Source: Microglena sp. YARC (Eukaryota; Chlorophyta; Chlorophyceae; Chlamydomonadales; Chlamydomonadaceae). From it: a stretch of DNA of 64,000 bases. This document shows, one piece after another, positions 1 through 64,000 of this stretch (position 1 is its first letter; each line of letters starts with the position of its first letter). The notes under the pieces were generated by a model, which worked only from the letters and a program-made list of their open reading frames with translations, searched no databases and was not told the origin of the DNA. The stretch is from NCBI GenBank assembly GCA_022414725.1, contig CM039465.1, positions 43,302,560-43,366,559 of the forward strand, given 5' to 3'. A program made the translations under genes and the position numbers.

Positions 1-255
1 GTGGTCGATCTGGTGAATAGGTTGGGGTTACTCTTGTGAGTGGTGAGTGGGTGGTGGTCGATCTGGTGAATAGGTTGGGGTTACTCTTGTGAGTGGTGAG
101 TGGGTGGTGGTCAATCTGGTGAATTGGTTGGGGTTACTCTTGTGAGTGGTGAGTGGGTGGAAGTCAATCTGGTGAATAGGTTGGGGTTACTATTGTTAGG
201 GGTGAGTAGGTTGGGGTCAATGTCGTGATTGGTAAGTGGGTGGTGGTCAAGGTGA
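1..255. repeat. 53-bp tandem repeat
   Basis: Units start at about 1, 54, 107, 160 and 213, giving a 53-bp period. The core reads GGTGAATAGGTTGGGGTTAC. The last unit is degenerate and runs straight into the next array. No coding signal is seen. Confidence 0.85.
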
Positions 256-263
256 CTAAATGA

Positions 264-537
264 ATGTGGTAGATTTTATAATGTGGACACCCCACACGCC
301 AGCTGATGTGGCAGATTTTATAATGTGGACACCCCACACGCCAGCTGATGTGGCAGATTTTATAATGTGGACACCCCACACGCCAGCTGATGTGGCAGAT
401 TTTATAATGTGGACACCCCACACGCCAGCTGATGTGGCAGATTTTATAATGTGGACACCCCACACGCCAGCTGATGTGGCAGATTTTATAATGTGGACAC
501 CCCACACCCCACACCCCACACGCCAGCTGATGTGACA
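264..537. repeat. 42-bp minisatellite, about six copies
   Basis: The unit is 42 bp and includes GATTTTATAATGTGGACACC. Copies are nearly identical; the last has an extra CACACCCC expansion. Because 42 is a multiple of three and the unit has no stop in several frames, repetitive reading frames exist on both strands (14-residue period containing ADFIMWTPHTP). I read this as non-coding. Confidence 0.85.
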
Positions 538-539
538 GA

Positions 540-940
540 GGCACTTGACGTTTGCAAGGAGAAGACTTTCAAGGTTCAGTTCAGTTAAAGTTCAGTTAAT
601 GACTTTACTGTAACATACATACGAGGTTTGCATGAAGGTCTGTAAGGCTATTAAGAAGACCTTTAAGGTTAAGTTCAGTTACATTTATGTTCAGGACTGT
701 ACTGAAACATACATTCAAGTTTTGCAAGAAGAAGACCTTTAAGGCTTTCGGGAACACCTTCAAGAATGTTCAGTTCAGTTAAAGTTCAGTTAAGGTTCAG
801 TTCACCATTGCTTTTTCAGTTCACCAGTGCTTTTTCACCAGTGCTTTTTCTTTTCAAGCCCTTCCTATCACGGTTGGGAAGTCCCTTTAGCCTATATGGC
901 CTACCCCTGGACTGCAAAAAACATACAAGGTTTGCAAGAA
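540..940. other. No gene seen; degenerate direct repeats
   Basis: Repeated words include GTTCAGTTAAAGTTCAGTTA and ACATACAT followed by AAGGTTTGCAAGAAGAAGAC. They form two or three decayed copies of a unit of roughly 100 to 150 bp. No supported exon. Confidence 0.4.
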
Positions 941-945
941 GAAGA

Positions 946-1034
946 CGAATGGATGGATGGATGGATGGATGGATGGACAGATGGATGAATGGGCAGATGG
1001 ATGGGCAGAGCAGAATGGATGGATGGATAGATTT
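946..1034. repeat. (GGAT)n microsatellite
   Basis: GGAT/GGATG repeats with a few interruptions. Confidence 0.85.
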
Positions 1035-1141
1035 TACATTCCAGGGGACACAAACACACACACTCTCTCAAACACTCTCACAAACACACGCATACAACAT
1101 CACACACACCCTCATCAACATTCCCCTCCCACCCCCCACCC

Positions 1142-1740
1142 ACCCCTGCACAGGCACACTAGCCCAGGAGCAAGCCATGGCACATGCACTAGCAACAGGT
1201 GCAGCCGCGTCTGTCTAGCCTACTGCACGCTCACACGCTCACATTTACACACACTCGACAATCGCAAACACAAACACATACAAGATCACACCCCACCCCA
1301 TCAACACCCCCCTGCACAGGCATCCTAGCCCAGGAGCAAGCCATAGCACATGCGCGATCCACTGGCACCGCCGCCCCTGCCTAGCCTACAGCACACACAC
1401 AGCACACTCATACACTTACTCACACACACACGAATACACACACAAACACACACTCCCGCCTACACACTTTCTCTCAAATACACTCACATCCAATATCACC
1501 CCCCCCCCCCCCCTTCCCAGGCATCCTGGCCCAGGAGCAAGCCATCGCACACGCACTAGCCACCGGCACCGCCGTCCCTATCTAGCCTACTGCACTCTCA
1601 CAAACACACACACACAGCACACACTCACACAGCACACTCTCACACACACGCACTCACACACGCACTCACACACACACATACATACAATATCACACACCAC
1701 CTCATCAACAACCCCCTCCCACCCCCCCCCCCCTCCCCAG
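1142..1740 (+). repeat. Upstream copies of the gene A exon 5' edge
   Basis: Three partial copies of the beginning of the exon at 1741 precede it. Their AG-flanked starts are at 1154, 1320 and 1521. Each has a CAG acceptor-like end, then the segment encoding [17 protein letters not shown], then TAG and CCTACTGCAC or similar, followed by CA-rich or C-rich DNA. The fourth and innermost copy continues as the full exon. The pattern is duplication of intron 3' end plus exon 5' end. Confidence 0.75.
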
Positions 1741-2192
1741 GCATCCTGGCCCAAGAGCAAGCCATCGCATTTGCACTAGCAAACGGCACAGCCGCCCCTA
1801 TCTTCAAGAGCAGCAGCCGCGGCCGAGGTCGCGGCTCCTCAGCAGGCGGCCGGGGGCGCGGGGGCGGCAGGGGGGCTGTGGCTAAGCCCCCCTCCGGGCG
1901 TGGCAGAGGTAGGGGGCGGGGCAGAGGCAGGCCACCAGCCAGGCTGGCAGCCCAGCAGGTGGCCCCCCCCCTCTATGACGGGGGGCTGGGGGGAGAGCTG
2001 GCGTGGCCCTCTCCGTCCCAGGCCCCCCCTGTGGACGAGGATGATGACGTGGACATGGTGCATTCCACCAGGGAGGTGGATGATGAAGAGGGGGAGGAGG
2101 ACGAGGAGGTTGCCATGGAGGACGAGGTGGAGGAGCGCTTGGCCGGGGAAGAGGACATGGAGGAGGAGGTGGTGGATGCTAACATCATAGCG
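1741..2192 (+). CDS. Gene A, internal exon (RGG-rich then acidic protein)
   Basis: I do not recognise this gene. The exon is bounded by CCCAG at 1736-1740 and GTAAGC at 2193. With codons in frame from 1743 it encodes [19 protein letters not shown], then an Arg/Gly-rich stretch (GRGRG repeats, about residues 27 to 70). An acidic stretch (DEDDDVDM, EEGEEDEE) follows, ending ..VVDANIIA with a phase-0 donor. RGG-plus-acidic composition is typical of nucleolar, chromatin or RNA-binding proteins, but no domain can be named. The 5' end of the gene is not identified and may lie left of the window. The next supported exon starts at 3693 in phase 0, which fits this donor. Both exon borders are amplified into the neighbouring introns. 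Confidence 0.6.
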
Positions 2193-2520
2193 GTAAGCAA
2201 TGGGAATGGATGTGTGGGTGGGGGTGGGGGGGCATGACGTGGACATGGTGCATCCTGCCAGGGAGGAGGAGGAGGTGGTGGAGGAGGTTATTCAGGAGGT
2301 GGTGGAGAAGGAGGTGGAGGAGGAGGTCATTCAGGAGGTGGTGGATGCAAACATCATAGAGGTGAGCAATGAGGATGGGTGTGGGTAGGTTTGGGGGGGG
2401 GGGGGGGGGGGGGGGGCATGACGTGAACATGGTGCATCCTACCAGGAAGGTGGAGAAGGAGGTGGTGGAGGAGGTCATTCAGGAGGAGGTGGTGGATGCA
2501 AACATTATAGCGGTGATCAA
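2193..2520 (+). repeat. Downstream copies of the gene A exon 3' edge
   Basis: Two partial copies of the acidic exon end follow the real donor, at about 2227-2362 and 2416-2516. Each repeats the segment encoding DVDMVHP...VVDANII and keeps a donor-like GTGAGC or GTGATC at the homologous place. A poly-G tract of about 25 bases separates them (about 2392-2416). Confidence 0.7.
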
Positions 2521-2811
2521 AAGGGATCGGTGGGAGTGGGGGTGGGGGTGGGGGAATGGGAATATGCTTTGGGTCGGTGGGTTATGTGTGTGTGTGTGGT
2601 GGTGATGGTTGGGGTGTGTGTGTGTGTGGTGGTGATGGTTGGGGTGTGTGTGTGGTGGGGGTGGGGGTGGGGGGTGGAGTGGGGGGGAGTGCTTGGTGTA
2701 GGAGGATGTGTACCCAATCCAAACCAAACCAAACCAACCCTATCCAAACCAACCCAGCTCAACCCTACATACCCCCCCCTCCACACACACACACACACTC
2801 ACAAAACCATA
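2521..2811. other. Intron DNA, GT-rich then AAACC-rich
   Basis: GTGTGTGTGG/GGTGATGGTTGGG repeats are followed by AACCAAACC repeats and a CA run. No coding signal. Confidence 0.5.
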
Positions 2812-3692
2812 TGATGACGATGACACTCGCACACAGGGCAGCCTCCTAGAGAGTGCCATGGGCGGCATCAAGGCTCACCCCGTACGACGTTGACAGTGAG
2901 ATCTAACACAAGACAGCACTATCCAACACTACCCCCCCCCCCCCCCCCCCCCCCCCCTTTCCAACACACACACACACATAGACCATCAGTTGACGATGAC
3001 AATAGCTCCCAGGGCAGCCTCCAAGTGAGTGCCATGGGCGGCAGCGAGGCTTACCCGTACGACGTTGACAGTGAGATAAAACACAACACAACCCTATCCA
3101 ACCCTATCCAACCCAACCCAACCCAACCCACACTCTCACACGCACGCACACACACACACACACACACACACAGGATGACGATGACACTGGCTCCCAGAGC
3201 AGTCTTCTGGTGAGCGCCATGGGTGGCAGCGAAGCCTGCCAGTAGGACGGTGACAGTGAGATCTAACACAACACAACCCTATCCAACACTATCCAACACA
3301 ACACAACACAGCACAACACAACACAGCACCCAAAGGATGACGATGACACTCGCTCACAGAGCAGCCTTCTGGTGAGTGCCATGGGCGGTAGCGAGGCCTA
3401 CCTATACTACGGGTACAGTGAGATCTACCCTACCCAACACAACATTACACAACCACACTCTCACACCCACACACCCCACAGGATGACAATGACACTTGCT
3501 CACAGGGCAGTCTTATTGTGAGTGCCATGGGAGGAAGTGAGGCCTACCCGTGCGACGGTGACAGGCAGATCGAACACAACACATTCCTATCCAACCCTGT
3601 CCAACCCAACACAACACAACACAACACAACACAACCCAACACAACCCAACACAACCCAACACAACCCACACTCTCTCTCACACACACCACAG
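2812..3692 (+). repeat. Upstream copies of the second gene A exon edge
   Basis: Five partial copies start with GATGACGATGACAC or a close variant at about 2812, 2991, 3175, 3336 and 3482, before the full exon at 3693. Each carries a homologue of the first 80 bp or so of the exon (DDDDTxSQGSLLVSAMGGSEA), then GACA followed by GTGAGATC or a variant, then ACAACACAACC-type intron repeats. Several copies contain in-frame stops (TAG at about 3244), so they are not usable as exons in frame. Long C tracts and CA runs separate copies. Confidence 0.75.
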
Positions 3693-4117
3693 GATGACGA
3701 TGACACCCGCTCCCAGGGCAGTCTTCTTGTGAGTGCCATGGGTGGAAGTGAGGCCTACCTGTATGACGGTGACAGTCTCATGGGTGGTGCCGGTGCAGGG
3801 GAATATGATGACCCCTCTACCTCTTACGGGGGGGGGCCTGCCTCATCCTTTGGGGGTGGCCTTGGGGGGGCATGGGCTGCTGGCCTAGGCCCCCCCTAGG
3901 GGAAGGGGGGGGGCTAACCCGGTATCCGAGCTCTTCGGTGTTGAGTAGACCCGTAGGGGCAGGGGCAGGGGCTGAGGCCACGCCACCTGGGGTTGCGGCG
4001 ACCCCAGGTGGTAGTGGTGGTGGGGCTGCACCTAGTAGACCAGCTGGCTCAGGGCTGAAGCTCAAAGTGAAGTTCTCACTGCCCAAATCTTACTCAGCTC
4101 CGAAACCAGGTACTTAG
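3693..4117 (+). CDS. Gene A, Gly/Pro-rich exon, first copy (frameshifted)
   Basis: Acceptor AG at 3691-3692; phase 0 matches the donor at 2192. It encodes DDDDTRSQGSLLVSAMGGSE, then Gly-rich sequence (GGAGAGEYDDPSTSYGGGP), Pro/Gly/Ala-rich sequence, and a basic hydrophobic end (LKLKVKFSLPKSYSAPKPG) before TAG at 4115-4117. A poly-G length difference near 3867-3900 shifts the frame relative to the second copy. It is either a real 1-bp indel or an error in a G run. The end may be a stop (KPGT*) or a splice donor (CCAG/GTACTT); both readings are open. Confidence 0.5.
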
Positions 4118-4590
4118 AACAGGAATGGGAAGGGGGGGGGAGGGGGGGGGGGGGGGGGGGGTAGATCAGATTTTTTGTCTTCTCAATTTCGAAGTTGTTG
4201 ATTCGGCAATTCGAATTATGACAGGTGGGTTACACCAGGGTTGTTCAGGAAGCTGCGTCCTCCGTCGCGGATGCAACGTCTAAGGGCCTGTTGACCAGAA
4301 GGAAGGATCCGTTGCGTCTCAGGCAGCAGATCTGGTTGTCCTCCTGAAGTACCCTGGGCAGCACCATTAGAATTGAATTGAATTGTTTCATGGTTTTTCT
4401 ACCAACTACGGGCTGCTCACCGTCTTTCAATTCCAAGTTCCCCCTTGCGAATGTTGCGATATCCAGCCTGCCAGGGAGCATACCAGCGGGTTAGGCAGTT
4501 GAAAACGTGTCTAGGTTACACTGTTATGCTAGTAGTACCGGCATTCAGTATTTAGTATGCTATAAGTATTAGTATTCAGTATTTTTACTA

Positions 4591-4997
4591 GCTCCCAGGG
4601 CAGTCTTCTTGTGAGTGCCATGGGTGGAAGTGAGGCCTACCTGTATGACGGTGACAGTCTCATGGGTGGTGCCGGTGCAGGGGAATATGATGACCCCTCT
4701 ACCTCTTACGGGGGGGGGCCTGCCTCATCCTTTGGGGTGGCCTTGGGGGGCATGGGCTGCTGGCCTAGGCCCCCCCCTAGGGAAGGGGGGGGGCTAACCC
4801 GGTATCCGAGCTCTTCGGTGTTGAGTAGACCCGTAGGGGCAGGGGCAGGGGCTGAGGCCACGCCACCTGGGGTTGCGGCGACCCCAAGTGGTAGTGGTGG
4901 TGGGGCTGCACCTAGTAGACCAGCTGGCTCAGGGCTGAAGCTCAAAGTGAAGTTCTCACTGCCCAAATCTTACTCAGCTCCGAAACCAGGTACTTAG
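4591..4997 (+). CDS. Gene A exon, second copy, frame intact
   Basis: This is the only copy in which the frame runs unbroken from LLVSAMGGSEAYLYDGDS through the Gly-rich and Pro-rich parts to LKLKVKFSLPKS..KPGT and TAG at 4995-4997. It lacks the GATGACGATGACAC acceptor edge, because the tandem unit starts inside the exon. TTTTTACTAG directly precedes it and could act as an acceptor. Whether it is included in the mRNA is unknown. Confidence 0.45.
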
Positions 4998-5476
4998 AAC
5001 AGGGAATGGGAAGGGGGGGGGAGGGGGGGGGGGGGGGGGGGGGGGGTAGATCAGATTTTTTGTCTTCTCAATTTCGAAGTTGTTGATTCGGCAATTCGAA
5101 TTATGACAGGTGGGTTACACCAGGGTTGTTCAGGAAGCTGCGTCCTCCGTCGCGGATGCAACGTCTAAGGGCCTGTTGACCAGAAGGAAGGATCCGTTGC
5201 GTCTCAGGCAGCAGATCTGGTTGTCCTCCTGAAGTACCCTGGGCAGCACCATTAGAATTGAATTGAATTGTTTCATGGTTTTTCTACCAACTACGGGCTG
5301 CTCACCGTCTTTCAATTCCAAGTTCCCCCTTGCGAATGTTGCGATATCCAGCCTGCCAGGGAGCATACCCAGCGGGTTAGGCAGTTGAAAACGTGTCTAG
5401 GTTACACTGTTATGCTAGTAGTACCGGCATTCAGTATTTAGTATGCTATAAGTATTAGTATTCAGTATTTTTACTA

Positions 5477-5882
5477 GCTCCCAGGGCAGTCTTCTTGTGA
5501 GTGCCATGGGTGGAAGTGAGCCTACCTGTATGACGTGACAGTCACATGGGTGGTGCCGGTGCAGGGGAATATGATGACCCCTCTACCTCTTACGGGGGGG
5601 GCCTGCCTCATCCTTTGGGGGGGGCCTTGGGGGGGCATGGGCTGCTGGCCTAGGCCCCCCCCTAGGGGAAGGGGGGGGCTAACCCGGTATCCGAGCTCTT
5701 CGGTGTTGAGTAGACCCGTAGGGGCAGGGGCAGGGGCTGAGGCCACGCCACCTGGGGTTGCGGCAACCCCAGGTGGTAGTGGTGGTGGGGCTGCACCTAC
5801 TAGACCAGCTGGCTCAGGGCTGAAGCTCAAAGTGAAGTTCTCACTGCCCAAATCTTACTCAGCTCCGAAACCAGGTACTTAG
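5477..5882 (+). pseudogene. Gene A exon, third copy, broken 5' part
   Basis: Relative to copy 2 it has small deletions near 5519-5540 (GAGCCTAC, GACGTGACAG) that shift the frame in the SEAYLYDGDS segment. The downstream Gly/Pro part and the KPGT end with TAG at 5880-5882 remain. Confidence 0.6.
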
Positions 5883-6384
5883 AACAGGGAATGGGAAGGG
5901 GGGGGGGGGGGTAGATCAGATTTTTTGTCTTCTCAATTTTGAAGTTGTTGATTTGGCAATTCGAATTATGACAGGTGGGTTACACCAGGGTTGTTCAGGA
6001 AGCTGCGTCCTCCGTCGCGGATGCAACGTCTAAGGGCCTGTTGACCAGAAGGAAGGATCCGTTGCGTCGCAGGACGCAGGCTATACAATTGGTTGCGTCT
6101 CAGGCAGCAGATCTGGTTGTCCTCCTGAAGTACCCTGGGCAGCACCATTAGAATTGAATTGAATTGTTTCATGGTTTTTCTACCAACTATGGGCTGCTCA
6201 CCGTCTTTCAATTCCAAGTTCCCCCTTGTGAATGTTGCGATATCCAGCCTGCCAGGGAGCATACCCAGCGGGTTAGGCAGTTGAAAACGTGTCTAGGTTA
6301 CACTGTTATGCTAGTAGTACCGGCATTCAGTATTTAGTATGCTATAAGTATTAGTATTCAGTATTTTTACTTCCACTAGCTCGT

Positions 6385-6700
6385 GCGTCCTAATTTGGTT
6401 TGGATTAGAATGTTCCATGGTTTTGCAGCTAACCCTGACCTGCTCGCCACCTTCAGATTTCAAGTCCCCCCGTGCGATACCAGGATGGATACTTAGCGGT
6501 TTGGATAGTTTAAAGGCTTGTCCAGGTTGCACCACTACCGGTATGCAGTATTGCAGCCCACACATGCAGCTGTATTTATGTCACTAGCTCGTGGGTCCTA
6601 ATTTTGATTGGATTCTATTGTTACATGGTTTTCAGCCAACTCTGGGCCGCTCAACGTCTTCCAATTCCAAGTTCCCCCGTGTGATACCCTTGGAACCAGG
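6385..6700 (+). repeat. Degenerate copies of a dispersed repeat of about 180 bp
   Basis: The core CATGGTTTTNCANCCAAC..GGGCTGCTCACCGTCTTTCAATTCCAAGTTCCCCC lies inside each 882-bp unit (about 4390, 5270, 6170). It recurs in diverged form at about 6410-6480 and 6625-6690. These two copies show the family pre-dates the triplication. Confidence 0.6.
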
Positions 6701-7248
6701 GTACTTCAGGAGGAACCCCAGCTCTGCTGCCTGAGACGTTCATTCTGGTCAACGGACCCTCCCCACGTTGCTTCCTGCGACCCGACTGACCCATTGACGA
6801 TGCGCTTGTGAAGATGACGCAGCGTCCTGAACAACCCTGCTCGGAACCAGGGAGCCAACAATTTGGCTGCTCGCCGTCTTCAGCGCTTGTACACAGCTTC
6901 CATTCGTACCGAACATATGTTTTTGTTTTGTTTTAGCAGTTATTACATTACATCGTGGCACAGACAGGACATAGATGACCCAAGACAAGGCCGCTCCACA
7001 ATATCCGGAGTGGTCTTCCAACCATCCTCAAATCACATTGTACAAGCGATGATTATTCGATGCAACTTTCCTTACAGGACGTTCCCAGATCCGAAAAACT
7101 CTATAAACAGTTTCTCCCGGGAGCGCAGCCACTTCCGGTAGTTTAAAAAATGGGGGAAGCATTTGCCAATCTGGGAACATCGTCCCCAAATGCAAACAGA
7201 TATAAAATAATCGGGAAATCTTTGTTTGACTTCCCTGGCAGGACTGTG

Positions 7249-7322
7249 TCAGCTTAATACACTTCAGAGCGCAGTGGTTAGCGTGATGGGCCCATAACCT
7301 ATCAGCTTAATACACTTCAGAG
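7249..7322 (+). other. 5' half of initiator tRNA-Met-like sequence between direct repeats
   Basis: A perfect 21-bp direct repeat (starts TCAGCTTAATACAC) occurs at 7249-7269 and 7302-7322. Between them lie 30 bp at 7270-7299 that match the D arm through anticodon of eukaryotic initiator tRNA-Met, ending GGGCCCATAACC with a CAT anticodon. The 3' half of a tRNA (T arm) is absent, so this is not a functional tRNA gene. Confidence 0.65.
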
Positions 7323-7974
7323 AGTGGACAGAGATGCTTGCAGCGGTCAGACGCGCCAATCTATACACGGAGACGAGAATAACGTTACAAGCACTGGAGA
7401 CCCATCAAGGGGCACCAGCGGTGAAAGGGGCGGCAGCCTGGAACCTAATAAGGGTACAGGCTATACAGCGCGTGTCAGGGGAACCGGTGACGCAGCCTAC
7501 AGGAAGCCGTCACTGTGTCATGAAGGATGACACAGTCTACGGGAAGCTGGCACAGTACTGTCAGGACCGATAGTTCTAAGGAAGTACATAAGTAGTCACC
7601 AAGTCATAAAACGATTGAGTGAACCGCAATTCATGCTGATAGACTGATTGGACCCGTACGTCTACTCCCATCTACCAACTCATAAGAATCATCTTCGTAT
7701 AAGTATTTAATTGCTTTTAGAAGAGGCGAAGCCATATCCCCTTTTTCAAGGAGTTGCCAAAGATCTTTCCTGTTGACCAGCCTGCCTCGGCATCCCTCCC
7801 CTTTCCGCTCTTCTATCCGTCTCTAGTTACTTCCTTGTTTGGACTGTACCTAGTTCGTTTCCAGGTTTGCGGGGGTGCCTCACAAACCCTCATGTTTCCG
7901 GTTATAAAATTGTATGGTGGGCAGGCTGTGATGCTGTTCCGTCTCGGCAATGATTAGCTGGTTTTATGTGACGA

Positions 7975-7977
<3 letters not shown>

Positions 7978-8021
<44 letters not shown>
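7978..8021. repeat. (CT)n microsatellite
   Basis: About 22 uninterrupted CT dinucleotides. Confidence 0.95.
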
Positions 8022-8022
<1 letters not shown>

Positions 8023-9786
8023 GTTGACAATGTCGTAAGCTTGACTAAAGCTTGTGAGAGAACAGTAGACTTGCTTACTTTTCTTCTTCTTTGTTTGGTA
8101 GCCTGAATCAGGGTATTTCAACTGGCCGAATTGGCCAGCACTTTAGCGCATTTGAAAACAAAAAAACTGCGCTTTGTAGTGCAAAAAGCGCAGAAATTGC
8201 TTGCTGCGCCCACAGGGGGTTGCAAAAAATTGCGCTTAAAGTGCAGAGGGGGTCAAAAAGTCAGCTCTCAAAAGCGCATTGCGCTCTTTGAATTACCCTG
8301 GCCTGAATAACGCGTCTCATTGTTTGGCAGCCTGGATAACGTGTCTCGAGATAAACATAGTTTGGACGGTGTTACGATCTGGGTGGAACCCACGTTGTCT
8401 TTCAGTTTCAGTTTTTTTACCGGTAGTTTTACCCCCTTCTCCTCTACACACCACTCTACCACTAGATCCCGGAGAACATTAGCATGCAAACGAAAGATAG
8501 CAGGAATCACTGCTGGCATTGTATAGTTGCTGGGTTTTGTACGTCATTATTCATATGAAGAGGGGATATTCTCGCATTCTGCCGATGACTGGGTATTTGT
8601 CCAAGTTCTAAACATTTTCGAACAAGTCACAGAAAATGGGCTGCAATATGTACCCATTGTACCGTATGCGTGTCTATCGTCACCAGTCTTAACCATGGCA
8701 TTCTTCATCAAGACACCCGGAATCCCATCAGGTCCTACAGCTGAGTCAAGCTTCATCCTTACCAGATGTTGGAAAGCCAGCTTTTATAGTTCAGCTCTAT
8801 TGGGCAGAGTGAAAGGTGGAGTTGGAGTACTTGGTCGTTCTCTTTTTCTAACTTTAACAGGAAAGATTCCTAAGTGCACTCATCTCCAAACCAGCCTTCT
8901 CTGATGGCTCAATCTCCAGCCAAAAGAACCCACACTAATGATGATGCTCAAGGAAACGTTATCATGCCTTGATTAGTTAGCTTCCCTCTTTCTTCTTCTC
9001 TTTCCCCCTCCTCAGTTTTTTCGCTCTAGCCCCCTCTGGACTGAAATCCCGTGGCTGAAACCCGAAGTTCCAACCGTGTCTCCGTGTCTCCAGACGTTTG
9101 AACGATCCCGGGCACCTCCGCACCCAAACATTTGGCTCATGCGGTAGTTGGAGCGCGCATGACTAGAGTTATCAGCATCGCAGCGGACAAGATCCTTCGC
9201 AAAAGTGGTCGACTGTTTTGTAGGTTATTCCGCTACGAGTAGCTACTTATTCCACTACTTTCGAAACTCCCAGCCTCCCTCCTCGCCAGGGACCTGCTCC
9301 TCGCCCTTTCTCGCAGTCTGCTGATCAAGTTTCTTAACTATTCGCCACCTGCCCAGGCCTTGACCTCGTTGTCCGTTTGACGTGCGACGTGCGACCGACG
9401 TCCAGCGTCCAGGGAGGGGGCTAGCCACGCGGGGCTCCGCCAAAAATATCGAGAAAATATCTGTACGGTCAGCAGTACAATGCACAAGGGCTCAAACCAT
9501 GAATAGGGTGCCACCGTAGACAAATTAGCTTTACGCCTGAAACCTGCGCGCACACAGTCTCGCTCCTTACCTACTGAAACCTCCGATCAAACGTCGAGAA
9601 TTAGAGTTCTTATCGCAAACACACCCAGCATATCTGCGAGAAGTTAGAAGTTTCAGTATTTGGGCTGTAATCTTTCACCATGTTGTCGAGTAAACGAGAT
9701 AGAAACAACGAGAAGGTCAAATTGCGATTGTATTGGACAGGCTCTGAGGTGAGAAGCATGCAACTCAGGCTGAGGGCCCTTGTTGG

Positions 9787-10023
9787 ATGTCGACAGCTCC
9801 AGGCTTCCGTTCCTCCCTCGTTGTAACTTCCTGTTACTGCAATTCCACTTCGCAGTCTGGAAACTCCCCTACATCTTCCCACAATGAGAGCGTTAGTAAG
9901 AAAACCACCCTCGATGGGTTGCAAGAGCGCTTGAGAAAAAAGTTCAAGCAGATGGGGAAGGTTGCGGTTCGCCATAAGGGGCTGCAGAGCACTGAGCTTT
10001 TGGAGACCGATGGCCAGCTTCAG
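9787..10023 (+). CDS. Gene B exon 1
   Basis: Seventy-nine codons from MSTAPGFRSS to LLETDGQLQ, followed by GTGTGC. Phase-0 end. Confidence 0.6.
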
Positions 10024-13000
10024 GTGTGCCAAGGATGTAGACAGAGCAATGCCGAATATCCCCCATGTTAGCCCCCACATGCATCGGGCCCCGTCTATGA
10101 TAGATCTTTTGCCGTCTTCATTCGCATGCCCCTTGTGATGGCTTTCATGTTCTGCGTCTCACCCCTCCTCGATTGCAGCTTTTACTGTAGCGAGTATCCC
10201 TTACAGTACATAGATGTCTCAGCGCATCCTTCTCCCTTCACCCACAGGCTTTCTTCGAGCGATATTTCGTAGAGCTGGAGCTTAGCCAGAATCAGCATAG
10301 TTCTAGTTCATTCCACTCTAACATGGCGACCTATCGCTTGAAGCTACAAGTCTCAGCTGCAACCTCGTCGCCCCAGCAGCGCTCTCCGGGCTCGTTGAAG
10401 CAGAGCCCCTCGGTGCACAGGTAATATTGTTTTTCTCTGCTTATGCTGCCGTGCTGCACACTTGCTTCGTTCGTTTTTTGTGTCTGCTGTGCGTGTTCTA
10501 GTTTGGTAGGGTCGTGTTTGGGCGAAAAACAGGTATCTGGTATCACGTCGGTAACGGCACGGGTGCGCGTATTGTCAGATATGTGCGCCATAAGCATATG
10601 CACATGATCAGCTGCAGCCAAATTTCGTGGGGAGTCCCCAATGGAATATTAGGCCACTCCCTTTTCATAGGGAGCAGCTCACCTAAAGCATGTGAACCCT
10701 GAGCTGAAGTGGCAGGGGTTAAGGCCCTTGAAATCCTAGCACTAAAGATGTGCACAGCACCAGCTATTTACGTACCGGGTTGTGTTGTATGGCTTTGAGT
10801 GTGGGTATGGAATGGGTTTTTTAAGTGAGTATGTTTTTTTAGAATCACCAACATTCCTGACCTAACAACTTTTTATTTTTTGCTAATTTAGCCTCGATTT
10901 CCGCAGTGGTTGTGTAGAGGGCATTCTGGGATTTTCGGTGGTATGCTGATCATGTCAAAATTCGAAGGCAGCAAAAAGTTAAGCAACTTTGTATCGTGGA
11001 ATTGGCTTAGGTGCAAGAAGCAACCGTACTCACCGTACGCGTACTCAACTTGTAGGGAAACGAGTATGGTACAGAGTCTAGGTGCAAACAGTCCGAATGA
11101 CACAACCGAGCTTATGTCAAAAGTTAAGAATGAACACCTCGATGTAAAGCCAGCCCGTTGAGAGAGGTTAAGTGTACTTGGCAAACCCCTCCAGTCCATC
11201 ATGCTCCATGTGCTCTGGCGTGGCTTCATTCTGACTACGTATTGCAAAATGTATCGAATTTGCGTGACTTTATTCTGACTTGTTCTACAAATTGAATTTG
11301 CGTGGCTTCATTCTGACTTGTTTACAGATTGAATTGGCGTGGCTTTATTCTGACTTGTTTTACAAATTGATTTGGTGTGGCTTCATTCTGACTTGTTTTA
11401 CAAATTGAATTGGAATGGCTTTATTCTGACTCGTTTTACTGATTGAATTGGCGTGGCTTCATTCTGACCAGTTGTAGTTTTATTGATGATGATGGGCACT
11501 CTTCCCTACCTTAAGCTGGCTTGCATGTTTGTCTGACCCCTCCCCCGTCTCTTGTACAGGGCATCCCCGGTGGCTGTCCAGGAACACTGCTTGCGTCCAC
11601 GCAACACGCTGAAGGTAGCTGCATGTGACACGCCCATCACAAAAAGGCAGAAGAAGAACGCTGACTTGGAGAAGTAAGTAGGGAACGGAAATATGATATC
11701 ATGTCATCGGATGATACCATATGGTATCATGTGATGCCGGCAGTGTGACTAGGCTAAAGTTACCATTTATATGTAATATCATATGCTGCAATCTGTATGA
11801 TATCATATGATATCAATCTCACCTTTGGTCAGCATCAACTGATATACCGGTCCTTAGAAGGAAGTGCCTTAACCATTTTTGCAGGGTGTTGGGCTTCCCA
11901 CCCATTGCTGGTTGGTCGGCCCTGGGTCAGCAACCCTAGTTATTTCCCCCTTTTTTGCGTTTTTTGTAGGTTGACTCTACCTAGGTGTTACCAAAATACG
12001 TGGTCCGACGTGCCAAGATTGTCTAAGGTGACCAAAATGAAGAATCACGTGTGTGTTCCAGCACCCCCGAAGTCCCGCCATGCACACACGAGGGCCGGCC
12101 ATTAGGGAGGCCCGGGCAGCCCACTATTTCGAGCATTGCATCAGGGCTTGAGCAAGATAGCTCTTGCAGATGGGAAGGCCTCCTAAACCCCACTCCCCCT
12201 GTTGTTAGGTCTCAGGAGTCTACACAACCCATTGGTGCGCATCGAGGAGACATTCAACCCCACCTCTACTCACTCCCACCCCACCCCTCACCCCCACCCC
12301 ACTCCTCCCCCCACCCCTCACCCCCATCCCTCATGCGTCTACACATCAGTGTATGTGCCACTCTTCCGTATAGATAGATTAATAGTACGACTTATTATGA
12401 GGCGTGAGGTTGCTTGCACTGGGGCCAACGTCTAAACTCTTTAGTATCATTCATTCATGTCTTTGTTTATTCTTCAGTTTGTTTGTCGATTTTTTGGTTT
12501 CACTTTCAAAAACATCCCTGCTCCAGTATTTGTTTTGTTGACGCGTCGCCCTTCCGTCATTGCATGTCGAAGCATGGGTTTGGCGCTGCTTCCCGAACTC
12601 CCCAGGCTCCGCGCTCCGCCTTGGGATGGTTATTTAGCAATCCTGAACTCTGGCTTGAGTAGCCCAAGTAGCTACTCATCTTGTCCTGCAGAAATCTGAA
12701 GTACAAAACTGTCCTGCTCCCCTTGCAGAGCGTAACCTTCGCCGCCACCTTGACAGGATGTTTCTTGGGACAGGGGCTGTCACCGAACACCAGCCCTAAA
12801 CAACAACCCACACCCACCAACCCTCAGCTTCTTTCCAGGTTCCCACCCAGCTCCCACCCCATCCACCCCCCCACCCCTCACCCCCCCACCCCCCCACCTC
12901 CCCTGCAGTGTGTCTCCTTCATCTTGCCAGGATGTATCTTGGGACAGCGGCTTTCACAAACACCAACTCTAAACAACAGCCCTAAACAACAACCCACACC

Positions 13001-13353
13001 CACCAACCCTCAGCTTCTTTCCAGGTGCCCCCCCAGCTCCCCACCCCTCACCCCACCCCCCACCTCCCCCTGCAGTGCGTCTCCTTCACCTTGCCAGGAT
13101 GTATCTTGGGACAGCGGCTTTCACCAAACACCAACACCAAACACCCCCCCCCCCACACACACACACACACCACACCCACACCCACACCCCACCACCCCTC
13201 ACCCCCACTCCCCACCACCTCTGCAGTGCGTCTCCTTCACCTCGCCAGGATGTATCTTGGGACCGGGGCGTCCTCCACAGCATAATCAAGACTGTAGCAG
13301 AGCATCACTTCTGTGCTGTCCAGCAGAATAACCGGAAAAAACTGACTCTGTAG
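9787..13353 (+). CDS. Gene B, four-exon gene for a 216-residue protein of unknown function
   Basis: Exons are 9787-10023, 10248-10420, 11560-11673 and 13227-13353. All introns are GT-AG and the three junction phases (0, 2, 2) close exactly, giving 651 nt, which is 216 codons plus TAG. The order is a Ser-rich N-terminus; a basic helix (LQERLRKKFKQMGKVAV); FFERYFVELELSQ; a Ser/Pro-rich basic segment (SPQQRSPGSLKQSPSVHR); a KRQKKN patch resembling a nuclear localisation signal; and the C-terminus LHSIIKTVAEHHFCAVQQ NNRKKLTL. I recognise no family. The start is the first ATG after an in-frame stop at 9745. A second in-frame ATG exists at 10323. The final exon is preceded by degenerate copies of its own 5' edge. 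A MITE begins at position +6 of intron 3. Confidence 0.65.
10248..10420 (+). CDS. Gene B exon 2
   Basis: Preceded by CCCTTCACCCACAG; begins AFFERYFVELELSQ and ends ..SPSVH plus two bases, followed by GTAATA. Confidence 0.65.
11218..11480 (+). repeat. 38-bp tandem repeat in gene B intron
   Basis: About seven diverged copies of GTGGCTTCATTCTGACTTGT plus TTTACAAATTGAATTGGC. Confidence 0.8.
11560..11673 (+). CDS. Gene B exon 3
   Basis: Preceded by a strong pyrimidine tract and TTGTACAG. Encodes ASPVAVQEHCLRPRNTLKV through KRQKKNADLE, followed by a consensus GTAAGTA donor. Confidence 0.7.
11679..11856 (+). mobile_element. MITE copy 1 (TAGGGAACGG family)
   Basis: 178 bp. Ends TAGGGAACGG... and ...CCGGTCCTTA form imperfect terminal inverted repeats with TA at the borders. 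The interior is rich in ATGATATCAT and CATATG palindromes. Copies 2 and 3 lie at 18150 and 22552. It starts six bases into the intron, immediately after the GTAAG of the gene B exon 3 donor. Confidence 0.75.
12735..13226 (+). repeat. Upstream copies of the gene B terminal exon edge
   Basis: Partial copies of the acceptor plus about 50 bp of exon start near 12729, 12910 and 13075. Each has TGCAG followed by (T)GYGTCTCCTTCA..GCCAGGATG. The copies then run into AAACACCAAC or C-rich spacers. The outermost copy is the most diverged. Confidence 0.75.
13227..13353 (+). CDS. Gene B terminal exon
   Basis: Preceded by CCACCTCTGCAG. Encodes ASPSPRQDVSWDRGVLHS through to ..RKKLTL and TAG. The upstream partial copies diverge after about 50 bp, so only this one gives the full C-terminus. 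Confidence 0.65.
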
Positions 13354-13650
13354 TATGCTTGCGACTTGGGGGCCCACTGCTCTCGGACCACTGTAGTACG
13401 CTTGCGACTTGGGAGCCCACTGCTTTCAGACCAATGTAGTACCCTTGCGACTTGGGGGCCCACTGCTCTCAGACCACTGTTGTACGCTTGCGTCTTGGGG
13501 GCCCACTGCTCTCAAACCACTGTAGTACGCTTGCGACTTGGGGGCCCACTGCTCTCAGACCACTGTAGTACGCTTGCGACTTGGGGGCCCACTGCTCTCA
13601 GACCACTGTAGTACGCTTGCGACTTAGGAGCCCACTGCTCTCAGACCATG
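13351..13650 (+). repeat. 43-bp tandem repeat, seven copies
   Basis: Units start at 13351, 13394, 13437, 13480, 13523, 13566 and 13609. The core is GCTTGCGACTTGGGGGCCCA. The first unit begins with the TAG stop codon of gene B. Confidence 0.9.
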
Positions 13651-13842
13651 ATAGGGTTGCCTGCAAACATGTGCACATTTAGCTTTCACACCGCTTTTTA
13701 GATGTAGCATAGGTGGCATTTTTGTTTAGTTTTTATTACAGGCTCTGAAAAATCTTGTGCGCTGACCGAAACAATCCAATGGATACTGAAGCATACGAAT
13801 AATATACTATTCGCTCATAGCTTTTCTTTTCAGCTACAAGCA

Positions 13843-14095
13843 GCAGCTTCTAGGCAGCTTTCCTGACAGGCTTTTGGGGCTTGGCCCAGTGGCTGGCTCA
13901 GGTAGCCGCCTAGAAGCTGATGTTCGTAGCTGAAAATTAAAGCTGGCTCAGGTAGCCGCGTAGAAGCTGATGCTCGTAGCTGAAAATTCAAGCTGCCTCG
14001 GGTAGCTGCCTAGAAGCTGATGCCCACAGCTGAAAATTCAAGCTGGCTCAAGTAGCCGCCTAGTAGCTGATGCTCGTAGCTGAAAATTAAAGCTG
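13843..14095 (+). repeat. 50-bp tandem repeat, four copies
   Basis: Period 50 bp, with CTGGCTCAGGTAGCCGCCTA at 13893, 13943, 13993 and 14043. Related AGCTGACTCAGGG/GCTGCCTAGAAG words recur at 22070-22150. Confidence 0.8.
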
Positions 14096-14139
14096 TGCTG
14101 TTGCTGCTAACTGCAGCTGAGGTGGCTTGTTTTGTTGAA

Positions 14140-14228
14140 TTCTAGCATGTTCCATAACTTAGCGCTAGCATATTGAATAACTTGACGCTACCATGTCATA
14201 TAACTTGACGCTACCATGTTATATAACT
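14140..14228 (+). repeat. Tandem repeat of about 28 bp, three copies
   Basis: ATAACTTGACGCTACCATGT-type units. Confidence 0.65.
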
Positions 14229-14229
14229 G

Positions 14230-16220
14230 TTGAACTGATTGACCTGAGTGCATTGTTTGGTTGGTGCCGTGTCCTATTTGCTGAAGGAGTAATAGTAGGA
14301 AATCCCGTTGACTTTCTGTCTTTTGTTGCTGATGATGAAGAAGATCTACATCTCTGTTCTGATAACAAGGCAAGCCGCCACAGATCATGGTCTGGCAACA
14401 TTCATACCCATCTCTGTGTAGATCGTTTGTACTTAGGCACATAAGCCTAATCTGACTGTTCTATGCTAGTTCCAGTTTGGTAGAGCTTTGTAGCACGTCC
14501 CGTGTCTTAACCCATCCATGTACAGTGCGTTGAAGAAGGCTTTTCTCAAAGTATGAAGAGTGACATATCTAGCATGCTAAGTTGCCACTGTGAGAAAAAA
14601 TTGAGCATGTATGACTGTGCGCGAGTTGAGTTTCATTCTCATAATATTCTTGAAGATATGGATATAGGGTGATTTTCTTTGTGTTTTGCCCTTCCTGACT
14701 CTTTTCTGAGATACCCCTATTTTCCCTGTACCACTAGATGTTTCTTGTCGTGGTATCTCTTCATTGAGAGGATATGCATCATGATATCATGATTGGGCAA
14801 GTCCCTTCAGCCTATTTCGTCTACCCCTGGACTGTAACAACTGACATGCATGCACAGTACCTGATCATACAGTGTTTTGCATGGGCCTGTTGTTCAGCTT
14901 GGACCTGCTTGCATAGCTTCAGCCAACAATTTGGCTGCTCGCCGTCAACCAAACGAACGTACACCATCCCTTCTGACCACGACAGACAAGCTCCCTGCCG
15001 TGGTCTTTTTTACGAATACAGATCAAGGTTACAAAAGAAGCAGTGTGTCAACTCAGTGCACGAGACAAAACTGGAATGACTTGCGGATATAGGAAAGATA
15101 TTATATCCTTATGTAGCGGAGTCTTTTTATAGTTTTGTCGTCTTGGCTCTTGAGGTTTTCTTGATTTTTTAGTCCTCGCTATTATAAGTCTCAGAAAACG
15201 CTGCTTCTCAGCCTATTGGCCAACTTTTTAATGCGAATCAGCAGCAAGATATATTATACCCTTGGTGTACGCTTCGGTCTGCACCTCTGCGGTTGTCGTT
15301 CTGTGGCTATTTCTGAAGTCTATCAATACCACAATTTTTAATTTCGGATTGTGAAGCCTCAAGCTGCGGGAGAACAACCTTAGCAAACCAGACATACCGT
15401 ACTGAACCCTTATTACAATCAGGTGGTAAATTAAGTTTAGAAAAACTTGGAAGTTGGATCGGGTACCATAAATGATACATGGCATAAACATAGCCTTGTA
15501 CGCCGCTTTCTGTCTTCTGCGTGAGACACAACCGACCCTCAACCGACCCGTAGTAACCCGTCTGCGATGCAAACAACCCACCGAAGCTGCATCTGCGACG
15601 CAAGACCCGGCCTTCTGTTCTCTTCGCTAAAAGCACACAGTGAGTCTGAATAAGGGCTCCTTGAAAGAATATGCGAAACACACACAGTCAGCAAGTCACC
15701 TTAAGTTATGAAATGTGTGAGCTTCCGGTACTTATTTAGGAGCCCATATTGACTGGTTGAGGCAGGTTGCCAAGTGCTAAGCAGGGTTGTTCAAAGCCCT
15801 CTGAAAGTGTGCATGTCCACTGTTGAACTACCCTGAATCCCTGATGCTACCCCCCCCCCCCCCCCCCCTGTGTACTCATGTGGGCAAAAAAATAGTCTGT
15901 AGATGACATTGGCTTGAACCCAATGCATAAATGATACAAATAACTACCGGTAGCCAACGCCCCAAGTTAATCACCAGCAAGCGCCTTCAGAAGTGCGGAC
16001 AGTATCTAACTAGAGGTTAGTTTGGCAACGGACGCAGACTCGCATGCTGAATCAGGGAACCCTGCCGGTGGAACCCTGCGAGCAACCACGCCGAACCACG
16101 CCACGCCAGCCAGATTGTGTTGGCCGCAGCTGTTTCCCCTGGCTGTTCTTTCTTTGCGTCTGTCTCATATTTCGAAAATAGCTTTGAACTCTTCCCAAAG
16201 ACCTCGCGGGAATTCTCTAA
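14230..16220. other. Intergenic DNA, no supported gene
   Basis: No exon with convincing splice sites or composition. A poly-C run lies at about 15850-15868. The 5' exon of the Aurora gene could be in the right-hand part, but I cannot place it. Confidence 0.4.
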
Positions 16221-16295
16221 GAGACGACGCGAAATCCCTTCGCCGAGAGTACTCTTCATAATCAGAGACGACGAGCTAGGTCAACGCAGTCTGCT

Positions 16296-16637
16296 TTGCG
16301 TATACATTCTTTCCGTCTTCCCCCCGCTCTGCCTGTCCACGAGAGCGCAATCCTAGTTTCTCACAGACCAGCAACCCTGGCGACTCTAACGCAAACACCC
16401 CTTGCCGAGGTCGGCAATGTTCCGACAGCAGGCTTGGGCAAAGGTGGAGCAGCAGCGCATCTAAAGCGCCCAGATGAACAGGTGCAGCCCAGTCTTGCTG
16501 CCGGGACCGCTGGAGCAGATAACAATCAGCGTTGGCAGCTGTCAGATTTCGAGATAGGGAAGCCTTTGGGCAAGGGCAAGTTTGGCAATGTTTATCTGGC
16601 CAGGGAGAAGAAGAGTCAATACATCGTAGCACTGAAG
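16296..16637 (+). CDS. AUR: Aurora exon 1 (5' end uncertain)
   Basis: Low-complexity N-terminal tail, then [19 protein letters not shown] and VALK, with donor GTAGGT at 16638. An acceptor could be at 16355 (CCTAG) or 16370 (CACAG); the true 5' border is not known. Confidence 0.75.
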
Positions 16638-19600
16638 GTAGGTCGAAGTATGGGTGTTGAGTTCGTGGGGTTTAGATGATGGAGGCAAGAAATGAGACAG
16701 CTTAGTTCGTTTACTGCATGGATAGGATGATTCGTTTTCCCCCCTGTACGATGTGCCATGGGAATCAGATTCGAGAGTCAACAAGGGCTCTGAGGTACAA
16801 ACTGGGACAACAGCTGCACTTGCAGTCTTGCTGACTCTTCACTGCACTGTGTTGTCTGTGATATCCAAGCACGATTGCTCTGTAGGCAAGAGCGGCATCA
16901 CTTATTCACACAAACTGTTCGCTCAGCACTTGTGCCTATGTCCGGCTCAACTAGTGGTTCAAATGCAGGGGTCGAGGGGCATTTGACATAAATCTGAAGT
17001 CAGAGTGATCGCCAAAAACAGGCTTTCTTTGTATGCTGACCGGCCGGTCTGTTTGCTGATCTGCTCTCTCCTCTGTCCCACATCAGGCGTTTGCGCAAAC
17101 AAATATGTTGAGTGGAATTAAGTTCAGACTGTAAACTTGAACTTGAACTTGAACTTGGTCACACAGCTTCAGCCAGCAATTTGGCTTCTTGCCATCTTCG
17201 GCAGTAAAAACACTTACCAGGAAAATGAAAGAGTTTATACACACACGCCTGCAGACGTCATCCTTCACCATGGCTTGTACAATGAACGTAGAAGCTGTCT
17301 TTTCTTTCAGTTCTGATTCTTCATTGACTTTTTTTCAGGTGCTCTTCAAGCAGCAGCTGCAGCAGTCAAACGTGGAGCACCAGCTGAGGCGTGAAATTGA
17401 GATCCAAGCACACCTCAGGCATCCAAATATTCTGAGGCTGTATGGTTACTTCTATGATGCGGTAATTTGAATTTGAATTTGAATATTAGGCTGTATGGGT
17501 ACTTCAATGATGCGGTAATTTGAGTTCGAATTTGAGGCTGTATAGGTGCTTCTATCATGCTGTAATTTGAATTTAAATTTGGGGCTGTAAGGGTACTTCA
17601 ATGATGCAGTAATTTGAATTTGAATTTGAGGCCGTATACGTAATTATATGATGCTGTAATTTGAATTTGAAGTTGAGGCTGTATACGTAATTATATGATG
17701 CAGTAAAATATTCCACCAACAGGCTAAGTGATGCCGATTGGGGTACACTTTAATTATGATTAAAGTTTGAATAACTGACATTGGGTGCCGAAACGCTAGC
17801 AGCAAAAATACGGATATGTGCGATTGCGAGGATACATTGACAAGATTACATGTGTACATCGACAGGATTGCATGTGTATATTGACACGGCCCTTTCGTGT
17901 CATTGTTGCTGATTGATACAAGTTGATAAATGTAATGATTACGCCGGGTGGGGCGTGGAATTAAGGGAGCCCCGCCTTTCGGCGGTAGGGAACGGGCTGC
18001 TTCTTTACCTGGACAAAGCTACCATGGCGGATGACAGCGACCGCGAAGTCTCAAGCGCACCTGTAGGGATTCTAACCTGGCACCTTCTTCGTTCATGGAG
18101 CTCGGCCATTGAACCATTCGTCGAAACAGGGATACAAGTTGCTAATGCTTAGGGAACTGCGATATGATATCATATGATATCATGTCATCATCTGATATCA
18201 TCTGATGCCGGCAGTCCGACTAGGCCAAAGTTGCCATTTAAATACAATATCATATGATGCAATTTGTATGATATCATATGATATCATACTCACCGTTGGC
18301 CAACATCATATGATATGCCGATCCCTACTAATGTTACCGGTAGTCTTGAATTCTAAGCTTTGGTGTGTAGTTGGGATGCAGCCAGTTTGCTTACCATCAG
18401 GGTTTTCGGCGAAGCCCCCCCCCCCCCCCCCCCCCCATCTGGGGGACGAGAGCCCCTACGGTCACCCGGTTGTCTGCTTGTCCAACCAACCACAAGAAAC
18501 AAGAAACCCTGTCCCTAACTGTCTCCTAAACCCTGGCTTCGGTCCGGTGCACTCGATTCCGGTGCCACCTGTCGCTCCGATAGCCAACACTCTCTGCCAC
18601 TTTTCCGCGTCGCTTGCGACGCGTCTTCGGCTTGTTTCGAAGGAACAAAAACAGAGTCTTTTGGTTGCAACATGGTGTTCCTTGTAGCTTTTGGGTTGCT
18701 ACTACCAACTCGGGGGGACCCAAAGGCAAACCCAAAAGACTCTGGTTCCATAGCACCCCAAGACAATTCCAACTTGCCGGGACCCAAAGACAAACCTAAA
18801 AGACTCTGATTCCATAGCTCCCCCAAGACACTACCAACTTGGGGGGGGCCCAAAGGCAAACCCAAAAGACTCTGGTTCCGTAGCACCCCCAAAACATTGA
18901 AGTACACACCTCTGCTCTGTGCTACGTATAGCACCACCAAGAAAGCCATATACCTTCAAGTGTGGGTAAGAGGTGCTCGTTTTACTCATGCTTGCGGCAA
19001 CAAAGCAGTTGCAACGTTTGCAGCGGCAACAAAATTCCACTTCCAATATTATTTTTAAACGCTATACAAAATTTGATTTTCTGCTTACCATCCACCTTAA
19101 CATTTTTATATAGATAATTTTGCCACGATCGGGTAAAAACTAGCGATCGCTATATGTAGCGGAAAAAAACCCTGCTCTGCTCTGTGCTACGTATATCACC
19201 TTCAAGAAAGCTGTGCTTACCATCAAGTGTGGGCAAGAGGTGCTCGTTTTACTCATGCTTGCGGCAACGGAGCAGTTGCAACAAAATTCCACTTACGATA
19301 TTCTCTTTAAACGCTATACAAGATTTGATGTTCTGCTTACCATCCACTTTTACATTTGAATATCGATAATTCTGCCACAATGGGGTAAAAACTAGCGATC
19401 ACTATATGTAGCGGAAAAATAACCTGCTCTGTTCTGTGCTATAGCACCTTCAAGAAAGCTGTGCTTACCATCAAGTGAAGGCAAGAGGTGCTCGTTTTAC
19501 TCATGCTTGCGGCAACAGAGCGGTTGCAACGTTTGCAGCGGCAACAAAAGTCCACTTACGATATTATTTTTAAACGCTATTCAAGATTTGATGTTCTGCT

Positions 19601-22499
19601 CACCATCTGTGCTACGTATGTAACCTCTGTGCTACGTATATCACCTTCAAGAAATCCGCGCTTACCATCTACCCTGATTGATCCCATGCAGGACAAGGTG
19701 TACCTTATCCTGGAGTACGCAGCCCGTGGGGAGTTGTACAAGGAACTGCAGAAGCTCGAGCGATTCGATGAGAAGAAGACTGCAACGTGAGTGTCTGGTT
19801 GATCAATGTGCCTTGTAAGGAGTTGTGTATTGCCTGTTGTACATGTTGTTGATCAATGCCTCTTGCACTGAGTTATGTACTGCCCGTTTCACATGCAGGA
19901 TATGGAGGGTGTGTTTACTTCCATAATTTAACCTAGATGGAGCTGAACCTTGTCGTGTATGGCTAAGTCAATTTGAACATTTCAAGGTAGACAATTATGT
20001 ACACATGATGTGGGAGCTAGGGCGTTGCCACTATTCAAGTAGTTACCCGTACAGAGGTCAGGGATGTTTTGTTCAAATCTGAAAGTGGGGTTTTCTAGCT
20101 TTATGGTGCTGGGCCTCCTGTAGGTACAGCGTTTATAGCTTTTTATAGCTTTTATGTACAGCGGCAATTTGGGCCAAAACGGGGTGAAAAGTAGTGATCG
20201 CCATATGTAGCGGGAAAAAATCCCGAACATAGGTGTATTTGCCATGGGATTCAACTTTCCTACTTGTTAGCGGAGCCCCCTCTTCATGGGGGCGGGAACC
20301 CCCAGGGTTACCCGGTTGTCCGTTTGAACGTCCGACCATCTGACCGCCCCTCTGTGACAAAGCCTGATACGTCAGCCAACGGTCTCATAACTAACTCACT
20401 TCCGTTGCCACCTATCGCTCAGTTGCGAACTCTCTCCGCCAATTTTTAGCGACGCTGCATATAACTTGTTCACATGATGTTGTCGATATATAATACCATA
20501 CATTGTACAATATATCAAATGACATCGTCCATATATCATTCGATACATTGTACAATATATTGTACGATACATCAAATGATATCGTCGATATATCATATGA
20601 TGTATCTATAAGCTATCATACCTGACAACCCTAGTCTCTAGTCACGCACCAGGCTTTGAATGCGGCGCGTCATGTTCCTTATGGGTACATCTCTCACTTG
20701 TGTATTGCCTGGTGTACATCGTGTTCTTTACAGGTACATGTCCCAGTTTGCGCGTGCTTTGTTGTACTGCCACTCCAAGCACGTTATCCACCGTGACATC
20801 AAGCCTGAGAACCTCCTTGTTGGTATAAATGGGGAGGTCCCCAATATTATCGGGCGATATATCATACGATACATTGCACTATATATCAAACGATACCGTC
20901 GATATAACATACAATACATTGTTCTGTATATCAAATGATACTGTCGATGTAACATACGATACATTGTTAGATTTTTCAAATGATATTGTTGATATATCAT
21001 ACAAAGTGTCTGTACACTATCGTACTTGATAAGCCTAGTTCCTTGTCACGCACCAGGCTTTGAATGCGACGCGTTCTGTTCCTTGCATGTACATCTTACG
21101 TACATCTTACATCTTACGTCGTGTTCCTTGCAGGTACATCTCTCAGTTGGCGCGTGCTTTGATGTACTGCCACTCCAAGCATGTTATCCACCGTGACATC
21201 AAGCCTGAGAACCTCCTTGTTGGTCTAAATGGGGAGGTGAAGATTGCCGACTTTGGCTGGTCTGTGCATGCCCCAAACAGCAGGTACGCAGGGGTGGTGG
21301 TGGTGTGTAGGTGGTTTGTGTGTGGTGTGTGGTGGGTGCATGCGCCAAACAGAAGGTACGCACGAGTGGTGTGTAGGTGTAGGTGTGTGTGTGGTGTGTG
21401 GTGTGTGTGGGTGGTCTGTGCATGCGCCAACCAGCAAGTTGGTGGTTCTCTAGATCTGGGGCTGCACAAATCTATCTATATAAATATATATAGGGTTGGG
21501 CCGGCGTATGAACGTATAATCATACGTATATTCATACGTATGATTTTTCCTCGAAACGTATAATCATACGTATGTACAAACTTATGAGTAGTGTACGTCG
21601 AAAAGTACAGCTCGCTTCCCGGCATTTAACTTTCTCGTTTTTCATTCAATATTTGATTTAGATAGCTCATTGGAAAGCTACTAACCTCCTCTATCACATT
21701 ATGCAATAAAATCAACCTTTCAATTGTACAATTTCGTTTAAATTCGGACCAAAGTTTCATTTAGATAGCCAGATATCAGGCACATATATCAGAGTGTCAC
21801 CTAGCCTTTCATTCCATTGAGCTCCCATGAGAGCGCGTTGGATTGATGGTGCAGGCCTAGTGCAATGTGAACATGGACACTGTTGCAATATAGTTATACA
21901 GTTATATTATTATACATGTATACAGTTATATACACAAAGCTGAGGGCCAACCTCTCCTTTGAAAGGGGGGGAAATATGATCTACATAGCTGCCAATGCTG
22001 ACCTTGCCGACAAGGTCTATGTTGATGAGGAGGTAGCCTTGGATGCCATGGGCCTTGAGGACTGAACCAGTAGCTGACTTAGGGAGCTGTCTAGAAGCTG
22101 CGACATTCTCACATACCTCTGACACCTGTAGCTGACTCAGGGTGCTGCCTAGAAAGATGACTTGATCCTAGTGCAACGTGAACATGGTTACATAGACAGT
22201 ATGTCAATTATTATTGGCAGTGAATGGCTCCCTTAGATAGGCACCGCGCTTCTCGATCGACACACTTCTGGTCGTGATTTATGTTTTGAGATTTGGACAA
22301 TCTAAACTTGTCCGATTATTGTTTTGAGAGTTGATATGTGATGCCAATGAAATTAGCTACGCGGCAATATCTTTAAACCCATGTAAAAGTATTTTCTCGA
22401 GGAGTGTATAATTTCCCTCATACGTTTTCATACGTTTATACGCAAACGTGTATACGTTTATACGGCATATAAAAATCAAAAATATACGTTTGCTTCCCA

Positions 22500-22556
<57 letters not shown>

Positions 22557-24189
22557 AACGGCAGTATAAAATCATATGGTGTCATGTGATAACGGCGGTC
22601 TAGCTAGGCAAAATGTACCTCTCAAATATCATTTCATATGATCCAATTTTTATGATATCATATGATATCATACTCACCTTTGGTCAGTATCATATGATAT
22701 GCCGGACCCTACATATATTACTGTTGCAGGCCTGGCTGTGTCATCCGAATACCCATGCTGCTGTCATTCAAATACCCATGCTGCTGTAATCCAAATACCC
22801 ATGCTACTATGAGACAAACTTGAGGATGGAGGGAAGAGGGAGGAGGGGGGAACCTGGAGGGGGGTTATGGCAAATGCCCCAAGCTACTATGAGACAAACT
22901 CTTGACTGTATTCCCTTACCCCCTTGCTGCTGCCATGCACCATGCTACCCAGGCGAACAAATTGTGTGGAACTTTTGACTATGTCCCCTAACCCCCTTGT
23001 ATGCACCATGATCCTATGAGACAAAATTGAGGCTAGAGGGGGGATGGGGGAACCTGGAGGGGGGTTAGGGCAAATGCCTATGCTACTACGAGATAATTCT
23101 TTGATTGTGTCCCCTAGCCCCCTTGTTGCTGCCATGCACCATTATACTATGAGACAAACTTGTGCGGCCCTCTAGACTATCTCCCCTAACCCCCTTGCAT
23201 GCACCATGATGCTATGAGACGAACTTGAGGCTAGAGGGGGGATGGGGGAACCTGGAGGGGGGATAGGGCAAATACCCATGCTACTAGAGACAAACTCTTG
23301 ACTGTGTCCCCTAACCCCCTTGCATGAACCATACTACTATGAGACAAGTTTGTGTGGCCCTCTTGACTATGTCCCCCCCCTTGTTGCCGTTATGCACCAT
23401 GCTGCACAGGCGACGGACTTTGTGCGGAACTCTTGACTACCTCCCCCCAGAAATGATTGAGGGTCGTGAGCATGACACGTTTGTTGACAACTGGTCCTTG
23501 GGCGTCTTGGCATACGAGTTCTTGATCGGCGGCCCTCCTTTTGAAGCACCAGGGCACCAGGTTGGTTGGTTGGTTGATTGGTAGGATGGCCCCCACTTGA
23601 AGCACCGGGTTGGTTGGTTGGTTGGTGGCCCCCCATTTGAAGCACCAGGTTGGCTAGTTGGATGGTTAGTTGGTGCCCCCCCCTTTTGAAGCACCAGGTT
23701 GGTTGGTTGGTGGCCCCCCTTTTGAAGCACCAGGTTGGCTAGTTGGATGGTTGGGTGGTGGCCCCTTATTTGAAGCACCAGGTTGGTTGGTTGGTGGCCC
23801 CCCTTTTGAAGCACCAGGTTGGCTAGTTGGATGGCTGGGTGGTGGCCCCTTATTTGAAGCACCAGGTTGGTTGGTTGGTTGGTTGGTGGCCCCCCTTTTG
23901 AAGCACCAGGTTGGCTAGTTGGATGGCTGGGTGGTGGCCCCTCATTTGAAGCACCAGGGCACCAGGTTGGTTGCTTCCTTCATCCTTTTTTTACATTTTG
24001 CCATCCTCGCCATTTGATTACGGACATGCTAGAGCGGTAAAAAGTAGGAGGGACACAAATAACCACCCCAAGCCAACTGGCATTAGATATTTCAATCATA
24101 GCCTTAGGCATGCCTGAGTGGTAGGAAGTTATTTTTTGGCAAAGCCCCCATGTTCACTCATTTGTCCGTCTGTTTGTCTGTCTGTCTGT

Positions 24190-24251
<62 letters not shown>

Positions 24252-25860
24252 ACCCTGGGATTAGCTCTGAGATTGTAAACTGTATAGAAATTGTAAGCAT
24301 ATTCATCTGGTAAATGGTGCTACACAATTCAATTTCGGTCCAGCCGCGCACTAAGCATATTCATCTGCCTGGCGCTCAAGTGTCGGGCTACATGTCCACT
24401 GTTATTTTGTGTGAACCACTTTTTGTGTGCTACGCGTCGCCATTCCGTCGCTGCATGGCAACACATGGGTCAGGCTGAACTAGTCAGACATGCCTCTTCG
24501 AACCTCCCAGGCTCTGCCATATGTGGGCTTTGGGGGGCAGCGGGTCGCACTGGGTTCACAACAAGTTGCTCAATTTGCGACGCGTCTCACGAAAAAAAGC
24601 AATGCCACGTGTCGCTTCGGCTCAATTATTTCTAGTACCACTCCCCTGCTTTCGCAATGCCAGTTTTTGGGTGGAGCCCCCCCTTCTGGAAGGCGAGTGC
24701 CCCCAGATTTGTCCGTCCGACCAACGACTGAGACGACACGCCAGCCAACTGTCTCATAACTAAATGGCTTTGGTCAGCTCCACTTCGTTGCACCTGCCGT
24801 TCCGTTGCCATCACTCTGTGCCAATTTTCTGTGACGCTTGCGACGCTGCACAAGAAATTTCCGCATCGCTTGCGGCGCGATTGGGACTGGTCAGGCAGTA
24901 CTACACGTAATGAGAATCTGACTGGTGTGAATATGTCTTATAATTGTTGTGAGATATAGAATGTTCATTTTTGTTTTGTTTTTCATGAAACCTAAAAACT
25001 CTGTATGTGACTGACAGACTTACTAACTAACGGACATTTTTGTCTTGGTAACCCCTTCTTCAAAAATTAAAATCGTAATCTAACTCTTGCGTGATCCCCT
25101 ACTTCTTTGTGTATTACACATATCACCGTATACACACGGACACACATGACCCCCCCCCCCCCACCACCACCACCACCACCAACCACCACCACCACCACCA
25201 CCACACATACACATACACACAATTGGGACAGGCCAGGCAGTGCTACACGTAGTCTAACTCTTGCGTGACCACAAATACACACAGACACACATGATCCCCC
25301 ACCACCACCACCACCCCCACCACCACCACCACCACCACCACCCCACCACACACACACACCACGCACACCACCACCACACCACACATACACACGCAAACAT
25401 GGACACACATGACCTTCCCCTCCCCCCACCACACGCACACACACACACCACCACCACCACACATAAACACGCACATGGACACACATGAACACAATTGGGA
25501 CTGGCCAGGCAGTGCTAAACGTAATCTAACTCTTGCGGGACCACAAATACACACGCACACACATGACCCCCCCCCCCCCCCACCACCACCACCACACACC
25601 ACCACCACCACACACACCACACACACACGCACACAAGGACACACATGACCTTCCCCTCCCCCCACCACACACACACACCACCACCACCACACATGACCTT
25701 CCCTCCCCCACCACACACACACACACACACCACCACACATACACACACACACATGGACACACATGACCCTCCCTCCCCCCACCACACACACACACACCAC
25801 CACCACCACACATACACACGCACACATGGACACATATGACCTTCCCCTCCCCTCCCCCCA

Positions 25861-25903
<43 letters not shown>

Positions 25904-27478
25904 ACCACCACACACATACACACGCACACATGGACACACATGACCTTCCCTCCCCACCACACACAAACACACACACTCACGACCACCACCACACATACAC
26001 ACGCACACATGGACACACATGACCTTCCCCTCCCCCCACCACACACACACACACACACACACCACCACCACCACACAAACACACACACACACATGACACA
26101 CATGACCTTCCCCTCCCCCCACCACACACACACACACAAACCACCACCACCACACGCACATACACACGCACATGGACACACATGAACACAATTGGGACTA
26201 GTCAGACAGTGCTACACGTAGTCTAACTCTTGCATGACCCTCTACTTCTTTGTGTAGGACACCTATCGCCGTATTGTACGGGTAGACCTCAAGTTTCCGT
26301 CCGAGCCTGAAATTAGCTCTGAGGCTAAGGATTTCATTCAGAAGGTTTGTACTGTTGGCAATATAAATTGTACCGTTGGCATTATATCTTGTACTATAGG
26401 CAATACATATTGTACTGTTGACAATATATCTTGTACTGTTGGCAATATAAAATGTACCGTTGGCATTATATCTTGTACTGTAGGCAATACATATTGTACT
26501 GTTGGCAAAATATCTTGTACTGTTGGCATTATATATTGTACCGTTGGCAACATATATTGTGCTGTTGGCAATACATATTGTACTGTTGGCACTATGTCGC
26601 ACTGTTGGTACTATATCTTGTAATGTTGGCAAGCTTATATCTTGTACCGTTGGCATTATATCTTGTACTGTTGGCAATATATACTGTATGGTTGGCAATA
26701 TATACTGTATGGTTGGCAATATATACTGTATGGTTGGCAATATATACTGTATGGTTGGCAATATATACTGTATGGTTGGCAATATATACTGTATGGTTGG
26801 CAATATATACTGTATGGTTGGCAATATATACTGTATGGTTGGCAATATATACTGTATGGTTGGCAATATATACTGTACTGTTGGCAATATATACTGTACT
26901 GTTGGCAATATATACTGTATGGTTGGCAATATATACTGTATGGTTGGCAATATATACTGTATGGTTGGCAATATATACTGTATGGTTGGCAATATATACT
27001 GTATGGTTGGCAATACATACTGTATGGTTGGCAATATATACTGTATGGTTGGCAATACATATTGTACTGTTGGCATTATATCTTCTACCGTTGGCAATAT
27101 ATCTTGTACTGTTGGCGATATATATATTGCATTGTTGGCATTATATATTGTTGTGTTGGCATATCTATTGTACCGTTGGCAACATATATTGTGCTGTTTG
27201 CATTATATCTTGTACCGTTGGCAATACGTATTGTACTGCTGGCATTATATAATGTACCGTTGGCTTCCGTTGGCAATATATCTTGTACGGTTGGCATTGT
27301 ATATTATACCGTTGGCAATATATCTTGTACTGTTGGCATTGTATATTGTACTGTTGGCAATACACATCTCACACCACCACTATTCATTGTGGAGTGATCA
27401 CCCAAGCTGATGATGCATCCTGCTGCTCATCTACTGTTGTAGTTGCTTGTCAAGGATACCAACAGCAGAATGAGCATG

Positions 27479-27512
<34 letters not shown>

Positions 27513-28472
27513 ACCCACACACACTACCCACTACCCATCACCATCCACTACCCTTCCCCCCACTTTCACTACCCACCAATCCCCTCCTCCCCACTACCCA
27601 CCACCATCCACTACCCTTCCCCCACCTCACCTACCCACCAATCCCCCCACCCCCACTACCAACCCACCCACCAACCCCTACTACCCACTTACCAACACAC
27701 CAACACACCTTCTACCAATCCACCACCCACCAATACCATGCACTACACCCCCCACACCACACCACCATCCACCCATACCCACTCATCCACCACCCACTAC
27801 GCACCCTCTCTATGCAGTTGCTTGGGAAGGAGACCAAGAGTCCCATGAACATGAACCCCTCACTACACACCCATCCCACCATCCACCCCTCCCACCCACC
27901 CACTACCCACCGTATTTATGCAGTTGCTTGTGAAGGATACCAAGAGCCGCATGAGCATGAACCCCCCACTCCACTCCACCCCACCACCACAACCCAACCC
28001 TCCCACCCAACAACCAACCCATCACCATCTCTATGTAGTTGCTTGTGAAGGATACCAAGAGCCACATGAGCATGACCCCCCCCCCCCCCCCACCACCACC
28101 ACCACCACACACACACAACCACCACGATCCAACCCTCCCCTCCCACCCAACGACCAACCCACCACCCACCCACCATCCTCTATATGTAGTTGCTTGGGAA
28201 GGATACCAAGAGTCCCATGAACATGAACCCCTCACTACAACACCCATCCCACCATCCACCCCTCCCCACCCACCCACTACCCACCGTATTTATGCAGTTG
28301 CTTGTGAAGGATACCAAGAGCCGCATGAGCATGAACCCTCCACTCCCCCCCCCCCCCCCCCCCCCCACACACACACACAACCCAACCCAACCTCCACCCA
28401 ACAGCCAACCCATCACCATCTCTATGTAGTTGCTTGTGAAGGATATGAAGAGCCACATGAGCATGACCCCCC

Positions 28473-28503
<31 letters not shown>

Positions 28504-29887
28504 ACACACACATACACAAACAACCACCACGATCCACCCCTCCCTCCCACCCAACGACCAACCCACCACCTACCCACCACCCTCTATATGTAGTTGCTTG
28601 TCAAGGATACAAGAGCCACGTGAGCATGAGCCCTTCCCTCCCCCCACCCCACCCCCCAACACACACACACACCATCCACCCTCCCCTTTTACCCAACAAC
28701 CAACCCACCACCCACCCACTACCCACCCTCTCAGTGCAGTTGCTAGTGAAGGATACCAGGAGCCGAATGAGCATGACCCCCCCCACCCCACACCCCCACA
28801 CACACACGCACACCACCACCACCATCCACCCTCTCTATGCAGCTGCTTGTGAAGGATACCAAGAGCCAAATGAGCAAGAACCCCAACTACCCCCCCTCCC
28901 CCCCGCCACCTTCCCCACCCCCCCTCCCCTCCCCTCCCACCCACCACCCACTACGCACTACTGTCTATGAAGTTGATTGAGAAGGATACCAAGAGCAGAA
29001 TGAGCATGAACCCCCCAATACCCCACCCCCTTACCACCACCATCCACCCAACACCCAGCCCAACACCCACCCACTTACCACCCTCTATATGTAGTTGCTT
29101 GTGAAGGATACCAAGAGCCGGATGAGCATGAACCACCCACTACCCCCTTCCCCCCCCACACACACCACCACCATCCACCCCTCCCCTCCCACCCAACAAC
29201 CAACCCACCACCCTCTCTATGAAGTTGCTTGTCAAGGATACCAAGAGCCGCGTGAGCATGAACCCCCCCACCCCACCCCACCATACCCCAACCCACCCAC
29301 TACCCACTTAATACCATGCACTACCCCCTTACCCCACCCACCACCATCCACCCCTCCCCTCCCCTCCCACCCAACATCCAACCATCCACCCATCACCCAC
29401 CCTCTCTAGTTGCTACTATCCACCCTCCCACTACTATCCTCCCTCCACTACTATCCTCCCTCTCTAGTTGCTACTATCCACCCACCCACCCTCTCTAGTT
29501 GCTATACTAAGAGCCGGATGAGTATGAAATTCCCTCCTACCCCCCACCCACCCACCCACACCACCATCCACCCCTCCCCTCCCACCCAACAACCAACCCA
29601 CCACCCTCTCTATGTAGTTGCTTGTCAAGGATACGAAGAGCCGCGTGAGCATGACCCCCCCCCCACCCCACCCCACCCACCCCCACTACCCCACCCAATA
29701 CCATGCACTACTCCCCCACCCCACCATCCACCCCTCCCTCCCCTCCCCTCCCACCCAACAACCAACCCTCCACCCACCCACCATCCTCTCTATGTAGTTG
29801 CTTGTCAAGGATACCAAGAGCCGGATGACCATGAAGGAAGTGGCAGAGCATCCATGGATCAAGGCCTACGCTGATCCCAACGTCTAA
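16296..29887 (+). CDS. AUR: Aurora-family serine/threonine kinase, seven exons
   Basis: Exons: 16296(?)-16637, 17339-17461, 19692-19786, 21134-21283, 23410-23560, 26258-26344, 29798-29887. All junctions are GT-AG and all phases close, giving about 345 residues, which is normal for the family. Motifs in order: glycine loop GKGKFGNVY; catalytic lysine in VALK; helix-C glutamate in RREIEIQ; hinge [10 protein letters not shown]; catalytic loop [19 protein letters not shown]; activation loop RRRTLCGT with the phosphorylatable Thr; [13 protein letters not shown]-lobe [24 protein letters not shown] with [14 protein letters not shown] is diagnostic of Aurora. Aurora kinases control centrosome, spindle and cytokinesis steps. 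The start codon is unresolved: the first exon is open from 16221 with no in-frame ATG, so an upstream exon is likely. Introns are swollen by copies of exon edges and mobile elements. Confidence 0.9.
17339..17461 (+). CDS. AUR: Aurora exon 2
   Basis: 41 codons in phase 0, [20 protein letters not shown] to LYGYFYDA. Strong TTTTTTTCAG acceptor and GTAATT donor. Confidence 0.9.
17435..17716 (+). repeat. 47-bp copies of Aurora exon 2 end plus donor
   Basis: After the real exon end (AGGCTGTATGGTTACTTCTA..GCGGTAATTTG), five more copies start at 17488, 17535, 17582, 17629 and 17676, mostly 47 bp apart. Each has the last 27 bp or so of the exon, a GTAATT-type donor and a TTGAATTTGAATTTG tail. Later copies drift progressively. 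Confidence 0.9.
18150..18327 (+). mobile_element. MITE copy 2 (TAGGGAACGG family)
   Basis: 178 bp, same length as copy 1. TIRs TAGGGAACTGC.. and ..GCCGATCCCTA. Lies in Aurora intron 2. Confidence 0.8.
18405..18620 (+). repeat. Dispersed repeat family of about 200 bp, copy 1
   Basis: Starts with AAGCCCCC, then GGG..GAGAGCCCC and CCCGGTTGTC..TTGTCC, ending CGTCGCTTGCGACGCG. Related copies at about 20262-20455 and 24655-24860 share the order AGCCCCC, ACCCGGTTGTCCGTTTG/TTTGTCCGTCCGACC, TCTCATAACTAA, GCGACGCTGCA. All three are in the same orientation within Aurora introns. Confidence 0.6.
18690..18895 (+). repeat. 64-bp tandem repeat, three copies
   Basis: Unit contains CCCAAAGGCAAACCCAAAAG followed by ACTCTGGTTCC and AGCACCCC. 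Confidence 0.8.
18900..19690 (+). repeat. Tandem repeat of about 250 bp abutting Aurora exon 3
   Basis: Three copies plus a partial fourth start with CTCTGTGCTACGTATA at about 18914, 19178, 19430 and 19633. Each contains GCTTACCATCAAGTG, GGCAAGAGGTGCTCG, CTCATGCTTGCGGCAAC and AACGCTATACAAGATTTGAT. The partial copy ends just before the acceptor of exon 3. Confidence 0.75.
19692..19786 (+). CDS. AUR: Aurora exon 3
   Basis: CCATGCAG acceptor; [20 protein letters not shown] then ..EKKTA plus two bases; GTGAGT donor. Confidence 0.9.
20262..20455 (+). repeat. Dispersed repeat family of about 200 bp, copy 2
   Basis: Second copy of the family described at 18405, with GGTTACCCGGTTGTCCGTTT and the TTTTAGCGACGCTGCA end. 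Confidence 0.6.
20460..21240 (+). repeat. Tandem duplication of about 400 bp around Aurora exon 4
   Basis: The segments 20460-20838 and 20850-21240 share AT-rich units (GATACATTGTACAATATATC..AATGATATCGTCGATATATC), then CACGCACCAGGCTTTGAATG, the acceptor and the exon. Only the second copy has the complete exon. Confidence 0.75.
20734..20838 (+). pseudogene. Truncated duplicate of Aurora exon 4
   Basis: Preceded by CTTTACAG, it encodes [20 protein letters not shown] and the rest of the [17 protein letters not shown] segment, with only conservative changes from the real exon at 21134. Homology stops at GGGGAGGT, so KIADFGW and the donor are missing. Splicing it in would remove or disrupt the DFG motif. 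It belongs to a duplicated segment of about 400 bp. Confidence 0.85.
21134..21283 (+). CDS. AUR: Aurora exon 4 (catalytic loop and DFG)
   Basis: [49 protein letters not shown]. Donor GTACGC at 21284, and the AG of the last codon pairs with the G of exon 5. Confidence 0.92.
21284..21450 (+). repeat. Copies of Aurora exon 4 3' edge
   Basis: Two degenerate copies of GTGCATGCCCCAAACAGCAG plus GTACGC follow the real donor. One is at about 21337-21362 (with AGAAGGTACGCA), the other at 21419-21445 (donor decayed to CAAGTTGG), in a GTGTGG-rich background. Confidence 0.75.
21491..22505 (+). mobile_element. Non-autonomous TIR element of about 1 kb, hAT-like ends
   Basis: TAGGGTTGGG at 21491 is matched by CCCAACCCTA ending 22505. 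Both flanks are AT-rich 8-mers (AATATATA and TATATATA), compatible with an 8-bp target duplication. Subterminal zones are packed with CATACGTATG/CGTATAATCATACGTA words. No transposase is visible. Assignment to hAT is inferred from the end sequence and flank length. Confidence 0.5.
22505..22553. repeat. (TA)n microsatellite
   Basis: About 24 TA dinucleotides between the hAT-like element and MITE copy 3. Confidence 0.9.
22552..22711 (+). mobile_element. MITE copy 3 (TAGGGAACGG family)
   Basis: 160 bp with TIRs TAGGGAACGGCA and GCCGGACCCTA. Internal CATATGATATCATA palindromes are as in copies 1 and 2. Confidence 0.8.
22720..23409 (+). repeat. Upstream copies of Aurora exon 5 5' edge
   Basis: Segments homologous to the intron end and first 40 bp of exon 5 (GCGACGGACTTTGTGCGGAA, CTCTTGACTACCTCCCC) recur at about 22953-22990 (acceptor CCCAG kept), 23150-23190 and 23340-23385. 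Between them are repeats of TGAGACAAACTTGAGG, GGGGGATGGGGGAACCTGG and CCCCTAACCCCCTTG. Confidence 0.75.
23410..23560 (+). CDS. AUR: Aurora exon 5 (activation loop to C-lobe)
   Basis: [20 protein letters not shown], then [20 protein letters not shown] and [10 protein letters not shown]. Phase-0 donor GTTGGT. Intact activation-loop Thr and Aurora-type PPE. Confidence 0.92.
23561..23965 (+). repeat. Copies of Aurora exon 5 3' edge plus donor
   Basis: Nine further copies of GGCCCCCCTTTTGAAGCACC + AGGTTGGTTGG follow the real end of exon 5 at uneven spacing of about 40 to 50 bp. Most keep AG/GTTGG at the donor position. Confidence 0.9.
23966..25069. other. Intron DNA with (TCTG)n and dispersed repeats
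   Basis: (TCTG)n lies at 24178-24246. A segment at about 24430-24530 (GCGTCGCCATTCCGTC..ACATGGGT) is related to 12540-12610. Copy 3 of the dispersed family of about 200 bp is at 24655-24860. Confidence 0.55.
25070..26257 (+). repeat. Copies of Aurora exon 6 5' edge within CA-rich DNA
   Basis: The stretch CGTAGTCTAACTCTTGC..GACC that precedes the real exon is repeated at about 25074, 25250, 25520 and 26217. The first copy extends through TACTTCTTTGTGTATTACAC ATATCACCGTAT, a decayed version of the acceptor and first exon codons. ATTGGGAC..GGCCAGGCAGTGCTA accompanies each copy. The rest is ACACAC, CCACCA and C-tract DNA with no coding signal. Confidence 0.7.
26258..26344 (+). CDS. AUR: Aurora exon 6
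   Basis: 29 codons in phase 0, [20 protein letters not shown] to KDFIQK; acceptor TTGTGTAG, donor GTTTGT. Confidence 0.92.
26345..27362 (+). repeat. 21-bp minisatellite of nearly 50 copies starting at the exon 6 donor
   Basis: Unit TACTGTATGGTTGGCAATAT plus A, with diverged GTACTGTTGGCATTATATCT units at both ends and homogeneous units in the middle (about 26690-27060). It starts flush with the GTTTGTACTGTTGGC donor. Since 21 is divisible by three and the unit has few stops, long repetitive frames (heptapeptide period) appear on both strands; I reject them as genes. Confidence 0.92.
27443..29797 (+). repeat. About 15 upstream copies of the Aurora last-exon edge
   Basis: Copies of TTGCTTGTCAAGGATACCAA + GAGCCGxATGAGCATGA start at 27443, 27828, 27924, 28039, 28190, 28308, 28430, 28594, 28740, 28843, 28973, 29095, 29225, about 29409-29499 (short ones) and 29618. 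Nearly all are preceded by TATGTAG or TATGCAG. All carry AGC where the real exon has ACC (S for T in RMTM). Spacers are C tracts and CCACCCACC DNA. Confidence 0.92.
29798..29887 (+). CDS. AUR: Aurora last exon
   Basis: [20 protein letters not shown] then IKAYADPNV and TAA. It is the final and only full-length member of the upstream series. Confidence 0.93.
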   Translation: MLVKDTKSRMTMKEVAEHPWIKAYADPNV

Positions 29888-30110
29888 GCAGCTTCCAGTC
29901 AGCTCCATTAGCCAGCAACCTCGTCAAGCCCAGATATCAAACACATTGGAATGCCCGTCATGCCAGCTTTCAGACGCACTAGCTAGCTTCATGTTGAGCT
30001 CCAGGACAGTATCAGAGAGCTGCCAAGCAGCTGTAGCCCAAAACAATAAACAGTGCTCCAATCCCTGATCAACCTCACAACTTCTGAAACATAACATGAC
30101 TTCCGCAGTC
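29888..30110 (+). other. Probable Aurora 3' untranslated region
   Basis: Non-repetitive sequence after the stop. AATAAA at 30045-30050 is a possible polyadenylation signal; weak evidence. Confidence 0.35.
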
Positions 30111-30139
30111 GGACTCCTCACATTTATTTGCCACATACA

Positions 30140-30555
30140 ACTGTATTGTGGGTTGCGTGATATTGGAAGCACAACACATAAGAACACATCTTGCACCACT
30201 AGCTCCTACCTCCTAGCTACTCTGGGTTGTGCGGCATTGGAAGCATAACACGCGAGAACACATGATGCACCACTAGCTACTACCTCCTAGCTACTCTGGG
30301 TTGTGTGGCATTGGAAGCATAACACGCGAGAACACATGATGCACCACTAGCTACTAGCTACTCTGGGTTGTGTGGCATTGGAAGCATAACACGCGAGAAC
30401 ACATGATGCACCACTAGCTACTAGCTACTCGGGGTTGCCTGGCATTGGAAGCATAACACGTGAGAGCACATGATGCACCACTAGCTACTAGCTACTCGGG
30501 GTTGCTTGACATTTGAAGCACAGCATATGAGAACACATCATGCACCACGCACTTG
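30140..30555 (+). repeat. 66-74 bp tandem repeat, six copies
   Basis: Units begin GGGTTG(T)GTGGCATTGGAAG at about 30150, 30224, 30298, 30364, 30432 and 30499, with CACCACTAGCTACTAGCTAC in the tail. Confidence 0.85.
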
Positions 30556-30815
30556 GTTAGTTTGTAAACTTGGTATTTGCTTATAGTCAGCCTGCTGTGG
30601 TAGCTGCTCTTGTGTGTTACTTGTCCATTAACCCACTCCTGGTATATTCTAGCTACTAGATACTCATGTGGGTTCCTTGCCCATTTACCCACTCCTAGTC
30701 TATTCTAGCTACTAGCTTCTCTTGTGCGGAACTTGTACATTTGCCCACTCCTAGTATATTCTAGCAACTAGCTACTCAAGTGCGTTACTCGTACATTTCC
30801 CTGCTCCTAATCAAC
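30556..30815 (+). repeat. Tandem repeat of about 63 bp, four copies
   Basis: Core TTGTCCATTAACCCACTCCT, then GGTATATTCTAGCTACTAG. Confidence 0.75.
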
Positions 30816-32300
30816 TCTGGTTTGTGTCATCAGCATGTGCATCTCACATTTCTAAAGAGTAAATAATCAGATCAGGATTCCATGGCTGCTTGCTATCTTT
30901 GGCTTTTTTGCCCCCCTCCCCCCCCCCCCCCCCCCCCCCCCACACACACACACAAACTCACACCACTACCCACTACCACTACCCACCACCACCACACACA
31001 CCACCACCACCACTATCTTTGGCTAAGCATTTAGGTAGCCTTGCACCCACATATTCCAACAGTTTCATATCCGCCCCACTCTTAAACTTGGTGTAACACT
31101 TTTAAGAGATATAAACCCATTTAGTTCCATGCTGCATGATTTCCCTTACATTCTGGCCAACAAAAAACTGATTTAGGCGCATAATATGTTGGCGAGCAAC
31201 TGATTGAAGATGAAGGATAGTTTCAGATATGGTACCATTGGACTGATGTTGATCCCATATGATGCATGTCTAATGTGTTGTCCGGGTTGATTTTATGGAA
31301 TTTGAAGAAGGAATTGCGAGAAAACTGGAAACGGGGATTTTGGGTCCGAGAGGGATATGAATCCGCGACCTTCGGATCAAATGTTCCCGGTTTTTGGCCA
31401 AGGGCAGTTGGCGTGGCTTGCCCCGGCCCACCCCACGCACGAGCCCACCGGCACGGGCTTGGGAGGGTGAGCTCTGTGTGCTAATGGTAGCCCAAGGAAT
31501 AATTCGTCGATTTGGATGCTTCTATATTTTCGCATCGATTTTTTGACAGCAATTCTGCTCCCAAAAATATGTATGCGCATTTGAGCACTCAGATCTACCA
31601 TGCCAACTTCTTGATAGTTACAGTTGATTAGATTGATACATTGTTTTTCAGCCAAGACTGGGCATTGGAAATAGTAGATTTATGTGTTCCTGAAATGAAA
31701 TTTAGTTGGCCCAAAGCTAATATGATCGGGCATCATTTTTCAACACTTCAAATTCGTGCCATCCAAACATGTGCGCATACATAGGTTTGCGAACAGAATT
31801 GTTTTAAAAAATTGAGGCGAAACATGTAAGCATCGGAATGGACGAAACATTCCCCTGGGGCACTCGAGCTATTATCAGCATGGACTTCGCCCACAACTCA
31901 CCCAAAGGGCCGTGCGTGGGGTGGGCCCACGGAAATGAAGCCACGCCAACTAAGGTACTTATAGCGGTAATTCACTTATTATAATGTTTATGTTTACCGC
32001 CTTGCGAACTTGCACAATGCATAATTCCATGGGAAACGATTACAAATCCATCTCACGCACTTGCGGAGCTTGGAATTAAGCACTACCGACCTCGTGTTGC
32101 AAACTATGGTGGTTTCAACGGTCGCATGGGGAGCTCTGAGACCGCCTGCGAGGTTTGCGAGGCACCTGTGACGCAGCCGGGCAGCAGCGGCCGGCTTTAA
32201 ACCAGTTCCCATATCCTGGTTTTCTCCCCGACCCCACCCCGACTTTCGTCCAAACCCCAGGGTTCAGGCCTTGTGGTATCCCCCTCTCCCCCACCTCCCC
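30816..32300. other. No gene seen; C tract and one inverted repeat
   Basis: C and CA/CCA runs at 30910-31020. An inverted repeat of about 35 bp pairs 31409-31440 (TTGGCGTGGCTTGCCCCGGC) with 31912-31949 (..GAAGCCACGCCAA), enclosing about 470 bp. It could be a small TIR element, but no target duplication is clear. Confidence 0.4.
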
Positions 32301-32309
32301 TTGCAGCTT

Positions 32310-32397
32310 GTTTCCAACCAGTTGGGGGTCCGGTTAAGGATTGTGTTTTGGAGGGTTCAGACTCGACCTCTAACCGGACCCTTAACTGGTTGGAAAC
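32310..32397. repeat. 27-bp inverted repeat (hairpin)
   Basis: GTTTCCAACCAGTTGGGGGT.. at 32310-32336 pairs with ..TTAACTGGTTGGAAAC at 32371-32397, with a 34-bp loop. A further inverted match lies at about 34433-34466. Confidence 0.75.
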
Positions 32398-32860
32398 ATT
32401 CCACCAGTTAAGCAGCCTTTTGCATCTGGCCATGTCAGTTCAAAATGGGTCAACGTGGCAAATGCGCTCTGCAGCACTTCCTCGCCATTCGAACGCTGAT
32501 TTCAGCATCTATTCCGCTTCTTGTCGCTGCTGGTTGCCTCAGGATGATCAGTCCAGAATTGCGTGACAGGGACGGTGCCCTGCTGCTGCGAATCAATTTT
32601 GGTGAAACTGTGCGATCGATGATGAGTGTACGAGAAAATTGAAAATTTTAAAATTGAAAATTGAAAATTAGAACATCCAAGTAAGTCACACTGCCGGGGA
32701 CAGTTGACCCTACTAAGGACGTGGTTTTATCGACACCGGTTCGTAAGCTCACTTGCTCGAGGTTGGCAACGAGGCCCCTGCGCAAGGATGACACGCACAA
32801 ATCGAGAAATGGTTCCAAATTTTTGCCCAGTCTGGAGGGCGGCATGGTCCATACCCGGTC

Positions 32861-33115
32861 ATTAAGGCTTCGGTGACCGCAGTTCGAGCCCCGCTGCCGG
32901 AAGACGGCGGGTAGTTTCTCGAGTCCGACTTTAGGGCGGTGTTGTTTCACTGCTAGGACACGAGCCCCTTGTAATCTTTCTTTATTAAGGCTTCGGTGAC
33001 CGGAGTTCGAGCCCCGCTGCCGGAAGACGGCGGGTGGTTTCTCGAGTCCGACTTTAGGGCGGTGTTGTTTCACTGCTAGGACATGAGCCCCTTGTAATCT
33101 TTCTATCTTTCTTTC
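32861..33115 (+). repeat. Tandem pair of a tRNA-related repeat of about 123 bp
   Basis: Two copies (32861 and 32984) contain TTAAGGCTTCGGTGACCG, AGTTCGAGCCCCGCTGCCGG and end in CTTT(CTTT)n. The AGTTCGAGCCCC word resembles a pol III B box and TTAAGGC resembles a tRNA-Leu anticodon loop, suggesting a SINE. The 5' tRNA portion is only partly convincing. Confidence 0.45.
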
Positions 33116-33192
33116 TTTAAGAGGCGCGCGCCAACTTCGTGACGTCACCAGATCTAATTCAACAACCGAATTTAACCGTCCCTTAACTTTCT

Positions 33193-34283
33193 TTATAGCG
33201 GTTTTCATTTATGCTGTCAGTAGTCCGAATGTAGCTGTGTAGCTGTGTAGCTGTTTACGCCGGGTAGCCGGCGCCAAAACCGGTCAAATTGAAAACTCCT
33301 CGAGACAGAACTCCTCAGACTTTCGTTTTAGCGCTTTTCTTCCTGTGCCTTCTCCACTTCCGTTGCGCGGTATTCTCAAACCTGGGCCGCGCAAGTCCAA
33401 GCAAATACTAAGGGCTCCAGATCTAGCTGGAGCCAGGACCCCAACATCTGGCTCCCGCTCCTTGCTTGCATGCTGCATTTTGCGATTGCTACATGTCTGA
33501 TTAGCATTGTTTTGGGTTAGCATTTATGGCATACCGGAAGAAGCAGTCGCAATTCGCCAGTTCGAGTTTTGAGCCATAGCGAGTTACTAGCACCAACCCA
33601 GAGTCATTCTCGCTCTCTTAAGGCTTGCAGGTGCTGTTTGCAATTGATACGCCTCTCTGCAGCATCCTTCGCGGTGCGGGTATCAATTGACGCATCTTCA
33701 GCGCTCGCACTTAGTCTGTACGAGCTGTGAGCCATAGTGAGCCACTTAGCGAGTAGATGATGGCCACAGGCTTCCTCATCATGCTTATGATGGCTTCGTG
33801 TAACCCTAGCGCACTTGTTGCATTGTCATAGTTTAGCCATCGTATTTCATGTGGTTCCGTCACGCTTTGGAATTTCCAGCGAGGCTTCCTGCTTGGTGCG
33901 ATTATTAGCAGTCAGAGGTTACCCTGCTTCCGTGCTGCCCCGGCCCGTAGCCCTCTTGCAAATCAAACCCCTTGTTCCGTTTTTCCCCTGCGCAACCCAA
34001 CGCCTGCGTAGCCCTCGAAATGGAACACTCTCACGTTCATGCAACACTCTCACGCTCTCTTGTTTCCCCCTTGCACCACTCGCTCGCGAAGGTCGATAGA
34101 GTACGGACTGCGTTGCTTACAAATATTTACATCCATCATTCGTGATGAGAGGGGATACAATGAGAAGGCACAGGGAGAAAAGCGCTAATATGAAAGTCCG
34201 AGGATTTGACCGGTTTTGACGCCGGCTACCCGGCTAAACAGCTACATTCGGACTACTGACGACATAAATGAAAACCGCAATAA
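33193..34283. mobile_element. Non-autonomous element of about 1.1 kb with long TIRs
   Basis: About 33193-33355 (GCGGTTTTCATTTATG..GCCGGCGCCAAAACCGGTCA..CTGTGCCTTCTC) is inverted at 34162-34283. The arms span about 120 to 160 bp with small indels. No transposase frame is seen inside. Long TIRs and no coding content suggest a Mutator-like or foldback element; the superfamily is not assigned. Confidence 0.65.
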
Positions 34284-35000
34284 CGGCGGGGGGGTGTGTG
34301 TGTGTGGGGGGGGGGGGTGGTGGTGCGCCGTTGCACTAACCGGGACGGTTGGTCTCTAACCGGACCTCAACCTGATGTGTTTCCGACCAAACACCGGTTA
34401 GCGCCGAAAATAACGAATTTAACCGCCGCTTGGCCGGACCCTTAACTGGTTAGAAACAAGCTGTTGGTGGTGGACCACTGGTGGTGATCGGTCGCCACGA
34501 CACCAGCAGCTTCTCTCTAGAGGTGTAGTAGGCGTAGTAGGATTATCCCCGAGGCTCATGGAAAGAACGCTCGTGGGCGGTACATCACTGTTACAACTCT
34601 TCTAGGAGTTAGTTTGGGGTGGTGGTATGACTTGGCTTGGTTTGTTGGGTTCGTGGTTTGGGCTAGGCCCCGGCCCCTAGCCCTCCCACTGTGCCCAACT
34701 AACAACCCCTCTCCCACCCATCCTGGCCACCAGCCATTCCCCACACCTCCACCCCACACTGGCTAACTAGCCTCTTCCCCCCCTTTTTTCTTCCTAGGTT
34801 TGTTCCGAGTCCTCCACCGGGTCTTGCTCTGACTGGGCCACTCCCTAGGCCCTCCCCTATGCTCCTAACAAGGATGCACTCTCCCCACTAGAGGCCACCA
34901 TAGGCCCTACCCAAACATGATGTACTGCAACCTGATGGGTACTTGGGGAACATGTGTTCTCTTGCCCTGCTTTTTCAGGAAGCATTGGTCCAGCCTGCAT
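34284..35000. other. No gene seen
   Basis: G/GT run at 34288-34320, diverged inverted-repeat pieces (ACCGGTTAGCGCC, CCGGACCCTTAACTGG), then unique sequence without supported exons. Confidence 0.4.
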
Positions 35001-35030
35001 GAGTTCCTGTCTCGCAGGCAATTCCTATGA

Positions 35031-35283
35031 TTACACCACTGTGAGCCCTGCTAAGACAGCTAGCCTAGGCCTATTCCAATTAGGCATGATCACAATGCAA
35101 TCCACCTGCCCAGCCTTGATCTTGAGCAAGATCTCCAGCAGCAGCTGGAAGGGGCCGTTGATTAAGGCAAGTTCCTCCCCAGGCCGCCCCTTTTCTAACC
35201 CAGGGGTGCTGAAAGGCATCTACCCCCAGGCACCTTTCCCCCAATTGACCCATGTACCTTTGTGTTTGTCCCTCATGCAAACA
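35031..35283 (-). pseudogene. DIRS-like retroelement remnant (RT/RNase H end)
   Basis: On the minus strand one frame gives CLGVDAFQHPW and the next gives KIKAGQVDCIVIMPNWNRP. The GVDAF..W and C..V.PNW spacing is typical of the RNase H end of DIRS/Ngaro-type elements in algae and protists. A frameshift lies between the two parts. Family assignment is from memory of the motif pattern. Confidence 0.5.
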
Positions 35284-35321
35284 CGTCCAGTATGGGGGCC
35301 CTGTGTGCTGATAAATTCCAG

Positions 35322-36335
35322 ATTTTCAAGCACTCACAGTGCCGATCAATTCCATATTTCTAAGCACTCGCAGTGCCGATAAGTTCCATAAATTCAAGCA
35401 CTCATAGTGCCGATCAAATCCATATGAAAAAGCACTCGCAGTGCCGATAAGTTCCATGAATTCAAGCACTCACAGTGCTGATCAATTCCATTTATTCAAG
35501 CACTCACAGTGCTGCTCAATTCCATTAACACAAGCACTCACAGTGCTGATCAATTCCTTTTATTCAAACACTCACACTTATGATCAATTCCATTTAAACA
35601 AGCACTCACAGTGCTAATCAATTCCGTTTATTCAAGCGCTCTCAGTGCTGATCGATTCCATATATTCAAGCACTCACAGTGCTGATCAATTCCATTCATT
35701 CAAGCACTCATAGTGCTGATCAATTCCATCTAAACAAGCACTCACAGTGCTGATCAATTCCATTTATCCAAGCACTCACAGTTCTGATCAAATCCATTTA
35801 AACAAGCACTCACAGTGCTGATCAATTCCATGTATTCAAGCACTCACAGTGCTGATAAATTCCATTTATTCAAGCACTCATAGTGTTGATAAATTCCATT
35901 TATTTAAGCACTCACAGCGCTGATCAATTCCCCTCATTCAAGCACTCACAGCGCTGGTCCATTCACCTCATTCAAGCACTTCACAGTGCTGAACAATTCA
36001 CCACATTCAAGCACTCACAGTGCTGATCAATTCACCTCATTCAAGCACTTCACAGTGCTGATCAATTCATCTCATTCAAGCAATCATTGTGCTCATCAAT
36101 TCCATATATTCAAGCACTCGTGGTGCTGATAAATTCAACTCATTCGAGCACTCACAGTGCTGATCAATTCAACCTATGCAGCCATTCAGGCACTCACTGT
36201 GCTGATCAGTTCAACCCATTCAAGCACTGACAGTGCTGACCAATTCAACTCATTCAAGACGCACAATTCTGATAAATTCAACTCATTCAAGCACGCACAG
36301 TGGTTATTAATTCATGCACTCTTGATACCCCAACA
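35322..36335 (+). repeat. 34-bp satellite, about 29 copies, hairpin in each monomer
   Basis: Monomer CAAGCACTCACAGTGCTGAT + CAATTCCATTTATT. Each has the perfect inverted repeat AGCACT-CAC-AGTGCT, largely kept while the rest drifts. Confidence 0.92.
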
Positions 36336-36379
36336 CACCTTTGGTAGTGTAGGCTATTCTTGCTAACCCGTCAACAGGT

Positions 36380-38870
36380 ATGTCCCACTAATGGTGCCCA
36401 ACAACTTGCACCACGTCCGCACATAGTAACGATCTAACTCGCCCCACCTTACAGGCGTTTGACAACTTCTAACAGGGCTATACCCCCACAAGGTCTCCCA
36501 CTGCAAATTCTGGCTCCACCACTAATGGTGTCCAAAAGCTTTGAACAGTACTACAACTCTCCAAGGTGACAGACTGTTAATTCCAATAAACATGTCCAAC
36601 TGCTCCCAATAGGACTACACCTTAAAGGTGTCCTTCTAAGCAGCTCCACCTTAAAAGGGTGCCCATAGACTTATAACCAGACTGCACCTCTTCCAAGGTG
36701 TCCTACTGTAAATTATGGCTCCTCCAATTAAGGTGTCCAATTGCTCCCAACATGACTACACCTTCACAAGGTGTCCATCTAAGTGGACACACATTTAAGG
36801 TGTCTATAGACTTCTAATAGGACTACATCTCTCCAAGGTGTTATACTGCTTCCAACAAAGCTTGTCCAACTGCCTCCAACTGCCTCCAACACGGCTTCGC
36901 GAGGTGTCCTTCTAACCAGCATCACCTTACAGGTGCCCATATACTTCTAACAGGTCTACACCTCTCCAAGGTGTCCTACCGCACAATCTGGCTCCGCCAT
37001 TAGAGGTGTCCTACTGGTCCCAACATGACTACCCCTTCACAATGTGTCCTTCTAAGTGGACACACATGTAAGGTGTCCATAGACTTATAACAGGTCTACA
37101 CCTCTCGAAGGTGTTATACTACTTCCAACATTGCTTGTCCAAATGCTTCCAACAGGACTACACCTTCAGAAGGTGTCCATATAACCAGCTTCACCTTGAA
37201 GGTGCCCTTAGACTTCTAACAGGTCTACACCTCTCCAAGGTGTCCTTACACACAATCTAGCTCCACCATTAAAGGTGTCCAACTGCTTCTAATAAGACTA
37301 CACCTTCACATTGTTCTTATAACTGGACATACCTTTAAGGTCTCCATAGACTTCTAGCAGGACTACACCTCTCCAAGGTGTCCTAACGCACAATCTGGCT
37401 CCACCATTAAAGGTGTCCAATTGCTTCCAACAGGACTACCCCTTCACAGGGTGTCCATCTCACAGGACACACCTTAAAGGTGTCCATAGACTTCTAGCAG
37501 GACCACAACTCTTCAAGGTGTCCTAATACAGATCTGGCTGTACCATTAAAGATGTCCAACTGTTTTCATCAGCACTACATATTAACAAGGTGTCGATACC
37601 ATAATTGGCAGCATCTTTAAACAGTGTCCATAATAGGCTCGACCTCTCCTATGAGTGTCCTACAGCACAATCTGGCTCCGCCATAAAAGGTGCCCCCCTG
37701 CTTCCAAATGGACTGCAACTTCACAATAATGAACTTTTGAATGAACCCACATCAAAGGTGTCCAGACTTATATTAGGACTACACCCCTCCAAGATGTCCT
37801 ACTGGAAATTCTGGTTCCACCCCCATAGGTGTCCAACTGTCTCCATGTGGACTACACCTTACCTAGGTGTCCCTCTAACTGGCTCCACCATATAAAGTGT
37901 CCATAACTCCACCTCTACAGGTGTTTAGGCCAACCCTTCAACCACGCATACTCTTGAGGCCCCACCTCAATAGACATTCATGTCCTCCTTTTAAGAAACA
38001 AGTTCAGGCCCCACCCCCATAGGTGTCCAGGCCTATCCCATTTACAACCTTTGGCCCCGCCTCCTAGGTGTCCAGGCCTAAATCACCTATACCCTTAGGA
38101 CCCACCTCCTAGGTGTCCCTGCCTATTCCCCATACCACCCTAGGCCCACCTCCAAGGTGTCCAGGCCTATTTTACCTACAACTTTAGGCCCCACATCCAA
38201 GGTGGCTAGGCCTATTCCACTATCTTCAGCCCCACCTCCTTGGTGTCCCGACCTTGTCCATGTACACCATAGGCCCCACCACCTTGGTGTCCTGGCCTTT
38301 TTCACAAACAAAATTTGATAACCCATTGTGACCAGGCTCCACCTTACAGGTATGTTCCAATCCCTCTTCTTGACCCCACTGAGATCAGGCTCCACCTTAC
38401 TAAAGTGTCCCCTCACTCTTTTTAAACTCAAAAAGGGGTGAACACCACTTTAATTTGGTGTCTAAGCCCCCTCTCTTACTTTAAAGAGACCCAGGCTCCC
38501 CCTCATTTAGGTTTCCAGGCCCCCTCTTTACCCACTGGAGTCTAAACAAAAAAGCTCCCGCCTACTAAGAATGTCTAAGCACTCCTCTTTCCATTGAGTC
38601 CATGCTCCACCTTACTAAGATGTCTAAGCCTCCTCCTTAGCCGTTCAGGTCCAGGCTACACCTTACTAAGGTGTCTGAGCCCCCCCTCCTTAAACCACTG
38701 GGGTTCAGGTTCCACATCCCTTAGGTGTCCAAGCACCCTTCTTGAAAACACTTTTGTCTAGGCTTCACCTCTCTAAGGTGTCCAAGCCCCCTCCTTCAAC
38801 CCATTGGGGTCCAGGCTCCACCTCACTATGGTGTCCAAGCCCCCCCCCCCCCCCCCCCCCCCCCCCCACT
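36380..38870 (+). repeat. Diverged satellite built on ACACCTT..AAGGTGT words
   Basis: Higher-order units of roughly 130 to 140 bp, with TAGACTTCTAACAGG, CTACACCTCTCCAAGGTGTC and CTGGCTCCACCATTAAAGGT. Right of about 37900 it becomes GGCCCCACCTCC..GGTGTCCAGGCCTA and CAGGCTCCACCTTACTAAGG types. A C tract sits at 38840-38867. No coding signal. Confidence 0.8.
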
Positions 38871-38879
38871 TAGACCGGC

Positions 38880-39850
38880 ATATATTACCTACAACCTTAG
38901 GCCCCACCTACTTGGTGTCCAGGCCTATTCCACAACCTTAGGCCCCACCTACTTGGTGTCCAGGCCTATTCCATTACATTAGGCCCCACCTACTTGGTGT
39001 CCAGGCCTATTCCACAACCTTAGGCCCCACCTACTTGGTGTCCAGGCCTATTCCATTACATAAGGCCCCACCTACTTGGTGTCCAGGCCTATTCCACAAC
39101 CTTAGGCCCCACCTACTTGCTTGGTGTCCAGGCCTATTCCAATACCTTAGGCTACACCTACTTGGTGTCCATGCCTATTCTAATACCTTATGCCCCACAT
39201 ACTTGGTGTCCAGGCCTATTTCACTACATTAGGCCCCACCTACTTGGTGTCCGGGCCTATTCCACTACACAAGGCCCCACCTACTTGGTGTCCAGTCCTA
39301 TTCCACAACCTTAGCCCCCACCTACTTGGTGTCCAGGCCTATTCCAATACCTTAGGCTACACCTACTTGGTGTCCAGGCCTATTCCACTACCTTAGGCCC
39401 CACCTACTTGGTGTCCAGGCCTATTCCACTACCTTCGGCCCCACATACTCGATTTCCAGGCCTATTCCAATACCTTAGGCCCCACCTACTTGGTGTTCAG
39501 GCATATTCCACCACCTTAGCCCCCACCTACTTGGTGTGCAGGCCTATTCCAATAATTTAGGCCCCACCTACTTGGTGTCCAGGCCTATTCCACAACCTTA
39601 GGCCCCACCTACTTGGTGTCCAGGCCTATTCCATTACATTAGGCCCCACCTACTTGGTGTCCAAGCCTAAAACACAACATTAGGCCCCACCAACTCAGTG
39701 TCTGGGCCAAATCCACTACAATAGGCCCCACCTCCAAAGTGTCCAGGCCTATTCCACAACATTAGGCCCCACCTACTTGGTGTCCAAGCCTACAACACAA
39801 CATTAGGCCCACAACTTAGTGTATGGGCAAATCCACAACATTAGGCCCTA
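38880..39850 (+). repeat. 41-bp satellite, about 23 copies
   Basis: Monomer CCTTAGGCCCCACCTACTTG + GTGTCCAGGCCTATTCCACTA with a 41-bp period; CACC..GGTG can pair within the monomer. It shares the GGTGTCC word with the array to its left. Confidence 0.92.
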
Positions 39851-40763
39851 CCAACGTCAGTGTACATGCCTAATACAAATTACCCCCTCATTAACCCACG
39901 CACTGAGGTTTAGGCTCTGCTTAACCTTGGCTTCCAACCCCCCATCCCAAACCGCTGAGGTCAAGGAGCCCACCATAATAAGGTGTCCAATCTCCCGGGG
40001 GCTACTACCGGGGGTACTCTTTCTCACCTCAATAGATGTTCTCAAAGGCTGTTCCGCCACCTCTCCTATGCTTTCCAGCATCCTGCATGTATCGCTTGCA
40101 CATAATGATAAAGCAAGCGTCACACTTTTAAACTCTAAGTCTCTTCTACTTCTTCATATTTGAATGAAAAAAGATAGATGGTCTGACCAGACCCTAACTT
40201 CATTAAGCACGTACGAGCAAAGGGGAAAAGCAAGGGGCCTATTGGTGGTAGCAGAAAACACACACTTCAATTAAGGATGCTAAGGTCAAATCAACACGGT
40301 CAGTTTAGAACAAGACCGGATGGAGGGTGGGGGCTGGCAGTCAAACACACTAGCAAGGGCTAAACCAATAAGGCAAAGGACAGCGCAGGGACAGACAGGT
40401 CAACCTGGCTTTACCGGTCACCTCCCAGGCGCCTCCTCCCAACCCTGCTGGCCCTAACTGATGCACCACACCTGTCCCCTGAGTCCTACTTGAACTGCTC
40501 CCCCCTGAGCGAGTCCCTGTTCTTGCACCTCCTTCCTCTCTGCACCTCCTTTCTCTTTCCAAGCATAATCCGTCCATTCACTGCCTCAACACTTTCAGGC
40601 GTCCGAGCTTTAGCCATGCTCGATTTAAGTCTACCTCCTTGTTTCGACAAACCTCGCCCTATCGGCCGCGTGATGGACTTAAGTCGCCTCAACTTTAACG
40701 ACACAGCAACAATTAGACAGCAAAGCGCTCACCATTGCTTGTTGCCCTGCTTGTCCGGACCTG
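39851..40763. other. Unique flank, no supported gene
   Basis: Short frames only; no convincing splice sites. It ends at the outer border of the left LTR. Confidence 0.4.
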
Positions 40764-41111
40764 GTGTAACAGCTCAGGATGCTCCTTAGCAGCTTGGGGG
40801 TGATACTAGGGAACGCGAGGCGTGATGTGTGTTTACGTGTATGTTGATATGGGTGAACTAGCAGAACAAGTAGAGGGTTACCTTAGTAGGGGATGTAGAG
40901 AGTCAGGGAGCGAACGTCTTCGTGGTAGGAGTAGAAGGGTTCGTTCCGAGTAGCTCGTGTCTATGTGCGCAACGTGTGCGTTGTGAGAGATGAGGCAGTA
41001 CATAGGTATGGTACTGTATCATGTGCGTTCGTCACGTGGCTTACGGGTACGGGGTACCCGTATGCCTTGCTGGACGGCCAGAGTACCCGTGAAGGGTTCT
41101 GTACCGTTACA
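40764..41111 (-). repeat. 3' LTR of gypsy element 2
   Basis: 348 bp on the minus strand, starting TGTAACGGTACAGAACCC and ending CTGAGCTGTTACA. Followed inward by its polypurine tract (GGAGGGGGGG, 41112-41122) and CCGCATCTCTTCT. It forms a near-perfect inverted repeat with the next LTR. Confidence 0.85.
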
Positions 41112-41137
41112 CTCCCCCCCCTCCAGAAGAGATGCGG

Positions 41138-41485
41138 TGTAACGGTACAGAACCCTTCACGGGTACTCTGGCCTTCCAGCAAGGCATACGGGTACACCTT
41201 ACCCGTAAGCCACGTGACGAACGCACATGATACAGTACCATACCCATGTACTGCCTCATCTCTCACAACGCACACGTTGCGTACATAGACACGAGCTACT
41301 CGGAACGAACCCTTCTACTCCTACCACGAAGACGTTCTTTCCAAGCTACTCGACATCCCATACCTAGGTAACACTCCACCTGTTCTGCTAGTTCACTCAT
41401 ATCAACATACACGTAAACATACATCACGTAGCACGTTACACTAGATTAACCCCTCAAGCTGCTAGGAGCATCCTGAGCTATTACA
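41138..41485 (+). repeat. 5' LTR of gypsy element 1
   Basis: 348 bp, TGTAACGGTACAG... to ...GAGCTATTACA. Confidence 0.9.
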
Positions 41486-41486
41486 C

Positions 41487-41501
41487 TGGTAGCGGAGCTG
41501 G
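41487..41501 (+). other. Primer-binding site of element 1
   Basis: TGGTAGCGGAGCTGG directly follows the LTR; it resembles the complement of the initiator tRNA-Met 3' end (TGGTAGCAGAGC), the usual gypsy primer. Confidence 0.65.
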
Positions 41502-42275
41502 TTTTGTTCCTTAGGGACCTCACGCATACACATACGCACGCATACACATACTTACGCACGCATACGAATTTTCTTCGAATTAATCGCACCCACCAGGACA
41601 TCCTGTCAGCTTTCTGGCATTTGCTGCTCTGCTTTGGGCTGTCTGCCCTGACCTGTAGCTACGAGTACGTAGCGCCTGCTCTGTTCTCGCAGTGCTCTGT
41701 CCTGTCAGGTTCGCCCCGACCTAGGCCGCCTGCGACCTGTTTTGCATGGGCATCTTTTCCTAGCCTGCCCTGACCCTGTTTGGCCTACGTTCTCGATTCT
41801 AGCATTCACGTCCTGGCCTTCTGGTCATAGCTTCTAACGCTCTATTCACGAGTGGTATACTCGCAGCTGGATCAATAGCGCAGCATCGGCTCCATTGGCC
41901 ACCTCAGCCGTACTTGCTTTAATTAGGGTACTTCACGAGTCTGTCCTGTGGCTCTCCTTGCTTGCTGCATCTTCTATTGGTGCTGTCCACCTGCTATCTT
42001 GCTCATCCTGTCGCGCAATTCGATTCGTCGGTGTACTTCCTTGCTTGCCCTGTGGTCCGTGCCTTCGCAGAGCTAATCTCCCTCATCGTATTCTGGACGA
42101 ACGCGTCATTCACAGTTACGCTTGAGGCATTATCAGCTCGTTACGATCGCAAAATTTACTAGTCCCTGTGGCAGGTGATATTTTGGGCTTCTTAAGAGTT
42201 GCGAGTAATTCCCCTCTCTCTAGCCCACCACTCATCCCTGTCCAGCCTACTGACTTGTGCTGTTGCCTGTGTAGA
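41502..42275 (+). other. Element 1 leader, untranslated
   Basis: ACGCATACAC repeats, then sequence without a supported frame, before the gag ATG. Confidence 0.5.
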
Positions 42276-43300
42276 ATGGCCTCCCACAGAATTGCAACCC
42301 CAGGCACCGACGCCGCTGCTGAGCAGCCTACGACGTCAGTGGTCGACACCAATCCTGAAAGGATTGCGTCGTCTGACACTGAGCCCGACACGGAGTTCAA
42401 TGCGACGCAGGACGAGCCCGCCTCTGTCGACGCGCGGCCCTCTGATTCCGCCCGCCTCTGTCGACCACGACGCCCTCTGATTCCGCCCGCCTCTGTCGAC
42501 GCGCGGCCCTCTGTTTCAGTGGGCACGCTGCAACCTCTGGTTGCGGGCTTCACGGGTCTGGCGGCACCCTCGGGTGCGCCGATCGCGATCCCACCTCTGG
42601 GCGCTGGCGCTGGCGCTGGCGTTGCCCCCCGACGCCGCTGGCTCTGGCGTTGCCCCTCCGACGCCGCTGCTGTGCAGCCTCCGACGTCGCTGTCGCTGTC
42701 GCGTGTCGCCTACGACGTCGCAATCCCGAGGGAATCGCGTCGTCAGACACCGACCCTGACACTGAGCTCCCGGCGACGCAGGATGGTTCTGCCTCCATCG
42801 GAGAGCGGCCTTCCGTTTCCGTCGGCACGCTGCGACCTCTGGTCGCGAGCTTGGCCGGTCTGGCTGCATCCTCGGGTGCGCCAACAGCCACGCCCGACGC
42901 CGACGCTGACGACGCAGCCCACGCATCCCCCCAATTTGTGGGAGGCATGACGTCGCTCAAATGTCGCTCAAATCTCGTCGGCCACAGACCCCACTTAAAG
43001 CTGACGCCAGGACCTTCGGGCCTGAGTATGGCTTTCGGCCCCGACAGGACCAGGGAGCCTCTGACGTATGAGAATGATTTCTCAACGAGCGACGGGCTAA
43101 TACAGCCCGATTGACTCTGCCGGCGGGCCGTGTGCCCTTTTCCGACAACCTCAGCACAAGTTGCTACACGTGTCGCCCAATCGGGCACAGCACTCAGAAG
43201 TGTCCGACGCGTGTCCGACGACCTGGCCATATTCCGAGCGACAGTTTCATCCACTTGACAGATTTTGCCAGGTCATGGCCCGCCGTAGCCGCGCAATTTC
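42276..43300 (+). pseudogene. Element 1 gag, broken
   Basis: The ATG at 42276 opens MASHRIATPGTDAAAEQPTT. An internal direct repeat of about 200 bp (units IASSDTEPDTEF..SVSVGTLQPLV and IASSDTDPDTEL..SVSVGTLRPLV) lies in two different frames, showing a frameshift between the copies. A CX2CX4HX4C zinc knuckle, CYTCRPIGHSTQKC, lies at 43162-43203. The gag segment homologous to element 2 (EFGMPVSIANEFIYAH) is absent here. Confidence 0.65.
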
Positions 43301-43309
43301 TAGCCGCGC

Positions 43310-43500
43310 CAGGTCAGCCAGGTAGCCGCGCCAGGTCTAGCCGCGCCAGGTCTAGCCGCGCCAGGTCTAGCTGCGCCAGGTCTAGCCGCGCCAGGTCTAG
43401 CCGCGCCAGGTCTAGCCGCGCCAGGCCGCGCCAGGCCAGCCAGGTCTAGCAGCGCCAGGTCTAGCCGCGCCAGGTCTAGCCGCGCCAGGTCATGGCCCGC
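43310..43500 (+). repeat. 15-bp minisatellite in gag
   Basis: CGCGCCAGGTCTAGC-type units, about ten copies, with related longer units GCCAGGTCATGGCCCGCC on both sides. Confidence 0.85.
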
Positions 43501-44189
43501 CATAGCCGCGCAATTTTGCCAGGTCATGGCCCGCCTTAGCCGCGCAATTCCACGCAAATGCTCCTCAGCATTTCGCGACCCGATGGCACGCCATATCATA
43601 CAACAGAGGAACCGACTGTTGTGCCGATGCAGTCACCTGCGGCAGACATCCATTATGATCACGTCCGACCGCGTGGGTTAAATCGGAGTTTCGCAAGGTC
43701 CCCGACCTGACGACCCTCAAGCGACTGAATGTCTTCGCATGGGCTTGTCCGACGCTCTCCGTGCTCTTACGCCCGCTAGAAACGGGAACGTTGTCTGACA
43801 CGATGGAATATTAGTTCCACTACCTGCAGTGGGGCGAGGCGAGACAGAACGCCGTCGCAAAAGGGCAATGCCTTCACGGACCAAAGCGAAAGTCAGGAGA
43901 AAGGGGCAGGAATAATAAAAAATCATGTTACCCCCCTCCGACTTCGATTCGTTCTCTTCGCCGGGCATGAACCATCGACGCTGTTGAAGAGTTCAACTCT
44001 AGTCGACACAGAGCCCCAAGCTGAAGGATGTCGGAGAGTTGAACTCTCATCCGGCAATTGCCCATGCTTTCGGCCAACGGTAGTAATACCCCGGCTGGCC
44101 CTTTCGGGTGACAGAACACAGGCCGAGGGGGTAGACGACGTAGCGGTTCGCAACGACCGCAGACCTTCAAGCAGAGTGGATCGCCAGGG

Positions 44190-45510
44190 TCGCAGGTCCT
44201 CAGCTTGCAAGGTGCGATCGACGTAACGAAGGCAGTCTACTTCGGCCCCGATCCTAAGGAGCACATCCCCAGTGGTGGACGGAGGTACCGAACGCCGTTG
44301 TTTCCACCCGACTACATACAAGGATCAATAAAGCTATTCTCGATCTCACTGCACTTGTTTTACCGCAATCATCCAACCCTCTTCCACGATAAACAGAGCC
44401 CTACGGTGTCCGATAAATATAAAATATTTAGCACGGGTCGGAGCGACACGTTCATACCAAGGTCTTCCCTATACAGAAGGTCGCCACGTGGTTGGAACCG
44501 GTAACGTTCTCCATTATAAGCAGTCGGACGAGGCACGACGAAGCACCGGAGCAATACTTGACGGGTATTACGAAACAAATGCTCGACGGCTGCGACGGGG
44601 TCCACCCGTGCAGTCGAGATACATTTATTGGCGCATTGGGCGCCCCCTCTGATTCTTTTTTCATAGCTGATCCAAGGAGTGGCTCGACAGAAATTCTGAT
44701 CGGAACTCCATCAAGGGCGCTAAAGTAATAGCGCTCATACAAACGAGTAGCCCATTGATGCGCTCGAGTAGTCGCATGCCGACCGGCCCTATGTTAGGGA
44801 TGAAACACAGGCTGATGAGGTCGAACAACCTGCGGATGCCAATACAATTACACGACAGGTCCTTCTCCCCAGACTACACGACATTTCAGTCCAACGAGGC
44901 AGGGGGTCCCTGCAGACATATTCCCATCAGTCCCGCAAAGTACCAGACCTCACTGTCCGCGAGCGATATAATATTTCGCACGGGACTTATTGCTGACCTC
45001 CGACCAAAATATTTGCGGTCGGAAAATGGGTGCATTGTTCGATTCGATGGTCGACGTATTCCTCTATCTGCAGCTGGACATGTCCCGACATACGCAGCAG
45101 CAACGACGGGCAACAGAGCGGGGGCTACACGTACACAGGTCAACGAATCGATCCCAGAGATCGGCAGACACTAGGTACCCTTCTTCCGACATGCCCATTT
45201 ATGCTTCGCTGGCGTTACGATCTATAGACGAGACCGACAATACCGGATTCTCGTCCGACAAAAAGCCTAAAGTTGGACGCACGCCACGAGTAGCCCTTTG
45301 ATGCGCTCGAGTAGTCGCATTCTGGCCGGCCCCTTCGGGGAGCTAAACAGGCCGGGAAGGTAGAGAGGAACCCGTCGTACGCAGCAGATCGCAGACCTGC
45401 AAGCAAAGTAGATCGCCAGGGTCGCAGGTCCTTAGCTTGCAAGGTGCTGATCACGCTCTCAACGACGCGACCAAGGCAGTATACTTTGGCCCCGCACCTG
45501 AGGAGGGCAT
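44190..45510 (+). repeat. Rearranged gag segment with direct repeats
   Basis: GGTCGCAGGTCCT(C/T)AGCTTGCAAGGTG..ACGAAGGCAGTCTACTTCGG occurs at about 44190-44275 and 45420-45505, flanking about 1.2 kb of non-homologous DNA. That DNA itself has repeated phrases near 44410 and 44960. It encodes nothing recognisable. Confidence 0.55.
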
Positions 45511-46185
45511 CCCCAGTCCGGTTGAAACCCGTCGATTACAAAACTGGTGGTCGGAGGCATTGGATCCCAAAGTTCGCGGGAAAAAAAAAAAAAAAAATCG
45601 CTGCCAGACAGTTAACGAAGTGCATCCGTCGCAATCACGCACAACGACATACAAACACTTTCCCCGTGCTCACTACGCGAGCCAATTGGGTATACGAAGT
45701 CAACTCCGCGACAGCCCCGATATGCTTTTTAACGCCCGATCTGGCGCGAAACAATTGCTGACATTGGCGGATTCGGGCGCGACGGGTTGCCTTATGGACA
45801 GGCAAACGGCTGGTGGTCTCGGTTTGCACATCTACCCTTGGGAAAACGAATGCGACGGATTCACTTGCGCTAACGACGGGATTATCAAAATCCGCGGGAC
45901 GGCCACGCTCCCTATCCACATACAACGATATGTTGGCAAAGCGTTTGTCCATGTCGTCGACAAACTTCTTTGAGGATTAGATTTAATCCTCGAATCCGAC
46001 TGGATGTGCGACGAAAGGGCCGTCCTCGATTACGATGGCATGACCATGTCGCTCAAACGGTACGGCTGCTGTATAACCCCTATTAACAGGCAGCGGGACG
46101 AAACGGCTCATTCCTTCTTCACCATGGCGCTATCGGGCAAGTCAACTGATGACCGGTCATTACGGGTCGCAAAGCAGCAAAGCTT
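45437..46185 (+). pseudogene. Element 1 gag end and aspartic protease, broken
   Basis: TKAVYFGPAPEEGIPSPVET, then the retropepsin active site LTLADSGATGCLM at about 45760. A TGA at 45972-45974 ends the frame; the continuation GLDLILESDWMCDERAVLDY is in another frame. Element 2 keeps the uninterrupted version. Confidence 0.75.
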
Positions 46186-47553
46186 TTGAAGGCTGGCGCT
46201 AACCACGTCATGGTCAACGTCCGCGAATCGCGGGCGGAGTTACCGGCGTCAAATGTCACTGCCGATGAAAGAGCGAAATTGCTCACGAAATTATTGCCGT
46301 CCGACGGACCGTTACCTGGTCCGCCAGTGGCTAGCATGGATTTCGAAAATTGGATCCGCGACAACATCCTTGACCACAACGATAAAACGCTCATCTCGGC
46401 CAGCGATCTGCGCGCCCTCCTTTGGAAGTATCGCAAAGTCTTCAACAATTTGCCTATGGGGACTCCTAACCATCGAGTTATACCTCACGTCATCAAAACG
46501 CAAGACAATGCTTACGCGCCATATCGCAGGAATCGTCGCATGAGTCCAGCCAAGACCCTGCTATGTGAGGAATACGTCTCCGACCTTTTGCAGCAAGGAT
46601 TCATCGCCCCGAGCTCGTCCCCGTATGGTGCGCTGATTATGATCATAGCGAAACCAGGTGGAACGGGATACCGTGTTGTTTGCGATTGGCGAGCACTCAA
46701 CAAAATCACGATTAAAAATAGGTATCCCCTTCCCCGTATTGACGAGACCATTGATCGTCTAGGTGGAGCTACTTTGTTCAGTTCCCTAGACCTCACGTCT
46801 GGTTATTACCAAATACGAATTTCGGACGAGGACGCGCCGAAGACTGCGTTCACTACCCCGATGGGCCAGTATGAATTTAAAGTCCTTGGGATGGGTTTGG
46901 CGAACGCGCCGGCCACGTTCCAAGCGGTCATGAACCAAATATTCGCGCCCTACTTGCACATTTTTGTCGTGGTCTACTTAGACGATATCTTGGTTTACGG
47001 ACGCACTCCGGCGGAGCACTTGGCCAACTTGGCCACAGTTCTCCAGGTCCTCCAGGACAACGAATTCTACGCAAAACTCTCCAAATGTTCCTTCAACAAA
47101 ACAGAATTTAAATTCCTGGGTCATTACATTGGACGCGACGGAATTAAAGTTGATCCGAAAAAGGTTAGCACAGTCCGTGACTGGCCTACCCCGAAAACGG
47201 CAAAAGAGATCGGCTCATTCCTGGGTTTGTGCAATTATTTTCGCAAATTTATCCAAGGCTATTCGTCTCTCGCTGCCCCTCTTCAAACCTTGTCTAACAT
47301 CAAGGGTGATCTAGGCACCTTGTTCAAACAGGAACATCTCGTCTCATTCGAAGGCCTCAAAGAAGCTTTGCTATCCGCTCCAGTCCTCGCACTGCCGGAT
47401 TTCAGCAAACCTTTCGAAGTCATTACCGACGCATCTTTGCTTGGTACGGGCGCGGTGCTCTTACAAGATAAACACCCCATCGCCTTCGCCAGCAAGAAGT
47501 ATATCCCAGCGGAGCTGAATTATACAACGACGGAACAAGAAATGTCGCGTTGA
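46186..47553 (+). pseudogene. Element 1 reverse transcriptase and RNase H start
   Basis: Gypsy RT with GTGYRVVCDWRALNKITIKN, LFSSLDLTSGYYQI and the catalytic VVYLDDILVYG, then connection FLGLCNYFRKFIQGYSSLA and RNase H start FEVITDASLLGTGAVL. The frame ends at TTEQEMSR because of a 13-bp net deletion at 47545 relative to element 2 (EMLAIVHALTEWRC). The 5' part before 46186 is frameshifted from the protease. Confidence 0.85.
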
Positions 47554-49310
47554 CCGAGTGGCGATGCTGCCTCGAAGGTTCCCACATGACATTGGTCACT
47601 GACCACAATCCGCTCACATATTTTGACACCAAGACGGTCCTTTCACGACGCATGGGCCGATGGCAGGAAGACCTTGCGCCCTTTAGCTATACTTGGGAGT
47701 ATCACGCGGGTCGCAATAATATGGCAGACCCGGTCAGTCGCAACCCCAACCTCTCTGCCCCCGCCGACGTTGCGGTTGCGCACCAGCTGTTGGTCTTCTC
47801 TCTCTTGGTCAGCGAATGCAGGCCTCGATCGAAAAAGCAACGTCCTATTGCGGTCGGTCCCGCAGTCGTTGATATCCTACCCCGCCCACCGACGGTCCTC
47901 CCCGAACCTTCGATTCCGGTCAAGGAAACGCGACAACGCAGACGGCATATGCCCGCTGCGTCGACTCCCTCCTCTTCGTCCATCATGGATCGAATTTTGG
48001 CTGGATACAAAACGGACTCAAACTTCACGCCGGGCTGCAAGCGCCTCCGCGATAAGTTTTCCAGAAACGGTTACTGGTTCAAGGAGAACAAGTACGGGCG
48101 CGATTTTTTGTGTGTCCCCCTCGACGCGGCACTTCGCCTGGATATTATCCGCGAAGCTCACGACCCAGTTTACATGGGCCATTGCGGTCGCACCAAGACA
48201 TTGGAGCTGGTCACCCGCACTTTTACTTGGGCCAGAGTCACAGCAGATGTTACTGCCTTCGTCCAACAATGCCATAAGTGCAAAACGAACAAGCCCGGAA
48301 ACGCAAAGCCTAACGGTACCATGGTTCCCGTGGAAATTCCTGAGAAATTCTGGGAGTGCGTCTCCACGGACCTTATTACGGCGCTTCCGCCAACATCGTC
48401 TGGCCATGATGCCATCGCGGTGTTCGTCGACAAACTGTCAAAGAAGGTTCATGTCGAACCTTGTCATACTATGATAAACGCAGAGGAATTCGCTTCCCTA
48501 TACCTAAATCGTGTCATCCGATATCATGGTATCCCAAAGAAACTCCTCAGTGATCGCGATGCGCCATTCACAGGCCATTTCGGCGTGGCTCTCCATCGAT
48601 TGATGGGCACGCGACAAGCGTTTTCGACTGCGTTTCATCCTCAAACTGACGGTCAGACGGAACGCATGAACCGAGTCATCGAGGACATGATTTGCCACTA
48701 CGTGGGGCCGTACCACGACGATTGGGATAAGTCCTTGGCGCTTGTGGAATTTGCAATCAACAATTCCTACCAAGAGTCCATTCAAAACACCCCCTTTCGG
48801 GCGTACCTTGGTTACGACCCTACGACGCCGCTCAAGGCAGAGGTCGAATCGAAATGTCCGGCTGCCAACAATTGGTGGGCCGATCACATTGAACGACAAA
48901 ATCAATGCAAGGCATGCATGCAAGCCGCTCAGGATCGGCAGAAAGCCCATTACGATAAACAACGAACGGAGGTTTTCTTCAACCTTGGTGATAAAGTTCT
49001 CTTGTCCACCCGCAATATGAAGTTCAAGGCAACGGGTAAACCAAAATTTACGCCTCGTTTTGTTGGCCCCTATATGATTACGGAATGCATTGGTCCACGC
49101 GACAAGGTCAACGGAGTCGTCCGGCAAGTCACGGCGTGCCGCTTGGCTTTGCCCAAGATGATGCGCATCCACCCCGTGTTTCACGTGGGTTTGATCAAGC
49201 ATTGGCGCTCCGATGGCGTTGTCCATGTTGGACAACCGCTGAAGTTCGACTCCGACGGCGCTCCAATTGGAATATCCAATGCATCATGCGCGAAAAGTCG
49301 CGTGTCATAG
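47550..49310 (+). pseudogene. Element 1 RNase H end and integrase
   Basis: DHNPLTYFDTK, then integrase: HHCC zinc finger (HDPVYMGHCGRTK..CHKCKTNK), DDE core with STDLITALPP, LLSDRDAPFTG and ERMNRVIEDM, then GPY-like VGPYMITECIGPRDK. It ends early at 49310 because one base is missing near 49265 (CCAATTGG against CCAATTTGG in element 2). Confidence 0.85.
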
Positions 49311-49541
49311 GCACATCCAGCAAACGACGTCTCGAATACTTGGTCCGATGGCAAGACTTCATTATTGAGCAAGACACTTGGGAACTCGCCAAGGCGGTCA
49401 AGCAAAGTGCCCCTCACATCGTCCATGCATGGAAATGCCGTGTTACGCCCGTTATGTCCCGACGCACGTCGAAAAAACGGGCCCATCACCAACCCATCGC
49501 ACTCGACGCATACGACACGGCGGTCAGATTGCTTTATTCAT
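49269..49541 (+). pseudogene. Element 1 chromodomain, out of frame
   Basis: RRLEYLVRWQDFIIEQDTWE is a chromodomain core (YLVRW..DTWE), as in chromoviruses that target histone-marked chromatin. It lies in a frame shifted by one base from integrase. Confidence 0.8.
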
Positions 49542-49697
49542 AAAGCTTTCTTTCTCGGAGTACCCAAAAGGGATGTTAAATGGTTCTCTCCGAAACCAAC
49601 TTGAGTCATCAAGTATATTTTGAGCACGGCACATACGACTACGACTGTTATTCACATCCCCCTTTATAACGATCAGATGCGGGGTCCGCATCTCTTC

Positions 49698-49711
49698 TGG
49701 AGGGGGGGGAG
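49698..49711 (+). other. Polypurine tract of element 1
   Basis: GGAGGGGGGGAG immediately before the LTR; primes plus-strand synthesis. Confidence 0.8.
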
Positions 49712-50059
49712 TGTTACGGTACAGAACCCTTCACGGGTACTCTGGCCTTCCAGCAAGGCATACATGTACACCTTACCCGTAAGCCACGTGACGAACACAC
49801 ATGATACAGTACCATACCCATGTACTGCCGCATCTCTCACAACGCACACGTTGCGTACATAGACACGAGCTACTCGGAACGAACCCTTCTACTCCTACCA
49901 CGAAGACGTTCTTTCCAAGCTACTCGACATCCCATACCTAGCCAGGTAATACTCCACCTATTCTGCTAGTTCACTCATATCAACATACACGTAAACATAC
50001 ATCACGTAGCACGTTACACTAGATTAACCCCTCAAGCTGCTAGGCGCATCCTGAGCTGT
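49712..50059 (+). repeat. 3' LTR of element 1, terminally truncated
   Basis: TGTTACGGTACAG.. to ..CATCCTGAGCTG; the final TTACA is missing and the next bases are the chromodomain end of element 2. Confidence 0.85.
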
Positions 50060-51617
50060 CTCGACCACGTGAGGGGCACTTTTCTTGACCGCCTTGGCGA
50101 GTTCCCAAGTGTCTTGTTCAATACCGAAGTCTTGCCATCGGACCAAGTATTCGAGACGTCGTTTGCTGGATGTGCCTATGATACGCGACTTTTCACGCAT
50201 AATGCATTGGATGTTCCAAATTGGAGCGCCGTCGGAGTCGAACTTCAGCGGTTGTCCAACATGGACAACGCCATCAGAGCGCCAATGCTTGATCAAACCC
50301 ACGTGAAACACGGGGTGGATGCGCATCATCTTAGGCAAGGCTAAGCGGCACGCCGTGACCTGCTGGACGACTCCGGTCTGCTCGTCGCGCGGACCAATGC
50401 ATTCTGTAATCGTGTAGGGAACAACAAAACGAGGCGTACGTTTTGGTTTACCAGTTGCTTTGAACTTCATATTGCGGGTGGACAAGAGAACTTTATCACC
50501 AAGGTTGAAGAAAACCTCCGTTCGTCGTTTATCGTAATGGGCTTTCTGCCGATCTTGAGCGGCTTGCATGCATGCTTTGCATTGATCTTGGCGTTCAATG
50601 TAATCAGCCCACCAATTGTTGGCAGCCGGACATTTCGATTCGACTTTCGCTTTGAGAGGCGTCGTAGGGTCGTAACCAAGGTATGCCCAAAAGGGTGTGT
50701 TCTGAATGGACTCTTGGTAGGAATAGTTGATAGCGAACTCCACCAATGCCAAAGACTTATCCCAATCGTCATGGTATGGCCCCACGTAGTGGCGAATCAT
50801 GTCCTCGATGACGCGGTTCATGCGTTCTGTCTGACCGTCAGTCTGTGGATGGAACGCAGTCGAAAACGCTTGTCGCGTGCCCATTAGTCGATGGAGAGCA
50901 ACGCCGAAATGACCTGTGAATCGCGCGTCGCGATCACTGAGGAGCTTCCTCGGGATACCATGATATCGGATGACCCGATTGAGGTATAGGGAAGCGAATT
51001 CCTCCGCGTTAATCGTCGTGTGACAAGGTTCGACATAAACCATTTTGGACGGTTTGTCAAGGAACACAGCGATGGCGTCATGGCCCGACGATGTTGGTGG
51101 AAGCGCCGTAATAAGGTCTGTGGAGACGCACTCCCAGAATCTGTCAGGAATTTCCACGGGCACCATGGTACCGTTCGGCTTTGCGTTTCCTGGTTTGTTC
51201 GTTTTGCACTTATGGCACTGTTGGACGAAGGCAGTCACATCAGCCGTAACTTTGGCCCAAGTAAACGTGCGCGTGACTAGTTCCAACGTTTTGGTGCGAC
51301 CGCAATGGCCCATGTAAACCGGATCGTGAGCTTCGAGGATAATATCCAGGCGAAGAGCCGCGTCAAGAGGGACGCATAAAAATTCGCGGCCGTACTTGTT
51401 TTTCTTGAACCAGTACCCGTTTCTGGAAAATTTATCACGGAGGCGCTTGCAGCCTGGCGTGAAGTTTAAGTCCGTTTTGTAACCAGCCAAAAGTCGATCC
51501 ATGATGGAGAGAGAGGAGGGAGTCGACGCCAAGGGCATCGGGCGTCTGCGTCGTCGCGTTTCTTTGACCGGCACCGAAGGTGCGGGCATGACCGTAGGAG
51601 GGCGGGGTGGGACCTCA
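50060..51617 (-). pseudogene. Element 2 integrase and chromodomain
   Basis: An uninterrupted minus-strand frame from SVPVKETRRRRR through HHCC, DDE (STDLITALPP, LLSDRDARFTG, ERMNRVIEDM) and GPY-like parts to the in-frame chromodomain RRLEYLVRWQDFGIEQDTWE. The C-terminus is replaced by read-through into element 1 LTR sequence. The N-terminal part is separated from RNase H by the DNA transposon. Confidence 0.85.
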
Positions 51618-51641
51618 AATGGGCGTTCCTGCTTCCCGGCC
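51618..51641 (+). repeat. Left TIR of the DNA transposon
   Basis: Starts AATGGGCGTTCC, ends CTTCCCGGCC; perfect inverse of the right TIR. Confidence 0.9.
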
Positions 51642-52480
51642 GATTTTGTGGATGCTTCTGAATTTGTGGAATCTTATGATTCAAATCAAAAGACCGTTTA
51701 GGCAAATTTCTTGATTTGTGAGTTTTTGCTGGATTTCTTCGAATCTTCTTATATTTTTGAACATAAGATTGTTTTCTAGTTTTTCGACAAAGAGACAATT
51801 CCTTCACTATCTTAGAATCATCTTATGTTTTTAAACATAAGATTGTTTTCTAGTTTTTGGAGAAAGAGACAATTCCTTGACAATATTTGAATCTTGTTAC
51901 ATAACTCATAACTCATAACCTCCTAACAGTTAGTGAGTTACTCATAAATCGTAACTAGTAACCTTGCAATCTCTGAACTCATACATCATAACCTCATAAG
52001 TCATTACCTTGTAACTCATCATTCGTAACTCGTAACCTCGCAATCTCAGAACTCTTAACTCATTACCTCATGACTCATTACCTTGTAACTCATAACTCAT
52101 AACCTCGCAATCTCAAAACCGTAAATCATAACCTCAAAACTCATTACCTTATAAATCATATACTTCCAACCTCACTGCCTCACAGCCCCATTCACAGTGG
52201 TGGTGGAGGACACACATTTGGGTAGGTCCACATTGGTGCTGCATCACTCTACGAGACCTCCCCGCACTACACCACCACCACAAAACATTATCCTAGATAG
52301 CACCTGAACACATCACCCCACTCCCCAACCTCACAACGTCATAAACCCATTATTCACATGACCGCTTTACAACCTCATTCCCCTCGGCCATGCTCTTCAT
52401 CTGATGACTTTGGCCAACGTGTTGAAAGCTGGTTTGAAGTCTGGCCCAATCCGTGTAATGGGGACATGATGCACGTCCTT
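51642..52480. other. Left subterminal region
   Basis: Repeated AACATAAGATTGTTTTCTAG and GAATCTTATG words to about 51900. Degenerate ACTCATAACCTCGCAATCTC repeats follow (51900-52170), then unique sequence. Confidence 0.6.
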
Positions 52481-52520
52481 AGCGGCTTATAATAATGAAA
52501 GCCCTCCTGAAGGTACTCAC

Positions 52521-52709
52521 TTGCTCCATGTTTGTGTACATCACCACCTTGAACAACCCACCAAGCTTCCTGTTTTGGACCATCAAGGTTCGCAAAGTGT
52601 CAAAGGAATTGACGTTTGTCCAAGGCTTCTCACTGACGTCCCAAAGCTGTCCCGTATCATCATCCAAGCTCGGGTTGATGATGGCCAAGTCGACCAATTT
52701 GGGAGGCAC
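52521..52709 (-). CDS. Transposon gene, exon (63 codons)
   Basis: Unknown family. Minus strand: acceptor CATGCAG, VPPKLVDLAIINPSLDDDTG, QLWDVSEKPWTNVNSFDTLR, ..GGLFKVVMYTNMEQ, donor GTGAGT. Composition is clearly coding. It lies 64 bp from the exon on its right. Confidence 0.6.
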
Positions 52710-52773
52710 CTGCATGATTGGAGGAAATAAGAAAAATCAGTACGTTTATTGGTAGGAAGTCAACCAACCATAC

Positions 52774-52932
52774 CTCGAGAACCAGGCCTGTGCTGTCAAA
52801 CCTTCCACTTCCTCGGTGTTGAAAACGACGCCAGAGGGCTTTGTACCACTTTTGGAAACGGCAGCGTCCATGTAACCCTTCAACAACTGGTTGTTGATGG
52901 ATCTGAAGTGATGTTGTCCAAGCTTGTCGAAG
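52774..52932 (-). CDS. Transposon gene, exon (53 codons)
   Basis: Minus strand: acceptor CGCCTAG, FDKLGQHHFRSINNQLLKGY, MDAAVSKSGTKPSGVVFNTE, EVEGLTAQAWFS plus AG, donor GTATGG. The phase (2) does not match the next exon (0) as read, so either a junction is misplaced or the gene is damaged. Confidence 0.55.
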
Positions 52933-53859
52933 CTAGGCGAACAAGTAGGCATTAATCAATGGAGGAAAGCTGAAGGTGGCCGCTCCCCTTTGCTTGGGGG
53001 GACCTAGACAGTCCCATCAAATGGCCCTACGACAATACATGGTGCGGCTTACCCTTCGCATAGGGAAATCCTTTGGGCAAGTCTATTATCGTATGCGCCC
53101 AAGAAAATGGCGGTAAATAGGGTTGGCGGATAATCCCCAAAACGAATGAAATCATTTTACTCCATTAAAGTTGGCGGATTTTTAGAAACTGGGGGGCTCC
53201 ATTAATTGGCTCTAGTTACATGTTGGCGGAATCCTTTTTGAATTGTTTTCTTTCCATTAAAACCAAATTCATGTGTGAGTCACAAGGATTCACAGAGCAG
53301 ACCAGAGTTGGACGAAAATAAATGCTACAATCAAATTTAGAGTCCGGTGTGGCAGATTTATACCACCTAGGTTTACTCTACCAACAAGCAATAAGCCTCA
53401 AGGCCGATCGACAGTACGATTCAAACCAGATTCAGGTATGATTCAAAAGGAAAAACAGAGCAGACCAGAGTTTGATGAAAATAAATGTAACAATCGAATT
53501 CGGAGTCAGGTACTCAGGTGCGGTAGATTTTTGTACCACCTAGGTTTATAATGCCAGCAAACACCAAGCCTCAAGGCCGATCGAACATGCGATTCAAACC
53601 AGATTCATATGCAAGCCTAGTGGGAGTTGGTGGAAACAAAAGTAGAAAAGGTGTTTGATGGTCTGATGGTCGTTTGAATATAATTTGAACCTTGAGGGTA
53701 TTGAAGTGAACCCCGCACAATGTTGACGGACTGCCCTAGTTCTAGGGCTCCCCGTTTTGGCCCAGGCGCAAAGCCAACCAGAATTGGCTGGACCCATCCG
53801 TCAAATCATACACCATTTTCTTGGGCGCATACGGATATGCATACGTCTTGAACACTTAC

Positions 53860-54009
53860 CATAGTGTAGCGGGTCATCAACTCGGCCTTGAATTCGTCCT
53901 CCTGAATGTTGTGCATACCAACAAGCTTCTGAAGGACGACCATCACAAAGCCCGAACTCACTTCCTTCTTGAAATGCTCCAAGGACAACTTGTATGTAGC
54001 GGCAAGGGC
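53860..54009 (-). CDS. Transposon gene, exon (50 codons)
   Basis: Minus strand: acceptor CTGCTCAG, ALAATYKLSLEHFKKEVSSG, FVMVVLQKLVGMHNIQEDEF, KAELMTRYTM, donor GTAAGT (consensus). Family unknown. Confidence 0.6.
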
Positions 54010-54149
54010 CTGAGCAGCAGGCATGGAAGAGGTTTGTGTTTATTTTTGATCATGCTCGAATATACATTATTATAAGTTGCACGCAAATGGTCAAAGTATC
54101 ATCCCCTTCGTCAACTAGAGAATTATGCAAATTCCCCCACCACCACACC

Positions 54150-55970
54150 CATCCACTTAGTGCCGGCAAAGTCCTCCTGAACGCGTGGGTAAGCATCCCC
54201 CCCTTCCCTGCCACCACACCCCACCCACTTAGTGCATACAAAGTCCTCCCGTACGCGTGGGGGAGCATCCCCCCCCCCCATCACCACCACCAAAACCACA
54301 CCCACCCACTTAGTGCATGCAAAGTCCTCCGTACGCGTGGGGGAGCATCCCCCCCCTCCCCCCCCCCTTCCCCTCCCCCCCCTAACTCCCTCTTCCCCTT
54401 TCCCACCCCTCAGTGATTGAAATCCTCCCGTACACATGGGGGAGCATCCCCCTCCCCTCCCCACCCCCTCAATGTGAAATCCCTATGTACGCGTGGGGAG
54501 GCATCCCCCCCCCACTCCCCCGCCACCACAACCACCACTTAGTGCATGCAAAGTCTCCCGTACGCGTGGGGGAGCAGCCCCCCCTCCCCTCCCCCACCCC
54601 ACCCCTCAGTGCTTCGAAATCCCTCTTGTACGCATGGGGGAGCATCCCCCCGCCCCCCCCCCCCCTCCCCCGCCACACACCACCCACTTAGTGAATGCAA
54701 AGTCCTCCCGTACGCGTGGGGGAGCAGCTCCCCCCTCCCCCTCCCCACCCCCTCAGTGCTTCGAAATCCCTTTCGTACGCGTGGGGGAGCAGCCCCCCCC
54801 CCCCCCCCCTTCCCCCCTCCCCCGCCACCACACCCACCCACTTGGTGCATGCAAATCCCTCCCGTACGCGTGGGGGAGCATCCCCCCCCCCCTCCCCCGC
54901 CACCACACCCACCCACTTCGTGCATGCAAAGTCCTCCCGTACGCGTGGGGGAGCAGCTCCCCCTCCCCTCCCCACCCCCTCAGTGCTTCGAAATCCCTCC
55001 CGTACGCGTGGGGGAGCATCCCCCCCCCCCCCCCCCCCCCTCCCCCCTCCCCCACCCCCTCAGTGCTTCGAAATCCTCCCGTACGCGTGGGGGAGCATCC
55101 CCCCCCCCCCCCCCCCTCCCCGCCACCACACCCACCCACTTGGTGCATGCAAATCCCTCCCGTACGCGTGGGGGAGCATCCCCCCCCCTCCCCCGCCACC
55201 GACACCCACCCACTTCGTGCATGCAAAGTCCTCCCGTACGCGTGGGGGAGCAGCTCCCCCCTCCCCCTCCCCCACCCCCTCAGTGCTTCGAAATCCCTCC
55301 CGTACGCGTGGGGGAGCATCCCCCCCCCCCCCCCCCTCTCCCCGCCACCACACCCACCCACTTGGTGCATGCAAATCCCTCCCGTACGCGTGGGGGAGCA
55401 TCCCCCCCCCCTCCCCCGCCACCACACCCACCCACTTCGTGCATGCAAAGTCCTCCCGTACGCGTGGGGGAGCAGCTCCCCTCCCCCTCCCCCACCCCCG
55501 CAGTGCAATCGAAATCCCTCCCGTACGCGTGGGGGAGCATCCCCCCCCCCCCCCCCCCCCACCCCCCCCGCCACCACACCCACCCACTTAGTGCATGCAA
55601 AGTCCTCCTGTACGCGTGGGGGAGCAGCTCCCCCCACCCCCGCAGTGCATCTAAATCCTCCCGTACGCGTGGGGGAGCATCCCCCCCCCCCTCCCCCGCC
55701 ACTGCACTCACCCACTTAGCGCATGCAAAGTCCTCCCGTACGCGTGAGGGAGCAGCCCCCCCCTCCCCCTCCGCCTCCCCCTCAGTGCTTCGAAATTCCT
55801 CCCGTACGCGTGGGGGCGCAACCCCCCCCCCCCCCCCCCCCCCCCCCATTCAAATCCCCATATGTGCATGCAAAGGCCTCCCATTCGCGTGGGGGAGCAA
55901 CCCTTCCCATCAATAACCCACACGTAAGCAGGCGTTTATTAGGCATCGTACTCCTGTACGCGTGGGGTAG
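54150..55970. repeat. Compound minisatellite, CCGTACGCGTGGGGGAGCA units
   Basis: About 25 units of 60 to 80 bp: TCCTCCCGTACGCGTGGGGG then AGCATCCCC, a C tract, then either CACCCACTTAGTGCATGCAA or CCCCTCAGTGCTTCGAAAT. Two unit types alternate, giving a higher-order structure. The G-rich strand is the sense strand of the transposon gene. It lies in an intron upstream of the 53860-54009 exon. Confidence 0.85.
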
Positions 55971-56294
55971 CGTAATATTGTACGAAATAACTGTTAGTAA
56001 GACTATCACTACGAAAATATAATAATCTGTTACACTGCATACAATCGTCTAATGCAACAAAGGATCGAGTTGGATGCATCTTGGTTTACGCATTGCCTTA
56101 AACAATCGCGAATTGCATGTCGTCAATCTGCGAATTGCGAATCTGCATGGGCAACCCACACCACGGCACGAGGGCGTATGAACCGAAATTGGCAACGTTG
56201 TCAACCTCGCACCCATACCCCCAGCGCGACAATTGAAGTGTCCGTATGACATACAGCAGTGAAAGGAGCATACATTCAAACTGACTGCACTTAC

Positions 56295-56540
56295 ATGGCC
56301 TCGAGAGGTTTCGGCTGGGTTGCTTCATCCCCGTCCTGAAGTAGCTGATTGGCAGCCTCCGCTTTCTTGCCTACTCTCCCCTTACTCACAGAACCTAACG
56401 GCATGTCGCATTTGTGGAAGTAGGGCATGGTCAAGGAGAACAAAGAAGAATGGTCGCGGACAGAGCAGTGATATTCAAACGCGCGGTACGTGTTTAGCGC
56501 AATGATGTTGAAACCTGCAGTACATGTCATGCGCAATGAT
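56295..56540 (-). CDS. Transposon gene, probable exon
   Basis: Minus-strand frame with SLFSLTMPYFHKCDMPLGSV, SKGRVGKKAEAANQLLQDGD, EATQPKPLEA, ending at a consensus GTAAGT donor. The upstream border is uncertain (right end approximate). Confidence 0.45.
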
Positions 56541-56649
56541 ATTCAAACGCTCGGTACATGTTTGTTTCAAAAGTTTGACCTGTCGCAGTCAATACAGTAT
56601 GATCAAACATTCACTTACTGCCTCCTTTTGTTTCTTACCGCTCATCCTC

Positions 56650-57210
56650 CTGCCTGGGCTGGAACTCTCGAAACCTGGAGTGAACACGGATTTGCATGAT
56701 TTGATACTCAGTCTCGTTTCATCGAACTGTCTCGCCGGGAGGACGCCTGTGCGCAGATGCTCAGGTTGACCGCGATCCTGCAACACCAGTTTTGCATAGC
56801 GGCGGAGTAATTGTACGGAATGAGGAAATTGCCGTCAGGCGTGCGTTTCTTGAATGCCATGTCCTTCACTGGGTCGGACGTGCAACCATCGTTGGTAAGT
56901 TGAAGCAAGAAAGCTTCGGACCCACACATCGGTTTGCAAGTTCCAGAAAACCGGAACAAGGATTTGTGCGTCACCGTAGTTTTGGAATGGTCGCCTCCTA
57001 ATAGCACTTCGCGACACTTCGGGACTACGACCTGCTTGTTCGATTGTTGAAGGTCATTGTCGCATGCGGGCTCTCTGTCTACGTACATCTTGCCATGCAT
57101 GGTGCCATTCGAGTAGAAGCTGCGTCCAGTAAAATAGGATAGGGTGGTAATTTGTTCGAATTGAATTAACACTCTAACACTGTATCGAAGTTCTCCCCTA
57201 CGCGTGGGGG
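56650..57210 (-). CDS. Transposon gene, probable long exon
   Basis: Minus-strand frame with SYFTGRSFYSNGTMHGKMYV, VVVPKCREVLLGGDHSKTTV, LFRFSGTCKPMCGSEAFLLQ, KDMAFKKRTPDGNFLIPYNY, rich in Cys. After QNWC the better composition is in another frame (LPARQFDETRLSIKSCKSVF), suggesting a frameshift or a small intron. An acceptor is possible at CGCGTAG near 57200. Not recognised. Confidence 0.45.
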
Positions 57211-57226
57211 AGCATTACCCCCCCCC

Positions 57227-57257
<31 letters not shown>

Positions 57258-57425
57258 CCACACACACACCTCCCCGGCCCCTCAGAGCTTCGACATTCCT
57301 CCCGTACGCGTGGGGGAGCATCCCCCCCCGCCCCCCCCCCCCCCCCCCCCCCCTCCCCTCCTCCCCCTCCTCCCCCACCCCCTCAGTGCTTCGACATTCC
57401 TCCCGTTCGCGTGGGGAAGCATCCC

Positions 57426-57460
<35 letters not shown>

Positions 57461-58310
57461 CAACCCCCACCCCACCTTCACCCCCTTAGTGCTTCGAAAA
57501 TCTCCCAAACACGTGGGGGCGCGACCCCCCCGCCCTCCCCTCCCCTCTCCTCCCCCACCCTCTCAGTGATTCGAAATCCCTCCCGTTCGCGTAGGGGAGA
57601 ATCCCCCCTCCGCCTCCCCTCCCCCTCCCCAACCCCTCCCCTCCCCCAACCCCAACCCCAACCCCTAATTGCATCGAAATTCCTCCCGTTCGCGTGGGGG
57701 AGCATCCCCCTCCCCCTCCCCTCCCCCCCCACCCCCCCCACCCCCTAAGTGCTTCGAAATTCCCCATACACGTGGGGGCGCGACCCCCCGCCCTCCCCTC
57801 CCCCTCCTCCCCACCCCCTCAGTGCTTCGAAATTCCTCCCGTTCGCGTGGGGGAGCATCCCCCCTCCCCCTCCCCAACCCCTCCCCCAACCCCAACCCCT
57901 AATTGCTTCGAAATTCCTCATGTTCGCGTGGGGGAGCATCCCCCCTCCCCCTCCCCAACCCCAACCCCAACCCCAACTCCAACCCTCAGTGCTTCGAAAT
58001 TCCTCCCCTTCGCGTGGGGGAGTATCCCCCCTCCCCCTCCCCAACCCCAACCCCAACCCCAACCCCTCAGTGCTTCGAAATTCCTCCCGTTCGCGTGGGG
58101 GAGCATCCCCCCCTCCCCCTCCCCTCCCCCAACCCCTCCCCACCCCAACTCCAATCCCTCAGTGCTTCGAAGTTCCTCCCGTTCGCGTGGGGGAGCATCC
58201 TCCCCTCCCCCTCCCCCAACCCCAACCCCAAGCCCTCAGTGCTTCGAAATTCCCCATACGCGTGGGGGCGCAACCCCCCCCCCCCCCCCCCCCCCCCCCC
58301 CTAGATCCAG
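57180..58310 (-). repeat. Copies of the transposon exon edge, GCGTGGGGGAGCATCCCC units
   Basis: About 13 units carrying CTTCGAAATTCCTCCCGTTC + GCGTGGGGGAGCATCC. Read on the minus strand each is ATGCTCCCCCACGCG(A/T)A(C)GGGAGGAATTTCGA, homologous to the start of the exon near 57200 (ACGCGTAGGGGAGAACTTCG). The series lies directly 5' of that exon, matching the exon-edge amplification seen in the host genes. Confidence 0.65.
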
Positions 58311-58985
58311 ATCAGCGCAGGAGATCTCTTTCCCACTAGCTCAGAGAAACTGCGTTTAATGCCTGGTGCTTCATTAGGTCCTTCAGGAGGTTTTTTTATC
58401 CGACCACTTTATGACAAGAGGAGCCACCGATTCTTTTTGCTATTCGACACAGGCATAGGTGTTAGACCCTTCGGGCTCATGGTACTGTCACCGATGCTGT
58501 CACAACGCGAAGCGAATATAACTTTAGGTGCTATACCACCCTTAAGTTGCGCTGCAAGATGCCTAGCAGGTTGCTCCTCTTGCTTGTGCGCACAGGCTGC
58601 TTCTGTGGCACTACGGGAGGTCTAGTAAGCTCCTCATGCTGCGCTTTTCGTCCTGGCTGCGCTGTTCGCCCAGGCTGGTTCTATGGCACTGCGCAAAGCT
58701 GCTCCTGCTGCTGCGCTATGCGCCCAGCTTGCGTATGTTGCGATGTTGTTGCCCTATTAAGTCCACGGACGACTACGGTTCTACATTGTGCTGCTCCCTG
58801 CTGGTAAATATTATGGCTTAGATGGTTAACGTGTGTGTTTCTATTAGTAGGAGGGGGCTGAGATGCGAAATGGTGAATTGGGATGCGATGTGAATTAATT
58901 TCGTCGCTATCCTTCGGCCTCGTACTAAGAAATTGTGGTTGCATGTGAGCTGGATGGCTGGTGCGGTACCGGATTCATTAATCAG
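58311..58985. other. Transposon interior, little structure
   Basis: GCTGCTCCTGCTGCTGCGC-type words at 58550-58740. A minus-strand frame near 58700-58940 (STRPKDSDEINSHRIPIHHF) might be an exon but lacks clear borders. Confidence 0.3.
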
Positions 58986-59830
58986 TAGAATCCGCGACCT
59001 TACTGTCTATATCTCCCATTCCTCTTGGCTGCAGAATGGTTTGAGCCATAACTAACCATAAACCAACTATTAGGGCACTCCAAAAATGTGTGGCAAATGT
59101 CTGAACTGAAGTCCATGCCCAAGTACCTGCTCTAGGTGTAACCAAAGGGGCTCAGATCACCCAACCAACTATAAATTAATTCAAACTTAATTTCTGACTC
59201 GTTCCTCGTGGCTGCAGGTTGGTTTGAGCCATATCTAAACATATACCAACTCTTGGGGCCATCCAAAAATGTGTGGCAAATGTCTGAACTGAAGTCCTTG
59301 CCCAAGTACGTGCTCTATGTGTAACCCCTAGGGGAGCAGCTCAGCCAACCAACTATACATTAATTGAAACTTGATTTCTGACCCTTTCCTCATGGCTACA
59401 GGTTGTTTTGAGCCATATCTAAACATATTCTAACTCTTGGGGCCATCCAAAAATGTGTGGCAAATGTCTGAACTGAAGTCCTTGCCCAAGTACCTGCTTT
59501 AGATGTAACCCCTGGGGGAGCAGCTCAGCTAAAACCGGCGCGACATCTCCAATCGTGTTTTCTAATCTTGTCCTCCTGGTTATAGCTTTGTTAAAAAAAT
59601 ATCTAACTACATACGAACTGTAAGGACCAACGAAAAGGTTATGGTGAGTCTCGTGATCGAAATACCTCCTCAAGTACCTACTATGGGTGTAACATTTGGG
59701 GAATATGTGATCGAAAACAGTCGCGACAACTCCAATCTCGTTTTCTACTCTTGTCATCTTGGCTACCGCTTGGTTAACATTATATATAACGATATACGTA
59801 GTCTTGGCCCAACTCTTGGGGCACAGTGAT
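58985..59830. repeat. Tandem repeat of about 184 bp, three clear copies plus decayed ones
   Basis: ACTGAAGTCC..GCCCAAGTACCTGCT starts at 59105, 59288 and 59472. Units also contain GGTTGGTTTGAGCCATATCT and CCATCCAAAAATGTGTGGCA. Two further degenerate units follow to about 59830. Confidence 0.85.
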
Positions 59831-59943
59831 GAGGCATGGTGAGTCTTAAAAAACAAAACTACCCCCACCCCCCACCCCCCCCACCCCCCACCCCCCCACC
59901 CCACCCCCCCACACACCATAGCAGAAAGGTGTATAACAACACC

Positions 59944-60237
59944 CACGGCAAAATTGACGGATGCGTTCAATGCTGCAATGACATCCCTTGTGGCCGATTT
60001 CGTGAAATCAGTGTTTTGCAAAGAGGCGACCGGAAGTTTTAAATTAAAGTTCCATTTGATATTCTTACATTTAGGCATGTTGCAAAGCAAGCAAGCTGAC
60101 ATCAGCGACCTTAGGAAGAAGTCAATGATTCCTCCTACAACCCTATCCAGCAGTGTGCGCAAACTGTGGTGACTACATTGGTGGCACGTCATGATAAAGC
60201 ATTGGTAGCCATTCATTAAGTGCGACGACTGTGTCAA
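59944..60237 (-). CDS. Transposon gene, probable first exon
   Basis: Minus-strand ATG at 60237: MTQSSHLMNGYQCFIMTCHQ, TLLDRVVGGIIDFFLRSLMS, ACLLCNMPKCKNIKWNFNLK, SATRDVIAALNASVNFAV, then GTGTTG as a weak donor. It has clear coding composition. It lies inside the right end, as a transposase first exon would. No family recognised. Confidence 0.5.
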
Positions 60238-60279
60238 TTACATAGCCAAGCTCCTCACCACTTATTTAAAACCAGCAGT

Positions 60280-60693
60280 TGAGGCTCTTCGTCTTGCCTA
60301 GGCAATGCACCGTCTACAAAAGGGGGGGGGGGGGGGGGGTAGGGGGAGGAGGAAGAGAATGACGTTTGGCACATTAATGATATTATTCATAAACCACTCT
60401 TACGTGTATTTTCATAAGCCGTGAATGCTAAATTCTATATTCCGGTCAATAACTGCCAGTTTTACACATTTTCCTTATATTAAAATCATAAGATGTAAAA
60501 TTGGTGTTTCTAAGTTGTTACACAATAGGGCAGTTTCATGCTCATAAGATTCGCTATATCCATTCTTATGAGCTCGAATTAAGCATATTTCGTCAAATTG
60601 GAACATATTGACCGAAATCTTATGTTTTCAATCATAAGATTGAACTTGTAAAAAATCAGAATACCCCTTAAAAGTGAACATAAGAATGGAAAT
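60280..60693. other. Right subterminal region of the DNA transposon
   Basis: A G tract at 60320-60340, then repeated TCATAAGATT, AATCTTATG and CATAAGAATGG words matching the left end. Confidence 0.65.
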
Positions 60694-60717
60694 CGGCCGG
60701 GAAGCAGGAACGCCCAT
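60694..60717 (-). repeat. Right TIR of the DNA transposon
   Basis: GGCCGGGAAGCAGGAACGCC + CATT; exact inverse of 51618-51641. Confidence 0.9.
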
Positions 60718-62482
60718 TCACAATGACTGTGGGACCGACCGCAACAGTGCGAGGTTTCCTTGATCGAGGACGACATTCGCTGACCAAGAGCGAGAACACC
60801 AACAGCTGGTGCGCTACCACGACGTCGGTGGGGGCGGAGAGGTTGGGGTTGCGACTAACAGGGTCAGCCATATTATTGCGACCAGCGCGATACTCCCAAG
60901 TATAGCTAAAGGGCGCGAGGTCCTCCTGCCATCGACCCATGCGTCGTGAAAGGACCGCTTTGGTATCGAAGTAAGTGAGCGGATTATGGTCGGTGACCAA
61001 CGTCATGTGGGCGCCTTCGAGATAGCACCGCCATTCGGTCAACGCGTGGACGATCGCTAGCATTTCTTGTTCAGTCGTTGTATAGTTCAGCTCCGCTGGG
61101 ATATACTTTTTGCTGGCGAAGGCAATGGGGTGTTTATCTTGTAAGAGCACCGCGCCTGTACCAAGTAAGGATGCGTCAGTAATGACTTCGAACGGTTTGC
61201 TAAAATCCGGAAGCGCGAGGACTGGGGCGGAAAGCAAGGCTGCTTTGAGGCCTTCGAATGCTACGAGATGTTCATTTTTGAACAAGGGGCCAAGCTCACC
61301 CTTGATGTTAGACAAGGTCTGAAGAGGGGCGGCGAGGGATGAATATCCTTGGATAAACTTGCGAAAGTAATTGCACAAACCGAGGAATGAGCCGATTTGT
61401 TTCGCCGTCTTTGGAGTAGGCCAGTCGCGGACTGTGCTAACTTTTTTCGGATCAACTTTAATTCCGTCGCGTCCAATGTAATGACCAAGGAATTTAACAT
61501 AAGTCTTGTTGAATCAACTTTTGGAGAGCTTCGCGTAGAATTCGTTGTCCTGGAGGACTTGGAGGACCGTGGCTAAGTTGGCCAAGTGTTCCACCGGAGT
61601 GCGTCCGTAAACCAAGATATCGTCCAAGTAGACCACAACGAACTTGTGCAAGTAGGGCGCGAATATCTGGTTCATGACTGCTTGGAACGTGGCCGGCGCG
61701 TTTGCCAACCCCATCCCAAGGACTTTAAATTCGAACTGACCCATCGGGGTAGTGAACGCAGTCTTCGGCGCGTCCTCGTCAGATAAACGTATTTGGTAAT
61801 AACCAGACGTGAGGTCTAGGGAACTAAACAAAGTAGCTCCACCTAGACGGTCAATGGTCTCGTCAATACGGGGAAGGGGATACCTATTTTTAATCGTGAT
61901 GTTGTTGAGTGCGCGCCAATCGCAAACAACACGGTATCCCGTTCCGCCTGGTTTCGCTATGATCATAATCGGTGCTCCGTACGGGGACGAGCTCGGGGCG
62001 ATGAAGCCTTGTTGTAAAAGGTCGGAGACGTATTCTTCACATAGCAATGTCTCGGCTGGACTCATGCGACGATTCTTGCGATACGGGGCGTACGCATTGT
62101 CTTGCGTTTTGATGACGTGAGGTATGACGCGATGGTTAGGTGTCCCCATCGGCAAATTGTTGAAGACTTTGCGATATTTCCATAGGAGGGCGCGCAGATC
62201 GCTGGCCGAGATTAGCGTTTTATCGTCGTGGTCAAGGATGTTATCGTGGATCCAATTTTCGAAATCCATGCTAGCCACTGGCGGACCAGGTAACGGTCCG
62301 TCGGACGGCAACAATTTCGTGAGCAATTTCGCCCTTTCATCGGCAGTGACATTTGACGCCGGTAACTCCGCCCGCGATTCGCGGACGTTGACCATGACGT
62401 GGTTAGCGCCTGCCTTCAAAAGCTTTGCCGCTTTGCGACCCGTAATGACTGGGTCATCAGTTGACTTGCCCGATAGCGCCAT
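60718..62482 (-). pseudogene. Element 2 reverse transcriptase and RNase H
   Basis: Minus strand: TGYRVVCDWRALNNITIKNR, LFSSLDLTSGYYQIRL, VVYLDDILVYG, then one in-frame TGA near 61515 (LSKS*FNKT), connection FLGLCNYFRKFI (frame from 61378) and RNase H through EMLAIVHALTEWRC and HNPLTYFDTKAVLSRRMGRW. Apart from the stop it is intact up to the transposon insertion, and very close to element 1. Confidence 0.85.
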
Positions 62483-62519
62483 GGTGAAGAAGGAATGAGC
62501 CGTTTCGTCCCGCTGCCTG

Positions 62520-62960
62520 TTAGCCGTACCGTTTGAGCGAAATAGTCATGCGATCGTAGTCGAGGACGGCCCTTTCATCGCGCATCCAGTCGGATCCGAG
62601 GATTAGGTCTAATCCTCCAGGAAGTTTGTCAACGACATGGACAAACACGTTGCCAACATACCATTTTATGTGGACAGGGAGCGTGGCCGTCCCGCGGATT
62701 TTGATAATCCCGTCATTAGCGCAAGTGAATCCGTCGCGTTCGTTTTCCCAAGGGCGGATGTGCAAACCGAGATGCTCAGCCGTTTGCTTTTCCATAAGGC
62801 AACCCGTGGCGCCCGAGTCTGCCAATGTGAGCAATTGCTTCGCGCCAGATCGGGCGTTGAAAAGCATTTCGGGGACAGTTGCGGTGTTGACTTCGTATAC
62901 CCGATTGGCTCGCGTAGTGAGCACGGGGGAAGTGTTCGTATTTTGTTGTGCGTGATTGCG
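62520..62960 (-). pseudogene. Element 2 aspartic protease
   Basis: LLTLADSGATGCLMEKQTAE with the DSG catalytic triplet, then LPGGLDLILGSDWMRDERAV and SLKRYG*. The stop comes from a 17-bp deletion relative to element 1 just before RT. Confidence 0.8.
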
Positions 62961-63469
62961 ACGGATGCACTTCGTTGACCGTCTGGCAGCGATTTGTTTT
63001 TCGCGAACTTTGGGATCCAATGCCTCGACCACCAGTGTTTTTTTCGACGGGTTTCAACCGGACTGGGGATGCCCTCCTCAGGTGCGGGGCCAAAGTATAC
63101 TGCCTTGGTCGCGTCGTTGATCGCGTGCCAATCCTTTTTGATTTGGACGGCTCGCTCGGAATCGAGAGGGTCATACCATACTTGGATGCCGACCTTATTC
63201 GAAGGTGACCCCTTGGGGCAGATTTTCATATGGTGGTCGCACGATTGATACTCCTTAAATAACTCCATACCTTGGAGGAGACTGGAGACATGTTTATCGT
63301 TACTTGCATTTTTCGGGAGGATGAACATACCCGATGTGTCGAAGGGTGCATCGTTTTTGCATTCCCAATAGTGTTCCAACACCGACACGACGTCTTCCGG
63401 AATGGGGTGCGCGTAAATGAACTCGTTTGCGATGGAAACTGGCATGCCAAACTCCGTTGAGAACTTCAA
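62961..63469 (-). pseudogene. Element 2 gag C-terminal part
   Basis: MKFSTEFGMPVSIANEFIYA, VLEHYWECKNDAPFDTSGMF, VGIQVWYDPLDSERAVQIKK, TKAVYFGPAPEEGIPSP. The frame then shifts relative to protease (HWWSRHWIPKFAKNKS). Element 1 lacks most of this segment. Confidence 0.65.
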
Positions 63470-63647
63470 GTGACAAGGGGACGAAAAGGCATTAGTAGAA
63501 GTTACATCAATAGATGGGCGGGGTTAAGCCCAATTTAGAAAATAGTTCCTCTTGAACTTGCAACAAGAGCTCAAGCGGCTCGACTACTTATACTTTATCG
63601 TCACCAATTACACGATCCAGACTCGTCAATACCTGACCGGCCGATTC
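63470..63647. other. Element 2 spacer, no open frame
   Basis: No supported coding sequence between the two gag pieces; stops in all minus frames. Confidence 0.4.
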
Positions 63648-64000
63648 CTATTCCCAAATCGGGATGGGACCGTTGCCGTCAAGGGCCCAGTCGGGACATG
63701 TCGTCTCATTGAGGGCAGGCCAGTTGGGCAAGTCCCGTGTGCGGCAGCGGCGGTCAGCATTAAGCGACTGCGCACACGTCCTCATGTAGCGAAAACAGAA
63801 GAAGCAGCGGGCTCCGTTCTGAAGCCAGATGGTTTGCCCAACGCTGACCGAGTTGTTCATGTGCATAGCATTCTGAGGGTTTTGACCCGAAAAGTCGGGG
63901 GTTCGTAGCCCGACAGGCTGTGACCGGCCCCGCCCCGCACCCTGTCCGTATCCTCCTCGACCACCTCGGCCCGCGCCGCGGCTAATAATAGAGCCTCTCC
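63648..64000 (-). pseudogene. Element 2 nucleocapsid-like gag, cut by the window edge
   Basis: Minus strand: Gly/Arg-rich GRGGRGGYGQGAGRGRSQP, then NGARCFFCFRYMRTCAQSL and other cysteines, ending IPIWE* at 63648. RG-rich plus CX2C sequence suggests RNA binding. A classical CX2CX4HX4C knuckle is not complete. It continues beyond 64000. Confidence 0.55.

Follow-up and report, generated by a model that had tools for sequence, protein, structure and literature searches.

Why do introns of the green alga Microglena sp. YARC carry serial, degenerate copies of the borders of their neighbouring exons, splice site included? In the window, which is the whole 64-kb stretch of DNA analysed here, such copies lie beside exons of an Aurora kinase gene and of two further genes, A and B, and a preliminary description ascribed them to a recurrent process acting at exon-intron borders in particular. 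Our analysis favours, with a probability of roughly 0.75, the reading that neutral accumulation of tandem duplications together with selection explains the border copies, with no border-aimed process needed. The features concerned, all on the forward strand, are as follows.

1126..1560, + strand: three decayed spanning copies, at 1126-1193, 1292-1348 and 1499-1560, each repeating intron end, AG and exon start of the gene A acceptor at 1741
1741..2192, + strand: presumed gene A exon, both ends amplified, acceptor at 1741 and donor after 2192; open frame, with a weak, sub-cutoff family match of the ORF
2333..2520, + strand: two spanning copies of the gene A donor border at 2192 (exon end, GT and intron start), from the copy search
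2789..3521, + strand: four detected spanning copies (2789-2847, 3148-3213, 3322-3375, 3455-3521) of the gene A acceptor border at 3693, from the copy search
12883..13112, + strand: two spanning copies of the gene B acceptor border at 13227, with another seen by eye near 12729
17339..17461, + strand: Aurora kinase exon 2, by protein alignment
17488..17676, + strand: four spanning copies of the Aurora exon 2 donor border, period 47, from the copy search and tandem repeats
19692..19786, + strand: Aurora exon 3, by protein alignment, without detected border copies
20715..20840, + strand: one spanning copy of the Aurora exon 4 acceptor border, including about 108 bp of exon, right end placed by eye
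21134..21283, + strand: Aurora exon 4, by protein alignment
21330..21380, + strand: one spanning copy of the Aurora exon 4 donor border, from the copy search
22935..22988, + strand: one spanning copy of the Aurora exon 5 acceptor border, from the copy search
23410..23560, + strand: Aurora exon 5, by protein alignment
23561..23976, + strand: Aurora exon 5 donor-border array, three copies above threshold, two of them spanning, from the copy search and tandem repeats
25092..25131, + strand: one decayed spanning copy of the Aurora exon 6 acceptor border, AG lost as read by eye
26258..26344, + strand: Aurora exon 6, by protein alignment
27438..29654, + strand: Aurora exon 7 acceptor-border array, 14 copies (13 spanning) with C-rich linkers between them, from the copy search and linker alignment
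29798..29886, + strand: Aurora exon 7, the innermost, real copy, by protein alignment

Copies were counted at 16 splice borders of the window, 12 in the Aurora gene and four in genes A and B, the latter four having been indicated in the preliminary description and so forming a non-blind part of the sample. At least one border-spanning copy is present at 11 of the 16 borders, and all 34 spanning copies lie on the intron side, with none on the exon side of any of these borders. The five borders without copies are the Aurora exon 1 donor, the exon 2 acceptor, the exon 3 acceptor and donor, and the exon 6 donor, beside which stands an array of 21-bp units made of intron sequence only. The Aurora exon chain aligns without gaps over all six junctions with five algal Aurora proteins, two of which (P0121 and P0134) are named as transcripts. 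The Aurora borders initially listed as amplified hold for exons 2, 4, 5 and 7, leaving exon 6 with a weak acceptor copy. A search of the window against Rfam at gathering thresholds gave no matches.

The same pattern was sought elsewhere in the genome at the best 30 each of 62 chaperonin and 126 kinesin matches, a choice that favours long, well-conserved exons. Fifty-eight of the 60 loci were used, L007 and L012 being excluded as very long single hits and L037-L040 lying outside the analysed set; 80 of 116 possible borders passed a filter on motif and position, and 36 were dropped. One locus (L067), nearly a duplicate of another (L053), was kept in most counts and dropped from the comparison of borders with pseudo-borders and from the decoy scores. 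Spanning copies occur at 39 of the 80 mapped borders, so that about half of the splice borders in the two sampled families adjoin copies of themselves, and all 112 spanning copies (140 of 140 in an enlarged set) are on the intron side. The copies are found in both gene families and on several chromosomes, the loci lying on contigs C1 to C5. Among 40-mers that begin 0-20 bp inward from the ends of the 58 exon matches, counted from profile-match ends rather than from mapped splice sites, 40-43% have a local copy within 480 bp, against 0-1% in a reversed-target control, so the edge copies are not due to chance.

The exonic part of a copy runs to about 20-90 bp (5-95%), the search itself having been capped at 90 bp. 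A whole exon with both splice sites was contained in none of 107 copies from 34 exons, a weak piece of evidence since about 2 to 7 would be expected by our arithmetic; whole-exon duplication was rejected as a candidate on this count. That distant copies are more decayed, as first described, holds as a tendency only, in 17 of 23 arrays with at least three copies (mean rho -0.28). The observation that exon edges are copied with their splice sites into adjoining introns is thus confirmed both in the window and elsewhere, and recurrent duplication across splice sites, giving rise to arrays of decoy sites, is borne out by the 34 and 112 spanning copies.

Most of the arrays are tandem. Consecutive linkers between copies are homologous (z>3) in 80 of 94 pairs; in the largest array, at Aurora exon 7, where linkers are C-rich, this applies to only 4 or 5 of 13 pairs. 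Tandem Repeats Finder rows cover several window arrays with same-orientation, head-to-tail units, the median unit length is 162 bp (62-376 bp, 5-95%, n=160), and tandem repeats cover 42, 72 and 45% of three blind 10-kb stretches. Dispersed, non-tandem copying was suggested by 128 of 161 young self-matches being shorter than their lag, and was rejected because inspection of three arrays, together with the alignment of consecutive linkers, revealed mostly tandem units with fast-changing, low-complexity linkers. Flush two-copy duplications usable for analysis of junction microhomology were too few (8 of 161). In one array, that of gene A, 259 bp searched against the whole genome gave three matches, all within the array itself, in a search that skips simple repeats and scores the best candidates only; introner-like dispersed introns, near-identical at many loci, were rejected for this array, all its matches being local.

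The claim of a process acting at borders in particular finds no support when borders are compared with other positions, and border and intron rates are similar. At the sampled loci, 36 of 79 borders (0.456) are duplicated as compared with 392 of 1076 random intron pseudo-borders (0.364), a difference of 0.09 with a confidence interval of -0.02 to 0.19 that includes zero. The pseudo-borders lay 350-900 bp from exons, were filtered for complexity (real borders were unfiltered), were counted with copies on either side and may occasionally fall in another exon. Blind genomic positions were duplicated in 233 of 457 cases (0.51), unevenly over the three stretches (0.49, 0.72 and 0.37), and within the Aurora gene local copies accompany 5 of 12 exon edges as against 348 of 595 intron 40-mers. 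A mild excess at borders is possible.

The direction and spanning of the copies, previously taken as a sign of a border process, follow from the geometry of tandem duplication and from selection. In the sampled sequence, head-to-tail duplications of short units, mostly 60-400 bp long and often separated by simple-sequence linkers, have built up within introns, across exon borders and at other places; their probable origin is slippage, template switching or repair, for which simple repeats would provide the anchor. A duplication confined to an exon, or one that takes in all of it, would harm the protein and be lost, while one that starts in the intron and stops within the exon would be harmless as long as splicing uses the innermost border, since only that border is joined to the whole exon. 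Harmless duplications would then persist, grow into arrays and decay neutrally. Tandem duplication running from intron into exon, combined with such selection, yields border-spanning, intron-side, truncated copies and an intact innermost copy. A geometric model scaled to the near intron, with nothing fitted, predicts copies at 0, 20, 40, 60, 80 and 100 bp into the exon at 0.38, 0.32, 0.26, 0.21, 0.16 and 0.12, and the observed values are 0.42, 0.41, 0.32, 0.18, 0.10 and 0.09. At 140-160 bp into exons the observed values (0.11, 0.16) exceed those of the model (0.07, 0.05).

A border-directed process, in which exon edges would be preferentially amplified by repair or slippage coupled to transcription or to splicing, or through seeding by C-rich acceptor and G/T-rich donor sequence, appears unlikely to us, though several observations speak for it. 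Local copies are more frequent in intron 60-300 bp from exons than at 700-1000 bp (0.53 vs 0.39, p=0.0016; taken separately, p=0.0015 on the acceptor side and p=0.14 on the donor side), this richness being located at borders with spanning arrays (0.79, against 0.29 at borders without). With deep-intron scaling the model gives 0.28, 0.23 and 0.19 at 0, 20 and 40 bp, less than the observed values, the edge itself reaching 1.5 times the modelled value. Composition beside borders is strand-asymmetric (C 0.46 and G 0.09 over the 50 bp leading up to acceptors, G 0.32 and T 0.31 over the 50 bp that follow donors), and the border frequency is nominally above that of pseudo-borders. Against this, the interval of the excess spans zero, the blind stretches are on average at least as repetitive, and the direction and spanning of the copies require no special mechanism. 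Edge copies would, moreover, be detectable for longer than copies between introns, because one member of each pair is under purifying selection, and this alone would predict some excess. The stronger form, that borders are hot spots of tandem duplication, for example through such C-rich and G/T-rich seeding, and that the spliceosome tolerates decoys only through recognition of whole exons, is similarly doubtful; if true, it would make the genome a natural library of splice-site choice experiments.

Selection on the copies as functional alternative exon ends or regulatory decoy sites is very improbable, despite the retention of AG or GT in 112 of 132 decoys and the 63 decoys (27 of 61 acceptors, 36 of 71 donors) that score at least as high as their own real site. 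Copies decay without coding constraint: mismatch with the real exon is 8.2, 7.1 and 17.0% at codon positions 1, 2 and 3, a third-position ratio of 2.23 (CI 1.85-2.70), near the value of 2 that constraint on the real exon alone would give. Of 68 gaps in exon parts, 65 are not multiples of 3. Functional alternative exons were rejected on these two grounds, and the copies look like neutral relics. The splice dinucleotides are retained about as well as adjacent bases, and no better (column identity 0.96/0.92 at acceptor -2/-1 and 0.88/0.88 at donor +1/+2), and use of a decoy is predicted to cause a frameshift or stop in 100 of 105 cases (46 of 50 acceptors, 54 of 55 donors). The intron parts of copies show 11.1% mismatch (367/3292), less than the simplest neutral model predicts, namely about twice the 7-8% at the first two codon positions, a shortfall that may stem from the trimming of copies in local alignment. 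Intron gain, with the arrays as remnants of tandem duplication of exonic sequence, would account for exon-derived sequence in introns, but the units hold exon edge plus intron and are stacked beside an existing splice site, and in Aurora intron 2 the donor end bears copies while the acceptor end bears none, which makes intron gain a far-fetched explanation. Simple-repeat arrays are hard to assemble, yet collapsed or mis-joined repeats are scarcely credible for copies that diverge by about 7-17% from the real exon, according to codon position, that are cut off at various depths and that recur at loci across C1 to C5.

Under neutral accumulation with selection, how splicing picks the innermost site becomes the interesting question. 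With nearly half of the copies equalling or exceeding the real site in their match to the splice motif, local motif strength cannot explain the choice; perhaps exon definition does, and we infer that it directs splicing to the innermost site. Exon definition has been studied mostly in animals, and ordinary RNA sequencing would then allow it to be tested directly in a green alga. As neutral versions set beside a constrained original, the edge copies also amount to a sort of archive of the exon edge, and they may mislead automatic gene finding in such genomes.

Literature searches confined to open-licence papers turned up no title or abstract opening that describes exon-border arrays. Several known systems come close. 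In tandem exon duplication and mutually exclusive exons, exonic sequence and splice site are duplicated in tandem; here, none of the 107 copies holds a whole exon, and the copies resemble neutral relics. In the potato RdRp gene, intron gain by tandem genomic duplication has been reported (PMC4974935). By that account it likewise involves tandem duplication across exon sequence with splice signals, but there a new intron arose, whereas here truncated copies stand at existing borders. Introns of green algae have been described as rich in tandem repeats, denser toward intron-exon junctions, with abundant GT/AC motifs (G3, 2013, PMC3887541). No word of its main text begins with 'splice' or 'boundar', and the passages considered describe no unit that takes in exon sequence or a splice site; the units found here span the border. 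The arrays resemble minisatellites or VNTRs in their head-to-tail, degenerate units of tens to hundreds of bp, yet most units are longer than the 10-60 or 10-100 bp by which minisatellites are defined (PMC3887541), so that they are minisatellite-like only. They differ from minisatellites and VNTRs in that 39 of 80 sampled borders are covered, so that the arrays carry decoy splice sites.

The Aurora kinase gene of the window, whose source contig measures 57.6 Mb in a genome of 568 Mb, comprises seven located exons.

Exons of the Aurora kinase gene (window positions)
16500?-16637: exon 1 (start uncertain)
17339-17461: exon 2
19692-19786: exon 3
21134-21283: exon 4
23410-23560: exon 5
26258-26344: exon 6
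29798-29886: exon 7

When joined, these exons aligned gap-free across all six junctions (6/6) with five algal Aurora proteins, two of which are named as transcripts. Among the best 120 of 6391 matches, the top match is a transcript with 86% identity, and the named Aurora matches closest by identity come from Haematococcus lacustris (82%) and Chlamydomonas eustigma (81%). Within the same 120, a record listed as Tetraodon nigroviridis (P0122) ranks second by E-value, above the named algae, with 70% identity over 90%, and is possibly mislabelled or mixed. A chaperonin exon of the genome shows full-length identity to a EukProt gene model and matches a protein of Haematococcus lacustris at 66% identity. 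These matches place the source most likely among the chlamydomonadalean green algae.

A preliminary description reported that exon edges, with their splice sites, are tandemly amplified into flanking introns, and suggested a process acting at the borders. Searching 16 window borders (acceptors or donors, four of them picked from that description) with a 65-bp query of 25 intron and 40 exon bases revealed spanning copies, which carry intron and exon sequence across the border, at 11, with 34 copies in total and none on the exon side. Aurora exon 7 is the most striking, with 13 spanning copies among 14 in 2.2 kb. The copies are real and more widespread than first reported, and the positions tested were borne out apart from Aurora exon 6, whose acceptor has one weak copy and whose donor side holds an intron-only array. 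The proposed greater decay of distant copies is a tendency only (17/23 arrays, mean rho -0.28). The local-copy fraction is 0.54 in the Aurora gene, 0.16 at 8-16 kb, and 0.20 at 43-64 kb.

Other features of the window (window positions)
3710-6363: gene A 3' end plus downstream sequence in three tandem units (starts 3710, 4592, 5478; 882-886 bp; pairwise identity 98.6%, 91.6%, 92.1%; third unit's end assumed from the second)
46153-47553: reverse transcriptase and RNase H matches (retroelement pieces)
46153-51673 and 60668-62545: retroelement pieces, with further similar-looking long ORFs on both strands (judged by eye)
54000-58360: long low-complexity C-rich tracts with a recurring motif and several open frames on both strands

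Genome-wide, Pfam profile searches returned 62 chaperonin (PF00118) and 126 kinesin (PF00225) matches, the 30 best of each giving 60 exon loci; 58 loci offered 116 possible borders, 80 of which passed a splice-motif and position filter. Spanning copies occurred at 18/36 acceptors and 21/44 donors; without exception, the 48 acceptor copies lie upstream and the 64 donor copies lie downstream. In places a protein-level trace is visible as second, intron-side Pfam matches sharing the profile coordinate of the exon edge, some neighbouring matches being ambiguous.

Examples of shared-edge Pfam matches (contig positions)
C1:145291615-145292182: profile 264-326, 263-309, 264-318
C5:39357802-39358420: profile 286-374 with 322-374

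Two near-identical loci with kinesin exons, separated by about 26 kb, L053 (C1:190745351) and L067 (C1:190771084), each carry three acceptor-border copies, so the array probably predates the locus duplication.

Duplication frequency was compared by scanning 58 exons for 40-mers that recur within 480 bp, distances being measured from profile-match ends. The fraction with a copy was 0.34-0.43 in flanks at 600-1000 bp and 0.55-0.58 at 100-200 bp. Inside exons it was 0.40-0.43 for 40-mers beginning at 0-20 bp, fell to 0.25 (40-80 bp) and 0.09-0.11 (80-120 bp), and was 0.13-0.16 further in (120-200 bp). Exon edge and deep flank did not differ across these exons (p=0.53), whereas the near flank exceeded both the exon edge (p=0.016) and the deep flank (both sides pooled, p=0.0016; acceptors, p=0.0015; donors, p=0.14). 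Under one spanning test for all, real borders scored 36/79 versus 392/1076 for random intron pseudo-borders (130/310 at 350-500 bp; 140/404 at 700-900 bp). Blind positions in three 10-kb stretches scored 233/457, unevenly (85/175, 91/126, 57/156). One blind stretch, L005 (C1:10000001-10010000), is 72% covered by tandem repeats. In the Aurora gene alone, 40-mers with copies numbered 5/12 at edges, 1/7 in exon interiors, and 348/595 in introns. Together these counts indicate that borders are duplicated about as often as sampled sequence elsewhere in the genome, and a mild excess remains in border-proximal intron. A border-directed process is accordingly not required, and a weak border bias is possible.

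Geometry is enough to give the directed appearance. Copies are mostly head-to-tail, 80/94 consecutive inter-copy linkers being homologous at z>3; in the Aurora exon 7 array, 4 or 5 of 13 are, and the linkers are C-rich. Tandem duplication of a segment that begins in the intron and ends within the exon would give the order intron-edge-intron-whole exon, so that the truncated copy would always lie intron-side and include the border, the innermost copy always being the real exon. A geometric model placed duplications uniformly, with intron-derived lags and real exon lengths, excluding intra-exon and whole-exon events. Scaled to the near intron, it gave edge coverage of 0.38, 0.32, 0.26, 0.21, 0.16, and 0.12 in successive 20-bp steps, against observed values of 0.42, 0.41, 0.32, 0.18, 0.10, and 0.09; scaled to the deep intron, it fell below observation at the edge (0.28, 0.23, 0.19, 0.15, 0.12, 0.09). 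From 120 bp into the exon onward, observed values (0.11, 0.11, 0.16) lay above the model (0.09, 0.07, 0.05). Constraint on the real exon, which makes decay one-sided, would be expected to raise the edge values.

Relative to the real exon, codon positions 1, 2, and 3 showed mismatches in 231/2828, 200/2822, and 479/2815 cases (140 copies, 46 borders), a third-to-other ratio of 2.23 (CI 1.85-2.70); a ratio of about 2 is predicted for a neutral copy beside an exon changing at synonymous sites only. Intron-part divergence was 11.1% (367/3292) versus roughly 15% from the same simple neutral model, a shortfall that alignment trimming may cause. Gaps in the exon part broke frame in 65/68 cases. The 34 exons examined yielded 107 copies, of which 50 contain an acceptor, 55 a donor, two neither, and none both; using these decoy sites would produce a frameshift or stop for 46/50 acceptors and 54/55 donors. 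Relics, rather than exons, is the best reading of the copies.

Decoys keep AG at 55/61 acceptors and GT at 57/71 donors, these dinucleotides being neither clearly lost nor specially retained among the chaperonin and kinesin border copies. Their scores equal or exceed that of the real site they copy in 27/61 and 36/71 cases, respectively, and just 2-3% of AG or GT sites in the background attain the decoy median; motif strength therefore cannot decide site choice. From the sequence we infer choice by exon definition, in which a decoy acceptor would lack a donor, and a decoy donor an acceptor, at exon distance, the innermost pair enclosing a normal-sized exon (87-703 bp, median 274, in 34 exons). 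Introns at loci L008-L070 are also strand-asymmetric, the 50 bp immediately preceding 36 acceptors having C 0.46 and G 0.09, and the 50 bp immediately following 44 donors G 0.32 and T 0.31. In RNA, base pairing between C/A-rich intron ends and G/T-rich intron starts could draw splice sites together.

Unit lengths have 5/25/50/75/95% quantiles of 62, 124, 163, 196, and 376 bp (n=160), many linkers consist of simple sequence (for instance ACC repeats in locus L065 and CA repeats in L058), and flanks are C-rich ahead of acceptors and G/T-rich past donors. The duplications could plausibly have come from slippage, template switching, or repair with an anchor in such sequence; only eight flush young duplications were found. 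In Chlamydomonas and Volvox, tandem repeats are reported to become denser toward the ends of introns (PMC3887541), and the mild border-proximal excess agrees with this. The arrays are classed as a known kind, tandem repeat arrays, here overlapping splice borders on a large scale.
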